DNA from: Diabrotica undecimpunctata
Taxonomy: Eukaryota; Arthropoda; Insecta; Coleoptera; Chrysomelidae
Length of the DNA: 64,000 bases
Direction of reading: 5' to 3'
NCBI RefSeq assembly: GCF_040954645.1
Contig: NC_092809.1
Coordinates: 131,677,914-131,741,913 of the forward strand
How positions within the stretch are numbered: position 1 is the stretch's first letter; each line of letters begins with the position of its first letter. Made by a program: the position numbers and the translations under genes. The notes beneath the pieces were generated by a model. The model saw only the letters and a list, made by a program, of their open reading frames with translations. It did no database searches and was not told the origin of the DNA. This document shows positions 1-64,000 of this stretch, piece after piece.

Positions 1-1
1 T

Positions 2-1030
2 TCACCCATTCTAAGTAGCTATGTCATGGATGATGTTATCAGTGATTGTATCAGCAATTGCACTTTTTTCATTCCTTTTATTAAAAGATATGTAGATGAT
101 TTAGTTTTGGCACTTCCTAAACACAAAATTCATGAAACAGTCAATATTTTCAACAGTCATAATCAACATATACAATTTACAGTTGAGGAAGAGGTAGATA
201 ATTCTCTACCATTCCTTGACATGAGAATTGTAAGAAATACAGACAATATGTTGAAAACCAGATGGTTCATAAAACCCATATGTAGTAATAGATTTATAAG
301 CTATTACTCTCATCATCCAAATAAGATGAAAATGAACCTTTTTAAGGATTGAATGAATAACAGGATTAAAAGAACGTGTTTTAAAACTTTCTCATCCAGA
401 TTATCTACAAGAAGATCTTCAATTGTTAAAAAATATTCTAATTGAAAACTCTTATTCTCCAAATATGCTACATAGGATGCTTTTTTCTAATATTGGTAAT
501 ATAAATAACTTAACACCATTTTTTGTTAAATCTCAAAACATTGTATCTAACAATCAGAACATCATTCACTACCTTTTATACCATCATTAACACCTAAATT
601 AATACAAACACTAAAGGTTATTGACAATATAAAAATAGCAACAAAGAACATCAAAACTATTTCATCTTTATATTCCAAAACTAAATATCCTATAGACAAA
701 TTTGAAAAAACGAATTTAGTATACAGCATTAGTTGTACTCAGTGTGAGGCTGAATATGTTGGTGAGACCGGAAGAAATCATTCAAATCGTGTTATATCTG
801 ACAAAAGTGATTGCAGAATTAAAAAACCATCTTGTGCTTTGGCAGAGCATGTAATCGATAAAGGCCATATTATGGATTTTGATAACATTAAAATTTTATG
901 TAGTGAAAGTAATAAATTCAAAAGGACTTTTTTGGAAATGGTTTGTATTAGCAAAAGTGATAATAATTTAAACAAAAGATCAGAAATTCAAAATCTAAGC
1001 AAAATTTATAATTATATTCTTTCTTTATAA
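2..1030 (+). pseudogene. Penelope-like element (copy 1): end of reverse transcriptase plus GIY-YIG endonuclease
   Basis: The window opens inside a PLE polyprotein. Near the start the frame reads SPILSSYVMDD, then the RT active-site box RYVDD and the PLE-typical LPFLDM. Past ~350 the reading continues in another frame (LSHPDYLQEDL, about 370-420), and past ~590 in a third. It ends with a GIY-YIG-type nuclease at ~719-1030 (VYSISCTQC, YVGETGR, LAEHV). PLE RTs copy their own RNA and the GIY-YIG domain nicks the target. The upstream part lies outside the window. At least two frame breaks make this copy dead. The order RT then GIY-YIG and the LPFLD motif argue against a LINE. A hammerhead-like fold follows at 1474-1509. 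Confidence 0.87.
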
Positions 1031-1473
1031 TTTATATATAAAACTTGTAAAATGTCACATTTTGATTTAATTTTCCATATATCTGTTACATTTTTTCAGA
1101 CATCTGTCAATGGTGAATAAATCTTCTTTTTTTACTAAACAAAAAAGAATTTTTAAACAAAATTTTATTTTTGGCAATATAATTGTCAAAAATAAAAATT
1201 TTAAGTTGGCATTTATGACATTGAGGCTTATTTGTAATTGGTTGCTATTTTAACTTATTTATAAATTCAATTGTTTTTGTATTAAAAAAATGTTTTCAAA
1301 ATTATACTAAAAATTTCAGAGAAGCATTCATTAGATTAGGACATTTTTATATTAATTATTTTTAAGATGTATTAGCAGCAATTTTTATTTACTAAACTAA
1401 TTTTTATTTGGTAAGTTAACAAAAATTGTTTTTTCTTTCTAGTTCAAACTTGTAAGATATTTTGTCTTTTTTC

Positions 1474-1509
1474 TCTTGATAATAATTGTGAAGACAATTG
1501 AAAGCTCGA
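1474..1509 (+). ncRNA. hammerhead-ribozyme-like motif 1 (downstream of PLE copy 1)
   Basis: Core TTGATAA at 1476-1482, one extra T, then a perfect 6-bp stem II AATTGT/ACAATT with loop GAAG, then GAAA at 1500-1503, a one-pair stem III (GC), then TC as the expected cleavage dinucleotide. Stem I is weak here (CT/GA). C3 and G8 of the canonical core are U and A. PLE terminal repeats are known to carry hammerheads. That this one cleaves is inference. Confidence 0.42.
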
Positions 1510-1530
1510 TATAAAAAAAATAGTTAACCA

Positions 1531-1550
1531 ACAGCCCTTTTATTGACTCC
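1531..1550 (+). repeat. 20-bp element-end sequence shared with 61747-61767
   Basis: CAACAGCCCTTTTATTGAC occurs here and again near 61749 on the same strand. It lies just after the hammerhead-like motif, where a PLE terminal repeat would end. Only this short block is clearly shared, so the element identity of the second copy is uncertain. Confidence 0.5.
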
Positions 1551-3690
1551 AACCCATCCAAAACAGTTATATATATTTATATCACATTTCACGAATTAAA
1601 ACTTTAAAAATAAAACAAGTAATAGTAAAAAAAAGCAAAAAGTGAGGTCTAACTTCTTCAGTTTATCAGTTGTTAAACTGTTACAAAAGAAATGTACAGG
1701 CCAATCCTTCCAAAACACTCATACCCAATAAATTCTTGGTGAATCACAAAGTTGGGCATTTCTTATACTTTGTGACAAACCGTAAAATAAAAAGGAGGTT
1801 GTTAAAAGTCAATTAGTAAGTAAAAATTTCCACCTTATCTACCGCCCACCGAATCAATGTTTACTAGTAACTTCGCATTGTAGAACCAAAATGAATAAAA
1901 AAACCTTTTAATTATTTAATAATTTAACACTTTAACTGGCAGTATAGGTATGTTGTTTTTTATCTCATCATTTGGAAAATAATTAAACTTTTTCATCAAG
2001 CTGCTCTGCGTTATGTAGCGGTAGGTACTGCCAGGTGGATTTTCTCTAAATGGCAAAACATGAAACTTTTATAATTCATTAATAGAAGCTAGTTAAACTT
2101 GCGAAAATCAGCATTTTCGAGCCACATACCAAAGGGAAAACGATATCCCCAGCAGATTATAAAACAAAGTATTTAATGAAACAAAAAAACATAAAGAATG
2201 TTTTCCCAGAATAATCGACAATATCCATCGATGAGAAGAGAAACATGGGAAAGATTTATTTTCTTAGTCACAAAAATTAATCTTTTTCGCTTTTCAAAAA
2301 CGCCAAAGTATTCTCCCTAATTTTTAAGTAGCTATGCATTTTAAATATTTTAAAGGGCTAAATGAGACCTGTCTACCTGAGAAATGAGGGTCAACAGACC
2401 TAATAGAATTTTTAAGTAGCGGACCATTTGCCATCCATATTTATGTCCATTATAAATTAAAAGGTGAAAAAAGGTATCAGCCGAGACACCTGGGCACATT
2501 TTTTATAGCCTTCGCCTACTGTTTCTTTCGGGACGTTTTATTAAAGGGAGGTAGCGACTTAAGATTTTCTTATTACAAAAGTGACAGAATATATTCGATA
2601 GAAAGGGAATGAATGAAAATCATACCAAAACAACTATAGCTGCTTTAATTAAAAAATACTTTCAAGCAAAAAATTTAAGTTTAAATGAAGTGTTCATTTG
2701 GTCATGTTCAATGTCATGCAAATATGGAGAAACATTTCTCCAATATTTAAAGAAGATTCTTTACTAAAAAAGAACTGAAAGATACAATTCACAAATAATT
2801 CCTATAAAGACCGCGTAAGAATGAACACGAAAAATTTTCCAGATATTCTTTTTAAGTTTTTCTCGTATATTGTACACAACAATCGCATTTATTTATAGAT
2901 AATTAATATGCAGTACTATCACACTCATCAAAATGTCACTCAATCAAAATAATGATCAACATGTATAATTAACCACACTATTATCGATGATAAATTCTTT
3001 TCGATAGAAAAACCATGAAGATAACAGTATTGCTACTTACACTCATTTAAATAACAGACAATGCATTTATAATGGCGTATTATAATAATACCGTGGCGTG
3101 GCCGCACGAATGTAATATGACCACAAGATATACTTTTTATATCGGCCAGTAGCTTACAAACATAAATAAAAGAGGTTAATTGATTGGTCTAAACGTGATA
3201 GCTTCTGAATCTAATCAAACAATAACCATCACAGATACAACAATTAAAATTCAGACGTCAAAACACGTAACTCAAAGGATTAAAAATGAAAAGACCGGAA
3301 AAGGAGGCAATCTTGAATACTAATGACATAAGACGGTTCGGAAACATTAAAAAAGAAATCAAAAAGAAATACTTTTACACAACAGTTGGCGATAATAAAT
3401 ACTTGTGTATTATTTTCATCAACAACATGAGACAAAAAGACAATGAAAGCTGATAGAATGTCTACTATTGCTGACAACAGTATTACTAACACATCCTACA
3501 GACAAAACTGTTTTTAAGACTATTTTTGTAATTTTCTGCATTTATGTCATCATGATAATCTTCCGATTTGGCACCTGTTGTAAAAATCAAAAGAGCATTC
3601 AGTTTTGCCATTTGCCCACCACCGTGTATCATAAATCATAACCAACCTACTTCTCTTTGAAATGTTTTTGAATAAACTTTTACTTCCATC
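1551..3690. other. No gene recognised
   Basis: AT-rich DNA with many stops in all frames. The short open frames have no recognisable family. I see no inverted ends, tandem array or convincing exon here. Confidence 0.6.
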
Positions 3691-3700
3691 ATTTGACCAA

Positions 3701-4010
3701 CTATTCGGCGTTTGGCGTACGTTGAGTTCTGTAGTACTTAATATTGTCTAAATACTTAAGACGTAGAGTAAGAATGTCATTTCGTTCCATTAATAAACGT
3801 CGATTATCTTTCGTTTTCTTCCATTTAAATCCCAAACCTTTTACAATCCTGGAGAGAAAACTCACACTTACAGTCCACTCATACGCTTCTTTAAGCCTTT
3901 TCTGCAAAAGTTTCAATTATACACGACAACCTCCTCATGAAGATGGTAAATTGTATTTCTAATGAACTGTTTGTCATAGTGCCTTAAGTCTGTCACAGTT
4001 GCTTTCCGCT
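3701..4010 (-). pseudogene. IS630/Tc1-type (DDE_3) transposase N-terminal relic, copy 1
   Basis: Read on the minus strand this gives a helix-turn-helix segment (SVSFLSRIVKGLGFKWKKT) followed by DNRRLLMERNDI and LKYLDNIKYYR. That pattern precedes the first catalytic Asp in insect IS630-like transposases. A preceding piece (ATVTDLRHYDKQFIRNTIY) lies in another frame across ~3917-4010. The catalytic half is absent. A related and more decayed fragment in the same orientation lies at 13740-13990, so this is a repeated family. Clearly inactive. Confidence 0.68.
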
Positions 4011-4047
4011 TAGCAGGTGTTGTAGCTGCAAATTCTGTACCATACCT

Positions 4048-4340
4048 AGTGATGTTGGGCGTTTCAATGCGAGACAAGATCCCAAACCGTCAGCCACGAC
4101 GAAGCTCAGGAGTGGCTGAAGCCGTAGAGAGAATAGCAACACTGAAGTGGAACTGGGCAGATCACGTTGCTTGAATAACAGATAACAAATGGACAAAGCG
4201 GATACTGGAATGGAGACCAACAGAGAACAGATGATGCCTATTGAAGCAGACACCAACACGTTGGACTGACGATCTAAAACGTTGCCATAGGAATTTGGGT
4301 GCAATAGGCACAAGATCGAAACAGTCCGGGTAGATTATGG
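4048..4340 (+). pseudogene. LINE (RTE-like) C-terminal tail relic
   Basis: The plus strand reads MLGVSMRDKIPN, then RIATLKWNWADHVA, a stop, then KWTKRILEWRPTENR and TRWTDDLKR. This is the usual C-terminal tail of arthropod RTE-type LINE polyproteins (W-x-W-A-G-H-x-A-R ... RP-TRW-DD). It has in-frame stops and lacks RT and endonuclease domains. It abuts the DDE relic at 3701-4010, so the two are separate insertions or a rearrangement. Confidence 0.7.
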
Positions 4341-4449
4341 GCGCGGTCGTTCTTAGAGGTGAGAAATGTAATGAAGAAAAGATACTAAACAACAAAGAAA
4401 GAAATTAAGGAAGAGAACAACTCTTCAAAAAAGAAAGGACGCCACTTAT

Positions 4450-4692
4450 TTAAAAGTTTGAATCCAAAAAAAATCACAGAAATGGAATGCAAATATCATT
4501 ATAATAAAACAGATAAAATTCGCTATATCAACTATATTCATAAATATTAAAATCATAATATATCTTTCTTTAATGGATTAAGTAAATCTTAAAAGTTTAA
4601 AATATGCAAAAGAACAAATACAATTTACCGTTTAGTTAATCCACCTTGGGTTAAACATGTTTAAGCTTGAGACTGTACAAGAATATTAAGTA
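4450..4692. repeat. Interspersed repeat, left half, split by an RTE insertion
   Basis: The block ending in TTTACCGTTTAGTTAATC ... AAACATGTTTAA resembles 38090-38200 (TTTACTGTTTAGTTAATC ... AAACATGTTTAA). After the RTE insertion the repeat seems to resume at 7782 (ACATTAAATATTAA), as it does uninterrupted at ~38192-38290. The element class is unknown. Confidence 0.55.
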
Positions 4693-4700
4693 ACATTAAA

Positions 4701-4706
<6 letters not shown>
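4693..4706. repeat. Target-site duplication, left copy
   Basis: ACATTAAATATTAA here is identical to 7782-7795. The two copies bracket the RTE-like LINE exactly. Confidence 0.85.

Positions 4707-4761
<55 letters not shown>
4707..4761. repeat. (TA)n tail of the RTE-like LINE
   Basis: About 55 bp of pure TA lies between the left TSD and the LINE 3' end (the LINE is on the minus strand). RTE-type LINEs end in short tandem repeats rather than poly(A), so this is probably the element's own tail, possibly expanded. Confidence 0.75.
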
Positions 4762-4762
<1 letters not shown>

Positions 4763-4770
4763 CGGGGATC

Positions 4771-6478
4771 CTACAGCTTCTGCCGCTTCCCGCATTTCGA
4801 TCGCCATCTTTTTCTATCTCTCCAGGTGTCTTCATCAATGGCTATGTCTTTCATGGTTTCCATAACACCTTGTATCCAAGACTTGGCTGGTCTTCCTCGT
4901 TTCCTTCTATTACTTGGATTGTATTCCATAACTCTTTTTGGCCATCTGTTGTCGTCCATCCTCTGTACGTGTCCATACCATATTAACTGTCCATTTTCTA
5001 TTCTTTCAGAAGTTGTGTTTTTCTTCTAATTTCAGAATTAGGTATACGTTCTACTCTTGATATACGGCAAGCTCTTCTCAGGTAGTCCATTTCAACCGTG
5101 TCAACTTTTTTCTTTCCTTTTACTGTCATTTGCCAACATTCTGCTCCATATGTAAGAATGGGCTCTACAATTACTTTGTAGATAGTCATTTTAGTTCTCA
5201 TAGTAGCTTTGTTGGATCAAAGTATCGAATTCAGAATTTGAACACTCTTCCTGCCTTGTTGCACTCTATAGTCTATATCTCGTTCCGTTGTTCCTTTACT
5301 GCAGATAATACTTCCCAAATATTTGTATTCGTAGCACCTTTTCATTTGTCTAATTTCCAAATCCGGGTCTTCGTCTTCACTGCCTATTCGCATATATTCT
5401 GTTTTAGACATATTTAGACTCATCCCTTATTTTTCGTATTCATCTTTGAGCTTTCTAAGCATATAATCTGCATCTTCTTCACAGCTTGCAATTAGTACTT
5501 GATCATCTGCAAAGAACAGCGTTGTCAGATAATGGTTGTTAAGCTTCAACCCCATTCCCGCACATTTTTGTCTCCACTGGTGCAGTGCTTCTTGGATATA
5601 TATTTTGAATAGGGTGGGGGAAAGACAACATCCTTGTCTCAAGCCTTTCGTTACTGTAAATACCCTTGAGAAGTATTTCCTGTTTTTACAGTGCTTTGAG
5701 GACATTTATAGATGTTCAGTATTGCTTTTAGATATGTTTTACTAAGGTCCGTTTTCGTCAAGACACTAAATAAGAGTTTTAAAGGAACTGTATCATAAGC
5801 CTTATCCAGATCTATAAATACCAGATGCGTAGGGAGGTTTCGAGCTGTTCGTTTTTCAATTACTTGTTGAAGGGTAAATGTGTTGTCCACGCACGATCTT
5901 CCTGCTCTGAAGCCGCTTTGTTCTTCAATTTCTTTATACTCCTCTTATATTCTTCTTTTCAATATACGACCATATAACCTTCCCAGCGAGCTAGTTACGC
6001 TAATGCCTCTATAATTTCCGCATTCTTTTCTGTCTCCCTTTTTATAAATGGGGCTAATGTGGGCCAAATTCCAATCGTCTGGAATCGTTTGGCCTTCAAT
6101 TAAGCATTTATTAAAAATATTCACTAAGCTTTCCAAAAGAGCATCCGGTCCATGTTTCACCAACTCGATGGGAATGTCTCCAGGCCCGGGTGTTTTTCCA
6201 TTTTTCATTTGTTTCAATTCTTTTTTCAGTTCTTCTTTGTTTATCTTATGCACCTCTGAGTTTCCTGTCATTAAGATATGGTCAGGTCTTTCCATAAATT
6301 CGTGCCTACTTTCTGTTAATAGCGTTTCGTAATATTTTTCCCACTTTTTATTTTGAATCTGGTTTATATTTCCCTCATCTTTTCTTTCTTTTCTAATACT
6401 TTTTATGAATTTCCAAGCTTGTGTCACTTTGGTTCCTCCTAAGCATCGGTCCATCTCTTCGCATTTTTCTTCCCACAT
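4771..6478 (-). pseudogene. RTE-like reverse transcriptase and C-terminal region
   Basis: Minus-strand reading in order: KNGKTPGPGDIPIE and IYKKGDRKECGNYRGI (RT domains 0-2), FIDLDKAYDTVP (catalytic Asp block A), GLRQGCCLSPTLFKIYI (block B), LFFADDQVLIAS (FADD catalytic box), YKYLGSIICSKG, LTYGAECWQ, and the tail MDDNRWPKRVMEY ... RGRPAKSW. The catalytic FADD is intact. The chain is broken across several frames, for example between 5890 and 5945, near 5425, and near 5210. The product would copy the element's RNA at a nicked chromosomal site. It resembles LINE RTs often annotated as endonuclease-reverse transcriptase. Confidence 0.85.
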
Positions 6479-7640
6479 TTCGTTTTTTCTTTTAGTGACT
6501 TCCTTCTTTGCTTCCCTGTTGAGTCTGCTGTAAATTTTACGGTCTTCTGAGTCTTTCGTGGATAGCCATGTTTGATAAGCTTTTTTTTGTCTTTAATTAA
6601 TTTTCCTACTTCTTCGTTCCACCACTCAGGATTTTTTCTTTTGTCAGCTTGTTCGTACCCCAATGCCTCTTTGGCCGCCTGATGAATGCAATTTTTTATA
6701 TCTTGACATTCTTTTTCGGCTGTTTCTCTTCGAGTTAAGTGAGTTAGTTTTGAGGCTAGTCTAAGTTTGTAGAGGAATTGTACTGATTCTTGTTTGAGGC
6801 TATCAATATTATATCTTATCTTTGTGGAAGCTGCTCCCTTCTCCTGTTCAATTTTGTTCTTGTTTACTTTTCTGTAGTGTATGGTTATTTTTGCGACCAC
6901 CATATAGTGGTCAGATCCGCATTCGGCACCACGATACACCTTTACGTCATTTTTTTGGAGCCTTTTGTTTTCTGGTTGGATGAGATAGTCGATTATAGAT
7001 TTTATCTTTTTCTTTGGTTGTTCCCAGGTAAATTTATGTATATCTTTGTGCTGATAAAATCCATTCATTATTTTAAGCTTTAATGTTTCACAAAGATCAA
7101 TGAGTCGCTCTCCGTTGTTGTTTATTTTGTCTTCACCATATCTTCCTACCACATTGTCTTATAATTTTTTGCCTACCCGAGCATTGAAATCTCCTAATAG
7201 GCATATTTCTTTGGATCGGTTTACATGGGTCAACACGTCAAGCAATTTGTCATAGAATTCATCCTTAACTTTTGTATCAGAATCGTCACTAGGAGCATAA
7301 TATACTCCTATTATAACTATCGTCTCCCCATGTTTCTCAAGATCCATCATAATGATATGCTCGTCTATTTCTTCCTAACTCTTGATATTGTTTTTGAGTT
7401 TTGTATGCACGGATATAGACACACCTCTTTTTGCTCTTAATGATTTTTCAACTCCACTGTATAAATAATGAATATAGTCGTTCTTGATTTCATTTCCCTT
7501 TCCTTTCTTTTTTGTTTCTGTAAGAACGCATATGTCTATTTGTTGTCGTTCTAATTCTTGAAAAACTTAAGTTTCCTTGGTTCTTAGACCTTGTACATTC
7601 CATGTGGCCAATCTCATAGTCCTTTTTCGTAGCAGTCGTC
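6439..7640 (-). pseudogene. RTE-like LINE endonuclease (AP-endonuclease fold)
   Basis: The minus-strand frame starts at MRLATWNVQGLR (7617 downwards), the classic first motif of LINE endonucleases. It continues through TETKKKGKGN, IIGVYYAPSDD, LLGDFNARVG (catalytic Asn/Asp), FTWEQPKKKIKSIIDYL and GSDHYMVVAKI (catalytic Asp-His). In-frame stops occur near 7375 and 7160, and a frame change near 7565. The domain would nick the target to prime reverse transcription. All main motifs are still readable, so the copy is not ancient. Confidence 0.85.
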
Positions 7641-7781
7641 GTCTTTTGTTTCCGTCCTTATTCCGAGGCTCTTGATCGCAATTTTTAGCAAATAACTTTT
7701 TTCTAGAAGAAGGGGTGCTGGCCCATCGTTCAAACCCCCAGACTTGGAGGACCAGGATTTGTGAAGAGTATGTAGTAAATG

Positions 7782-7795
7782 ACATTAAATATTAA
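7782..7795. repeat. Target-site duplication, right copy
   Basis: Identical to 4693-4706 (ACATTAAATATTAA). It marks the 5' end of the minus-strand LINE. Confidence 0.85.
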
Positions 7796-9690
7796 ACAAT
7801 AATAAAAAATAATGAAATGTGCACTGTTTTAATATGAAATTTTGAGCATTGTTTTTTTTTGCTTTTTGTATTTGTAATTTTCTTAAGATGTAACGATTAC
7901 ACTATCAAAAAGAATTAAAATACTGTTATAAAATAATACCTCAATCAACTATGGGAGCTTATGGTCTATGCTTCGCCTAGCTCAGTCTCTTAAGTGTAAA
8001 TCCGTCTTGTCTTAAACTATGAATTAAACAATGAAAATTCAGTTGGTAACAAATAAAAGAATGAATTAACTAATTATATTTATTTAGCATAAAGCAAAAT
8101 AATGATACTTAGTTTGCACAAGCAAACCCTGTCTATAGCTTTACAATAAAATGAAATGATACTTATGGCATCGATGGGTTGCTTGCTTCTGTATAGTATG
8201 TTGTTGCCTCCAGATTATGTGAGTAGATCTTAGGTGTTTGCCCTTTGAGTGGTCTTGAAGACAGCTACAGTTTAGTTGGTTGGTTTTAAATGTGGTTAAT
8301 CCATCGTTTTATTTAATAAACTATCCCATAGACCCAAAGAGATTTCTGCAGACCATAAAAAATGAACTTTATTTCATATTTCATTCTTTAATTAATTTCA
8401 ACTACATTTAAACTACTGAAATAGTGTGGACTTAAGACAAAAGTTGTGACTACAATGAAGTATATCACAGATGCCATAGAACATATGTCTATGATGGAAT
8501 TAGCTCTTCTGTCAAAATAGAACAGAATATTTAGTTTACCGGACAGAAAGAGAGAGAGCGCCAACTGTTTTTTGAAGAAAAAATGGTAAAAAAAGAAACT
8601 GAAGGTTAAGGAATTGATAAATTAATAAAAAAATTAAAATAAAATAATTATTTAAATATAAATTAATAAAGATGGAACGTTTATAACGTTACAAAGAAAT
8701 AACTTCACTTCAATAATATTTACGTGTGTTCACAGGCAATTAAAAGAATTTTTGAAGCCAAGTAATCTTGTCCTGATATCTAATTTGTTTGTATATATTT
8801 TACTGTATTTATTTTATTGAATGATTTGCATTTGAAATGAGCTTTTTGTATACAGCGAATTGCAGAACAATTGAATTACTATAAATTTCTTTGAGTCGCG
8901 CAATTTCTCTATGATTACGTCTTTGCCGTCTCCATCACTTAATAGATAGGAAAATGGCGAAGAATGTTCACAACTTTGTCTTTACATAATATAACATAAA
9001 TCCTATTTTATCATCAATTAAATATTCGTTTACCATCCTTCTCTCAGATGTAACCTTAGCTCCTGTCAAGTCGTAACGTTAAGAAAAAATAACTTGCAAG
9101 AAACATCCTAGTCTTTGTTTACATGATTTATATGTTTACTAAGAACCGCACAGCTGTGTATTACGCTAATCACAAATCACAATTATCGTAGAAAACAGAC
9201 ACAGAAAATAATGTTCTCAAACATAAAATGAACGTCGAGTAATTAAAAAAATCGCCAGCAATTATGTAAAATGCTTATTATTTCATCAAGTCTTCCTGTA
9301 ATTAAATCAGAATTTGTTGTGTCGCAAATTTATTGCACTTTGTACATTTTACAGATTTATTATGAAATATTTTGATGTTTTTTAATAACATCATGTCACT
9401 GAGTTAATAAAGGAAATTATGTTACAACAATAAGTTTTCGACAGATGTATTTCAACAGTGTCTTAATATTTGGGAATAAATAATAAAAATCAGAATAAGC
9501 AAAATCTGGCCAATAGGGAGGATGTTTCACAATTCATATCCGATTTTTGTCTGTCTATTTCATATAGGTACTGCCCCATTAAATACTTTTTGATGGACGC
9601 CTACATTCTTAGTTAATCTTATTTTTCCTTAGATATTTTGTCCTATATTTGCTGTGTTTCTTCTTTAAGCACCGTCTTGTTTAAGAAGGT
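7796..9690. other. No gene recognised
   Basis: AT-rich, stop-dense DNA. The first ~130 bases may be the right half of the interspersed repeat split by the LINE. I see no further coding motif. Confidence 0.55.
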
Positions 9691-9717
9691 TGGATATCAG
9701 GTCGAGGACACTCGACA

Positions 9718-9826
9718 CTAAGGAGTAAGCAGATTGAGACCTCAGTGCCGTTTGACGGTTCTTGTATTTATACGGAACAAGATACTGGTATGTCAAGAGT
9801 GAGGGGAGTAAGCAGATTGAGACCCC
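9718..9826 (+). repeat. Direct repeat, two copies ~83 bp apart
   Basis: The phrase GAGTAAGCAGATTGAGACC occurs at about 9723 and again near 9806, each followed by different sequence. It immediately precedes hammerhead-like motif 2, so it may belong to a PLE terminal repeat. Confidence 0.5.
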
Positions 9827-9848
9827 AAATTCGAATAGAACCATATCC

Positions 9849-9888
9849 CTCTTGATAATGGCTACAAAATGTGTGCCGAAACGTCGAG
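9849..9888 (+). ncRNA. hammerhead-ribozyme-like motif 2 (upstream of PLE copy 2)
   Basis: Stem I is CTC/GAG (9849-9851 with 9886-9888). Core TTGATAA spans 9852-9858, then one extra T, stem II GGC/GCC, GAAA at 9878-9881, a one-pair stem III (CG) and the expected cleavage dinucleotide TC. As in motifs 1, 3 and 4, C3 and G8 are replaced by U and A. Stem II is only three pairs with a long loop. Function is inferred from fold and position. Confidence 0.45.
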
Positions 9889-9929
9889 TTTTAAATTCTC
9901 AACGCGGTTCTTTCCGAGAACTTGGTAAT

Positions 9930-10420
<491 letters not shown>

Positions 10421-10803
10421 AATAAAGATTTACTTTTACATATACACACGATAATACACCTACATGCAAAACATGTTGCATACCATCAAGACAGGTTTAA
10501 TATACTACTTCCATTAATAAAACATGAAGAACACCTAATTACATTTTAATCGTACTATTTTTGTTTTTTCTTTCTGTTCTATATGGATCAGTTAAAACAC
10601 ACCATTAAAAGATGTCACAAACGAATTACTATCGTTAACTAAATTTTAAAATGTATTTTGTTCAATATTTTATATGTTATATTTTATATGTGTGTTATTA
10701 ATGTTGAGTGTCATAGCTTTATATAAATAATCTCAACGACTAGTAAGTTGCACTGACAATTTGTGATATATTGTAAATATTTACACATTCTTCTAATTAC
10801 AGT

Positions 10804-10841
10804 GTCTTGAAAAAGGAATAAAACAATTCGGAAAGCTAGAC
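10804..10841 (+). ncRNA. hammerhead-ribozyme-like motif 3 (downstream of PLE copy 2)
   Basis: Stem I GTC/GAC (10804-10806 with 10839-10841), core TTGAAAA (10807-10813), one extra A, stem II GAAT/ATTC with a G-G mismatch at its base, GAAA (10831-10834), one-pair stem III (GC) and TA at the expected cleavage site. It has the same U3/A8 core as motifs 1, 2 and 4, and the same distance class (a few hundred bases) from the GIY-YIG stop. Confidence 0.42.
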
Positions 10842-10948
10842 CAAAAGCCAAAAGAGTGTTTCTCTAACATCCCGGCCAAACTTTCTGACTGCAGACCTAA
10901 TAAACTGTGTTGTTTGTTTATATCGACAGTCACTAATATCCAGTATTT

Positions 10949-10950
<2 letters not shown>

Positions 10951-11021
<71 letters not shown>
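10951..11021. repeat. (TA)n microsatellite, ~71 bp
   Basis: Pure TA run about 110 bp after hammerhead-like motif 3. With 9934-10026 it brackets PLE copy 2 on both sides. Confidence 0.97.
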
Positions 11022-11024
<3 letters not shown>

Positions 11025-11990
11025 ATAATTTCTATAGATATATATTATTAAAGGCCTTTACACGTTTTCTCAATCACAAATTATTGGAAATAACTTTTGA
11101 AAAAATGAAAGAAAATTATAAATGTTATAAGGTATAAATAAAAAAAGATTAGATAATATCATACATAAAAATAACCATGTATTGTAATTATATCATCACT
11201 CGAAATAATTGCAGTTGATATAAGCATAGCTCTTGCTTAGAAAATATTCAGATTAATCGTTCATCTGATTACTAAGATTAAGTGGATCTAAGCACGCGGG
11301 GATTTGAATAGTAAAGAATATTAAATCAATCAATCATAATTCATGTAGTTAAATTTAATTAATTATTTTCTCTTGTAATCGATTTCAATCACGTTGATAG
11401 CGAATTCTAGGAAGTACTTAGGTAGGAAAGTCCAATAAATCATATGTATTATATATAACTTAATTGCATGTGATTAGAAACCACATCATCTACATATTTA
11501 AAGAGGGTAAGTTAATGATTATTACATATTACATATAAAAATCAATCAATTGTAAAAGTATATGCAACTGCCGGTGAACCACTAACAACAGATATTTTGA
11601 GAGTTTTCTCAACGATACGACTTTTCTACAGTTCACTATAACAATATAAAAATATTGTTCTTTACTATTTCTGGCATTCGGTTTCTTAATTTTCTGCGCG
11701 AATTACACTAATTCAAGTTAGCTGTGAATTCGAGAAAAACGTTAAATTTTTTACTATGTACTTTTTAAAAGTTCTTTAGGATGGACAACCTATACGGTAT
11801 TTTCGTTTAATTGACCTCACATTGATTGACACCTCCCATTACAACCTCCCGAAATAACCCCAAAAGAAAATCTCTTCCCGAGGATACTCGGTAGGAATAT
11901 TAGGATAATAGAGAGCGTTTATGGAAACCTGCAATTAGGGAGGCCAAACCAACATTTGGAAAATAAAGGGAGAGAATGAGGACTGTCATC
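11022..11990. other. No gene recognised
   Basis: AT-rich, stop-dense DNA without a recognisable element end or exon. Confidence 0.55.
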
Positions 11991-11996
11991 GAAATA

Positions 11997-13560
11997 CTAG
12001 AAACAATTTAGAAAAAAAAATAACAATGAAAAGTGTAGAATTATAGCAGGACAAACGAAATGGACGAAAGCAAATGATATGTCGGGTGACACACGGCACT
12101 GAATATTGTTCAGTTTAGTGCATGTTGCACAAATGGAAATGCTTATATGAATAAATGGTGTGAGAGTAGACAGAAAAAGACAGTGTTTAATATAAGGACA
12201 TTCTCGCTTGATGCTCCAACAACAGTTAGCTATCATATGTACATCCCATCTACCTTGATCTTCCATGCCTCCATGACCTTTAAACCTTGGTAGAATCGCT
12301 CGCCCTGCTTATCACTGACTGCACCAAGGTTTTCCGGGAAATCAGCAATTTGGGTATGGAAAAAATGAAGTGTGATGCTCTTCAAGTGCTGCTGGAATTT
12401 CAGCTTAAATCTGTGTTCGTGTAATTCTAAACAAAAGTCTAAAACAAAGTTTTTGAAAGCCAACCAAGCATTCTTTTCAATTTTTCACATTTTTTTTCCG
12501 GTGAAATATTCATCTTTAAAAAGCTGTCGAATCTGTGGACCATCAAAAATAGCGGCTTTTAATTTTTCAAATGACAGGCTAGGAAATCCTTGTTTCATGA
12601 GACCCAAGTTTATATGCAAAGATGGAAATATACTGTTCTTTCTGTCAACAAGTGGTTGATGCACAATTTTTGGATCACCAGATTTTAGGTTAAATTTGGC
12701 AGCTAATTCGACTGTACTCAATGTGTCTCACAAACTCTGCTGTCCCACATACACAAAAAGCAGTGATACTTTGTATATTCCCTTTGTTGTTCATGGAGGA
12801 AACAGACTATTTTAAGGTCGACATATATGATCCATTGGTGCGTGTGATATTGCAACAGATCAAAAACTTGTTATCTTCATATTTTTCACTCGAACTGAAT
12901 GGCCTATCGAAACTGATCCCAATAAATTTCCATTGTGGGAAACAATACAATTTAAGCTTTGAGCTATCGATAAACACTCAGTTGCATTATAGGCTGAAAT
13001 TTCCAACTCTTTTTTTAAACCATGTACATTATGGCAATACACAAACCCACCATCACTTCGAAAATATTGTACAAACGCACCTTCTCTTATTCTAAAACAA
13101 CATACCTCAGCTCCCTTTTCTCTCGTACTCTTGATGCTAACACCTCTAAAACTTTTTTAATAGTCCTAAATCTCGTAATAAATCATTCAATTCTTGCTGA
13201 TCAAGTCCCTTACGAACGCAATCATCTTCAGTTTCAAAATTTTCATCGTTGGTGTCACTTTGATCTTCATTAGATTCGTATTCCCGTATTTCTAAAGAGG
13301 GTAATTAATTGAATACTGACACTGAAATTTCAGCTAAATAACGCACTGGGAGTATAGCTGATGGTAAACTAGAACACTGTATTTTACATTTGTTTCTCTT
13401 GTCGTGTCTTGACGTTTTCAGTGTAAAAAAGTAACAATCATTTATATGATTTCTAGGTTCTCTCCAAATCATAGGTATACCAAATGGAAGTTTATCCCAG
13501 GTGCCCATGATTTATCTTGATCACCAATTTTCAATTTAAAATGTACTGACAAATGTACTG
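11997..13560 (-). pseudogene. Decayed member of a multi-copy arthropod protein family (unknown function)
   Basis: On the minus strand, in order: GTWDKLPFGIPMIWREPRNH (~13450-13508), LNCIVSHNGN (~12950), LVDRKNSIFPSLHINLGLMKQ, then LSFEKLKAAIFDGPQIRQL (12485-12660), ADFPENLGAVSDKQGERFYQ (~12300-12360), and QGRWDVHMIANCCWSIKRE (~12190-12255). I recognise this series (WREP, LMKQ, IFDGPQIR, FPENLGA-SDEQGERFHQ, GRWD--MMADYCW) as a protein present in many copies in insect and spider genomes, probably carried by a mobile element. Pieces are in different frames, so the copy is dead. I know of no assigned function. Confidence 0.72.
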
Positions 13561-13739
13561 ATGTTTGTTCTTTGACCGGGAATCGTAAAATTGCTATATA
13601 TGAACAGGTTTTACATCGATATGCGCTGCACTATTTCAAAGCCACTCACAACGTATCACTACAAGATCCCATGGGTAACTGAAAAAGTAATAAAATAACT
13701 TAAAAATTAAACTCAACAATTTTTTTTTTTAAATTGTTC

Positions 13740-13990
13740 TCCAGTGTTATCTTTTGTTTTCTTCCATTTAAATCTTTTACAATCCCTTAGAGAGAACTCA
13801 AACTTCCAATCCACTCGTACGCCTCTTTAAATATTTTTCCAAAAGCTTTAATGATAAAGGGACAGGATAAAGACCTTCAGTCTCATTAAAATGGTAAATT
13901 GTATGTCTAATTAACTCTTTGCCATAGTCCCTCAAGTATGTCACAGTTGCTTTCTCTTTAGTGGAAATTCTTGCGAATTATTTGAATCTG
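13740..13990 (-). pseudogene. IS630/Tc1-type (DDE_3) transposase N-terminal relic, copy 2
   Basis: The minus strand gives KATVTYLRDYGKELIRHTIYHFNETEG, split by frame changes from RFKWKKTKDN. It aligns at the DNA level with 3750-4010 (shared TTTTCTTCCATTTAAATC and ACTCGTACGCCTCTTTAA-type blocks). It is shorter and more decayed than copy 1. Confidence 0.6.
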
Positions 13991-14099
13991 TGTTTGTTAA
14001 CACATTCGCTTGTTGCATTATCCTTTGTTGTTCCCAACACGTTGTTTAATATTGGATCTATTATCTTTAGAAAACACTGTTTCTGGTATAATTATGGTA

Positions 14100-14270
14100 T
14101 ATGGAAATATGGTATTTGTACATCATTATGTAAACTTATGATTTTAAGCAAGCGTCGACGTGTCTTGACTTTTATGTGCGTTTCCCACGATAAGTTTTCA
14201 TCGAGGATGAGTCTTAGGCTTTCCGTCTTTTGATTTGACAGATATGGGAGACTTATTTATACTTACCAAC
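14100..14270 (-). pseudogene. Possible LINE RT thumb fragment (Jockey-like)
   Basis: The minus strand reads SLRLILDENLSWETHIK, which resembles the xFLGxxLDExLxWxxHI block downstream of the RT catalytic box in Jockey and R1-type LINEs. The fragment is only ~50 codons and has stops on both sides, so the assignment rests on a single motif. Confidence 0.35.
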
Positions 14271-14384
14271 AAAAAAGTGTCTGTCCTTATGGTTTGGCAA
14301 TACGTTGAGATGATTTTGAAGTTTTTCAGTGGTGTAGAATGATGGTTTAGAGTTTAGAGTGTAAGGAAATAGTAACAATGTAAT

Positions 14385-15896
14385 TTGCGAATATTACTAT
14401 TGGTGTGTGATAAAAAGAAAGACGATGCTGAAAACGCAGAAAATGAAGAACAAACAGAAAATAGGAATGGAGAACAATCAGAGCCTTCCTCATACAGCGA
14501 AGTATTGGCAACCATAAACAGATTAAAGACAAGGAAAGCAGCAGGACCAGATGACATTATAAATGAGTTCTTCAAGAAAGGGGGAGAGGAACTAGCCAAC
14601 AGAATCCACAACCTAATAGAACGAATATGGGAAGAAGAACGCATGCCGAACGACTGGAATCGTGGTCTGATAACACCAATCCCTAAAAAAGGCGACAAGA
14701 CGAAATGCACTAACTACAGGGGAATCACGTTATTAAATACAATGTTCAAAATATTAACTAATTTGATCAGACAAAGAATAGAAAAAGAAACTAGAACAAA
14801 AATAGGTGAATACCAACATGGATTCAGAGAAGGTAAGTCAACAATAGATGCAATACACATTGTAACGCAAATCGTCGAAAAAAGTTACGAGCACGGAATA
14901 GATCTACATATACTGTTTATTGACTACAAGCAAGCTTTTGACAGTATAATAAGGGAGGAGCTAATTAAGGATATGAATCAATTAGGCATCCAAGAAAAAC
15001 TAATAAGTCTCACGAAAATGACGATGAAGGAATCCAAGGCACGAATCTTAACAAGGAAAGGCCCGTCAGATGAAGTACAAATGGAGGTAGGTGTTAGACA
15101 GGGAGACTCCCTGTCAACAACATTATTTAACATTGCCATAGAGGGGGCAGTAAGAGCAGCCAAAATTATGGGAACGATTATCGAATCTTCAGCCCAACTG
15201 ATAGTGTATGCAGACGATATTGCACTGGTTACTAGAGATTTAAAAACCATGCATAACATAATATTAATACTAGATAAAGAAGCAAGGAAGAGAGGGCTAG
15301 TAATAAACCAAAGCAAAACGAAATACCTCAAGTGTTCAAGAGAGAATACGAACATAGAGAAAGAAATTAAGCTTGGTGCATATACATTTGAAAGAGTACA
15401 CCGTTTCAAATACCTGGGAGTGATGGTGAATGACAGAAATGATAGAACGGATGAAATAAATGAACGCATCCTACTGGGTAATAAAACCTACTGGAACTAC
15501 CAAAAATTCCTGAAAGAAAAGCACATTAGTAAGAAAACCAAATTAAAAATTTACAAGACTGCAATCAGACCAGTGATCACCTATGGTGCAGAGACGATGT
15601 GCCTAACACAAAAAGATGAAATGAGGTTGGAAATCTTAGAGAGAAAGATAATTCGACGAACAATGGGACCGGTGGGGATAAGTGTAGGCGAATTTAGAAG
15701 ATTAACCAATGAAGAAATTAAAGAAGTCATCGAGGGTGAAGACATAATCAAGTTCGAGAAGACGCAAAGGCTCAGGTGGCTGGGACACACAGAAAGAGCT
15801 AACCCAGACTCTACGCTAAAGCGAATAACTGAATGGAGACCAACAACAAAGAGACCAAAGGGGAGACCCAAAACAAGATGGAGAATCAAGTCTTAG
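14385..15896 (+). CDS. LINE reverse transcriptase, truncated at the N-terminus, open frame of 503 codons
   Basis: Motifs in order: KTRKAAGPDDIINEF, LITPIPKKGDK, NYRGITLLN, EYQHGFREGKSTIDAI, LFIDYKQAFDSI (catalytic Asp), GVRQGDSLSTTLFNIAI, IVYADDIALVTR (YADD catalytic box), RFKYLGVMVND, RPVITYGAET, and the tail LRWLGHTERAN ... RPKGRPKTRW. All RT catalytic residues are present. The first ATG (14385) and the first eight codons lie in flanking DNA left of the TSD boundary, so this start is not native; element sequence begins at about codon 9. The stop at 15894-15896 follows a one-base loss: in the next frame the usual tail continues (VLGDIKKLRIYNWKGRCKNR) to ~15999. It may still make RT if transcribed from outside, but it has no endonuclease. 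Confidence 0.85.
   Translation: MRILLLVCDKKKDDAENAENEEQTENRNGEQSEPSSYSEVLATINRLKTRKAAGPDDIINEFFKKGGEELANRIHNLIERIWEEERMPNDWNRGLITPIPKKGDKTKCTNYRGITLLNTMFKILTNLIRQRIEKETRTKIGEYQHGFREGKSTIDAIHIVTQIVEKSYEHGIDLHILFIDYKQAFDSIIREELIKDMNQLGIQEKLISLTKMTMKESKARILTRKGPSDEVQMEVGVRQGDSLSTTLFNIAIEGAVRAAKIMGTIIESSAQLIVYADDIALVTRDLKTMHNIILILDKEARKRGLVINQSKTKYLKCSRENTNIEKEIKLGAYTFERVHRFKYLGVMVNDRNDRTDEINERILLGNKTYWNYQKFLKEKHISKKTKLKIYKTAIRPVITYGAETMCLTQKDEMRLEILERKIIRRTMGPVGISVGEFRRLTNEEIKEVIEGEDIIKFEKTQRLRWLGHTERANPDSTLKRITEWRPTTKRPKGRPKTRWRIKS
14396..14407. repeat. Target-site duplication, left copy
   Basis: ACTATTGGTGTG is repeated at 16099-16110. The match extends over 16 bases with one mismatch. Confidence 0.8.
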
Positions 15897-16098
15897 GAGA
15901 CATAAAGAAGCTGAGAATCTACAATTGGAAGGGGCGCTGTAAGAACCGGAAAGAATGGAGGAAAATTGTAGACAGAGTCAAGACACACACGCTGCTATAA
16001 TAATAAAACAGCGGACTGATTCTCCGCAATAAATGAATCAGAGAGCCCAAAAGGGCGGCAAACACTCCGCCAGGAGTGAATAAGCCATGATGATGATG
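14408..16098 (+). mobile_element. 5'-truncated RTE-like LINE insertion with TSD
   Basis: A 12-bp TSD (14396-14407 and 16099-16110) brackets a plus-strand LINE tail of ~1.69 kb that ends in a GAT/ATG trinucleotide run (GATGATGATG). It lacks the endonuclease and the start of RT, which is the normal outcome of incomplete target-primed reverse transcription. The RT frame remains open for ~500 codons, so the insertion is young. Confidence 0.88.
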
Positions 16099-16110
16099 AC
16101 TATTGGTGTG
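16099..16110. repeat. Target-site duplication, right copy
   Basis: ACTATTGGTGTG, identical to 14396-14407, directly after the GATGATGATG end of the LINE. Confidence 0.8.
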
Positions 16111-17039
16111 GGATGTAACCAGTATATTAAACATAAACATAAACCCTAGGGTGTTTCGGTGATTTTATACCAACAGCAGAAACGACGAAAATTTAAGTTT
16201 CTATCTGAATAAACGCTACTTGCCATGTCCCATATCCCAGGACGTTTTTCAATGTCGTCTATAAATAATTCCTTATTAAAAACTCCCATTTTTATGTTGG
16301 ACGATTACTGGACAAATTGAGAAAACCCTAAATACAACAGTCCAGCGCCAGCGCAGCGTTCATTGCACGCTTTATAAAAACGCGCGTTAGCTTGTGTGCG
16401 CACGTATGTGTAGTTGTAAACATGCGTTATCAAGACGCACGTTAAGGGCTTTTCATGTGAACCTGTCCTTAAACTGAAATAACAAAAACCGATTTAATTC
16501 AAAATCTTCAAATTTCTGGTTTGTTCGCAATTATTTAGTCCTTAAATTATTATATCATTATCGTCTTCATTATTTGTTTAAAAATACTTCTTCAAACAAA
16601 TATCATCAATGAAAACAATGAATGTTTATTTTATATTTAAAGTGTCACAAGAAACGTGTACCATTTTCAGAAACATAAACCAAAAAAGCGAATTTCACGG
16701 TCTTAAAAAAGTGCAGTAAAATCGAAAGTCGAACACGCATAGCAAATTTACGAACAGTTATAAGTATTGTTACCTAATGATAGATTAACCTCCAAACCGA
16801 TCAAAAGAAGTGAAACTAGACTAGAGTGAAACATAATAATTAAAATTGCCGTAAGACAGTGACGGACTCATATTTTTTAAACTGTGTGAAAAATATTACA
16901 ATGTACAAGGGAGAAATAAAGAAAGCATACAAAAAGAAGACGACCAAAGACAACTAGAGAATTTGAAAGAGAAAAAGGAAAACCCATGGATGAAATTAAA
17001 TTTTTAACTGAAGATAAAAAAAGTGGATGAAAAGTGTTC
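16111..17039. other. No gene recognised
   Basis: Intergenic DNA. A short stretch near 16330-16450 is richer in CG and GCGC (CAGCGCCAGCGCAGCG) than its surroundings, but has no motif I can name. Confidence 0.5.
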
Positions 17040-17894
17040 CAAGTAATAATACAATGACCGAAAAAGCAGAAATTTCTTCTTCTTCGAATACCTTGTACAT
17101 TTTTGCAGATGAAGGAGTCATGAATATTGATGAATACTGCGTGGCTTCTACTGTAGTTACGAAGTTTGTATCTATTAGTTTCTACATTGTATGAGTCCTT
17201 CTGGTTCTAGTTAATGATCGTCATCTGCTTCTATTCCTCTCCTATTTTCCCTGGTTCATTAGCTTCTCATATTGTCTACGTAAGTGATATGATCAAAAAA
17301 GGTTAATATCTTTATACATAACTAGAAATACGATGTGGGTTTTTAAAAACGGATGTGTTTGTTCTCTTAGGTATCCAGGTTATTCGACACCTTCTTCTAC
17401 ACATTTTCCTACGGAACACCACATATCAAATACCTCAATTTTGATTCAACTTACCTTCGAATGTTCCAAATTTCGCAGCCAACACTGACTTTTAGAAAAA
17501 CTACATTAATCTTGGTATTTTTTGCTTTATTTGTGTTTTTCCACAATTTAGTGAGTTCGAGAGGTTGGTGAGCTCTTTTGTCCATCTGAAAATGTTGAAT
17601 TACTTGTTCATATTGCTCTTTGTTACTAATGCGCTATCGAGGTACATAAAATAATCGACTGCTTCATATAAAGCAACATTTTTAGTTTCCACGCTTTTGT
17701 TGTTTTGGCTCTATCAATAATCATTATCTTTTGTCTATTAAACTTAAAAATGTTTAATCTGCCAAAAGGGAGCCCATTAAGACTTATGCTTCTTTGTATT
17801 TCAGCTGTATGAATCTCATGCCCTAGATATTTGTAAGCTGTTACCTGACCGACACTATGATCTTAAATTTGAATTTTATCGCTTACTACAAGGC
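17040..17894 (-). pseudogene. RTE/CR1-like LINE, 3' part, left of the P-like insertion
   Basis: Minus strand, starting at the P-like boundary: SDKIQIQDHSVGQVTAYKYLGHEIHTAEIQ (17780-17885). This is the region after the RT catalytic box, where LINEs read E-V--YKYLGH-I----EI. Much-decayed tail pieces follow (YEKLMNQGK, RWRSLTRTRR near 17220), and the 3' end is a short AAG/GAA repeat at ~17070-17085. It is continuous in orientation and content with 19416-19810. Many stops. Confidence 0.65.
17886..17894. repeat. Duplication flanking P-like element, left copy
   Basis: CTACAAGGC here equals 19416-19424. P elements make 8-bp duplications; nine bases match here, one possibly by chance. Confidence 0.8.
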
Positions 17895-19415
17895 CATGAT
17901 ACTATAACAAACAAGGTATGCTCACTTGCCGTTCTAATTTTAATCGACTTTGCACATGACGTCATAGCGAGACAATTCGGGGGACTTGTGTGGATCTTAT
18001 TTTAACGATGCATCATATGGCAACGTTGTTCCATTACTGTAATGGACAACTTCGAAACTTAAACTGTTAACGGTAAGTATACCTCGATGCCATATCTTGC
18101 ACTAAGAAGTCATAACTAGTTACTTTCTGTGAAAACGTGGTTTGAAAATTAATAAATAATTTGAAAAATTAATTAAAGAAATATATGAATCTTCGATTTG
18201 ATTGTGTGTATTACAAACAAAATAGATATTGCTACAAAACATGAATTAAATATAAAAGGTCGGTAAAATGTAAAGAATTTGAAACATAAGGAAAGCAGGT
18301 CATACTTCAGACTTTATGAATATCATTTAGACATTTATTTTACAATCTTCGTGATTTTTCTCTTGCGGATATTGTAATTATTTTTAATATTTTTATTTAG
18401 AATTAGTATTTTAAAATATATTTGACATATAAAATAAGTAATTTTACATCTTCGCTAACATTTACATATTTTGCAGCTTCTATTAGGTTTTTTTAAATCA
18501 TTTTTAGTTATTGTCAATTCGTTACCATTATAACTACGAAAAATATGTTCCAGTTCACTACATTTAGTTACAAATTCCAGTGTTGGTTTGAGTAAACTAC
18601 CCTCAGAAACGTGGTTTACCCAAGTAAACAATTTCGTCAAAACAAGCGTCCGGAATATATCCCAGTATTGCTTTTTTTTGTAACTTAAATGCAATGAAAC
18701 CGGCTAAATTTTCCAATTCATCCCATTCCAGGTCTTTATATTCGAATTAATAAAATCTTGATGACTGTCAATTAAATCTTCAGGGTTAATTTCTGTATCA
18801 CCACTAGGAAGGTTTAGCGAGGAAAAGATCTCTTTAGTGACAACTTCATAATTAATTATACTATTAGTAATAATATTCCACTATAGTTTTTTTTAAACAA
18901 TAGTCAGCTTCTGTAAAATGTTTTGATAATATTCTCGCGTTTTATACATTAAATTTGTCTCGCTGAAAACACTTGAAGACCCATACTTCACGCATTTGTT
19001 TGTCTCTAGGAAACACAAAAAAACGACACTTCGAATAAGATTTACTTTTTTATTATAATTGTTTAAACAACCCACCACTGCATAATACATTATGGCAACC
19101 CAATAATTAGTCTTCTTTATAAAGTAGCTACAGGTAGTCAAGATGAAGTTGCGTACGATAAATAAATTAGGTGATATTAACACAGTAAACTAAATGTTGT
19201 CACCACAAAATTTATATAACAATATAATATACAAAGTCTTTACTACATCAATAAATAAATAAAATCTCATTCACTACGTTTTGAAGCACACAGGAAAGCA
19301 ACAGATAGAGCATTTAACTTGGCATCATTAAAGTTGTCTCGGGCTTACGTCACAGATGTGCGAGAGAGATGCAAGAACATGCGCGTTGACTTATCTTGTT
19401 AGTTATAGTATCATG
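17895..19415 (-). mobile_element. P-like DNA transposon with CATGAT inverted ends
   Basis: The ends are inverted repeats: left CATGATACTATAACAAACAAG, right (reverse complement) CATGATACTATAACTAACAAG. The Drosophila P element end, as I recall it, starts CATGATGAAATAACA and goes on to AAGGTGG, a clear resemblance. A 9-bp direct repeat flanks the element. Further inside, both arms carry CACAT..GACGT and CGAGACAA blocks. The 1.52-kb interior holds a THAP-domain and P-transposase-like relic on the minus strand. The element split an older LINE. Confidence 0.78.
18455..19110 (-). pseudogene. P-type transposase relic: THAP zinc finger plus C-terminal fragment
   Basis: From 19110 downwards the minus strand reads MYYAVVGCLNNYNKK and, after a frame change, SKCRFFVFPRDKQMREVW, FKCFQRDKF, a stop, and ILSKHFTEADY. 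This is the THAP C2CH zinc-finger layout, with the first Cys now Tyr and the Cys before KHF now Leu. Downstream (18455-18790) come INPEDLIDSHQDF, LAGFIAFKLQ-type, LGYIPDACFDEIVYLGK and GSLLKPTLEFVTKCSELEHIF, resembling the C-terminal part of P transposases. The central catalytic region is missing, so this is an internally deleted, frame-broken copy. A generic THAP gene is less likely, given the inverted ends. Confidence 0.68.
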
Positions 19416-19424
19416 CTACAAGGC
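19416..19424. repeat. Duplication flanking P-like element, right copy
   Basis: CTACAAGGC, identical to 17886-17894. Confidence 0.8.
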
Positions 19425-19810
19425 TGGTCATAAATTTGGTCTTTGAGGTGTTAATTTTAAGGCTAATTGTTTTTGACGATTCATAGACTATTTTCAGCAT
19501 TTTTGTAGCTTTACTAACGCTAGCAGATACCTATTAAGAAGGTGTCATAGACCAATCTTGGGTGGTTCAGATCTTCCCCATTTGTATTAATTCCTATCCT
19601 CTATTTTGATTAGAGTACAGATGTAAACAATTTCGGAGAGATAGTATCACCAAGTGTAATTCTACACTTTATTCGGAACTTTTTGGTGTCTTCATGAAGT
19701 CGGTAACAAATTGTACCTGTTTCGTCGACACTCTTAATGACAACAATATCAAGATGATATCCATAGAAGATATTGCAGTCAGGTTTATGCTTAAATTCAG
19801 TTTTACTCAC
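19416..19810 (-). pseudogene. RTE/CR1-like LINE, RT part, right of the P-like insertion
   Basis: The minus strand reads TKKFRIKCRITLGDTISPKLFTSVL (19610-19700; the G-RQGD-ISPKLF RT block, with RQ lost) and then INTNGEDLNHPRLVYDTFLIGI (~19480-19580), a degraded catalytic box where FADD has become VYDT. The chain then runs into the P-like insertion and resumes beyond it at 17894 with the YKYLGH block. Many stops. Confidence 0.65.
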
Positions 19811-20205
19811 TTAATTCGGGAATAAACATGGCCACTTTTGGAAGATTTAAAAAAAATCATATAAATAGCAAAATTTCCTATAATTAAACCAAAGAAGAGA
19901 CGTTTGTTAATACAAAATTTTCATTTTCTGGTTTTATAATTTCTCATTTCGTGAATTAATGACAGATCATGTCATTACTTTCATTTTTCTTTGAGGTTGG
20001 TTTCCTCAAGTCTAAAATTTATTTTATCAAGTTCACGTTAACCATTTGAAAGAAAGAATTTAGCATTGCTTCAACGAAATTGAGCCGCATTTATACTTAT
20101 TGTCATTTTAGTTTTACTATTTAGACATATCGTTTTTTTAAGTAAGTTTTTTTAAGTAAAAGTAACTGTTTTGTGTAGATTTTAGGCTGACGCCATCACC
20201 GATCT
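19811..20205. other. No gene recognised
   Basis: AT-rich DNA between the LINE relic and a mariner-like relic. No motif seen. Confidence 0.5.
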
Positions 20206-20560
20206 ACATTTATTTTAGAACGATGTTGGTTAGGCCGTCACCGTCAACAGCGAATGCTTATAGGTCGATGATTAATAACTAATTTTGGCCTGAATTTGAT
20301 GATATGGATACCAACGACATTTGGTTTCAACAGGAGGCGCTACGTGTCACACAACATAATCCATGCCATTGGTCAAATTCAGGCTGATTTATGCGCCAGA
20401 GTCAATTGGACATTTTGGATGCGTGCCACCCAGTGAAGCCGCGGCAGACATTTGAACTGTGTTATATCCCCATACATTATGGCATGGAAAGGCTTTTCAA
20501 ACGAATGAACATTTTCGATTATATCTCACACACACTACAAATAAAGTGATGGTAAAACTT
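20206..20560 (+). pseudogene. Mariner-like transposase relic with internal deletion
   Basis: The plus strand reads FRTMLVRPSPSTANAYRSMIN, FWPEFDDMDTNDIWFQQEALRVTQHN and then, in another frame, AIGQIQADLCARV..NWT and SRGRHLN. This matches insect mariner-type transposases with WP--D-MD---IWFQQDGA-CHTA, followed by the short C-terminal tail (NW--R----SRGGHL). The second catalytic Asp is now Glu and the segment carrying the third catalytic residue is deleted. Inactive. Confidence 0.68.
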
Positions 20561-21429
20561 GAAAGAAGAAAGAATATGTATCAGCTTAAGTAGAAAATGC
20601 TTTTGTTATATGCCAAGTTATGGTATTCCATACATATTTCCATACCCCAAAATTTTTGAAGCGATTAAAGATTTGTAGTTTTTCATAAGCAATGTGTTTT
20701 TTAGGAAAATTATGAATTCATGAATTTTGGGACATTTTTTAGAAGAAAACAATTTCGTCTTCGTTTTTATCTGTCTTTAAAATAGTTTTTTAAAACTTAA
20801 TATCCAAAATCTACGCAGATTGAATTAAATTAACAGTGCACAAAACCTTAATACCTCTTACAGTTTTATAAACTGTGCCGAACAAATAGCTAGTTAATCA
20901 TTTCGATTTCCTAATCTCTATAGAACAAAGGATACTCGCAAATGCAGCTAATGCAATTTGCAACTTTCTTATTATTAATTTAAAGAGCCCGATACTGTCG
21001 TTAAAAGTTAGTCAAGGTCCCCGAAATTGCAAAAGAACGAGGAATTCGTGTTCTTAGCAGGTTGTAGTTAGTTGTCTCGATGAGCCCACAGCAGGAAATA
21101 GGAAGCTTCGTCACGCAAAGCACCGATGGATGAGAAATCAGAGAAACATACATTTCTTGGATAATTTAATTGGAGTAGGTACTTTTCTAGTTATACAAGG
21201 AGGTGATAATTACTTTATACCAATTCAGTGGCGGACGTAAATACAAGATTTACACGAATTATTTATATTGGACATACATAAAAGTACTGGAGTATTTTGT
21301 AAATGAATCTGTAGGCGGATAGCTAACAAAAACTAGATAAAAAAATCACTTAAAACCACAGTTTTCTATTTTTTTCTAAAAAAGGGCAATCTTCTTTTTT
21401 TATAGTTACATACAAAACAAAAACATACC
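20561..21429. other. No gene recognised
   Basis: AT-rich DNA with stops in all frames and no recognisable element end. Confidence 0.5.
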
Positions 21430-21945
21430 ATAAAACACAAGAGGGTATCTTTCCACTTGGTACATATATTTGAATACGTCGCAATTACTCATATTCCGAA
21501 AGAAGTTAGTAAAGAAAAATTCGAATCCAAGGTTAAAAAATGGATTATAGTAGGAGATGCACTGGATGAATATCGATTCTGGACGATTGAACAAGAAAAA
21601 ATGATACTGCCACGTGATATAAAACTTGTTGAAAAATTATTTTGATATAAAAAAAAATCCTGAAAGGTTAAAGGATTATGAACTATATATGGCAACACAT
21701 TAAAATTTGTAGATGATGTCTAAAATATTTTGATGATTTAAAAGATAAGACAAATTGGCTAGAGGCAGTAAAAAAGAAATTAATATCAATAAATGAAAAC
21801 AAAACGTGGAAAGAAGTTACCAAGCCTAATAGAGTTCAAATTTAAGATACAAAATGGATATTTGCATACAAAAGATTAAAAAATAATAATGATAACAAAT
21901 ACACGGATAGATTAGTTGTACGAGGCTTCGCACAAAATTCATACG
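21430..21945 (+). pseudogene. Ty1/copia retrotransposon relic: integrase C-terminal tail to RT start
   Basis: The first part reads FEYVAITHIPKEVSKEKFESK, VKKWIIVGDALDEYRFW and MILPRDIKLVEKLF, the GY--xx-KGYR--d---i---RDV block that follows the copia integrase. Then from ~21740 come DDLKDKTNWLEAVKKKL, INENKTWKEV, a stop, TKWIFAYKRLKNN and YTDRLVVRGFAQN, the W-A---E---L--N-TW-LV ... KW-FK-K ... A-LVARGFAQ start of the copia RT. The rest of the RT is absent. No LTRs were found. Confidence 0.8.
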
Positions 21946-22202
21946 AGCGTACAAAAATTATTATTTTTCAAGTCACACTCGTCTCATGATCGTGATTTAT
22001 ATAGTTTATCAATATAATTACATTAATTATATTTACATTATTTAATAAAATATGGAACTGAATTCACGCGAAATGCCGAAAATTTGAGATTTGTGAATGG
22101 CAACACTGGCAATACTATATCGCGTCAGAGGTTCGCTAGTTAGTCAAGTCAGCCAGTCAGATGGAACGATAATGGTTCCCAGAAACCGACTGTTCGTTAG
22201 GA

Positions 22203-23173
22203 AAGAGAACCAAAGCTACTACCCTTCGTGAAGGTTACAATATCCAGAAATAGCAAACAAATTGGGTGGTGGCGCCACTAAATCAGGTGTAATGTTTTGT
22301 AAACGTTATGATAATACTGAAACGACAAAATCAACAAAAAGAACAAGCAAAAAAACTGAAAGTTAGTCCCTACGATGGGCGCAGAATATGCCGCCTGTCG
22401 CTAGAAGCTCGTCGAAGATCCGCAAATGAAATTAATGCTATTGTCAAATCAACTGGCTTACAAATATCAGACCGCACTATCAGAAGAAACTTGTGTGAAA
22501 ATGGATTGCGAGCAAGAACCCCTAGAAAGAAGCCATTTCTGAACAAAAGACAAAGGCAAAATACATTGATTGGGCTTTGATACAGAGGGAGTGGACAGAA
22601 GAACAATGGAGTAAGGTAATTTGCAGTGATAAAACCAGAATCTCGATCTTTGGTAGTGAAGTTTGTTCGCCGCCGAACGCGGAAGACCTTTTGCTCCAGT
22701 ATACTACGGTCACTATGAAGCATCCTGTATTGGCTTGTATGACCACTAACCGAGTTGGACGTTTGGCATTAATAAAGGGCAATATTAATGCAAATATCAG
22801 GGAGAAATACTGCAAGCCAAACTGCTGTCGACTATCAGATTTGTTTGAAGATGTTCAACAATGCATCTTCCAGCAGGAGGGATCGCCCTGTCATACTGCC
22901 AAGACTTCCATGGAATGGTTGAGAAACCATGACTTTACTGTTCTGACTTGGCCTGGAAATAGCCCCCGATCTAACTCCAGCAGAAAATCTATGATCAATG
23001 CTGAAAGTATTAGTATCACGCCTAAACAAAAGTAACAAGAGAGAACTGATAGAAGCCATTATTCAAAACTGGTTTAAGGTTATTACAACAGAAGATTTAG
23101 CTCATACCGTGAACTGCATGCTTCTCAGAATCGAGTCCGTGCTAAAAAACAGATGTGATCCCACCAAATACTA
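22203..23173 (+). pseudogene. Tc1-like (DD34E-type) transposase, inactive
   Basis: In order: TKATTLREGYN-, IANKLG-GATKSG (first helix-turn-helix, broken by a stop and a frame change), SPYDGRRICRLSLEARRRSANEI and STGLQISDRTIRRNL (second helix-turn-helix), WTEEQWSKVICSDKTRISIFGS (first catalytic Asp), FQQEGSPCHTAK (second catalytic position, Asp changed to Glu), then a +1 frame change into NSPDLTPAENL followed by TGA where Trp is expected. The C-terminus (RELIEAIIQNW, CDPTKY) ends at ~23173. I did not find clear inverted ends. The Asp-to-Glu change alone should abolish activity. Confidence 0.85.
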
Positions 23174-23477
23174 AGTTTTTTCGTAATAGTCTTCTAATAG
23201 TAACTGTTGTTATTTGATTTATTTTTAAATTTTTAGAGAATTTTTCTTCTTTAAACAGAAGTTAAATAGTAAGTAGAAGCATAAAACGATGCAATAAAAT
23301 ATAGATAATCTTATATATAACACAAGTCCCGTGAAAAAGAGGAATGCTGCTAACAGAACTAAAATTTTTGTAATGTCGGGAAATGTGTGGTTTAAATTGG
23401 TAAAACAACATCGCACTATGATGCCATTTCGACCGACCTCTTAGTCTCACTACACACTTTAGCTGAATACAAAATGA
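23174..23477. other. No gene recognised
   Basis: Short AT-rich spacer between the Tc1 relic and the next repeat. Confidence 0.5.
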
Positions 23478-23640
23478 AACACTAAAGACCAACAAACGTC
23501 TCCTGAATATTCTCCACCTAAGTGGTAAGCGTACAAAGGTGGCATCTACTTTGATGGCCATGAGCTGAAAAAATTTATTGAAATTGTTTTCTGTCCTTTG
23601 CGCTACACGAAATGTGTAAAAGTTTACATCTTCTAGCAAA
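23478..23640 (+). repeat. Interspersed repeat, also at 28545-28690 in reverse
   Basis: AACGTCTCCTGAATATTCTC..., GTGGTAAGCGTAC, GGTGGC..CTACTTTG..GGCCATGA and ACGAAATGTGTAAAAG recur as reverse complement at 28545-28690. The unit has no coding motif and its class is unknown. Confidence 0.6.
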
Positions 23641-23977
23641 ACGCTATGAGTCACTGACTTAGGTCGGTGACTCCGCTGTCCGGAACACACATTTTGGAAT
23701 ACAAGTCCAAAGTCATGTAAAAATTAATCTTTAATCATTCATAGGCAGAAAAGCTGTTCTAGCTATCCCTAAAATCAGGTAGCTTAACCACATAAAGTAA
23801 AACAGGATGTTTCATTACCCAGGACATCCAAAGTAACTTTCAGTACAAAGCCTTCCCATTCGTTATGTCCTGCGATGAGGAGAGGTGGTTTGGTTATAGC
23901 TTGTGAGTCAGATAGGTACCACTCCATTACGCCATATGACCGGTTTGATCTTCGTACATGTGAGTCCACTGTTCTAT

Positions 23978-24487
23978 TGGAACCATAGAGCAAAAAGACA
24001 AAAGAGGGAATCTAATCGTTATGAAAAGGAGACCAAAAAAGTGGCCTCTGATGGCGGACATATCAGGAAATGCGAATGCGCCAAATTCAAATTTCATGAC
24101 ACTTCCCAATAATCATACAGTGGTGTAGGGGTTCTAATTTATCTATTTATTTGTTATATTACATAATATTAATATTACATAATATTAATAAATAATAAAC
24201 TTTTTAAACACTAGAACATAATAAAGTTTTAATGAAATAATAACAATAATAGTCTAAAATGTGAAACAATTGTTAAAAAACTTCAATAGAAAATACAAAT
24301 AATCTTTCGTGTGACAGTTGGGACAAACAATAACATAACCCAACTAAATTTGATTTCTTAAATAAGGAAAGAGTCTCTCTTTCCTTGTTTAATGTGACCT
24401 CTCAAGATGGCACTTCCTGTCTAACAATATTTTTGCCCCCACTACCTTTACATTCCCTCTTTTGTCTTTTTGCTCGATGATTGGAAC
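23978..24487. repeat. Non-coding segment with 35-bp inverted ends
   Basis: GGAACCATAGAGCAAAAAGAC..AGAGGGAAT at 23978-24012 is matched in reverse complement at 24452-24487, separated by ~440 bp of AT-rich DNA. Possibly a MITE or a foldback piece. No target duplication was established. Confidence 0.5.
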
Positions 24488-24798
24488 ACACATATCACTC
24501 GGAGCTGGGGTTCTACAACATTGTATGTGTGGGTAGATAGCGCGATTCTAAGTTCGATAAATTCTTAGATTTGCTAGGTTTAAGAGATATATAAAGATAT
24601 TATAAACATTATTAACTATGTTTTTTTGTTAATCATTTTAGCGAATCAAAAGGGTGTTACTACATTACACTAAAATGATAGTTTTGTTGTGCAGCGCACT
24701 ATTTAAGTCTATAGTTAAGTCAACCCCTTCTTCTAAAAATAAGACTAGAGCAGAGAGTAGATTGAGATTGTGTTATAGAATATAGGTTAAACGGTTTT

Positions 24799-25622
24799 AT
24801 ATAAGGTGTGTGAAAAGAAGCAAGAGGGCCAAATATCTCGCGAAATGAACATCGGATCGAAAAACTGAAAAACAGGTGTTCAATATTTTTCAAAAATCTA
24901 TTGAATGACATCAAACAGCACCCACAAGCTATACTACCTAGAGCGGGGAAGGGGCAACTTTGAAATATTAACTGGAGGTGGGGAAGGGACAACTTTGTAA
25001 TCTTTAATATTAACCCCCTTTTTTTATTGCAAATTCTGATTCTACAAAACATTCTTAAAAAACTGTATACAGTATTATAAAATTAGTTTGCAGACTTTTG
25101 ATTTATATATGATTTTCTGTGATTACAGTGCCATCTATCGCGAATTGAAAAAAATCAGATAAAACTTGTTTACTTTTTCACGTAGAATCCTAATCTGCAA
25201 TAAAAAAATGTAAAAAAAAATGATTTTCCATTTAAAATTTCCAAGTTTTCCCCTACCACACCCCCAGGGAGAAGAAGGGCGGGGTCCTGTTTGATGCTTT
25301 CGGTAGATTTTTGAAAGGTATTAAGCACATGTTTTTTAGTTTTTCATTTGGAAGTGTATTACTCGAGACATACAACCGTTTCTATAATAATTTGCCTAGG
25401 GTATCACGATACATTGTTTTTTTCCGAATTAGAGCGCTGTTTATCAAACTGTTCAAAAAATATTTCTTATTTTTTATAAAGAATCCAAATCTGCAATAAA
25501 AAAATGGTGCCATTAGATAGATTTTTGAAAAATATTAAACGCCTGTTTTTTAGTTTTTTGATACGATGTTTATTTCGCGAAATATTCGACCGCGGTCCGC
25601 TACTTTTCACGCACTTGTATAA
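24799..25622. mobile_element. MITE with ~115-bp inverted ends and TA target
   Basis: Left end TATAAGGTGTGTGAAAAG (24799 on) and right end CTTTTCACGCACTTGTATA (to ~25622) are inverted. The similarity runs inward through ATCTCGCGAAATGAACATCG/CGATGTTTATTTCGCGAAAT and CTGAAAAACAGGTGTTCAATA to ~24915 and ~25505. TA dinucleotides at both ends suggest a Tc1/mariner-type non-autonomous element. A partial copy of the inner arm (GATTTTTGAAAGGTATTAAGC) lies at ~25303-25345, so there is internal duplication. It has no coding capacity. Confidence 0.75.
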
Positions 25623-27789
25623 TTAACTGCACAGTTGTAGAGGAATAAACGGATTTTATTTAAATAATCAAGAGAAATAAAATACAACTTCCAACCAGTA
25701 CTATTCGTTACCTGTATTATAGTTTGATTCAATCTCATGTTGGTTCGTACAGAACCCCGCTGAATTTCCATTAGTAGGTTACGATTGTTACAATCCTTAC
25801 TAATATGTTACAATGAAATAGAAAAAAAGGGTGCACAGTTCGAGAAAACATCTACACTTTAACTAATCAATCCGTTTTGACATATTTTTTATTTATGTGA
25901 CAACACTTTAAATTCTATAGAACTCTTATTTTGTAATACTTTTTGCAATTTCGTCTTTCCATATTACCGACAATCCTACGTTATGTATTTCTTATTTAGC
26001 TCTCTACAAACAAATTCTTCTTAGTTTACACATGACCTACCTTTCAATTACTTTTTACAGTAATTGCTCTTACATCTCGACAATACAAAAACTGCGCCAG
26101 TAAATTATTTCAAACCTCAAAGAGATCTCTGCCTTTATGTTGTTCGTAAGCGTTAAAATTGTGGAACTAGACTACCAAAATCTCAGTGACTTGCATCTTT
26201 TCTGTCTAGTTGAAACTAATACGCTTTTAGAGATCATCTGGTAAAAGCAGGTCAATATTTTTAAACTTGAGCTCATCAATTTGATGTTAATCACAGCCTA
26301 TAATGTGATAATATGTCGCCAATTATTACAATATGATTTGTGTCTTTTAAACTTCCTTCACTTTTTACCATCCGCAAGATTTAAACTCACTTTCGTCGTA
26401 TCTTAATTTTAAAGCTTTAAAATATGCAATATTTTTTTTCTCTATAAAATTTGGAATTTAATTTTGTCAAAATTTTCACTTTTATTTTTCGAAATTTTAA
26501 TTGCGGCTATTTTATTTTATCTAGTGATATATCGATGTATTTAAAGTTGTATGGCCTTGCATAAAAAACATATTTTTGAAGACATCATCAAAATTAAACT
26601 TCAAAAACAGTAATTTTCTAATTTTTTTCCTATAAGTTCTTTATGAATTCTACGCCACTTCTATTTTGTAATACTTTTTGCAAACAGAGTTTCTGCAAAC
26701 AACCAATTTCATATATAATGATATTTCGTGTTAAATGGCATTGAAATTTGAAATAAAAAGGGGAAAGGAAACCATCAGGCGTGTTGACGAGTTATAAATT
26801 ATTGACAGGAAATAAGAAAATTATCGATCAGCTCGTAGCTTCCCATTAGACAAACGAGAAATAAAATAAACATGATAAATGTGAACATTTAAGGATAATG
26901 TACATTTTCTCGATATAAATCGAATGCAAGCGGTAAAAATTTTAAAACTTCTAAAAATTTTATATAGGCTGTACAACACATTGTAAACGAATATTTAGGT
27001 GGGATTCCACCTAAACAAGATAATCTGCAAGTTGTGAGCGAATTTAATAGGCGTTAAAATGTCTTTGTGATTATGCGTATCTTTTGGAGTGGATTCTTTA
27101 AGTGATTTATATAAATGGTAAATATACTTGTACATCCCTGTACATCCCATATAATGTATACGTCTCCTATTGAATGTATACGGGTAACAATATTATTGGC
27201 TTACAGTATAGTCCTCACAGTTATGTTATTGACGTTTTATTTGTTAGAATTATCATCATAATTAACCATTAGCTAAAAGTTACATTTTAATACAGAATCC
27301 TCATTTAGTATGGTATAATTAGACCCAAACACTGACATCCAAAGTAAAAGTTATTCTCCAACACCAAATTGTTCTATATGGCCCACATATAGTTCAGTCA
27401 AAAGTTACACTATTTCTGTGGGAATGAGGGGAGAAGTCGGTAAATAAGTTTTTTAGGTTTTTCGCAAATATTTCGAAAACTACGTGGTTTAGCGTGAAGA
27501 AGGTTTTACACAAAAAGGTTCTACATAAAATTTATAACAAGAAAGGTCCGGTTTATAATTGTTCTAAAATCAACGGTTCTGGAGTTACGGAGGATGTAAA
27601 AGTGAAGGTTTTCCATATCCATATTCCATGTCAACCTCACTACCTTCTCAAGGGGCGCTACTTTTTAAGGGAAAAGAGGCTTCTACGGGCTTATTCCATA
27701 TAAACCTGTGGTACGGAGAAACCTACTCTGAACTTTCTATGGAATATGCCGCATGAATATCTAGAAGTTAACTTATTCATCAGTTTAAT
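25623..27789. other. No gene recognised
   Basis: About 2.2 kb of AT-rich DNA, stop-dense in all frames. An open frame at 27494-27703 has no family resemblance. Confidence 0.5.
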
Positions 27790-28250
27790 CCTCTTCAAAT
27801 ACAACATCCTCCTCTTCTACATCTTCGTCTATGATGTTTGTGTCCCCATTCAGGTATTCGTTAATCTTCTTTCAACCCCACTCGAGTGGATTTTTCTTCT
27901 CATGCAGCCACTGTTGTACCTGATGGTAGGTTTTGAACGAATGGTGGCTGGAATCTCCTGAAGTGAGGGGTAGTGCAGCTAACTTAACCAAAGAATGTAT
28001 AGGTTGCTTCGCAATAGCCTTTAAGTAAGACTGGTAGCGAAAACAATCTAAATCTTCTATGTTTGGGTCAGCTTTGGAGTCGTTAAAGACTAGAAGTTTT
28101 CTACGAAAAGCATCGGTTATTTGCACTTTCCTATACGGTATAATTTTCCCCTTCTTGTAGATAGCTGATACCGGGTCACATCCTGTAAAGGGGTATATTG
28201 CAATAGTGCATCCTCCATATTCCCAATGCCTCGCTGAATGTCAGCAATAG
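27790..28250 (-). pseudogene. Decayed member of an arthropod multi-copy protein family (GCD-T/S type, unknown function)
   Basis: The minus strand reads IAIYPFTGCDPVSAIYKKGK (~28130-28200), VQITDAFRRKLLVF, DCFRYQSYLKAI, LAALPLTSGDSSHHSFKTYHQVQQW and KKNPLEWG. I recognise the layout of a repeated insect protein family: HA--GCDTTSA-Y--GK, then LPPT-----H---TY-Q---W, then NP--WGW. The normal Cys-rich tail is missing and GCDTTS is altered to GCDPVS. Function unknown; probably element-borne. Confidence 0.62.
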
Positions 28251-28527
28251 TGCAGACTTTTCCCCGCTGATTGTTTTTCTTTGGTATCACCATTTTCTAT
28301 TTTTTCTCTGATGATGCGTGGGCAGTTAGAACACTAGTAGGTCCATGTCATCACAAATAACACAAGATTCAACGTCTTTTTTAGCTTCAACAAAAGCTGT
28401 TAAAACTATTAATAAGTCAGCGTCACCCAATGCTTGATGAACTTGGCAACCACATATTTGCAAGTGTATTATACTTCAACTTTTACTTCAATACTAGAAC
28501 GTGCTCTGCGTAGGTGTTTTCTATAGT

Positions 28528-28581
28528 GGGCTATACGAAATGTGTAAAAGATTAAATCTTTTTACACATTTCGTTTAGCCC
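28528..28581. repeat. Near-perfect 54-bp palindrome
   Basis: GGGCTATACGAAATGTGTAAAAG folds against its reverse complement ending in TTTCGTTTAGCCC with almost no loop. It sits at the edge of the repeat shared with 23478-23640. Confidence 0.85.
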
Positions 28582-28690
28582 AGAGGACAGAAAACGATAT
28601 TATTAAAGCGTTTTCGTTCATGGCCACAAAAGTAGGTGGCACCTCTGTACGCTAACCACTGCAGTGGTTAAGTTTTAGGAGACATTCGTT
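28545..28690 (-). repeat. Interspersed repeat, reverse copy of 23478-23640
   Basis: Reverse-complement similarity over ~140 bp, including GGCCA-AAAAGTAGGTGGCACCTCTGTACG. Confidence 0.58.
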
Positions 28691-28773
28691 GGACTTTCTG
28701 AGTTTGAATTTGTATCAACCTGAGTATCTGTGCAACAAAATGATAGAAGCTTTTGCTAAGGGATTTAATCATT

Positions 28774-28776
<3 letters not shown>

Positions 28777-28849
<73 letters not shown>
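28777..28849. repeat. (TA)n microsatellite, ~73 bp
   Basis: Pure AT run that ends exactly at the left arm of the large palindrome. Confidence 0.97.
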
Positions 28850-28850
<1 letters not shown>

Positions 28851-28888
28851 GAAAATGGTTGCGTTTCGATTTAATTTGAGCTTCTTAC

Positions 28889-28935
28889 CACTCCCTGACA
28901 CGTGTTTCTGGGTCTTCCCGTCATCAGAGAGAACT
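28889..28935 (-). ncRNA. Hammerhead ribozyme, minus strand, left palindrome arm
   Basis: On the minus strand: stem I CTCTCT/AGGGAG, canonical core CTGATGA, stem II GGG/CCC with loop AAGA (one C-A mismatch at its base), GAAA, stem III CACGTG and cleavage dinucleotide TC. All invariant core bases are present. It is the mirror of the right-arm copy. Confidence 0.68.
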
Positions 28936-29094
28936 TGTAAGAAAACTCAAACTAAACCAAAACGCACCGACTACTCTGGCAATTATAGAAAAAATAATTA
29001 CCAGAGTATGCTACTAGAGACATCTAGTGATGAAAGATGAAGTTAAATGTGTCGATAGTCGGTGCGTTTTGGTTTAGTTTGAGTTTTCTTACAA

Positions 29095-29139
29095 GCTCTC
29101 TCTGATGACGGGAAGACCCAGAAACACGTGTCAGGGAGT
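29095..29139 (+). ncRNA. Hammerhead ribozyme, plus strand, right palindrome arm
   Basis: Stem I is seven pairs including two G-U (29095-29101 with 29133-29139). Core CTGATGA spans 29102-29108, stem II is GGG/CCC (29110-29112 with 29117-29119), GAAA is 29121-29124, the self-complementary stem III CACGTG is 29125-29130, and UC is at 29131-29132. The core is intact. A stem III with no loop should fold better in a dimer than in a single copy. Confidence 0.7.
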
Positions 29140-29343
29140 GGTAAGAAGCTCAAATTAAATCGAAACGCAACCATTTTCGTATATTTATCGTCCTTACTCG
29201 ACGCAATGAGTACAAGAAAGATAGTAATTTATATGGGTAAATTGTTGATGCATAGTGGAATATAAATATTCCCAGCATCGCTCTTAATGGCTTGATTAAG
29301 CGTGAGTATACAATTTACTTTAATTGCTATCGACACATTTAAC

Positions 29344-29346
<3 letters not shown>

Positions 29347-29406
<60 letters not shown>
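29347..29406. repeat. (TA)n microsatellite, ~60 bp
   Basis: Pure AT run that follows the inverted GAAGTTAAATG.. piece, so TA runs bracket the palindromic unit on both sides. Confidence 0.97.
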
Positions 29407-29409
<3 letters not shown>

Positions 29410-32400
29410 TTTCATATTTCTACACATTGACTTTGATTATTTCTTTCATTCTGATTTGCTTACAAATTTTTAGAGATAAAATTTCATGTGTACCTTTGTT
29501 AATAATTCATATTATGTTGTAATGCGAACTTCTTGATCTATTTTTAAATAATAAGAAAATTAGAAGTTTCACTTTTCACTTTCAATGTTTATAAAGAGAT
29601 TTGCAATTAGGTCAGCTTTGTAAGACGTATAATTTAAAGTAAACTGTGAAAGTTTCCAAAATTTTGTTTAATCTTAGATCCTTTCAAATTCTCTGATATT
29701 CTATAAATTGTAAGTGTTGGAAAAACGTTTATTTTAAAGAGGTTTTATTTTCGTATCATCCGCTGTACTCATTGCGTATACATATATTTTGCAGCCGATG
29801 CATTTTTCTTCTCTGAGCTCGAGTGAGTCACATTTTTATATAGGTTTACAATGGGTGGTCCTTTGTATTTTCTTGGCAAATTATCAAATCGTGGTGTAAA
29901 TAAGATGAGCTGGCGGATGTTTCCCCATCAACTGATGACGCACTAACCGAAAATTTATTTTAAAGTTAGGAATAAAACTGATGAAAATAATTAAATGCAG
30001 CCAAAGGAAACGATTATAAATTTAATCAATACAATGTTTATATATTTAGCATATTCGTGCGTTTATGTAAGAATTATCTTTATCTACGCATTTCAGTAGA
30101 AAATGTGACATCAAAGATAACAAGAAAGCTCATATGAATCATATAAAAATAAATAGAAATTGTTAAATTGTTAAGAAATAGAAAAAATGTAGTTTGAGTT
30201 TATATATTTACTCTTTATAATTTATTTCGCATCAAGAAAGGAAAGGCTGAAAACAAGCTGAATTTTGTTGAGAATCTCAATTTCGAGACGACCTCCAAAA
30301 GAAGCAAAAAAGTTTGCCGCTTCTCGTATGAAGGGGGGGGGGGGAAGAAAACATAGATTTACCAGAATCTGTACACCCTAGAAAAAAAATGTTTCAAAGC
30401 AAGTACTTTTTGTGTAGAACGAACAACCGTTTACTCGAATCGAGTGAACTGTACTTGAAGCGACCGGCGATTTTAAATGTCAGTTACTCGCGCGAAATCA
30501 ATTATTTAAATAAAATTCTCAACCTAAACATATACCCAGCCTGAGTAATTTTAATACTCTTCACAGAATTATCAACTAATCTGCTTCCGGGTTTGGACAA
30601 TGCCTTTTCTCTACGACACGTGTGTGAATCCATCTCAATCTTTAGCTACACGATTACACGAGTACTATATTCAAAATACAGTTTTCTGGAATAGAAGTAG
30701 GAATTTTTTTAAAGAATAGTGGTTTTTCAAACAACATGGTAGTAGAAGTAGCTTCAGTGTACTTTTTTGACACCAGCAGTAGCTGTGAATATCAGCTCGA
30801 CTCGGTGAGAATCTTTTTTGGATTGGATATAAAAAAGAGGTTATGTAAGAAACTGCAATTGACTCCAGAGTCTAGGTGTAGCTTGCAGAGCTCGAGTAGG
30901 ATGGGCTCCCAGAATCTAGATGAGTCTAGGAGATGCAACGGAAGACTGCCCTCCTGACTTGGAATCCACTCATATTTATACATCGGGTGTACGGCTTGTT
31001 TGTGGAGATGATGAAATTTCCAAGTCCTGGGAGCGTCCAATGGCACGTTGCAGATTGGTGTCAGCCACTATCCCAACAATCCTTTCTTTTCCCCTTTGTT
31101 TCTCTACCCCTTTTTCTCTGAGCAGGAGTTACACCCTGAAAAGTATTCGTTGTTAAAATTTCAGAGCTTAGCGGTATTGAAAATTCCCTGCTCACCCCTT
31201 GGTAATGTATTCATTAGACATCCCAAAAAACTCGCGATCACTGCGAATAGATACATAGCTTACTTCTGAGCTTTGCACACGGACAAGAAGGGATCAGTTT
31301 CTCGATCCTGTTGCACACTTGACCGGTCAGAATCAAAGTGGCGTAAGTACAGTTTTGTTGGTTTTGAGACATAGCAGGCTTTCTTAACATGATTACTTTT
31401 TTTCTTGGGCGCCTTCTCTTTACTTCATTACTTCGGATCAAACCATACTGAATCAAAAATTGATTTCTTGAAAAATTGATTAAGGTTGGTTGACTCTGCA
31501 ATGAGAGTTGATCGACTGTCTGTAGATTCAGATTCCGTATCTAAAGAACTTATATACGATACGAAAGAATTTTGTGGTGTTCAATTTTGTCCATAAAACA
31601 ATGTTTTTCATTCCCATTGCTATTAACATTGTAATCAGGATCTCTGTGAATATCATCTGTCAATATTCCACAATCAGTGTCACTTGAAATTTAAAATCTG
31701 TTATTAAGTTTTAGTTCATAGTTACTCGAAAACAGAGCCTCAAACAAATACAATGAAAATAACTCACTGATGTTGCTATTATTTATTTAATTATCACCGA
31801 AGAAATTAAGAACATTATATTTGGTTCGTAGTAGCGCTTTAGAAATGTGATAGATGTTTTTTAATAATATACGTTACAACTGATACTCTTCCGAATTGAT
31901 TCCACTGTTTATTTAAACACATGTATAAAACAAAATTTAATAATGTGTTCGTAAATACTCCATTGTTGTTATCTGATAATCTGACCTATATACTTCCCAT
32001 TACGATCACCACAATTAGTTAATTTATCGCCAGAGAAACAGATGTTAATAAAAAAACGCCTCAGATTAAGTAGTTAATGGTCATTGATAGGCTTGAGGTA
32101 ATTTTAATACAATGCTTTGTGTAAAACATACAGTTTTTCTTTATTTTCTAATTGTCTGCAACCTATTAAATTTGAGAAGTGACCAAATGCAAGACAACAT
32201 GATCCACATATTTCTTAAGTGAACTGTTCTAAAAACAGCGATCACTCGCTATATTAAACGCAGAAACCAGATGTTAACCAAATTAATATTAACGGCATTC
32301 TTTCGTTTGTCTCTCACACGAATCCAGCTACTCTAGTTAAAAATAATTTACTTTTAATTATCGTTTTATGTGTTCAATTTAATTTTAAATCCAAGCAGAA

Positions 32401-32690
32401 ATAATTAAAAGACAGGGAAGAAATTCAAGAGTATATTTAGAACGGAGAGAAGTCAGTTTAACTGCATTTTTCTTGTAGACGTTGATAAATGCGATAAGTA
32501 AATGATTATATTATGAGTAGATAAACTACTTAGTCGATGTAAGAGAAATGTTACTGCACTTCGAAATTACAGAAATATGAAAGTTCTGTTCCACGTTTCT
32601 GTCTGGAGGCTGTAGCAAGAGATTACTTTTGTTTTTGGTAATAATTGTCGTGTATAGGACAATGTCAAAATCATCTATTTAGGTTGATAT
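29407..32690. other. No gene recognised, one repeat piece and a G12 run inside
   Basis: Mostly AT-rich DNA. It holds a run of twelve G at 30333-30344, the repeat at 30246-30430, and several unremarkable open frames around 30736-31500 that match no family I know. Confidence 0.5.
30246..30430 (+). repeat. Interspersed repeat, also at 55978-56215
   Basis: AACAAGCTGAATTTTGTTGAG, GATTTACCAGAATCTGTAC and TTTTTGTGTAGAACGAAC are found in the same order at 55978-56215. The class is unknown and there are no coding motifs. Confidence 0.62.
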
Positions 32691-32691
32691 A

Positions 32692-34709
32692 CAGGGTGGC
32701 GCACCGAAAACGAAACAGATGCATTTACTGGCAGATGATTCCTTTTTAAAAAAAACGCTTGGACCCGTCAATTTTGTTATCGAGGGGGAAACAAAATTGG
32801 CATAAAATCACATTAACATTTGCAGCCCCCTAAGCGGGGGTGGCACCATCCCTAAAATCTTAAATGGAAAGGGGGGTCGAATGATCCATCATTTAAAAGA
32901 TCTTTCAACGCCCTTTACAATGATGTAAAATTCATGTACTTCAATTCAGTAGTTTTGGAGATTTATTGATTTAAAGTTTAAATACATCATCGTAAGAGGA
33001 GATCAATACATAGCAGCAAAGTTGTTAAAAAATAAAGAATGAACTGACCTGTCAGCCGAGTAAATGTTGAAAATGACCACCATTACTTTCCATGCAATAA
33101 TAAAGATTTTGCTGAAAACGTTGCCGGACATTTTGCAATATTTGAGGAGTAATTTGATGGCACTCATTCACAATTCTTTGTCGTAAATCTTCTAAGGATG
33201 TTGGCTGAGTAGCATAGATTTTGCTTTTTAAGTAACCCCACAAAAAGAAATCCAAAGGTGATAAATCTGGCGATCTTGGGGGCCATTCAACGGCACCTCT
33301 TCTACCAATCCATTGACCTGGAAAGGTCTGATCTAAATAATGCCGAACTCTTAATGCGTAATGTGGTGGGGCACCATCCTGTTGGAACATCAACATATTC
33401 TCAAAGTATCGACCATCATTCTGATTTTCAATTACATCTGTTAGCGCAGGATCTATGGCATTTTGCAGTAATTCCAAATACATTTCACCAGTCAAATTTC
33501 CAGGTAAGAAAAAAGGACCAACCAAATGATCGCCAAAAATGCCAGCCCAAACATTAAATTTTTGTGGCTGCTGTGTGTGTACCTCATGGTAAATTCTGGG
33601 ATTAGAGTCCGACCAATATCGACAATTATGACGATTTACTTCGCCATTTAAAAAAAGGAACATTCGTCGGAAAAGCAAATGTTAAATAAAAATTGTTCAT
33701 CGTTTGTAATTCGTTCACTCATAACTTCACAAAATTCTAATCGCTTATCAAAATCGTCTTCATTAAGTTCTTGTACAAGGTGAATTTTATACGGATGAAA
33801 ATTATGGGCCTTTAGAATCCGTTGGATAGTACGTCGACTAACACTACACGAAGTTTGCAATTTGCGGGTACTTAATGTAGGATCTACAATAACTTGCCCT
33901 AAAACCCCCACTTCTGTTGCTTCGTTCCTTATAGGATTTTCAATATTACGTTTTTTATTGGCGACTGATCCAGTTTCTCGAAATTTAGCTACAAGTTCTA
34001 GAACATATTTTCGGTGCACATTATTGTTCTCATGTCGTTCATTAAAAATTTGTGCTGTTCTATTAGCGCACTGATTATTTCCGAAAAATATTTCAATAAT
34101 TTCAACCATTTCTGCCGTGGAATATACCATGGTTAATTTATGTATAAAGCAATAAATGATATTTTAACAACAAAGATTGGTCAAATCAATCGCAAACTAA
34201 TGTACTATTTCCTATTTAAAATAAGTAGGTGGCATTCTCTACTTATCTTTCTTCAAGAAACAACTTTTTTTGTCTCAAAGGACACTTCAATTGCTATTTT
34301 TATTATTAATAAACCATGGGCGTAGTAAATAAAAGCATTTACTTATCAAGAAAATGCTTTTACTCAAATTTCTTCTGAAAGAAGTACAAACTAATTTGAT
34401 GTACCTATTAGAGTCTACTTTAAACTTTAAATCAATAAATCTCCAAAACTACTGAATTGAATACATGAATTTTACATCATTATAAAGGGAGTTGAAAGAC
34501 CTTTCAAATAATGGATCATTCGACCCCCCTTTTCATTTAAGATTTTAGGGATGATGCCACCCCCGCTTCAGGGGCTGCAAATGTTAAAGTGATTTTATGC
34601 CAATTTTGTGTCCCCCTCGAAAACAAAATCGACGGGTCCGAGCGTTTTTTTCAAAAAAGGAATCATCTGCCAGTAAATGCCTCTGTTTCGTTTTCGGTGC
34701 GCCACACTG
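32692..34709 (-). mobile_element. DD41D-type Tc1/mariner superfamily transposon (copy A), near intact
   Basis: A 2.02-kb element flanked by TA. The ends are long inverted repeats of ~290 bp (32692-~32983 and ~34419-34709), starting CAGGGTGGCGCACCGAAAAC on the left and CAGTGTGGCGCACCGAAAAC on the right. The interior codes a two-part transposase on the minus strand. The inverted ends are collinear with only scattered differences. Confidence 0.92.
33052..34130 (-). pseudogene. DD41D transposase (copy A), broken by one base
   Basis: The first frame, 34130-33648, starts MVYSTAEMVEIIEIFF, has FRETGSVANKKR and the helix-turn-helix VSRRTIQRILKAHNFHPYKI, and ends at FSDECSFF. The second frame resumes at NGEVNRHNCRYW and carries FNVWAGIFGDHLVGPFFLPG, MFQQDGAPPHYALRVR and RSPDLSPLDFFLWGYLK. 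Catalytic residues are Asp (SDE), Asp (QQDG) and Asp (SPLD), with 41 residues between the last two, hence DD41D. The break is at a run of seven T in coding sense (33650-33656); one more T would join the frames. It could be real or a sequencing slip. No other stop is seen. Confidence 0.88.
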
Positions 34710-35511
34710 TATAATGTATAATGATGTATAAACATCAAGTTTTTGGAACTTGGGTAATTATTGATATATAAATATATCCTTTTTACTTATTGTTTCTTAC
34801 ATTACACATTGTAGTCGTCTGATTTGATGATATAAATAAATGTAACGACCGCATTCGATTTTTAAACTGATTATAATTAAATTATCTTTTTAATTCATAC
34901 CATGAATAATTTATGAATAGACCTTTCTCAAGCTCAGTGAATGTGGTAGGTATCTAGGCTGTTTCGAATTAAATTAAACAAGAGATAAGGCCTTTTTGTT
35001 AACATTTTTTTATCTAATCGTAAGACGGTTGACTACATTAATCAAATCCCTCTCGACAGTTTCAGCTTCTGTGTATTTTACTGTCATATATAATTCTATT
35101 TACTTGTTCTCTGTGTTTAATTAATGATTACAAGGGTATAATTTAGTAGTAAATATTCATTATTTAATGTATTTACAATTATACAGGATGTTATGTAAAA
35201 AATTCTATTAATAATGCACACACATACGCAAGTACAGATGCTGCAGTTGTTTTTACTTCTTCTGTGGGGGGTCTGCCTATTATATTTCTTCTTTTACACT
35301 TTCTGCTGTGTTACCCTTATTTTTCTCCACTATCTCCTTTCATTATAGATTTCCCTTTCCTTTCTATGCTTTTTCTCTAAACTATTCTTATGTCTTCCTG
35401 TTTTTTTCCATTTTATGGCCGATCTGTGTGTTGATCTTTTATCGTCTGGGATGCTTATCCCTATTCAATATACTATAACATCCAATTATTCGCACTTTCA
35501 TTTGAGTGATT
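34710..35511. other. No gene recognised
   Basis: AT-rich spacer. The last ~250 bases are pyrimidine-rich and may be diverged sequence of the neighbouring LINE tail. Confidence 0.5.
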
Positions 35512-36238
35512 TCATTTTCTTCTTCTTTTTCCTTTTTATAAGCAATTCTGCTTGTTCATTGGCAAATTTTGCTTATGTGGTTATTCCATTATTTTTTTCT
35601 ATTTTGTGTCCATTCATTTATACACTATATGTTATATTTTCTTCTAATGTCTGCACTTCTTTTTCGATCTCTCAGCGCATTTCCTATAATTCTTCTCAGT
35701 ACTCTCCTCTCTGCCATTTCCATCTGGTTGGTTCTTTGCTGATTACTATTATTTTAGTTTTCTGAGATGAGATTGTCATATTAAATTCTTTTGCTCTTAT
35801 GTTAAATCTGTGGACCAGTCTTTGCAGACTATCTTCATTTTGGGCTATGAATATTGCGTCGTCTGCGTAACAGAGTATTTTTATTTCTTTGTTTCCCATT
35901 TTGTGTCTTCTTCCTTTGTTAACGCTTTTGATAATTTCATCCATGATTAAATTGAAGAGCATGGGGCTCAATGAATCCCCTTGTCTTATTCCGCTGCCTA
36001 TTTCTATAGGTTCTGTAAGTTGTCCATCTATTCTGACTTCCATTTTGTTGTTTTGGTACATGTTTTCGATAGTTTTTATAATGTTTAGGGGAACTTCTCT
36101 ATTATACAGAAGATAGATTACATCTTTGAGTCTTACTCTGTGAAACACTTTCTTTGGGTCAATCAGACACAAAAATGCTGGTCTATTATATTCTAGTGAT
36201 TTCTCAATAATTTGTTTTATAGCGAATATTGATTTCAT
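35512..36238 (-). pseudogene. RTE-like LINE: RT and 3' end, with internal deletion
   Basis: The minus strand reads KSIFAIKQIIEKSLEYNRPAF, LIDPKKVFHRV (the catalytic-block A Asp is present but the usual F-KAFD is altered), GSGIRQGDSLSPMLFNLIMDE and ILCYADDAIFIAQNEDSL (YADD intact), then RFNIRAKEFNMTISSQKTK, ending in frame at ~35696. From 35690 to 35512 the sequence matches 47090-47360, the 3' end of the same LINE type, with a deletion in between. It ends in an AGAAGAAGA run. No endonuclease is present. Confidence 0.8.
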
Positions 36239-36249
36239 TTTAGTACTAA

Positions 36250-36640
36250 AAATTTAAGATCCCATTTGTTGGTATTTGTATTCTTTAGTATCCTAAAGTC
36301 AATGTCATGTTTCCATCAATCTTTAAATCTTCTTCGACACAATTTTTGTGTTCAGTACTAATTTTCAGACTCTAATTATTTAGTTATTTCACTAATTTTC
36401 TTACCAAATATATAATATCGTTAATGTTTTCTGCTAAAATAATTCACTGATCGTCAGCGAATGGTAGAGTAGTAATAAACTCCTCCCCACTTTGAACTCC
36501 CATTTTTAATTACTTGCACCGATGTTTCAGAGCTGAGTTAAGATAAATCTTAAAGAGTGTGGGAGAAAGACAGCATAATTGCCCAAACCCTTGAAAACTT
36601 GAAAGTATTCTGAATATGGTTGTCATATCATATAAGAAAC
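36250..36640 (-). pseudogene. Second LINE RT relic, same family as 4771-6478
   Basis: The minus strand reads CCLSPTLFKIYLNSALKHRCK, a stop, KMGVQSGEEFITTLPFADDQ, a stop, and IILAENINDIIYLVRKL. This parallels QGCCLSPTLFKIYIQEALH ... LFFADDQVLIAS in the 4.8-6.5 kb LINE, and is older and more broken. Confidence 0.65.
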
Positions 36641-38885
36641 ATAAAAACGGTAGTAACTAACCTGTGATTAACTGTGTTGAAAATAAAAAAAACATGCAAT
36701 TAAACAAAAAATTTTATTAACAATTACGGTAACATTATAATTTTGCTTATAGGGAGTTAAAAGGGGGACTGAACAATCACTTGGCTTGAAGATAGAGTAA
36801 GCAAATAAATTGAAACGTTTGCGAACGCCTACTCATGTTTTGGTTAAAGAGCAAGGTCGTGGATAACGATTCTTTTGGGAGGGGGGGAGACTGGAAGAAC
36901 TAGCTACGAAAAAGAAATCAAAAATACTCACAGTGACGTGGGCAATACTAAACAAGAAGATTTCTAAACTATTTAAAATTAGGACGCCGTTTAAAAAAAA
37001 TCCTCTTGCTGCTTAGAAGGAAAGGTTTTTCTTTCCTAAAAAATTTTAAGGGTGAATATCTTTTTGAAAGAAATATATTTTTTAAACTTCCAGTTTAAAA
37101 AGAAAAATTACATATTTATTTTACATTACAATAAAACTTACATTACAATATAAACATTACAATAAAACTTAATATCAAAGATTATCAAAGGTTAATTTTA
37201 TTTAAAAGAAAAAACTTATTTTTTTTATAACTCTTTGAATTGACATGAGAGCAAATCTTATTATATTAACGATGAATGTTTATTTAGAAAACTAAAGAAA
37301 CTAAAAGATTTAGAAAACACTACTTGCTTCACTGGCTAATTATTTCTTTAAAAATTATTAAAAGTTTGTTACCTTAGATTTGAATACAAAAACACTGTCC
37401 CACTAACTTCAAAACAATCCGTTCCGGCCCATGGGAGACATGCTGAACTTGGGAGATGGAAATCTTGGGAGAAATAAAATCAAATGCCACAACTGGACTT
37501 CAAATTATCCCGGATGATAACAATCTCTGATTCCTTAAAATCGGCTGCTTATCTTCCATTTAAAATCATGTCAGCTTACTTAGCCCTCAGGACGCTGTTA
37601 TCAAATCCGTTGACACAGGATACAGTCCCAACAAACGATAATTAACTCATATTACAAAGATTGCACATGGCATTTTGACCTTAAATCACCTTCTTCACAA
37701 CAAAACTCATGGAATTAAGCGAAACTTCGCCGGTTTTTCCAAAACTTCACTATAACGATGTTTTTCCGTTCAGACCCTAAATTGTTCGAATTCGAATTCT
37801 CGATGACAAAATTCGGACTTCCACAATAAAAACGTCCGCCTCTTACGGCGCCCCATCGTGAAGTGGCATCTTCCTTCCAAAATCATTCTCTTGTCAGCAT
37901 ACATTTTACACCAACCTAAGTGGAAAAATTATTGTTTATTTTCTGCGTAAATATCTAGGCGGAATCAAGATCAATCGAAAGAGCAATTTGTTTATTATAA
38001 ACAGACTCCAAAAATGTTTTATGAATCTCAGAGACGCAAAAAGATTAAGAATTTTTTTCGGTGTTTTATTATATACGGGGTGAAACGAAAATGCTACAAA
38101 ATACGCAAAAAAGCAAAACATTTACTGTTTAGTTAATCTATTTTAAACATGTTTAAAATAGATAAGTTCAAAATGGAGACAGCATAAAAATAACATTAAA
38201 TATTTAATAATGAATATTAAAATACACACTATAACAGTATAAAACAAAAGATTTTAAATATTAAATTTGTATCACATAACTCAATTTTGGATTAACTGGA
38301 TGGTGGTCTCGGCACCAGCCGAATCTTGAATAAAAGGAGGCCTTCGTCCACACAGAGACCCAAAAAAAGCCTCCAAATTAGGATGATTGTCTCTAATTAG
38401 GGCGAACTAGGAAGCGAGAAGCGTCAAATTAAGACCAAAAGGACTTCTATATTAGGATAGCAGAAAATAAAAATGATTTAAAAAGCTTTTTTATAGAAAA
38501 ATATTTAAATAGATAAGGTAACGTTACCTAACGTTTTCTAGGTGGCCAGAATAAACACTTTACTTGACCCAACTCTCGTCTTTGAATATTTAGAAACAAA
38601 ACGTAAAGGAACAGAATCGGTATCTTTAACGGATTATGTAAAAAATAATTATTATTAGGGATAATAGGCTATTGATTAGGTATATCCAAAAAAAGGGACT
38701 AAAAGGAATTACAACGTTAAAGGGTTTTATAGTTTAATATGGTCAATGGACCGCCAAATATGAAAAATCCGCCGAGTGTTACCACTTAAAGGGGTGCGTT
38801 TTTGCAATTTTGAATTATATGCAATTTTCGTACATATACATTTACAGAAAAGTTGTTCAAAATTAAATTTCCTATCAAAATGTCA
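36641..38885. other. No gene recognised
   Basis: The stretch 37380-37930 is less AT-rich than its surroundings and could be an unrecognised element or host sequence. A piece of the interspersed repeat of 4450-4706 lies at 38090-38290. No coding family was found. Confidence 0.45.
38090..38290. repeat. Interspersed repeat, uninterrupted copy of 4590-4692/7782-7830
   Basis: ACGCAAAAAAGCAAAACATTTACTG..., GTTTAGTTAATC, AAACATGTTTAAAA and AACATTAAATATT follow in the same order as around the RTE insertion site. Confidence 0.55.
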
Positions 38886-38889
38886 CTTG

Positions 38890-39127
38890 TCAGAAATAAT
38901 TTTTTTTGGTAAAAATATATTCAAAAACCAAGCAAAAAACACGAAAACACGGTATACATGGTGTATACAAACTTAAATGTGGCGACTGCCCAAAAACTTG
39001 TGAAACTGGCAGAACTTTCAACAAACAGATAGCCGAACACAAAAGGATCTTCAATAATAAAAAAAAAACAGATTCTAAGTACGCACTTCACCTGCAAGAC
39101 CATAATCATTCTTTTAATGACCAATTT
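38890..39127 (+). pseudogene. Penelope-like element (copy 3): GIY-YIG fragment
   Basis: KTKQKTRKHGIHGVYKLKCGDCPK, CETGRTFNKQIAEHKRIF, KKTDSKYALHLQDHNHSFNDQF. This is the GVYK--C-DCP--YIG-TGR-F--R--EH layout of PLE-type GIY-YIG nucleases, with the YIG part deleted (CPKTCETGR). It belongs to a different PLE lineage from copies 1 and 2. A Jockey-type LINE relic follows, then hammerhead-like motif 4. Confidence 0.72.
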
Positions 39128-39263
39128 TAAATTCGAGCAAATCTGGCATGCTGGACCGGTTAAGAATCTACTGAACATCGGCTTGCTGTTTCCATTCGTT
39201 AGACTTATGCATTCATATGTCACTCAACGTAAAATCACTACATTTTAGTGAAAAAATTCTATA

Positions 39264-40050
39264 GCAGGAGTGCCACAAGGTTCCGTGTTGGCACCAATAC
39301 TATACGCAATATACAACAGCGACTTCCCTAATCCACGTAACACAAGCACACTTACTTTACTTTACGCAGATGACACTGCTCTTGTAACAACATCTCGAGA
39401 TGCAGATGTCCTCTGTAGGTTTGCGTAAAATCACATTGACCAGATCGATAGATGGTGCGGGAGATGGAGAGTAAGACCTAAAGCAAATAAAACACAAATA
39501 ATTCCCTTTAGACATCCCAATCACAGCGGTAGCATCATTCACAACGTAGCCGAAAAATCGACCTTAGACTATGGGGGGATCAACTCCAGCTCCGTAACCA
39601 GATCAAATACCTGGGTGCCGTATTCAAAGAGACACTACACTGGAGGTCTGATCTGGCTGCAACCCGTAACAGGGTAAGGAGAAGAGTCGGTCTACTCAAC
39701 GCTCTATATGGTAGATTTGGATGCACACATTCACGTACACTCATATATGCATACAAGACGTACATCAGGCCCGTGATTGAATATAGAGCTAATATATATG
39801 CCATGTTCAGTCGCGACCTTACACAACAACTGCTGCGATTGGAAAGGGGAATCCTGCGTAAAGTAAACTACGCCTCCGCCCTCTTACATCAACTATCGAA
39901 CATATAGCCCATAAATGAAAGGCTCTCCTCACTGAGCAGGAGTTATACGATCAAAACCAACCGAGGCCAAAACTTCAGAGCCCAAACATCATCAAAACTA
40001 CCTGCTCATCCATTGCACAATTATACCTGTCTCTAGGGAGGTAACAGCCA
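39264..40050 (+). pseudogene. Jockey-like LINE reverse transcriptase relic
   Basis: AGVPQGSVLAPILYAIYNSDFP, then LTLLYADDTALVTTSRDAD (YADD intact), a stop, IDQIDRWCGRWRV, KANKTQIIPF. After a frame change near 39570 come NQIKYLGAVFKETLHWRSDL, RRRVGLLNALYGR, YKTYIRPVIEYRANI and LERGILRKVNYAS. GVPQGSVL-P-LY and the KYLGV--D--L-W block are typical of Jockey. The upstream RT and the endonuclease are absent. Confidence 0.8.
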
Positions 40051-40398
40051 CAGCTGCCCTCACCGCAACTCACATTTTTATCTCATTTTATATATAAACC
40101 CACTCATTCATATCAGTAATTCACTAATATATTAACAATTTCTGAAAAGGACCGTTTTAGCTTAAATGACCTTTCCCCTCCGACCACCCTGAACATCTAC
40201 CTCCTCCGCAGGAACAACATCCACCGATGAAAACCACCAGTGAGACATAACACAGCGATCCAGAGCCGACACCCAACAACAAAATAACAAACCACGTTCT
40301 GAAGAGGTGAAGACACCTAAAACAGGATCAACAGAAACACACCAAAGAAAGATAAACCAATCAGAGACAGAACAACACGACAATGGAGTAAAAAATAG
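40051..40398. other. Probable 3' untranslated tail of the Jockey-like relic or PLE tail
   Basis: CA/AC-rich, A-rich on the plus strand and different in texture from its surroundings. No coding family recognised. Confidence 0.4.
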
Positions 40399-40438
40399 AT
40401 CACTTGAGAAAGGCACTCTGCCAAACAATTGTAGTGAT
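40399..40438 (+). ncRNA. hammerhead-ribozyme-like motif 4 (downstream of PLE copy 3)
   Basis: Stem I ATCAC/GTGAT is five perfect pairs (40399-40403 with 40434-40438). Core TTGAGAA spans 40404-40410, one extra A, then stem II GGC/GCC with loop ACTCT. Next is AAA where GAAA is expected (G lost), then the self-complementary stem III CAATTG and TA at the expected cleavage site. The core shows the same U3/A8 change as motifs 1-3. The missing G should disable this copy. Confidence 0.42.
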
Positions 40439-40499
40439 AATAAATTATTATAATAAATTTTGTGGAAGTTTTGAAAATAAAAGTTTCCAGTGTTTTATT

Positions 40500-42480
40500 G
40501 TTAGATAAAGAATTTCCATTAAGTAACGGTAGAATCCATCCATATTTAGAATTTTCATTAGGAATATTAATCCTTACTTCATTTATATAAAATTATTCAT
40601 TTGATCGATTCTTTACAGCTTTAATACTCGTAGTTTTCAAGGTGCTTGTCCCAAAAATAGAGTAACTGATTCTGCACTCGGTATATTATACTTTTTCACC
40701 CAGTAAACTGCATTTTACGAGCTACTGCGTGTAATTAAACCGAGCAATTGTTTTATTGCTTTTTAATTTGAAGAAATTATATAATAATAAGAAGCCTTGT
40801 GGAATAGATGAATAAATAATAATAAATAACAAACCAGCTGGACAAACAGAAGATTTGTTGCGAAGGCTGCCTCCGCCTTGGCACACCTAATGCTTTATCG
40901 ATGTTTTAATTATTATTTGTTAATTGTTCAAGTAAAGAGTTACGTGTATTGTTCGTATGAAATTGCGTAGCTTGCGAAAAAGATGTTTTGAACGGTTTGG
41001 GAAGCGGTTAAATAATATAAATGCAAATATTTTCTAAGCTATTTGACAAGCCTTCATTTTTAGGAATGTCATGCTGAATTATTTGAACATTATTTACACA
41101 AAAGTAATTACGACTGAAGCCATTACTAAAAGGAAATAGAAACGGTGTAAATTAAAATCAAATATCAAGTTTTTAGTGGCAACTCTAGATATCTATCTAT
41201 ATAAAAACAATCAAAAATCATTATCAAATTAATGTATTCACAAAAACTACACTTAAACGACTTACTAATGTTGTTTAAAATAGTTTCTAAGTTACAAAAC
41301 AAATAATTTATATCGCTAAAGCACGTGTTTCCAAATATGAATTGTTTGGTGGTTTATAACAATTTACTGTTTTCTATTCATCGTGATTAACGTAGTATTT
41401 CAGGAAATATATGACAATTTTTTCCGTGAAATCGGAAGCGATTTCGCGTAACAATCGAATCTGACATGCTACGAACTTTTAAAGTAAAATCGAGCGGTTA
41501 GAGTCCAGTGAAAAATGGTACAAATTTAACAATAATACGACAAAGACTCTCAAATAAAGTTACATGAATTTTGGTTTAAATAACATGCTGAAGGTCCAAA
41601 AAAATCAGTTGATAAGTTATCCCTAAAACAATAATTCAAATAATTTATATAAGTATATATATATATAAAGACGAAACTTGATTGTAATGTTTCCTAGTAT
41701 GTTACTTAAGTGGATTAACTTTGTACTAAAACAGTAATGAGAAATGTACAAATTTTAAATATATTTTTTAAATTTTTTGTTTTAAAGAAGAATAATTTGT
41801 CAAATGATTAATTACAAATTGTTAGAAATTAACAATGGAAGTTAAATATATGAAAAATAAATTTTGATTTTGTGAGGTCACTCTTCTTTCTCTAAAGTCT
41901 CCCACAATAATTTAAAAAGAGGTTCATAGCTGTAATTAAGATTAACTTTGTGTTTAAGCAAAACTAAACAAAATCAGGATTCAATTTTATTTCTTTCGAT
42001 AAATCAAGGTCTTCTAAAAGGTTCATTTGTCTAAAATTTTTATTTGGAATGTTATGTTAAATTTAACTATTTGCTAAATGAGAAAAAGAATGATTATTAA
42101 ATTTAATGTAATGTTCAAAGTTTGAGTTATCTGCGTTCTTTTATTTTCTGAGATAGGATTCTCATTGTTTTACCCACACAAGTCATGTTACAATCCTTGT
42201 CAATTTTTTGTCTTTGCCAAAGGTGCGATATTTATACAGAATAGATACAGATATAGAAATACTTTGAAAATTAGTTGAAACCAAGGCAGAGTTGTATAGA
42301 TCTCCATGAAGAATATTTTGAAAAACAATAAATCCTTTTCGGCGATAAATTTTATTTGTTTGTTTAAAAACTAAGTAACTTAAATATTTTACAAAAATAC
42401 TGATCTGATAAAGTCAAAAAATATTGAGAATATAAATCGGAAATCGAATTAAGGATACAGCCTAAATCTGTGCTTTCTAA
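40500..42480. other. No gene recognised
   Basis: About 2 kb of AT-rich DNA with no recognised element or exon. Confidence 0.5.
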
Positions 42481-42484
42481 GCAT

Positions 42485-43857
42485 TACAAAGCAAGCTGAC
42501 GACAAATGCACTGGCATGGGGATTTATAATTTTATCCAAGTCATGCCAATCTGTCTAGACAGAAATCTCTTCGTGAAAACGATGTCCTAATACTCCAAAA
42601 CAACAATCCCAAATCATGTAATGACTATACATTAATAAGCCTAATGTGCCACCCTTTAAAGATTCTCTTAAAAATTGTTCAAAACCTAATTTATAAGAAA
42701 TGTCAGGAGGAGATAGATCAAACGCAGTTTGGCTTCAGAGGAGGCATGGGTACAAGAGAGACATTATTTGCGTTGACGGTACTCTTGCAGAAATGTCGGG
42801 AATATAACAAGAGTGCATATGTATGCTTTATAGACTTTAGGAAGGCCTTTGATCGAGTGCAGCATATGAAGTTAATAGATGAATTAAAAAACATCAATTT
42901 AGACAAAAAAGACATTGAGTCTATTAAGGCTATATACTGGAACCAGAAAGCAGTAGTAAAGGTGAACGATATAGAAACAAATAATATACCGATTGCGAGA
43001 TGGGTTAGGCAAGGATGTCTTATCTCCGACGCTTTTCAACGTGTACTCACAGGTTATATTCAGAAAAGCCTTATGGGAAAGAAAAGAGGGAATAAGAATT
43101 GGTGGAGAAATCGTAAACACCATGAGATTTACAGTTGACATGGTAATTATGGCTGAGAGTATAGAAAAACTACAAACTTTACTAGATGCAATAAATAGTG
43201 AATGCATTCAAATGGGACTTGACATCAACACAGATAAGACCAAATTTATGATAGTATCAAGGAGTCCAATAAATAATGAACAACTAACCCTTGGTGGACA
43301 GCAAATAGAGAGAGTAAATATAAATACCTGGGAGCTTACATCAACATAGAATTAGATCCAGACCAAGAGATCATGGCACGAATAGAAATGGCAAAGGCAG
43401 CGTTCTTAAAATTCAAGCAATTGTTCTGTGACAAAAATCTGAATACTGCGCTGAGACTGAAGTTTGTTGAATGTTACGTCTGGTCCCAACTATTGTACGG
43501 GGTAGAAACATGGACGCTAGAAGCACAAATAGTTAAGAAGCTTGAAGCCTTTGAACTTTGGATATACCGGAGAATGTTGAGAATTCCATGAACTGCCAGG
43601 TTCACCAATGAGGAAGTGCTGAGAAGGATGGGCCGAGACAAAAAATTGTTGAGAACAATAAAAGTAAGCAAGACTGCATACCTTGGGTATACTGCATACC
43701 CTGCAATAGGTAGAAAGAGGAAGTCATGGCTGCAAAATACTCGGGACTGGACAAACATGACTGTAGACGAATTATTCCACGTTGCAAAAGACAGAGAAAC
43801 TTTTAGAAATGTGGTCGCCAACCTCCGTTAATGGAGACGGCATAGGAAGAAGAAGAA
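42485..43857 (+). pseudogene. RTE-like LINE: RT and C-terminal tail
   Basis: CTGMGIYNFIQ.. and NNPKSCNDYTLISLMCHPLKI lead into IDQTQFGFRGGMGTRETLFAL, YVCFIDFRKAFDRV (catalytic Asp), WVRQGCLISDAF (frame break) / LSPTLFNVYSQVI, and TMRFTVDMVIMAES, a degraded catalytic box (YADD to TVDM). Then come LDINTDKTKFMIVS, WSQLLYGVETWTL, IYRRMLRIP and RKRKSWLQNTRDWT. It ends with VANLR and a GGAAGAAGAAGAA tail at ~43857. Stops and frame changes at ~43000, ~43330 and ~43590. Inactive. Confidence 0.83.
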
Positions 43858-43880
43858 TACTCCATACTAGAGTAAAATAA

Positions 43881-44065
43881 TAAAAATAAAATAGATGGTT
43901 TAGGTTTGATTTCGTTACAACGTACCACATTTCGCTGATATGCATATTTCAGCCCAGAACTTACCATGAGATCGCTCTGAAGAAGTCAAGAAGCTAAAAT
44001 ATGCATCTCAGCGAATGCTGGTACGCTGTAACGAAATCAAACCTAAACCGTCTATTTTATTTTTA
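43881..44065. repeat. Palindrome with two 72-bp arms and a hammerhead in the centre
   Basis: 43881-43952 and 43994-44065 are reverse complements with few differences (TTAGGTTTGATTTCGTTACA at the left, TGTAACGAAATCAAACCTAA at the right). The 41-bp loop plus right arm contain a hammerhead layout; the left arm mirrors only its 3' half. No flanking duplication was established. Confidence 0.9.
43972..44014 (+). ncRNA. Decayed hammerhead ribozyme in the 43.9-kb palindrome
   Basis: Stem I TCGCT/AGCGA is five pairs (43972-43976 with 44010-44014). Core CTGAAGA is at 43977-43983. Stem II is AGT/GCT with one G-U. GAAA has become AAAA (43996-43999), stem III TATGCATC is one change from the palindrome TATGCATA, and UC is at 44008-44009. 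The left arm, read in reverse, keeps the unmutated GAAATATGCATATCAGCG half, which supports the reconstruction of the fold. The G-to-A change should inactivate it. Confidence 0.58.
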
Positions 44066-44797
44066 ACAAAAAATATTGTTTGTAAACATTGCTAAATAAA
44101 TCTTTTACTTTCAAAAGTGTGCCATTTTTCCTTTACACCTCTTACATTTACTACTATGGTGATGCCTATATTCGATTGTACTATATACATAATTTCAAAG
44201 AGCGAGGTCACAATCATTTTGAATCATTATAGCCGACCAATTATAGTAACATTAATGTTTTATTTTATATAAAGTGAATACATTACGTTCGTACCTGCGT
44301 TGGACATCGAAATGTTCCCAAACAGTATTATTATTATGGAAAATTGGTCTATGAAGGAGGTCAAAGATGCATGAAAGATGTTATGTAAGGTTATTGTGTG
44401 TTGTTCTGTGATTGTGATGAAGATATAATGACAACATATTTGAGTTCTAAATTGTTGTGGTTAAGATTAAACTATAATTATAACCTGTTTAAGGACACTT
44501 AAGCATATTATCCGTGAAAACACCAACTGAAGAATCTTGTAATTAGTACACTTAATAAATGTACAAAGGATGAGGTTATCTGGTAAAAATATTAGAATTT
44601 CAGGTGCCTATTCCATGTAAAAATAATTATAAATGAGTTAAACGGTTTGTAAAAAAATGCTAATCGTCAGTAGAAAACAAAATGCATGTCTAAAAGAAAG
44701 AAAAAAAAGCAGCAATGTTTAATTTCATTCATCTCGCTTTAACACCAGTGCACTCATCTTCTTTCCATTTAACATCCTATTTAAACTACTAATATAT
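44066..44797. other. No gene recognised
   Basis: AT-rich spacer between the palindrome and the Tc1 element. Confidence 0.5.
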
Positions 44798-45213
44798 AGG
44801 AGGTAATCAAATTATTATGATCAGTCACAAAATTTTAAGTTTTTACATTTATTCGAAAGTGTTATAGTAAAATCATATACTGCTACATAATTAAGTTATG
44901 CTAATACATATGTTTTGTCACTAATAACTTTACTTTTTTGACACTGACAGCTCTAGAAATGTCAATTGTGTCAAATTATGTCACAACATACACATTGTGG
45001 TGAATTTGCGCTTGGAGGTTAGAATTGAATTTACTGTTTTTATTTTGTTTTTAAAGGTTAATATCGTTTTATCTATTTTATCGTTTTATTTATTTTATTC
45101 TATCGTAGTATGTTTTAATAATGTATTAGTGATGGTTGTGAGTAAAAAAAAACTATCAGTTTTAATTTTAAAGACAGTTTCAAAAAACATCGATTTTTGA
45201 AAATAAAATCATA

Positions 45214-46213
45214 ATGGATAAGGCTAAAGACATTACTGAAACTGGCTGAAACTAAAAAAAAAACATTTTTATAAAATACAAAGCTGTCCCAACGTCAGAT
45301 AGCTCAACAGTGCCAAGAGGCGCAGGCAACAGTAAGCAATATAAAAAAAAATTGATACCAACAAACCCCTGAGTCAGCAACGTGTCCAAAAATGTGGTCT
45401 AAAGCGTGTCACTATACCCAGAGACGAGAGAAAAATGAGGGATATCTTCGTAAATAAAAGAAAGAAACCATGAAAAGTTCTCACGGGACTTATTCGTGAA
45501 GCTGAGATGCCAGTTTCTGACATGACAGTTCGCAGAAGGCTTGCTGAGCAAGGTTTCAAATCATGTCGCCCTGTCAAAAAATCAAAGTTGACTGTCGCAA
45601 TGATGAAAAAGAGACTGCAATGGACCAATGAACACCAAAATCGGACAATTTAGGATTGGAATAAGGTAAACTACATCACTATTAAAGTTTAAATCGCTAT
45701 AACCACTGTTTTAAGTATAAAATAATATCTTATTTTTTTTATTTATAGGCTTGTTTCTCCGATGAATCTACAGTGGAGATACTCATGGACAAGTCGACCT
45801 TCGTCCGAAGATGGGTGGGTGAAAAAAGATTGGATAGTGGAGCGAGTAAAGAATCCTCACAAAATCTTGGAATGATCAAGCAACATCAGTATATTGAAGT
45901 TCTCGAAAAAAAGCTTTTACCTTTATTACTTTTAAGGCAAAAATAGTAACATTGTACCTGAAAAAAAGAACATTAAAGTACTGAAGTGGCCAGGTAATTT
46001 TCTAGGTTTCAACCCAATCCAATATCTATGGGAGCTCATAAAAAGAGGGTTTGTCCAAAAAACTGTCACAAATAAGCAGCACTTAATTGAGAGACTCATT
46101 GCCACCTGGCACAAAGACGATAAAATAAAAGAAGAGTGCCTGAAAAACATTCAAAGCATGCCAAGAAGGATCAAAGCTGTCATCGAAGCTAAAGGAAGTC
46201 ACACGAAATATTA
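45214..46213 (+). pseudogene. Tc1-like transposase with a probable intron, internally deleted
   Basis: It starts at MDKAKDITETG. After frame breaks come QRQIAQQCQEAQATVSNIKKKL (first helix-turn-helix), GLKRVTIPRDERKMRDIF, REAEMPVSDMTVRRRLAEQGF (second helix-turn-helix) and RLQWTNEHQNRTI, a stop, then DWNK. Removing 45666-45748 joins DWNK to ACFSDESTVEILMDKSTFVRRWVGEKR, which holds the first catalytic Asp. The middle, including the second catalytic Asp, is deleted. QHQYIEVLEKKL and, with frame breaks, FNPIQYLWELIKR-type sequence (third catalytic residue, Glu) follow. The end reads MPRRIKAVIEAKGSHTKY. Inactive. Confidence 0.78.
45666..45748 (+). other. Probable intron in the Tc1-like transposase
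   Basis: AAG|GTAAAC at the 5' end and TTTTTTTTATTTATAG| at the 3' end, 83 nt and so not a multiple of three. Splicing restores the family sequence DWNK-ACFSDES. Without splicing, the frame runs into stops. Confidence 0.6.
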
Positions 46214-46392
46214 AAAAAATGTTATTTAAGGTCAAACAAAAAAATATTTTAAAATTTGTGAAAGAACCTGTTCCTGATCTATTTTTATATTATACTCACA
46301 TCATTAGATGCATATGCAATTTTATTCTTTATTAAACACCAAAATACAACGTTTTTTCCAGTGATCATAATAATGATTGAGTACCCACTGTA

Positions 46393-47089
46393 TTTTAAAA
46401 TAACACTATACAGGGTACGCCAAACCGATGGTTTTCTTTTATTATGGCTAAACTATGGAGTATATAAAAAATGTTATAACAAAACTGATGTGTATCCAAG
46501 CGGTCTATAAAATTATTTTCGACGATACAGGGTCAGTCGGAACAACGGAATGAACTAAAGTTGTGTTTTTTTTAATGGAACATCCTGTATATTAAAGCAT
46601 TTTTGAATATATTTTTTAAAAATATAAAGAGTTTATACAAATTTATTGTAATATTTAAAGTGCTGTGTATTAGGTTTCCAAGTTAATAATTATGTAAATG
46701 ATATGTCAAAGTTCTAGCCATATATAACAGATCATTATTGTCAAATACAAAATATTCTCATTTTTTAATGGAACACCATGTATATTAGTATTGTATTTTG
46801 TAGAAAATATTACTAGCATGTTTCGTTTTGTAGATATTTAAAAAAGAACTATAGATTTTATCTTTTTGTTTTGTTTTATGTTAATGGGAAGCTGATATCA
46901 AAACTGTTATTTTTACAAGATATTAATAAGCATTGTTGAGGCTTATAATTTTAATATATTACTTATTTGTTTTTTTTTTAATTGATTGTGTTTAAGATAT
47001 CTATTAATAGATAATTTTTAATTGTTTAATATTAGGTTAATGTCACAGTTACACCACGTTTTTTAGCAATTCAATCACGTTTATATAAT
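46393..47089. other. Mariner/MITE scraps, no gene
   Basis: CTATACAGGGTACGCCAAACC at ~46412 and two TTTTTTAATGGAACA(T/C)C-TGTATATTA blocks (~46567 and ~46763) look like ends of Tc1/mariner-type MITEs. No boundaries could be fixed. Confidence 0.4.
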
Positions 47090-47370
47090 CTTCTTCTTCT
47101 TCTTCCTCTTTATAAGCAATTATGCTTGTTCACTGGCGGATTAATACATCTATGCAAGGTTATCACTCCATCTTTTGCACGGTCGTCCAATACTTCTTCT
47201 GACGATTTTTGACTTGCCATTTTGACGACACGGGTCTCTTCCATTCTGCTTATGTGGTTATTCCATTCTTTTTTTCTATTTTGTGCCCATTCATTTATAC
47301 AGTATACGTTACATTTTCTTCTAATGTTTTCTCTAATGTCTCTGCCGTTTCCAGTAGTCTTTGTATTGTG
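47090..47370 (-). pseudogene. RTE-like LINE 3' end relic
   Basis: The minus strand reads VYCINEWAQNRKKEWNNHISRMEETRVVKMA, the end of a LINE polyprotein (W---R---W--HI-RM---R-VK-A-D-SP-G-R--GRP--RW). It stops in an AGAAGAAGA tail at ~47090. The DNA matches 35512-35690 but lacks the deletion seen there. Confidence 0.7.
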
Positions 47371-47511
47371 GCTGAGTTGTTGTTTATATACTACTTATGT
47401 AAATTATCATTTTCGCATTATTCAACATTTGTAAAAACATCGATATTTCTATAACATCGATGTTTTCTTTTCGATATATCGTTACTATCGATGTTCTAGT
47501 TCGATGTTACC

Positions 47512-47519
47512 ATCGATAC
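47512..47519. repeat. 8-bp target duplication, left
   Basis: ATCGATAC, identical to 48179-48186. Confidence 0.82.
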
Positions 47520-48178
47520 TAGTGATGTAACGAATATTCGCATTCGCATTCGCGAATATTCGCATATTTTACCATATTCGCATTCGCATTCGCGAAATTT
47601 GTGCGAATGTTTTGCGAATATGAATATAAAAAAAAATTTGAAGATTCGGTTAATAAAATAAAAGTCCATTCACTTCTCAGTTTTTTTATTAAGAAAACTC
47701 ACTTTATTTTACAAGCTTAGAAAATTATAAAAGTAGAAAACAAAAAAATAAATGATGCAATATAAACAAATAAAAACAAATTATTCTCTGAAACTGTTAT
47801 TATCCTGAAGTTTTTAATTTTGGACAATCATCTTGAAAAAGCTAAGAATTATTCAACTAAAAACTAAAAATATTCTATGTGTTTTTATGTAAAGAGGTTA
47901 AGCAAACAAACATCGACAAATAGTTCTACTTCAGTTAGATAAGTTCAGATAAATTTAGTAATTGTAATTCAGCAATTTTCGGAATAAGATACATATATGT
48001 ATTGTACACTACACCGTAATGTAATACAGTACAATATGATTTGTATAATTGTTCTGACAATTGTTGAATTACTAAATTTATCTGAACTTATCGCTGAAAA
48101 AATTGCCAATTAAAAAAAAACGGAATATTCGCATTCGCATTCGCGAATGTTCAAAAGATGACATTCGTTACATCACTA
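47520..48178. mobile_element. hAT-type MITE, 659 bp, CATTCG-rich ends
   Basis: The inverted ends are TAGTGATGTAACGAAT on both sides. An 8-bp TSD (ATCGATAC) is present. Inside each end are tandem GCATTCGCATTCGCGAA units. There is also an internal inverted pair: AGATAAGTTCAGATAAATTTAG (~47938) against CTAAATTTATCTGAACTTAT (~48072). No coding capacity. TSD length and end sequence point to the hAT superfamily. Confidence 0.85.
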
Positions 48179-48186
48179 ATCGATAC
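48179..48186. repeat. 8-bp target duplication, right
   Basis: ATCGATAC, identical to 47512-47519. Confidence 0.82.
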
Positions 48187-48529
48187 TTACATCGATGTTT
48201 TTACCGATGTCGCATCCCTAGGTGGAGGTTCAAAGTAACGGTTTTTAGTCCATTTGATTAATACATATTTGTAAAATATACAGAGTTTTAGTAAATACGT
48301 GGCTTCATGGAGTAATTATGCATAAAAAATAATGACATTTAGCTATATAAATGTATGTTCGCAAATGCTTCTTTTTCCGAGATACGGGGTGTTGAAATTA
48401 TTTTTACAAACTAACGATTTATTTACTACCCTGAAACTGGTTGAGATATTCCAATGAAATTTGGTGGGTTTTGAGAGTTGGTTATTGCGCATTTTTTGAC
48501 ATACAATTAAGAATTTTATATTCATCATT

Positions 48530-48760
48530 GGCGCGCATATAGGTTTCAATGTTCTAAATTTTTTTAAAGAAAAAAATTCTACGTCGCGTCGCTGAGATTT
48601 GTCAAATTAAAAATCATTTTTTATTTCTTTACTTAATTTCTGTCATAAAATCTTTTTTTTTATGAGGCGCCGTTTTTATGCAAAAAAAAACTAAAACATC
48701 TTAATGCGTACTTTTCCTTTAATACATTCTCAAGAACTGTCTAATACAATAACAATAAAC
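48530..48760 (+). repeat. Inverted repeat arm, partner 52060-52290
   Basis: GGCGCGCAT, TTTTTTTAAAGAAAAA, GCTGAGATTTGTCAAATTAAAAAT, CCGTTTTTATGCAAAAAA, ACATCTTAA and CATTCTCAAGAACTGTCTAATAC are matched in order by the reverse complement of 52060-52290. Probably two insertions of one MITE in opposite orientation. They bracket the putative host exon and DD41D copy B. Confidence 0.7.
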
Positions 48761-49095
48761 CAGAACAATACCCCCCTACAAGGGGGATTTAGGAGAAGCC
48801 CGGGGATCTGGAGTATACAATAAATACCTAATCTATAAAAATAGGTAAAATTCGAAAATCGAAAATCACATGAACTATTCTAATTCTTCCTCTCATGTTA
48901 TCTACCTACTAATCTACCAGCTGTAAAAGAAACCGATAAATATGTTAATTTGATTCCATTTCAGTACAATAGCAAAAAATATAATATTGACACTGGACTT
49001 AGTATAAAGTACTAAGTTTTATCATTAAAAACTTCTGATTATTATGAGAATAATAATCAAAATAAAATTAATGTAATAGGAGTATATGTACTTAC

Positions 49096-49226
49096 GCATC
49101 TGCTTTAACTCCACGAATATCTCCCAGGGAAAAATTTTCACCGTTTTGAAAATATGTGGCCACCATAAACGTATTTACAATGGGTGTGTTTTCAGACTGG
49201 CCTTTGGAAAAACCCTCTTCGGTCAT
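49096..49226 (-). CDS. Putative first coding exon of a host gene, unrecognised product
   Basis: From the ATG at 49226 the minus strand reads 43 codons, starting MTEEGFSKGQSENTPIVNTF and continuing MVATYFQNGENFSLGDIRGV, then KAD, then two bases of a split codon, followed at once by a perfect GTAAGT donor (49095 downwards). There is no in-frame stop, the codon mix is balanced and unlike the AT-driven noise around, and no transposon family matches. A CRE-like TGACGTCA lies ~165 bp upstream of the ATG. The next exon was not found in the window. I do not recognise the protein. Confidence 0.6.
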
Positions 49227-49390
49227 TTTAAAAAAATTGTCTTAACAAAAACAGTTAAATCTGAAATATGTAGTTCACAGCAACTATCAAAAGATTTATA
49301 AAACTGATATACACCATAAAATGACTACCACAAGTAAACGAATGTCAAACGTAATGAATTAATGGCGCTAATTCTTGAACATTCGTCATA

Positions 49391-49406
49391 TGACGTCACG
49401 ACCAAT
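49391..49406 (-). promoter_or_regulatory. CRE-like site and CCAAT box upstream of the putative exon
   Basis: TGACGTCA (49391-49398) is the palindromic CREB/ATF consensus. CCAAT follows at 49402-49406 (inverted relative to the minus-strand gene). Their position 165-180 bp upstream of the ATG suits a proximal promoter. Inferred from sequence only. Confidence 0.42.
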
Positions 49407-49677
49407 GAGAGCCATGATTTGAATGGTTTTTTTGGGACAAACGAAACACAAATACAACTTTTTTTTCTTTGATAGATATTTTAAATATTTAAATTATGCT
49501 CTATTGTGATTTATAGTATTTTTTTAGATTTTAAAATTTTATGAAAGTTTCCTATGGAAAAGGCACCGTCCCGAAATTTCAGTATACGGCATACGAATTA
49601 CAATAAACACGAACATTGTACCGGAATGACATTTCTTAATGTTTTCCTGTCAAAAACAAAGTGGGATGTCCTAGGTA

Positions 49678-49697
49678 GAATATCCACGTGGATATTC
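49678..49697. repeat. Perfect 20-bp palindrome
   Basis: GAATATCCACGTGGATATTC, with the half site GGTGGAATATCC repeated directly after it. It could be a protein-binding site (it contains the E-box CACGTG) or chance. Confidence 0.6.
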
Positions 49698-49770
49698 CGG
49701 TGGAATATCCTGGTATCTACGTTTCCATTATTTTGAAAAATGAAATAAAAACCAACATTTTTAAGCTATA

Positions 49771-51802
49771 CAGGGTGAGTCATAACTATTGGGACATAGA
49801 CTAAGGACAGGTTATTTGGACCAAAATATGGCTATTGGGCCAAATATGCCTTAATAAAATGTTGCTGAGAAAAAAGATACAGGGTGTTAAAGTTAATTTT
49901 TGTTTTTCGTTTTTTGCTAATAGTTTCCCTGTATATTTATAAATTGCTATCAAAATTGACACAGAGGCATAATCTTAGACAAGAAATAGTATTTTATTTA
50001 CAATTCCACTATCAAATACCAAACTAATAAACAAAGTTACGACTAACGTAAGGTTTCCGTTTTGAAGATAAATCAAAACTAAACACACTTTAACTTAAAA
50101 AAACTCAAACCAAATGTTCTACATGGTCTCCTCCGATTTCTATGCCTTTTCTAATTCTTTTTATAAAGGATTTTCAGACGTTAAAAAAATATTATTCTGT
50201 CCCCTTATAAAATTAGCTGCATTTTAAATGTATCTCCAAAGTTCGTCTCGTGTATTAATTTCATTGGTATAAACTAAGGACTTCATATGTCCCCAAAAAT
50301 AAAAATCTAGCGGGTTGTACTCAGGACTTCTTGGTGGCCATTGAAAATCACTGCCTCTGCCAATCCATCGTTGAGGAAATACGTCATTAAGATGATTTCT
50401 AACAGCTAATGAAAAATGAGGTGGCGCTCCATCCTGCATAATCCATCCCACATTTTTCTCTTACATCCAGTGACAGATCATCTAAAATATCACTAAGAGT
50501 ATTTTCCAAAAAGAATAAATAAGAATCTCCATTTAAATTCGGAGGAAGAACATAAGGCCCTAGTAGTTGGTCGCCTATAATGCCACACCAAATATTCAAT
50601 TTAAACTCATGCTGAAAATGTCTAGCTTTAATAGCATGCGGGTTTTCTTCTTCCCAATAATGACTATTTCGCCAATTAAAAACCCCTCGTCTGGTAAAAG
50701 TTGCCCCGTCGGTGAACATAATATTCTTAATAAAGTGTCTGTCATTGCGATGTTTATTCAGAATACGTTGGCAAAACTGTAATCGTCGTGGAAGATCTGT
50801 TGGAAGTAAATTTTGAACAGGAGTGAAGCGATAAGGATGGAGGTTCTCTTTTTTTAGAATTCTAACAATAGACGACTGACTTACTCCTGTTGCTGCTGAT
50901 AGATGTCGTGAACTTATTTCAGGATTTTCATCTACTTGAACCAAAAGTTCGTCTTTTTGATTAGGTGTGATTTGTTTCGATCGACCACCCCGATTTTTAG
51001 TGTGAAATGACCCAGTTTCACCTAAACTACGATATATAATCTTGCAAAAGATTTGTGATTTGGTTGCCTTCTGTTTGCGTATAACATTCCATACCTTCTG
51101 GCTGCCGAGCGACAGCAAAAATTTTCTTGTGTGTATACGCAAATCATATCTCGCATTTCTTCATTAGTAAAATGATTGTGGCGACGCATTTCAATCAAAA
51201 AAAGTAATGATTACTTTTAAAAAATGCAACATTACACTACAGTGTCACATCAAAAATAATTTACTCTGAACAAATGACATTTACCAATAACAATTATCTT
51301 ACAGTCCAAAGCATACTTTTTATAAATGAAATAATATTTGAAATCCTTTTTTAAGACTCTAAGCAATTCGACTGCGTTTTTATCGAAAACGGTTGAAATT
51401 ATCATGTTTAAACAAGAGTACCAATTTTACGTAAAAGTGATGCTTACGTCATATTTTCTAACAAAAATTACTAAAAAGTTTCTTCAGAAAAAGTTTAGAC
51501 TCAATTTGATCATTAGGAATGATCCACGTGGCGCCCTCTATGACAAAACGTAGAATTGTAAATAAAATACTATTTCTTGTCTAAGATTATGCCTCTGTGC
51601 CAATTTTGATAGCAATTTATAAATATACAGGGAAACTATTAGCAAAAAACGAAAAACAAAAATTAACTTTAACACCCTGTATCTTTTTTCTCACCACATT
51701 TTTCTCATAAACATTTTATTAAGGCATATTTGGCCCAATAGCCATATTTTGGTCCAAATAACCTGTCCTTAGTCTATGTCCCAATAGTTATGACTCACCC
51801 TG
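49771..51802 (-). mobile_element. DD41D-type Tc1/mariner superfamily transposon (copy B)
   Basis: A 2.03-kb element with inverted ends of ~240 bp (49771-50006 and 51553-51802), each beginning CAGGGTGAGTCATAACTATT. TATA lies immediately outside both ends, consistent with a TA target. A distinct family from copy A by end sequence, but with the same transposase architecture. Confidence 0.92.
50224..51190 (-). pseudogene. DD41D transposase (copy B), two or more frame breaks
   Basis: The native start is likely at 51190: MRRHNHFTNEEMRDMICVYT, a DUF4817-like N-terminus. After a frame break near 51030 it continues SLGETGSFHTKNRGGRSKQI, RHLSAATGVSQSSIVRILKKE (helix-turn-helix), NIMFTDGATFTRRGVFNWRN (first catalytic Asp, with Gly where Glu is usual) and LNIWCGIIGDQLLGPYVLP. 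After another break near 50455 come IMQDGAPPHFSLAVRN and RSPEYNPLDFYFWGHMK. The second and third Asp are separated by 41 residues, as in copy A. Inactive. Confidence 0.87.
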
Positions 51803-52564
51803 TATAACTCAAAAACAATTGATTTCTGAGTCTTATACCACCGAGAACTTTTAATTAGCATAACCGAAGCTACCTCTCTGCAAAGTTTCAGTCAATTTAA
51901 TTGAAAAAATATACCAGAAATATTTGCACGACTATGATAACCAAGGAGTCTAAGAGTTGCATCTTGTGCCACGTTTCAGGAAGGTCATTTTGAACATTTT
52001 TTGTAGCTTTTTGCTTACTTCAAATTGTATTAGTGGTACTTTCTTTTATTGCTCTGATTTAATTTAATTGTATTAGATAGTTCTTGAGAATGTATAAAAG
52101 TCTTGAAAAATATACGTTAAGATGTTGTATTTTTTGCATAAAAACGGAGCTTCCTTTATGCAGAAAAAAATAAGAAAGATTTTTTGTCACAAATTAAACG
52201 AAGAATTCAAAAATTATTTTTAATTTGAAAAATCTCAGTGGCTTACGATGTTTTTCTTTAAAAAAACATTTAAACCATTACCCGTATGCGCGCTAATGAT
52301 CCTTTGTGGACATCATTTCTTGTTTTGGCGAATGCTTTAGAAACTCTATTCAAAAGTATATAATCAGAGATATCCGCACAGAAGACATTCTGCAAAAAAT
52401 CCTTCGAAAAACTTTTAAAACTCTTCGTTCCTTCGAGCAATGTACAATTTTTAATTAAAAGCATTAAAGAGTAAAAATGAATTTTGAGTTATGGTATGTA
52501 TTGTATATAAATATGTAATAGAGAATCCACAAACAAGTACGCGCAATTGAGCAATAATACAGAG
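51803..52564. other. No gene; includes repeat arm 52060-52290
   Basis: The sequence just right of copy B is AT-rich and includes the inverted partner of 48530-48760. No coding family recognised. Confidence 0.5.
52060..52290 (-). repeat. Inverted repeat arm, partner 48530-48760
   Basis: Reverse complement of 48530-48760 with scattered changes. GTATTAGATAGTTCTTGAGAATG and GCATAAAAACGG are the best-conserved blocks. Confidence 0.7.
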
Positions 52565-52690
52565 TAAAGTGCAACGACAGTTCGAAGAATTATAAAGAAA
52601 AACAAATTTTACCCATTTAACATTAAGTTGCATCAGGAGCTAAATGAAAACGATTTTCAAAGAAGAATGAATTTTTGTATGTGGGAAGAA
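52565..52690 (+). pseudogene. DD41D-like transposase fragment (helix-turn-helix region)
   Basis: TTVRRIIKKNKFYPFNIKLHQELNENDFQRRMNFC parallels RTIQRILKAHNFHPYKIHLVQELNEDDFDKRLEFC of copy A (spans of 18-20 residues match at most positions). No catalytic part remains. Confidence 0.7.
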
Positions 52691-52774
52691 ATTCGAAGTC
52701 GAAATGTACAAACATCGAATTGGTACAAAAACATCAGTATGTACCAAACTATCAGCAAATTACTACATCTAGAC

Positions 52775-55426
52775 CAGGGATGCACAGACTTATTAAGACT
52801 AGGGGCCACTCGGGCAAATCATGAACTGATGGCGGACCGGCCGCCAGAAGTATAGGTAATTAAAGACAATAAAGAATTGATAATAATTTATTAAAATTGA
52901 AAAATAATTTATTAATTTGAAGCGTGGCACTGCATAGTGCTTACAATCTTTTTTATTATATTTGGCTCAAATTTACTTGTAGCAACACGTAAAACTGCTT
53001 CCAAACTTTCATTTGCAAGGCGGTTTCGATTTTTGTTTTATTATTATTTAGTATTGAAAAAGTTTGTTCACATATATAGGTAGAACCAAAGAAGCTGGTT
53101 TTTCAGAGCGTTTATGCGCAACTCTTCGTACATATTTTTATCAATGCAGCGGTAAAAGTTCAGCAAGTCTCCTTCGTTGAATTTGTTGCGTAAATCTTGG
53201 TCGTTTTGAATGTCGATAATTTCTAACTGCATTGACTCTGGCGCATTTTCAACTGAAATCGTGAAAGGATTGCTGAATATGTCCAACAGAGGTTTCACTT
53301 TTTTAAACTCCGAAAATTTTTCTTGAAAAGATTGAATCAAAATATCTAGCTTTTCTACATAACTGAAATTAATCGCAGTTTTGTTGAATTTTTTAGCCAT
53401 TTTCTTATAATTCGGAAAATGATTGTAATTTCCAGAATTCAACTGTGATCTGAAAAGTGTCAGCTTGCATTGAAAGGATGATACATGAGCGTAGAGCTAA
53501 GATATCAGTTGATTTTTGCCTTGAAGCCGTGTGTTCAAGACATTCAAATGATTTGTAATGTCAACTAAAAAGCCAAATCACACAACCAATCAGGATTTTT
53601 AAGTTCCGGGACATCCCTTTGCTTTTCCGCCAGAAATATTCCAATTTCTTCTATTAAATTTAGAAATCGTTCCAGTGTCAATCCACGACTTAGCCACCTT
53701 ACTTCTGTATAATACAGTAAATCTCCGTATTCGCTTTCGATGTCATCAAGGAATTGTTTGAATTGTCTGTGATTGAGTCCTCGTGATTTTATGAAATTTA
53801 CAATCGAAACTACCACTTTCATGACATTTTGAAATTCAATTTTTTTAGAACAGAGGGCTACTTGGTGTATAATGCGGTGAAACTGCATAAGATCTTCAGC
53901 GTTTATGTTTTTTTCTTGTAGATGCTTTTTCAGCAAAGTAACTAGCCCGGAATTGACACCAATCATCGAAGGAGCACCGTCAGTCGCAACTCCCGATAAT
54001 TTTGATAAGTCCAAATCAGTTTTTGAACACTCATCCAAAAGAACATTGAGTATATCAACTCCTTTGGTTTGACCTTTCAATGAACACATTCCTAATAACT
54101 CTTCTAAGACTTCAAAATCTTGAGTAACACCTCGTATGAATATGAGAAGTTGAGCTGTGGAACTAATATCAGTGGATTCGTCGAGTGCGAATGAAAAAAA
54201 TTCAATGATCTTAGTTTTTTCAATTAATTGTTCCGCAATATTACCTGACAAAGATATTATTCGTCTTTGGATAGTCATACGATTCAGTTGAATTTTCTCA
54301 AACTTTTTTGATGCTTCTGGACACATTTTCTTAGCGGCAATTTCTATGCATTCTTTTACAAAAACATTTTTTGCTTTCTTAATTCGCCTGTAAACTTGGT
54401 AAAAGAAGGATGCTGCGTTTCATAGTGCCTTTTTACATTATATTCCTTTGCAATCGCAACAGAATTCTTGCAAATTAAACAAACGACTTTGTTATACGAC
54501 CATACAAAAAAGTATTTCTCAGTCCAAATTTCTTGAAACTGCCGATTTTCATCTTTAACCTTACGTTTTTTACTAGGTCCTGGCTTCTCCATGTTGCGTT
54601 CTAATCCTGGCTAGGATTAACACAGCACCTGAAAACAATTACAGGACCTACTTAAATTACCCATCCTTTTTTAAATTATCAAAAATAATTGATTGAATAT
54701 TATTCCTAAGAAATTTTAAGATTTTTATACAGATTTTATATCTGAAATAATGACGTAATTATTACAAATTAGAGAAATTCTGATAAAAATAGTAATTTCT
54801 TTTGTTTTATTTTAATATTTGGCCAACATTAAAGCTAAATTTGATTAAATAGGTAGGGAAACACTTATTAATAACAGAGTTTTACTTACGATTTCACAAC
54901 ACAATATATAGACGGCACTTGACGGGTTAACACTGCAATAGTAAATCGACGTGTGTAACTGTACTCTGTGCATACGACTGTGGATTTCTCTACTATTTTA
55001 AACTTTATAATATAAAGGCAGCAAGCGATGTTACTTGACTTAGCATTTTTGGGCACTAGATTCAAATAGCGCGCGCGAGATTCAAATTACTTTTCGAACA
55101 TATTTTTTTTTGGTTTTATTCTGGAATAGAATTCAATAGTTTTCGAATGTAGAGATAGTGCAAGCACTCCTGACCACGGCGCAGTAGACGAAATTTGGTT
55201 TAGTCCCCACTTCCATGCAAAACGCATTGTACTGTGCACTGTATAATTCCACTTACAATAGAACCTTTCTGCCTTTACGTGAATTTGACTCCGCCTTCGC
55301 GCAGCTCCATGGTCAGGAGTGTTTGTTTTACCTAAATACAAGAGTATTATTTTTGCTGTCGGCGGGCCACCAGTATTCGGCCGGCGGGCCGCATGCGCTT
55401 CGCGGGCCGCGGTCTGTGCCTATATC
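52775..55426 (-). mobile_element. hAT-superfamily element with BED finger
   Basis: The left end is CAGGGATGCACAGAC. The right end carries GTCTGTGC (55412-55419), preceded by a GC-rich block (GCGGGCCGCATGCGC, GCGGGCCGCGG). The left end also contains GGCGGACCGGCCGCC. The last bases of the right end are diverged, and I could not confirm an 8-bp TSD. The interior codes a hAT transposase on the minus strand, followed on the 5' side by ~780 bp of non-coding DNA. Confidence 0.75.
53000..54592 (-). pseudogene. hAT transposase (BED finger, GTF2IRD2/ZBED-like), frame-broken
   Basis: It starts MEKPGPSKKRKVKDEN. The BED finger is FVWSYNKVVCLICKNSVAIAKEYNVKRHYETQH (54592-54470). A second frame carries FFSFALDESTDISSTAQL, LSGVATDGAPSMIGVNSG, FHRIIHQVALCSKK (usual Cys before IIHQ now Arg) and YYTEVRWLSRG, all hallmarks of the hAT RNase-H-like core. 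After breaks near 53565 and 53445 it reads to NPFTISVENAPESMQLEI. A last break at ~53100 leads to SFFGSTYICEQTFSILNNNK, the hAT dimerisation motif. At least four frame changes or stops. Inactive but well preserved. Confidence 0.87.
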
Positions 55427-55977
55427 ACGTCCATCGAATTTGGCTTCTCCTTTTTCCTCTGTCTCGTCCTCCATGGTAAAATATTACTTTCAACAATATG
55501 AATCATTTAATCTTATAAAACATATTAGAGATAATAATTTTGTATGGGTAATGTTGCATACAATTATTTAATATGTTTATATAACACTGTAATTGAAAAA
55601 TATTTGTTTACGCCACATTTTCAATTAAACAGAAAAAAAATTAATTTGATTTATGTTCCATTAAAAACGAGTTATTATCTTTTTCGATAAAATTGTTTCC
55701 TTGTCAATAAAACATTAAGTATTATGAACAGTGTGTAAAAGTCGATAGTTATTTGTATGGAATTCTAAGGAACTTTAATAAAGTAATTAGTTTTTTAGGC
55801 AATAAGGTGTGAGGCTTGCAATATGTGATTTGTAAAGTGGAGAGTTATAAAAATTATGCAACTAATATGTTGCATAATTGAGTGATAAAGTGAATTTTTA
55901 TGTTAATTTTATTAGTTTCAACAAAAATATTAATATTAATAGTCCAGTCGTCATATTTGATCTCTAAAAATGAGACA
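55427..55977. other. No gene recognised
   Basis: AT-rich spacer between the hAT end and an interspersed repeat. Confidence 0.5.
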
Positions 55978-56215
55978 AACAAGCTTAATTTTGCCGAGAA
56001 TGTCAATTTTGGGACCCCCAAAACAAAACAAAAAATTTCACCACACCTACCCCAGGACTTCATGTAAAAAATCCCTTGTAGGGAAGGGAAACGGAACACA
56101 TCGATTTACCAAGAATCTGTACGCCGCGCCGTACAAAAAAATTTTTCAAAAAAGAAAAGTAGCCGAGATAATTTTGAACAAAAATTTTTATTTTTGTACT
56201 TTTTCTGTAGAATGA
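55978..56215 (+). repeat. Interspersed repeat, also at 30246-30430
   Basis: AACAAGCTTAATTTTGCCGAG, GATTTACCAAGAATCTGTAC and TTTTTCTGTAGAATGAACAG match 30246-30430 in order. Confidence 0.62.
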
Positions 56216-56392
56216 ACAGTTCTCTCATAATATAGTAATATATATTTATAGAGTGGAGTTACATATTGAGGTAACTTCAAGAAGAGTCATATCCTCTTGT
56301 CATATCCTCGGGACTCTTAAAATAACTAATTACACAGCGAAACTTTGCCCAGAAAAAATTTTTTAATTTCAAAACGATATTCTATTTTGCAG

Positions 56393-56606
56393 AGGACAAA
56401 TTGGAAGATCTGGACCATTCCATGAATAACCAACGGAATCAACCTACTTCAATGGAATCTGCAGAAAACGATCTAGACAAATACGAATCGACGGAAGCGT
56501 TGTCCAAAGAACTCGTTCAAAATAACAGATTTCACTTTGAGTCAAGAATTGCTTTAATTTTCCGAGTGGCAGTTACTAAATCACCCTACCAGGTCTTTCT
56601 CTTTTA
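56393..56606 (+). CDS. Putative internal coding exon, unrecognised product
   Basis: A TTCTATTTTGCAG acceptor (to 56392) precedes an open reading stretch: DKLEDLDHSMNNQRNQP, ESAENDLDKYESTEALSKEL, FESRIALIFRVAVTKSPYQV. It runs up to a perfect GTAAGT donor starting at 56607. Only one frame is open across the whole segment and no transposon family matches. Without a second exon or a transcript this remains a guess. Confidence 0.38.
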
Positions 56607-57394
56607 GTAAGTAGTATTAATAACTAAAATTCTGTTATATTATATTTTATATATTTTTCATTCTTATATTCGTAAACTCAAGTAAATCTTTAAGCGATCC
56701 AAAAGAGAAATAGTTCTAGAATTCTTCCGCATCATATGGTAGATAACTGAAAAGAAATTCCAGACGGGAAATTGTTTCCGCAATTCATTATATTAGAATG
56801 GTTACAACTAAACTGAAGTAAAATAACTGCACTGAATAAGAAAATTATCGATTACAGACTAATTAAACTGCAGTGGCAAACTAGCTAAAATAACATTTTA
56901 ACGTTATATTTAAAATAATATCCTCATTTAAATTACCTACTCCTTTTTATGCGCCTACATACTGTTATTCCAACGGTAAATGGATCTTTATATTTTGTAA
57001 ATGGTAGTTAAAATCCTTTTTATGATATATTGTTTCTACTATTTTGATCTTGCTATTTTTTATAAAAACCGTCTTATAGCTTTTTGTGAATTGTCAGATA
57101 AAATTTGTAATATTGAGTCATTTATTATTTGACAAATAGCTTCAGTTTAAATGTGGTATTGTTTTTTGCCACATTGTAACATTTGTAACTTCACATTATT
57201 TTGGCTATTTCATCTACAGCATAATTTTGGTGAATGTAATTGAGTCGTTTATGTCAGAAACCAGTTAAGGGCCAAATTTTCAAAAATGAGATAATGGAAG
57301 AAATTTTTTCTACAGAAATAAATACGTGTTTTATTGCAGAAACATATTTATCAAGTCGCGCTTGGTCTTGATTGTTATAGTACAGGGAAATAAG
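56607..57394. other. No gene recognised
   Basis: AT-rich, stop-dense DNA. Confidence 0.5.
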
Positions 57395-57612
57395 CAAAAA
57401 AAAGACCCTGTTCGGGACTGTGACAAATCCAGGTATCTGAAAATTGTTTTAGTTATTATCATCGACGTATAATCTTTATTTATACGTCCATGGTTATTAT
57501 AGACCTATATAAAGAAAACATATACGTTTTCTGTAAATATTTCAGCGTCTTTTTTTAATTATTAACAATATAGTGTAAAAAATGCCATTTTTTCGATTTT
57601 TTGCTTACTTCT
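57395..57612 (-). repeat. Inverted repeat arm, partner 61205-61365
   Basis: The reverse complement reads GTAAGCAAAAAATCGAAAAA, AATTAAAAAAAGAC, CTACAGAAAACGTA-type and GATACCTGGATTTGTCACAGTC, matched in the same order at 61207-61365. The two arms bracket the DUF7869-like gene and the Helitron piece. Confidence 0.68.
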
Positions 57613-58149
57613 AAAAAGCTTAATATTTGAGGTAAAATTACAAAACAGTTGTACATGAATTTAAACAAAAACAAACTTGTTCTAGGACAATTAGGTAAAA
57701 AGTAGGGATAAGAATTAACTTAGACAGCCATTGTCTGTGAGTGTTAAAAATGAGGCTGAAATTAAGATTAATCGGGCCATTTTAAGGGGGAACTAAAAAT
57801 TCAAGCGTTCAAAAATGTTAATGAACTTATGAAAAATAGAAAAATACTGTAAATTTCTTTATCTCCGGTTCTAGTTGATGGTTTTTCATCTTTTTTTTTC
57901 ATATCACATCACATTTCGCATCGTATGTACTTTTTTCATTTAATACAAATATGTAATTTTTTAATAATATTATTAATAAACAATGCAATTTTTATTCTAC
58001 TCTATTATTGGGTATTACCTGCTAAAAAATACTTGTTAGAAAAAGATGTTTACAGTTTAAATGAGTCATTATTTATCGTAACAATATATCGAAACTGTGG
58101 AAGATGGATAATTCTACAACGAAGAAACATCTAAAAGTAAGACAGTGCT

Positions 58150-59070
58150 TTTTCAGAAATATTTTTGTACGACAATACAACATTGGTTTTGGATCACCAA
58201 AAGTTGATGTATGTTAAATACAATTGTACAGTTATAACTGGAAATTCAAAGTCCCCACTTAATCCTGAATCAGTAAAATCGTTTATATGGGCAGAGAAGG
58301 ATCGTCCAATGAGATTGTTTCCGCTGTTTATTACACATTGACAAACTTTCATTTTGATGAAGGGGTAGAGACAGTGCGTTTAGTGGCTGATGGTTGTGGA
58401 GGCCAGAATAAGAATATCACAATGGTTGGAATGGTTCAATACTGGCTACAATGGTGTGCTCCACATCATATAAAGTATATAGAACTCGTATATCCCATAA
58501 TAGGTCATTCTTTCCTTCCCCCTGATCGAGTATTTGCTCAAATTGAAAGAAAAGTTAAGAAATGTGCCAGCATAATTGATCCAGAAACATATAATAATTT
58601 TATTAAAGATTATTCTACAGTGCTGAAGATGGGAGAAGGTTACACAGTTTTTGACTGGAAAGGTGAGGTGCAAAAAGTTCTTAAAAGTCCTGGATCCTGG
58701 CAATTTTGTTTTCAACCATCTAAACGATTATTATTTTCAAAAAACAAGAAAGGGTGTGTTTATGTCACAGGCTAACCGTTTTATAAAAATGTGCTTTCTA
58801 AGCCCAAGAGCATCTGCAAGAAAGGAAAGAAAATTACTCAAATCCAGTTACAACCATTGAGTATAGGGGGACGTTTAAAACCAGATAAAATAAAAAGCAT
58901 TTCAACGTTGTAAACAAAACACTATGGGGTGAATTGGGCGGCTGATGAACGTCTTCATTTCTTTACAAAAGCTTTTAACTACTTGGAAAACACTAACCAG
59001 GCGGAAAATCATCATAGGGATACGAGAGATCATCCTGAAGGTACAGAAGACGAAAGTATGATTAATTCAT
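58150..59070 (+). pseudogene. DUF7869-like protein (element-associated), broken
   Basis: FVRQYNIGFGSPKVDVC, a break, then REGSSNEIVSAVYYTL, VRLVADGCGGQNKNITMVGM, HIKYIELVYPIIGHSFLPPDRVF, QIERKVKKCASIIDPETY. After a frame change near 58770 comes LSKPKSICKKGKKITQIQLQPL, and after another HYGVNWAADERLHFF. The D-CGGQNKN and GHSFLPPDRVFG blocks are the hallmark of a widespread animal family I know as DUF7869. It is usually multi-copy in insects and may derive from a DNA transposon. The acidic pattern (ADG, PPDR) would fit a DDE-type core, but that is speculation. Confidence 0.7.
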
Positions 59071-59549
59071 CTGATACTGAAGATATTAACTTAATAATTC
59101 AGGTTCATTTAGATGCATAAGCAGACATGTGCAACTGTCACGTGCAAAACAATACATGTCTAATTTTTAAACCAAAATATCTTTTAATAATAATTTAAAT
59201 AAATAATTCACTAATGTTTGCATTTTGAGAACGATTTCCGAAGTGGAAATGGAAACGTCAATAAACGTACCATTCCCATTTAAATAATAATAATTACTCT
59301 AACATGCTACAAGAAAATAGCTTTAAAATATCTTTTTACTAACAAGTTTAATTTTTTTTTTTTTATTAGTAGTAACTATATTTATCAAAGATAGAAAATT
59401 TTGGTTAAAACACAATGTTTATTGGTGTCAAATTGCGATTTTGGTAGGTTTTTGCGATTTACTCAAAACAACTTATAGGATGTCTGGTTTTGCATTTATA
59501 CGCTTCAATTTATCTCGAGTCTGCTGAAACTCAGGGCATTTATAATCAA
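59071..59549. other. No gene recognised
   Basis: AT-rich spacer up to the Helitron end. Confidence 0.5.
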
Positions 59550-60563
59550 CTAGCGGACCCGACAGACTTCGTTCTGTCAAATAGATTTGGAATATGGCAG
59601 CTTATTTCTTTAATTCTTTTGAACAAAACCGTCACCATGATGATAGGCGGTGTGAGGTGTGAGGGTCAGCTCGGGTGACCCAAGTATCTTAGATTCCACG
59701 AATTTGAGGAAAGTTAATGCACCCAGTCAAGGTGTCTATAGGAAATTTGCCATTACCAATGTCAATGAGTTTTTTAGAGAATATGTCTCCAGATTGGTCA
59801 TTTTGCAACTCGACACGCATATTCTTGCTTAAGTGTAATACCTTGACATGTTTCCACAAATTGGAGGACTTTAAACAAGCATTGAGTTCATCAGCTGGCG
59901 TTGATCGTGGAATCTCTGGCAATGTTTGATGATAATCTCCTGCTAATAAAATCATTGCACCACCAAATGAGTTATGATTGCTCCGTAGATCTTACCTGTT
60001 CCCATGTTGGAAAACCATCAGATTTGTTTGTATATTCACCAGGTAATCAAACAAAAAACATTGTATAATTATAAAGCACTATAATAAAAATGGAACAGAT
60101 TTTTGTTAATAATTATAATTCACTTTATTTACAATAAAGCGATTACTGAAAATACTTATATACGTTTTATTTTATTATTCTTTATTAAATCGGTTATTAA
60201 CAATATGTTAATATTAATAATAATAATAAATAATTAATTATCTCTGTTTTGTCATTGGAGCACCCACTTTATAAATATTTGTCACCTTTAGGTTTCCACT
60301 ATCCCTTTAGATTATTTTTCAATCAGGTTTGAACCTTAAGTTCCCCTCTTAGTTTGAGCCCGCTGGCAGACATCCCAGTCGGGGTTTTTAGTGGGTCCAA
60401 AGGGGTGGCCAAAATTCGTGGAAGCGAAGATACTTAGGTCACCCGAGCTGACCCTCATACACCGCCCTATCATCATGGTGACGGTTCCGTTTAGGAGAAT
60501 TAAAGAAATAAACTGCCACATTCCAAATCTATTTAACAGAACGAAGTCTGTCGGGTCCGCTAG
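59550..60563. mobile_element. Two Helitron 3' ends, back to back in inverted orientation
   Basis: 59550-59706 (minus) and 60411-60563 (plus) are ~155-bp reverse complements. Each ends, in its own sense, with a short hairpin (ACAGA-ACGAAG-TCTGT), eight bases, then CTAG followed by T, the Helitron CTRR-T end. The left copy adjoins a Helitron-type helicase fragment in the same sense. The interior between the ends is otherwise AT-rich. Confidence 0.72.
59689..59955 (-). pseudogene. Helitron PIF1-like helicase fragment
   Basis: The minus strand reads MILLAGDYHQTLPEIPRSTPADELNACLKSSNLW, then VLHLSKNMRVELQN (runs kept short here: AGDYHQTLP, ADELNACLKSS, NMRV). This is helicase motif III (GD-RQ-LP) and the following block of Helitron RepHel proteins. 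It includes the downstream KKLIDIGNGKFPID. The Rep domain and Walker motifs are absent. The C-terminal residues NFPQIRGI run into the Helitron 3' end. Confidence 0.85.
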
Positions 60564-61204
60564 TAATTTAATATAAGTAAACTTTATTGAATAGCAATAA
60601 AGTTCAAAATGACTCTACATTTAGTTAGAAAATATTTGCATGGCAAAAAGAAAAAGGCTGTTTTAGGGTTTTACCGGAAATTATTCGAATTTCTCTTGCC
60701 GTAAAAACCATCCTTAGACTTCAAGGAACATTTTAAAAAAAGAATTGTTAAGATTGGTCCATGCGTTGTTGAGTTATGCGCTTACCAACACATTTTGCGA
60801 TTCATTTTTATATTATAGATGAATGATAGGCACTTTGTTTTGTTCTTTATTTTTTTGAATTTACGATATTTGTATCTTTGGTGTTTAATTGTACCTACTA
60901 CTCTTGCTATGTAACTATGTTATTAAAAGCAATAAAGTAAATAATAATAAAAAAATAAATTTTCATTTAATAGGCTTAGAATTACCGTATCTTTATCATT
61001 TTTAGTCTAATGTTATTGCAAAAAATAGGTCTCTGGAATAAAGAAATAGAATATAACCCAATTCATGGATCGATCTGAAATTTTAAAGGTTTGTTAAGGA
61101 CTATTTTAACAACTTTGAGTGCAATAATTTGATTGATTTCATTGAATTGATTTTTTACAATAGTTAACCAATTAACGACTTATTTTGTAGTTTTTGGAGC
61201 AACA
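60564..61204. other. No gene recognised
   Basis: AT-rich spacer. Confidence 0.5.
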
Positions 61205-61365
61205 ATGGTAAGCAAAAAATCGAAAAAATGGCATTATTTACACTAAATTGTTCATAATTAAAAAAAGACCCCGAAATATCTACAGAAAACGTACCTATAG
61301 ATTTTCTTTTTATAGGCATATAATAACTTTCAAATACCTGCATTTGACACAGTCTAGAGAGAAAT
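61205..61365 (+). repeat. Inverted repeat arm, partner 57395-57612
   Basis: Matches the reverse complement of 57395-57612, with a short deletion near 61335. Confidence 0.68.
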
Positions 61366-62590
61366 CATATTTTCCCGAGCTAGTAGGTATCATACATATA
61401 TTAATATTAATCATTTCAAAAAAGGCAGCACATTTTTAAAGCACACTTTACAAATCTTGTATAAATATTTCTTCAAGTGGTAATATTCATATCCATCTGA
61501 AATTCCCTTTTATAAGAATAAGTACCTGTCTAGTGTCTAGCCACAAAACCGATAAGAATGTTTTTCTTACTTAATACGATAATGTACCATGTCTCCCTTT
61601 TTTTAAGTTGGCATAAGTACCTAGACATCGAAGTATACATATCGGTGCCACATTGAATTATTCTCTGTTCAGCGACCAGACGTAGTCGAGATAGCAGCGT
61701 TTCGGAAATATTTCATACATTTGTGGAGCCCCTTTGTCGAAAATCTACAACAGCCCTTTTATTGACCGGATGTTACGAAAAAGGAATTTTAACTTGCATT
61801 CGTGTAAATTTATGACTGCGACAAATACAATCCGTTTTTTTTTGAAAGATTCTATTGTCTTGTTAAAAGGATAAGGAGATGCTAAGTGAATTGTATTGTC
61901 CAACTACCTGTTTTGTTTGTGCTTACGTACGGATAATCCTACTTGATTGTTGATAAGGTTATTGTCCAGACTAATAAAACTGTTTCGTATCTTCACCTAT
62001 GTCAATACAGTATAGTTCATAAATTAAAGTTTTACAGTTTCGATTGTTGATATAGAAATAAAGAATTCACCTGGTAAATTAAGTTAATGTATACTTCCGT
62101 AATGAGTTCATTTTATGTGCCATTGGATATAAAGGGTATTTACGCAGAAAATGCAGTTGAAAAATAGACAATGTCCGATTGTTTACGCGGTTTTTTGTTC
62201 GCAACATTTTTCACGTCCTTCAGTATGAAAAAAATGACCCAACTGTAGCCCTAGGCAAGGCCGTTGCAATTTTTTACAGGCAGTATCTTTCCATATGTTG
62301 CCATACATATAAAGCATAATATACAGCACAATAAAGAACGTGCGAAGAGATTCCGTCTAACAAGTTACTTCTTCACCCTATCGATCAATTATTTACCACC
62401 ACGATTAACCAGCAACCAATCAATTTAACTCAACAATTTAAACACTGTTCTCGGCGTTGCTTATAAGGTCTTAACACGTATAGAAACAAATAATTGAGCA
62501 CAGATTAGCATATTTCAGAATAAAAAAAAAATAGTCGAAAAAAATGCATCTTTAGAAATGCAGCAAGTTAAGTTATAATTTATTATTAAG
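61366..62590. other. No gene recognised
   Basis: Contains the second copy of the 19-20 bp block CAACAGCCCTTTTATTGAC near 61749. Otherwise nothing recognised. Confidence 0.5.
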
Positions 62591-63400
62591 CAGTGGCGGC
62601 TTGTGTCACTTTAAGAAGGTAGTGCCAGAATTCGGGCAGCGACCTAAATTTTTAGTAACGGGTTCACGAAATTGCCAAAAAAGATATAAAATAGAAATTA
62701 AAAAAAAAGGCGCAGAAATTTTTACATTATGTAGGTATCTACTATTTCTGGAATGCAAAGAAATTAATTAACAATAAAAAAATTTAACTTACTACATCAT
62801 CTTCAATTCGCTTTTTTTTATTGGTTCATCATTATTCGTTTCTCTCTGTGACGTGTTTATTTCTCCTTACATATTGTCGATAATGACGTCCATTTGCTCC
62901 CTTATATCTCGAATTGCTGCTTTAAAATTCTCCAAATCTTCAGAATCTGTGCATACTTTTTGCAATTGATGAAAAATAATTTCTACGTGAGGCATTATTT
63001 TATAAAAAAAATAACCAAAATACAAAATGTTTATCCTGGAGCTTTACTTTATAACCATTTGCTTGATTAATGGACGACAAATCACGTGAAGCACTTTGTA
63101 TAATGTCCATAACTGCAATGAGGTCTTTTCTATTTTCATATACAGTTTTAAAAAAACCCCTGATTAAAAATTCCAACGTGTTTGGAAGATTTTGGCAACC
63201 TGCGATTAACCACGTCATCCAATTTTTTTGTTCTGAGGAGACGTAGAAAAGAATGAGCACAAACCAGATAAATTCGAAAAAAATATCCTAGCCTGCTTAT
63301 TGATAGTACATGCACTTGTCATAATTTGGTGTGCATAGCAATGAACGCAATTTGCAAGAGGATATGTTCCCTTACTAATTTTTTGCGCATTGGTTGGCTG
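62591..63400 (-). pseudogene. hAT transposase (ZMYM1-like) 3' part with terminal repeat
   Basis: The minus strand reads LANCVHCYAHQ, ACTINKQARIFFSNLSGLCSFF, FSTSPQ (63230-63400), a frame change, then TVYENRKDLIAVMDIIQSASRD (63060-63160), and YKIMPHVEIIFHQLQKV, SEDLENFKAAIRDIREQMD (62880-63000). CVHCYAHQ-NL, the SN--FFS-SP-R block and I-PH---L are typical of ZMYM1 and 52-kDa-repressor-like hAT transposases. The element end CAGTGGCGGCTTGTG is at 62591. Later dimerisation motifs are missing and the 5' part was not found in the window. Confidence 0.78.
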
Positions 63401-64000
63401 GAATGGGACACATTTGAAGAAGAGACAATTCTAGATGTTAAAAAAAAAGAAAGATAAACCACGGAGAAAGGCAGATAATGCAAACCCTACTAAAGCGGCA
63501 TTCGAAAGGCGCTGGCAGAAAGGCGTCTCGAATGACACATTTCCCAGGACATCTAAGACCAAAAAACAAGTAAACGGTCTCCTCGTGGAGATATCGTCTC
63601 CACGAGGCGTTATTTCTTTGATCTTTGAACATGAGAATACCTTACTCAAGGAATCTCGTGTCCACTGGAGCTAGAATTTGCTGTTTTGGGTTTATGTTTG
63701 TGTGGAGTGAAAACGTTATGGAACTGAGTTAAACACACATAAGCCAAAGAAGCCAAATTAGTACAAAGACCAAAGAAAATGAACATTTTACTGTAACGTA
63801 CGATCTAAATTTATTTGGAAAAGAAATATATTATAGACTTACCAAAAATGTCATGAAAACCGTTAATATTAACTGCAATGTTTACCCACGTACCTGTAAA
63901 GAAAAGACATAAATTTAGGAAGATGTTAAAAAATATATTACATAATTTTATTGGCTGATAATCTAGTTCGACTTTCCAGCCACTTAAATCCAAAATATTT
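63401..64000. other. No recognised gene; one 27-bp hairpin inside
   Basis: Open frames exist on both strands at 63431-63674, with no family match. A hairpin lies at 63581-63607. Confidence 0.45.
63581..63607. repeat. Hairpin with 11-bp perfect stem
   Basis: CCTCGTGGAGA, loop TATCG, TCTCCACGAGG. There is no T-run after it, so it is not a bacterial-type terminator. Role unknown. Confidence 0.7.

What the first reader, a model, noticed from the sequence alone, without database searches (positions are those of the whole stretch)
1474..40438. Four hammerhead-like folds beside Penelope relics share a U3-A8 core in place of C3-G8
At 1476, 9852, 10807 and 40404 the sequence reads TTGANAA, one extra base, stem II, (G)AAA, a minimal self-complementary stem III, TC or TA, then a G that pairs with the C just before the core. 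Stem II and stem I are built from different bases in each copy (AATTGT/ACAATT, GGC/GCC, GAAT/ATTC; ATCAC/GTGAT, CTC/GAG, GTC/GAC), so pairing is kept while sequence changes. Bases 3 and 8 form a Watson-Crick pair in the known hammerhead structure, and here both are changed together. This could be a natural hammerhead variant class. The constant extra base after A9 is also unusual.
Basis: partly seen in the sequence, partly recalled or inferred. Interest (0 to 1): 0.87.

Follow-up and report, generated by a model that had tools for sequence, protein, structure and literature searches.

The report
Retrotransposon ribozymes with a swapped pair
An animal-like genome carries well over a thousand copies of a jumping-gene motif that looks like a known RNA-cutting element (a hammerhead ribozyme) with one inner base pair exchanged for another; the exchange itself was already known from a few other hammerheads, but here it is fixed in a family that looks recently active.

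Summary
Site 9852 is a decayed copy of a young Penelope-like (PLE) retroelement. Its tandem units are about 2,684 bp; one intact unit (L022) encodes an 893-aa RT/GIY-YIG protein. Each unit junction seen carries a minimal type I hammerhead motif with a U3-A8 core. One fixed frame genome-wide (1.74 Gb): C3-G8 3,220, U3-A8 1,582, C3-A8 109, U3-G8 94. So U3-A8 is a family state, not decay, and canonical motifs coexist with it. Sites 1476, 10807 and 40404 are weaker and unproven: the covariance model gives 1476 E=0.011 behind an apparent junk hit and does not list the other two. The "extra base" is not special to this core. In the coding family it is the U of the AUG start codon (A9-U-G); canonical copies and the Anolis element PAc, whose ribozyme cleaves when protein is added, have it too. 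The unit's UGA stop is U4-G5-A6 of the next core. U3/A8 covariation was already reported in natural hammerheads (PMC3088659), so this is a new variant of a known kind. Cleavage was not tested.

The parts
9849..9888 (+). U3-A8 minimal type I hammerhead motif: stem I CTC 9849-9851 / GAG 9886-9888; core TTGATAA 9852-9858; extra T 9859; stem II GGC 9860-9862 / GCC 9875-9877; GAAACGT 9878-9884; predicted cut after C9885
   Evidence: sequence; CM hit E 4e-9; 1,267 exact copies of the GGC..GCC form genome-wide
9709..10026 (+). Truncated copy of the young PLE family (end of ORF, hammerhead, start of next ORF), ending in (AT)n at 9934-10026
   Evidence: blastn 84% to the L022 tandem unit and tblastn to its ORF ends; TRF
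59221..59263 (+).
   Evidence: E 5e-10; relatives or look-alikes L036 (two), L020, L023
1472..1511 (+). Weak hammerhead-like site: core TTGATAA at 1476, 6-bp stem II, GAAAGCTC, stem I only 2 bp
   Evidence: CM E 0.011
2..1030 (+). PLE relic: RT fragment (2-349 etc.) and GIY-YIG region (551-1030)
   Evidence: tblastn with PLE proteins; ORFs
10804..10841 (+). Weak hammerhead-like site (core at 10807), stem I GTC/GAC, stem II GAAT/ATTC, two extra bases and an extra G before GAAA; lies between a GIY-YIG-like relic (about 10028-10417, by eye) and a TA repeat (10951-11045)
   Evidence: not listed by the CM
40399..40438 (+). Hammerhead-like site (core at 40404) with 5-bp stem I, GGCA/TGCC stem II, palindromic ACAATTGT stem III, but no G12; resembles L043:7819-7859 (+) and L045:8996-9036 (-), whose stem I differs but still pairs
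   Evidence: not listed by the CM

Best explanation
The strong window sites (9852, 59225) are copies of repeat-borne minimal type I hammerhead motifs in which the core pair C3-G8 is replaced by U3-A8. In the 9852 family the motif sits at the unit junctions of a tandem PLE (shown in L022-L025). The unit is about 2,684 bp; in L022 the ORF starts at an AUG made of A9, the extra U and G10.1, and stops at a UGA that is U4-G5-A6 of the next motif (shown). Inferred: tandem transcripts fold the motif at each junction, probably helped by the element's own protein as in PAc, and cut after C17, giving unit-length RNA. U3-A8 keeps the Watson-Crick pair that positions nucleotide 8. The cut falls 25 nt after the start codon, so cleavage would remove the start codon from the ORF body, and an RNA would serve either as message or as cleaved template.
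For: Tandem units with a motif at the junctions and one intact unit, ATG to UGA. Four other copies 97.8-99.7% identical to that unit. RVT_1 and homologues from Anolis and insects. Genome-wide 2x2 for positions 3/8 in one fixed frame: CG 3,220 (control 4), UA 1,582 (control 7), CA 109 (control 2), UG 94 (control 21). No canonical core with the GGC..GCC stem (0) against 1,267 U3-A8 copies. Stem II covaries: the 26 distinct 34-nt strings among the first 100 of 3,220 rows pair in 146 of 156 cells, against 33-52% when slid. PAc in PMC11167929 has the same layout, extra U included, cleaves in vitro with protein, and its C3G/G8C double mutant partly restores cleavage; that paper also states that self-cleavage of a PLE hammerhead had been seen at 3-25 mM Mg2+ (passages).
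Against: No cleavage data. The copies fall into few lineages, so the 3/8 switch may be one or two events. One U3-G8 repeat exists (42 of the 94 rows). The 59225-type repeat has copies with G3 or A3 against A8 (L039, L035), a C3-A8 site with good stems exists (L027:3505), and a second, apparently PLE, family (L028/L029) lacks a proper stem I. The monomer MFE fold of the 9852 family pairs the core with the cut site instead. Rfam calls no hammerhead in the window or in five loci of these families. In PAc no reads at the cut were found and insertion in vitro did not need cleavage.
Confidence: 0.75

Rival explanations
1. The motif is no longer a ribozyme: it is kept as a hairpin that the PLE protein binds to prime reverse transcription, and U3-A8 marks loss of catalysis.
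For: Insertions end 49 nt (L014, L019, L020) or about 79 nt (L018, L021) after the predicted cut, i.e. just downstream of the motif (three further copies end elsewhere). PAc insertion in vitro does not need cleavage and no reads at the cut were found. Monomer MFE favours an extended hairpin.
Against: GAAACGTC, UGA and A9 are kept while stem II changes, and 3 and 8 change together rather than freely (the conserved letters were part of the search patterns, the stem and the 2x2 counts were not). PMC3088659 describes natural U3-A8 hammerheads and cites earlier in vitro activity.
Confidence: 0.2
2. The window sites other than 9852 and 59225 are chance look-alikes in AT-rich DNA.
For: 10807 and 40404 are not listed by the CM and 1476 ranks behind a junk hit. 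Shuffles give up to 3 descriptor sites per window.
Against: 1476 and 10807 lie between a GIY-YIG relic and a TA-rich stretch, as 9852 lies between PLE coding sequence and an AT repeat. 40404 resembles L043:7819 and L045:9036, with stem I pairing kept by different bases.
Confidence: 0.4
3. U3-A8 is simply post-insertion decay (two transitions) of canonical copies.
For: C to T and G to A are common changes; single-change states exist.
Against: 1,582 copies with both changes against 109 and 94 with one; a tandem array with an open ORF carries it; the canonical GGC form is absent.
Confidence: 0.03

Closest known systems
Minimal type I hammerheads of Penelope-like elements, e.g. Poseidon_Ac (PAc), PMC11167929
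   Same: Motif at the unit junction, 3-bp stem I and GCC-type stem II (read from the printed template), extra U after A9 that makes the AUG, GAAACGUC, cut 25-26 nt after the start codon, ORF with RT and GIY-YIG, an optional 3' tail of about 30 nt
   Different: PAc has C3-G8; the family here has U3-A8 and in L022 its ORF fills the whole unit (stop codon inside the next core), whereas the PAc template has a 126-nt UTR
Natural U3-A8 hammerheads reported in Perreault et al. 2011, PMC3088659
   Same: C3 and G8 covary to U3 and A8 (section 8)
   Different: Reported as several examples; which elements they lie in was not read here. Here the form is fixed in a high-copy PLE family beside 3,220 canonical motifs in the same genome
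Animal retrozymes with canonical type I hammerheads (PMC7229834, passages)
   Same: Type I hammerhead in a retroelement
   Different: Retrozymes are small, non-coding and carry loop-loop contacts; the 9852 family is a coding PLE with a minimal motif

Membership tests
Hammerhead ribozyme, type I | Core C3 U4 G5 A6 N7 G8 A9 ... G12 A13 A14 | tested here: not met
   9852 family reads U3...A8; the other core positions are met. Natural U3-A8 exceptions are in print
Hammerhead ribozyme, type I | Three helices around the core with compensatory change | tested here: met
   Stem II: 146 of 156 cells paired in 26 distinct strings from the canonical-core list, slid controls 33-52%; 3/8 pair counts. Stem I of the 9852 family is 3-4 bp. 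Stem III is only the 4-nt palindrome ACGT and was not tested for covariation
Hammerhead ribozyme, type I | Self-cleavage after H17 | not testable with these tools
   No experiment or RNA reads available
Hammerhead ribozyme, Rfam models | Match to an Rfam hammerhead model | tested here: not met
   No hammerhead match in the window at gathering score, at 9780-9960 up to E 10 or in L022, L023, L024, L028, L029 up to E 10; the last set includes a canonical-core copy (L024:6209), so this also reflects how minimal the motif is
Penelope-like element | RT plus GIY-YIG in one ORF, tandem units | tested here: met
   893-aa ORF, RVT_1; GIY-YIG motif read by eye in the translation, not called by Pfam; tandem spacing 2,682-2,685 bp; homologues
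Penelope-like element | Minimal hammerhead at each unit junction | tested here: met
   Motif at the junctions of the tandem loci L022-L025; statement for PLEs in PMC6155905 (passage)
Retrozyme | Small non-coding unit with canonical type I motif | tested here: not met
   Unit is coding, motif minimal

The most novel reading that the evidence does not exclude
A lineage of PLEs has fixed U3-A8 as a functional core whose lower cleavage rate suits a compressed design in which the same ten bases are the ribozyme core, the stop codon of one unit and the start codon of the next, so that cleavage (which beheads the ORF) and translation are balanced through the 3-8 pair and switched by the element's own protein.
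Probability: 0.25. Interest if true: 0.65.

Novelty: new variant of a known kind. Interest (0 to 1): 0.45.

Why it matters
It gives a natural experiment: the same ribozyme architecture, in one genome, in a C3-G8 and a U3-A8 form, each in well over a thousand copies, with few mixed forms. That makes the old biochemical question of how far the 3-8 pair can change in a working hammerhead directly testable. The overlap of ribozyme core, stop codon and start codon explains the extra base after A9 in this PLE family and in PAc.

Tried and rejected
Viral contigs: TTGANAANGGC..GCCGAAACRT gave 13 loci; their composition and flanks look like prokaryotic chance matches and were not used. PLE protein alignment against viral contigs and genome contigs: no relatives by tblastn. 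Reading position 8 from the N-termini of the 120 listed homologues of 1,539: three pattern matches, two of them hammerhead-like, both at codons that do not tell A8 from G8. Rfam: no help. The first MAFFT alignment A1 misaligned stem I and was dropped. In one search the 3-8 pair is 11 CG and 5 UA by construction, because the rows came from searches for exactly those cores and I had picked 16 strings by eye (11, 5); one search repeats stem II with the 26 distinct 34-nt strings that I found by eye among the first 100 of 3,220 rows (strings of other lengths dropped). Genome-wide tests of sites 1476, 10807 and 40404: none ran; a pattern for the 40404-like family did not complete, nor was the RF00008 genome search. 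The host elements of the canonical-core motifs were not identified. My notebook gave the insertion ends as 57 and 83 nt after the cut; counted again they are 49 and about 79.
Full report
What was checked. A strict descriptor finds 9852, 10807, 40404 and a new site 59225 on the + strand and none on the - strand. Shuffled windows give 0.42 on average and at most 3 (150 shuffles), and the 59 other permutations of the core give at most 2 each. Site 1476 has a good stem II but only 2 bp of stem I. A covariance model built from five sites outside the window plus PAc puts 59225 and 9852 far above background, 1476 at E=0.011 behind an apparent junk hit, and does not list 10807 or 40404. So two sites are strong, one is middling and two rest on shape and place alone.

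The 9852 family. Its GGC..GCC form has 1,267 exact copies in the 1.74-Gb genome, reversed-pattern control 0. Tandem copies lie 2,682-2,685 bp apart (four pairs). In L022 one unit is an open frame of 893 codons from the motif's AUG to the UGA of the next motif, with RVT_1 and, read by eye, a GIY-YIG motif. Copies in L022 (other strand), L025, L024 and L023 are 99.7, 99.3, 99.2 and 97.8% identical to that unit over 2,497-2,685 bp, so the family looks young. The best 120 of 1,539 homologous proteins include insects and lizards; the N-terminus of the Anolis hit P0028 agrees with the PAc template printed in PMC11167929. The window copy is a truncated, diverged piece ending in an AT repeat.

Core, stop and start. 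In L022 the ORF ends at the UGA that is U4-G5-A6 of the next motif, two bases follow (N7, nucleotide 8), and the next AUG is A9, the extra U and G10.1. Canonical copies, CTGATGATG, show the same letters, though their host elements were not identified. PAc has the layout too: its printed template reads CUGAGGAUGCC...GGCGAAACGUC (PMC11167929, methods passage). The extra base is therefore the start-codon U in these coding PLEs. In other repeats it is C or A (59225, 40404), and a canonical copy without it exists (L049:7638).

Do positions 3 and 8 change together? In one frame (NTGATNATGN{8,28}GAAACGTC) the genome holds C3-G8 3,220, U3-A8 1,582, C3-A8 109 and U3-G8 94 (reversed controls 4, 7, 2, 21). 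Of the 94, 41 are one repeated string and one more is its variant (hand count of the full one search list); by eye most other listed mixed rows look like single changes in copies of the large groups, and a TGTAT-stem group is prominent among them. With the GGC stem the canonical core is absent. Anchoring instead on GAAACGTH plus a hairpin in the window, 20 10-kb stretches taken every 10 Mb of contig C1 and the selected loci, with the core free at positions 3 and 8, gives 32 U-A, 3 C-G, no C-A or U-G, and one each of G-A, A-G and G-G; 21 anchors had no such core. Most U-A rows come from loci selected by a U-A pattern. In the window and the 20 stretches alone the tally is U-A 4, C-G 2, G-A 1, A-G 1, G-G 1. 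Copies are not independent events, and the data fit a small number of switches. Against the reading: the looser descriptor shows a C3-A8 site with good stems (L027:3505), the 59225-type repeat has copies with G3 or A3 (L039, L035), and a second, apparently PLE, family (L028, L029) has only 0-1 bp of stem I.

Stem II. The 26 distinct 34-nt strings among the first 100 of 3,220 rows pair in 146 of 156 cells, against 33-52% when slid, with subfamilies such as GCTTATTG/CAATAGGC, GCCCAATG/CATTGGGC and GCATATGG/TATATGC.

Mechanism. In PLEs hammerheads are minimal and sit in the repeated ends (PMC6155905, passages). PAc RNA is cut only when the PAc protein is added, endonuclease mutants do not stop the cut, C3G or G8C abolishes and the double change partly restores it, insertion in vitro does not need it, and no RNA-seq reads at the cut were found (PMC11167929 passages). 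The family here shares the layout, and five of eight copies read end 49 or about 79 nt after the predicted cut, in front of (TA)n or TA-rich DNA (the other three end elsewhere), which recalls the two RT start sites and the 30-40-bp tail described there. The monomer fold of the family favours an extended hairpin that buries the core, which would fit a need for protein or for a dimer. I infer protein-assisted cleavage at unit junctions; because the cut lies 25 nt after the AUG codon, cleavage would behead the ORF. That U3-A8 slows cleavage is a guess.

Known or new. PMC3088659 section 8 (read in full) states that C3 and G8 covary to U3 and A8 in several natural hammerheads and that such pairs had been shown active in vitro before. 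PMC1986816 and the PLE hammerhead paper PMC4209133 are not held and were not read. What I did not see in the listings of four paper searches and the passages read is a PLE family with this core fixed in high copy; that is a limited search. Verdict: new variant of a known kind, moderate interest.

Noticed in passing
G000 contig C1, the first 100 of 1,267 places listed (e.g. L026, L023): Copies of the 9852 family occur as head-to-head pairs pointing away from each other: of 24 neighbour pairs under 4 kb, 19 are -/+, 4 are -/- tandem and 1 is +/-. This would fit reverse transcription from both nicked strands at one target.
   Followed up: partly
L014-L021: Five of eight copies end in TA-rich DNA at two positions 30 nt apart after the hammerhead.
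   Followed up: partly
G000: A repeat TTGATGATGGTTCCAAAAAGACGAAACGTC (41 exact copies) has a U3-G8 core and a short stem II; nature unknown.
   Followed up: no
window 59221-59263; L036:6346-6485: The 59225-type repeat shares a tail (AATTGTGGCTTATTCCCATTTAAA-like) in several copies and occurs as an inverted pair in L036; its host element is unidentified.
   Followed up: no
L035:1478+, L041:3554+, L049:7638-: Canonical-core hammerhead-like sites with other palindromic stem III (ACACGTGT, AACGTT, ATACGTAT) in the 20 sampled genome stretches, so further hammerhead families probably exist here.
   Followed up: no
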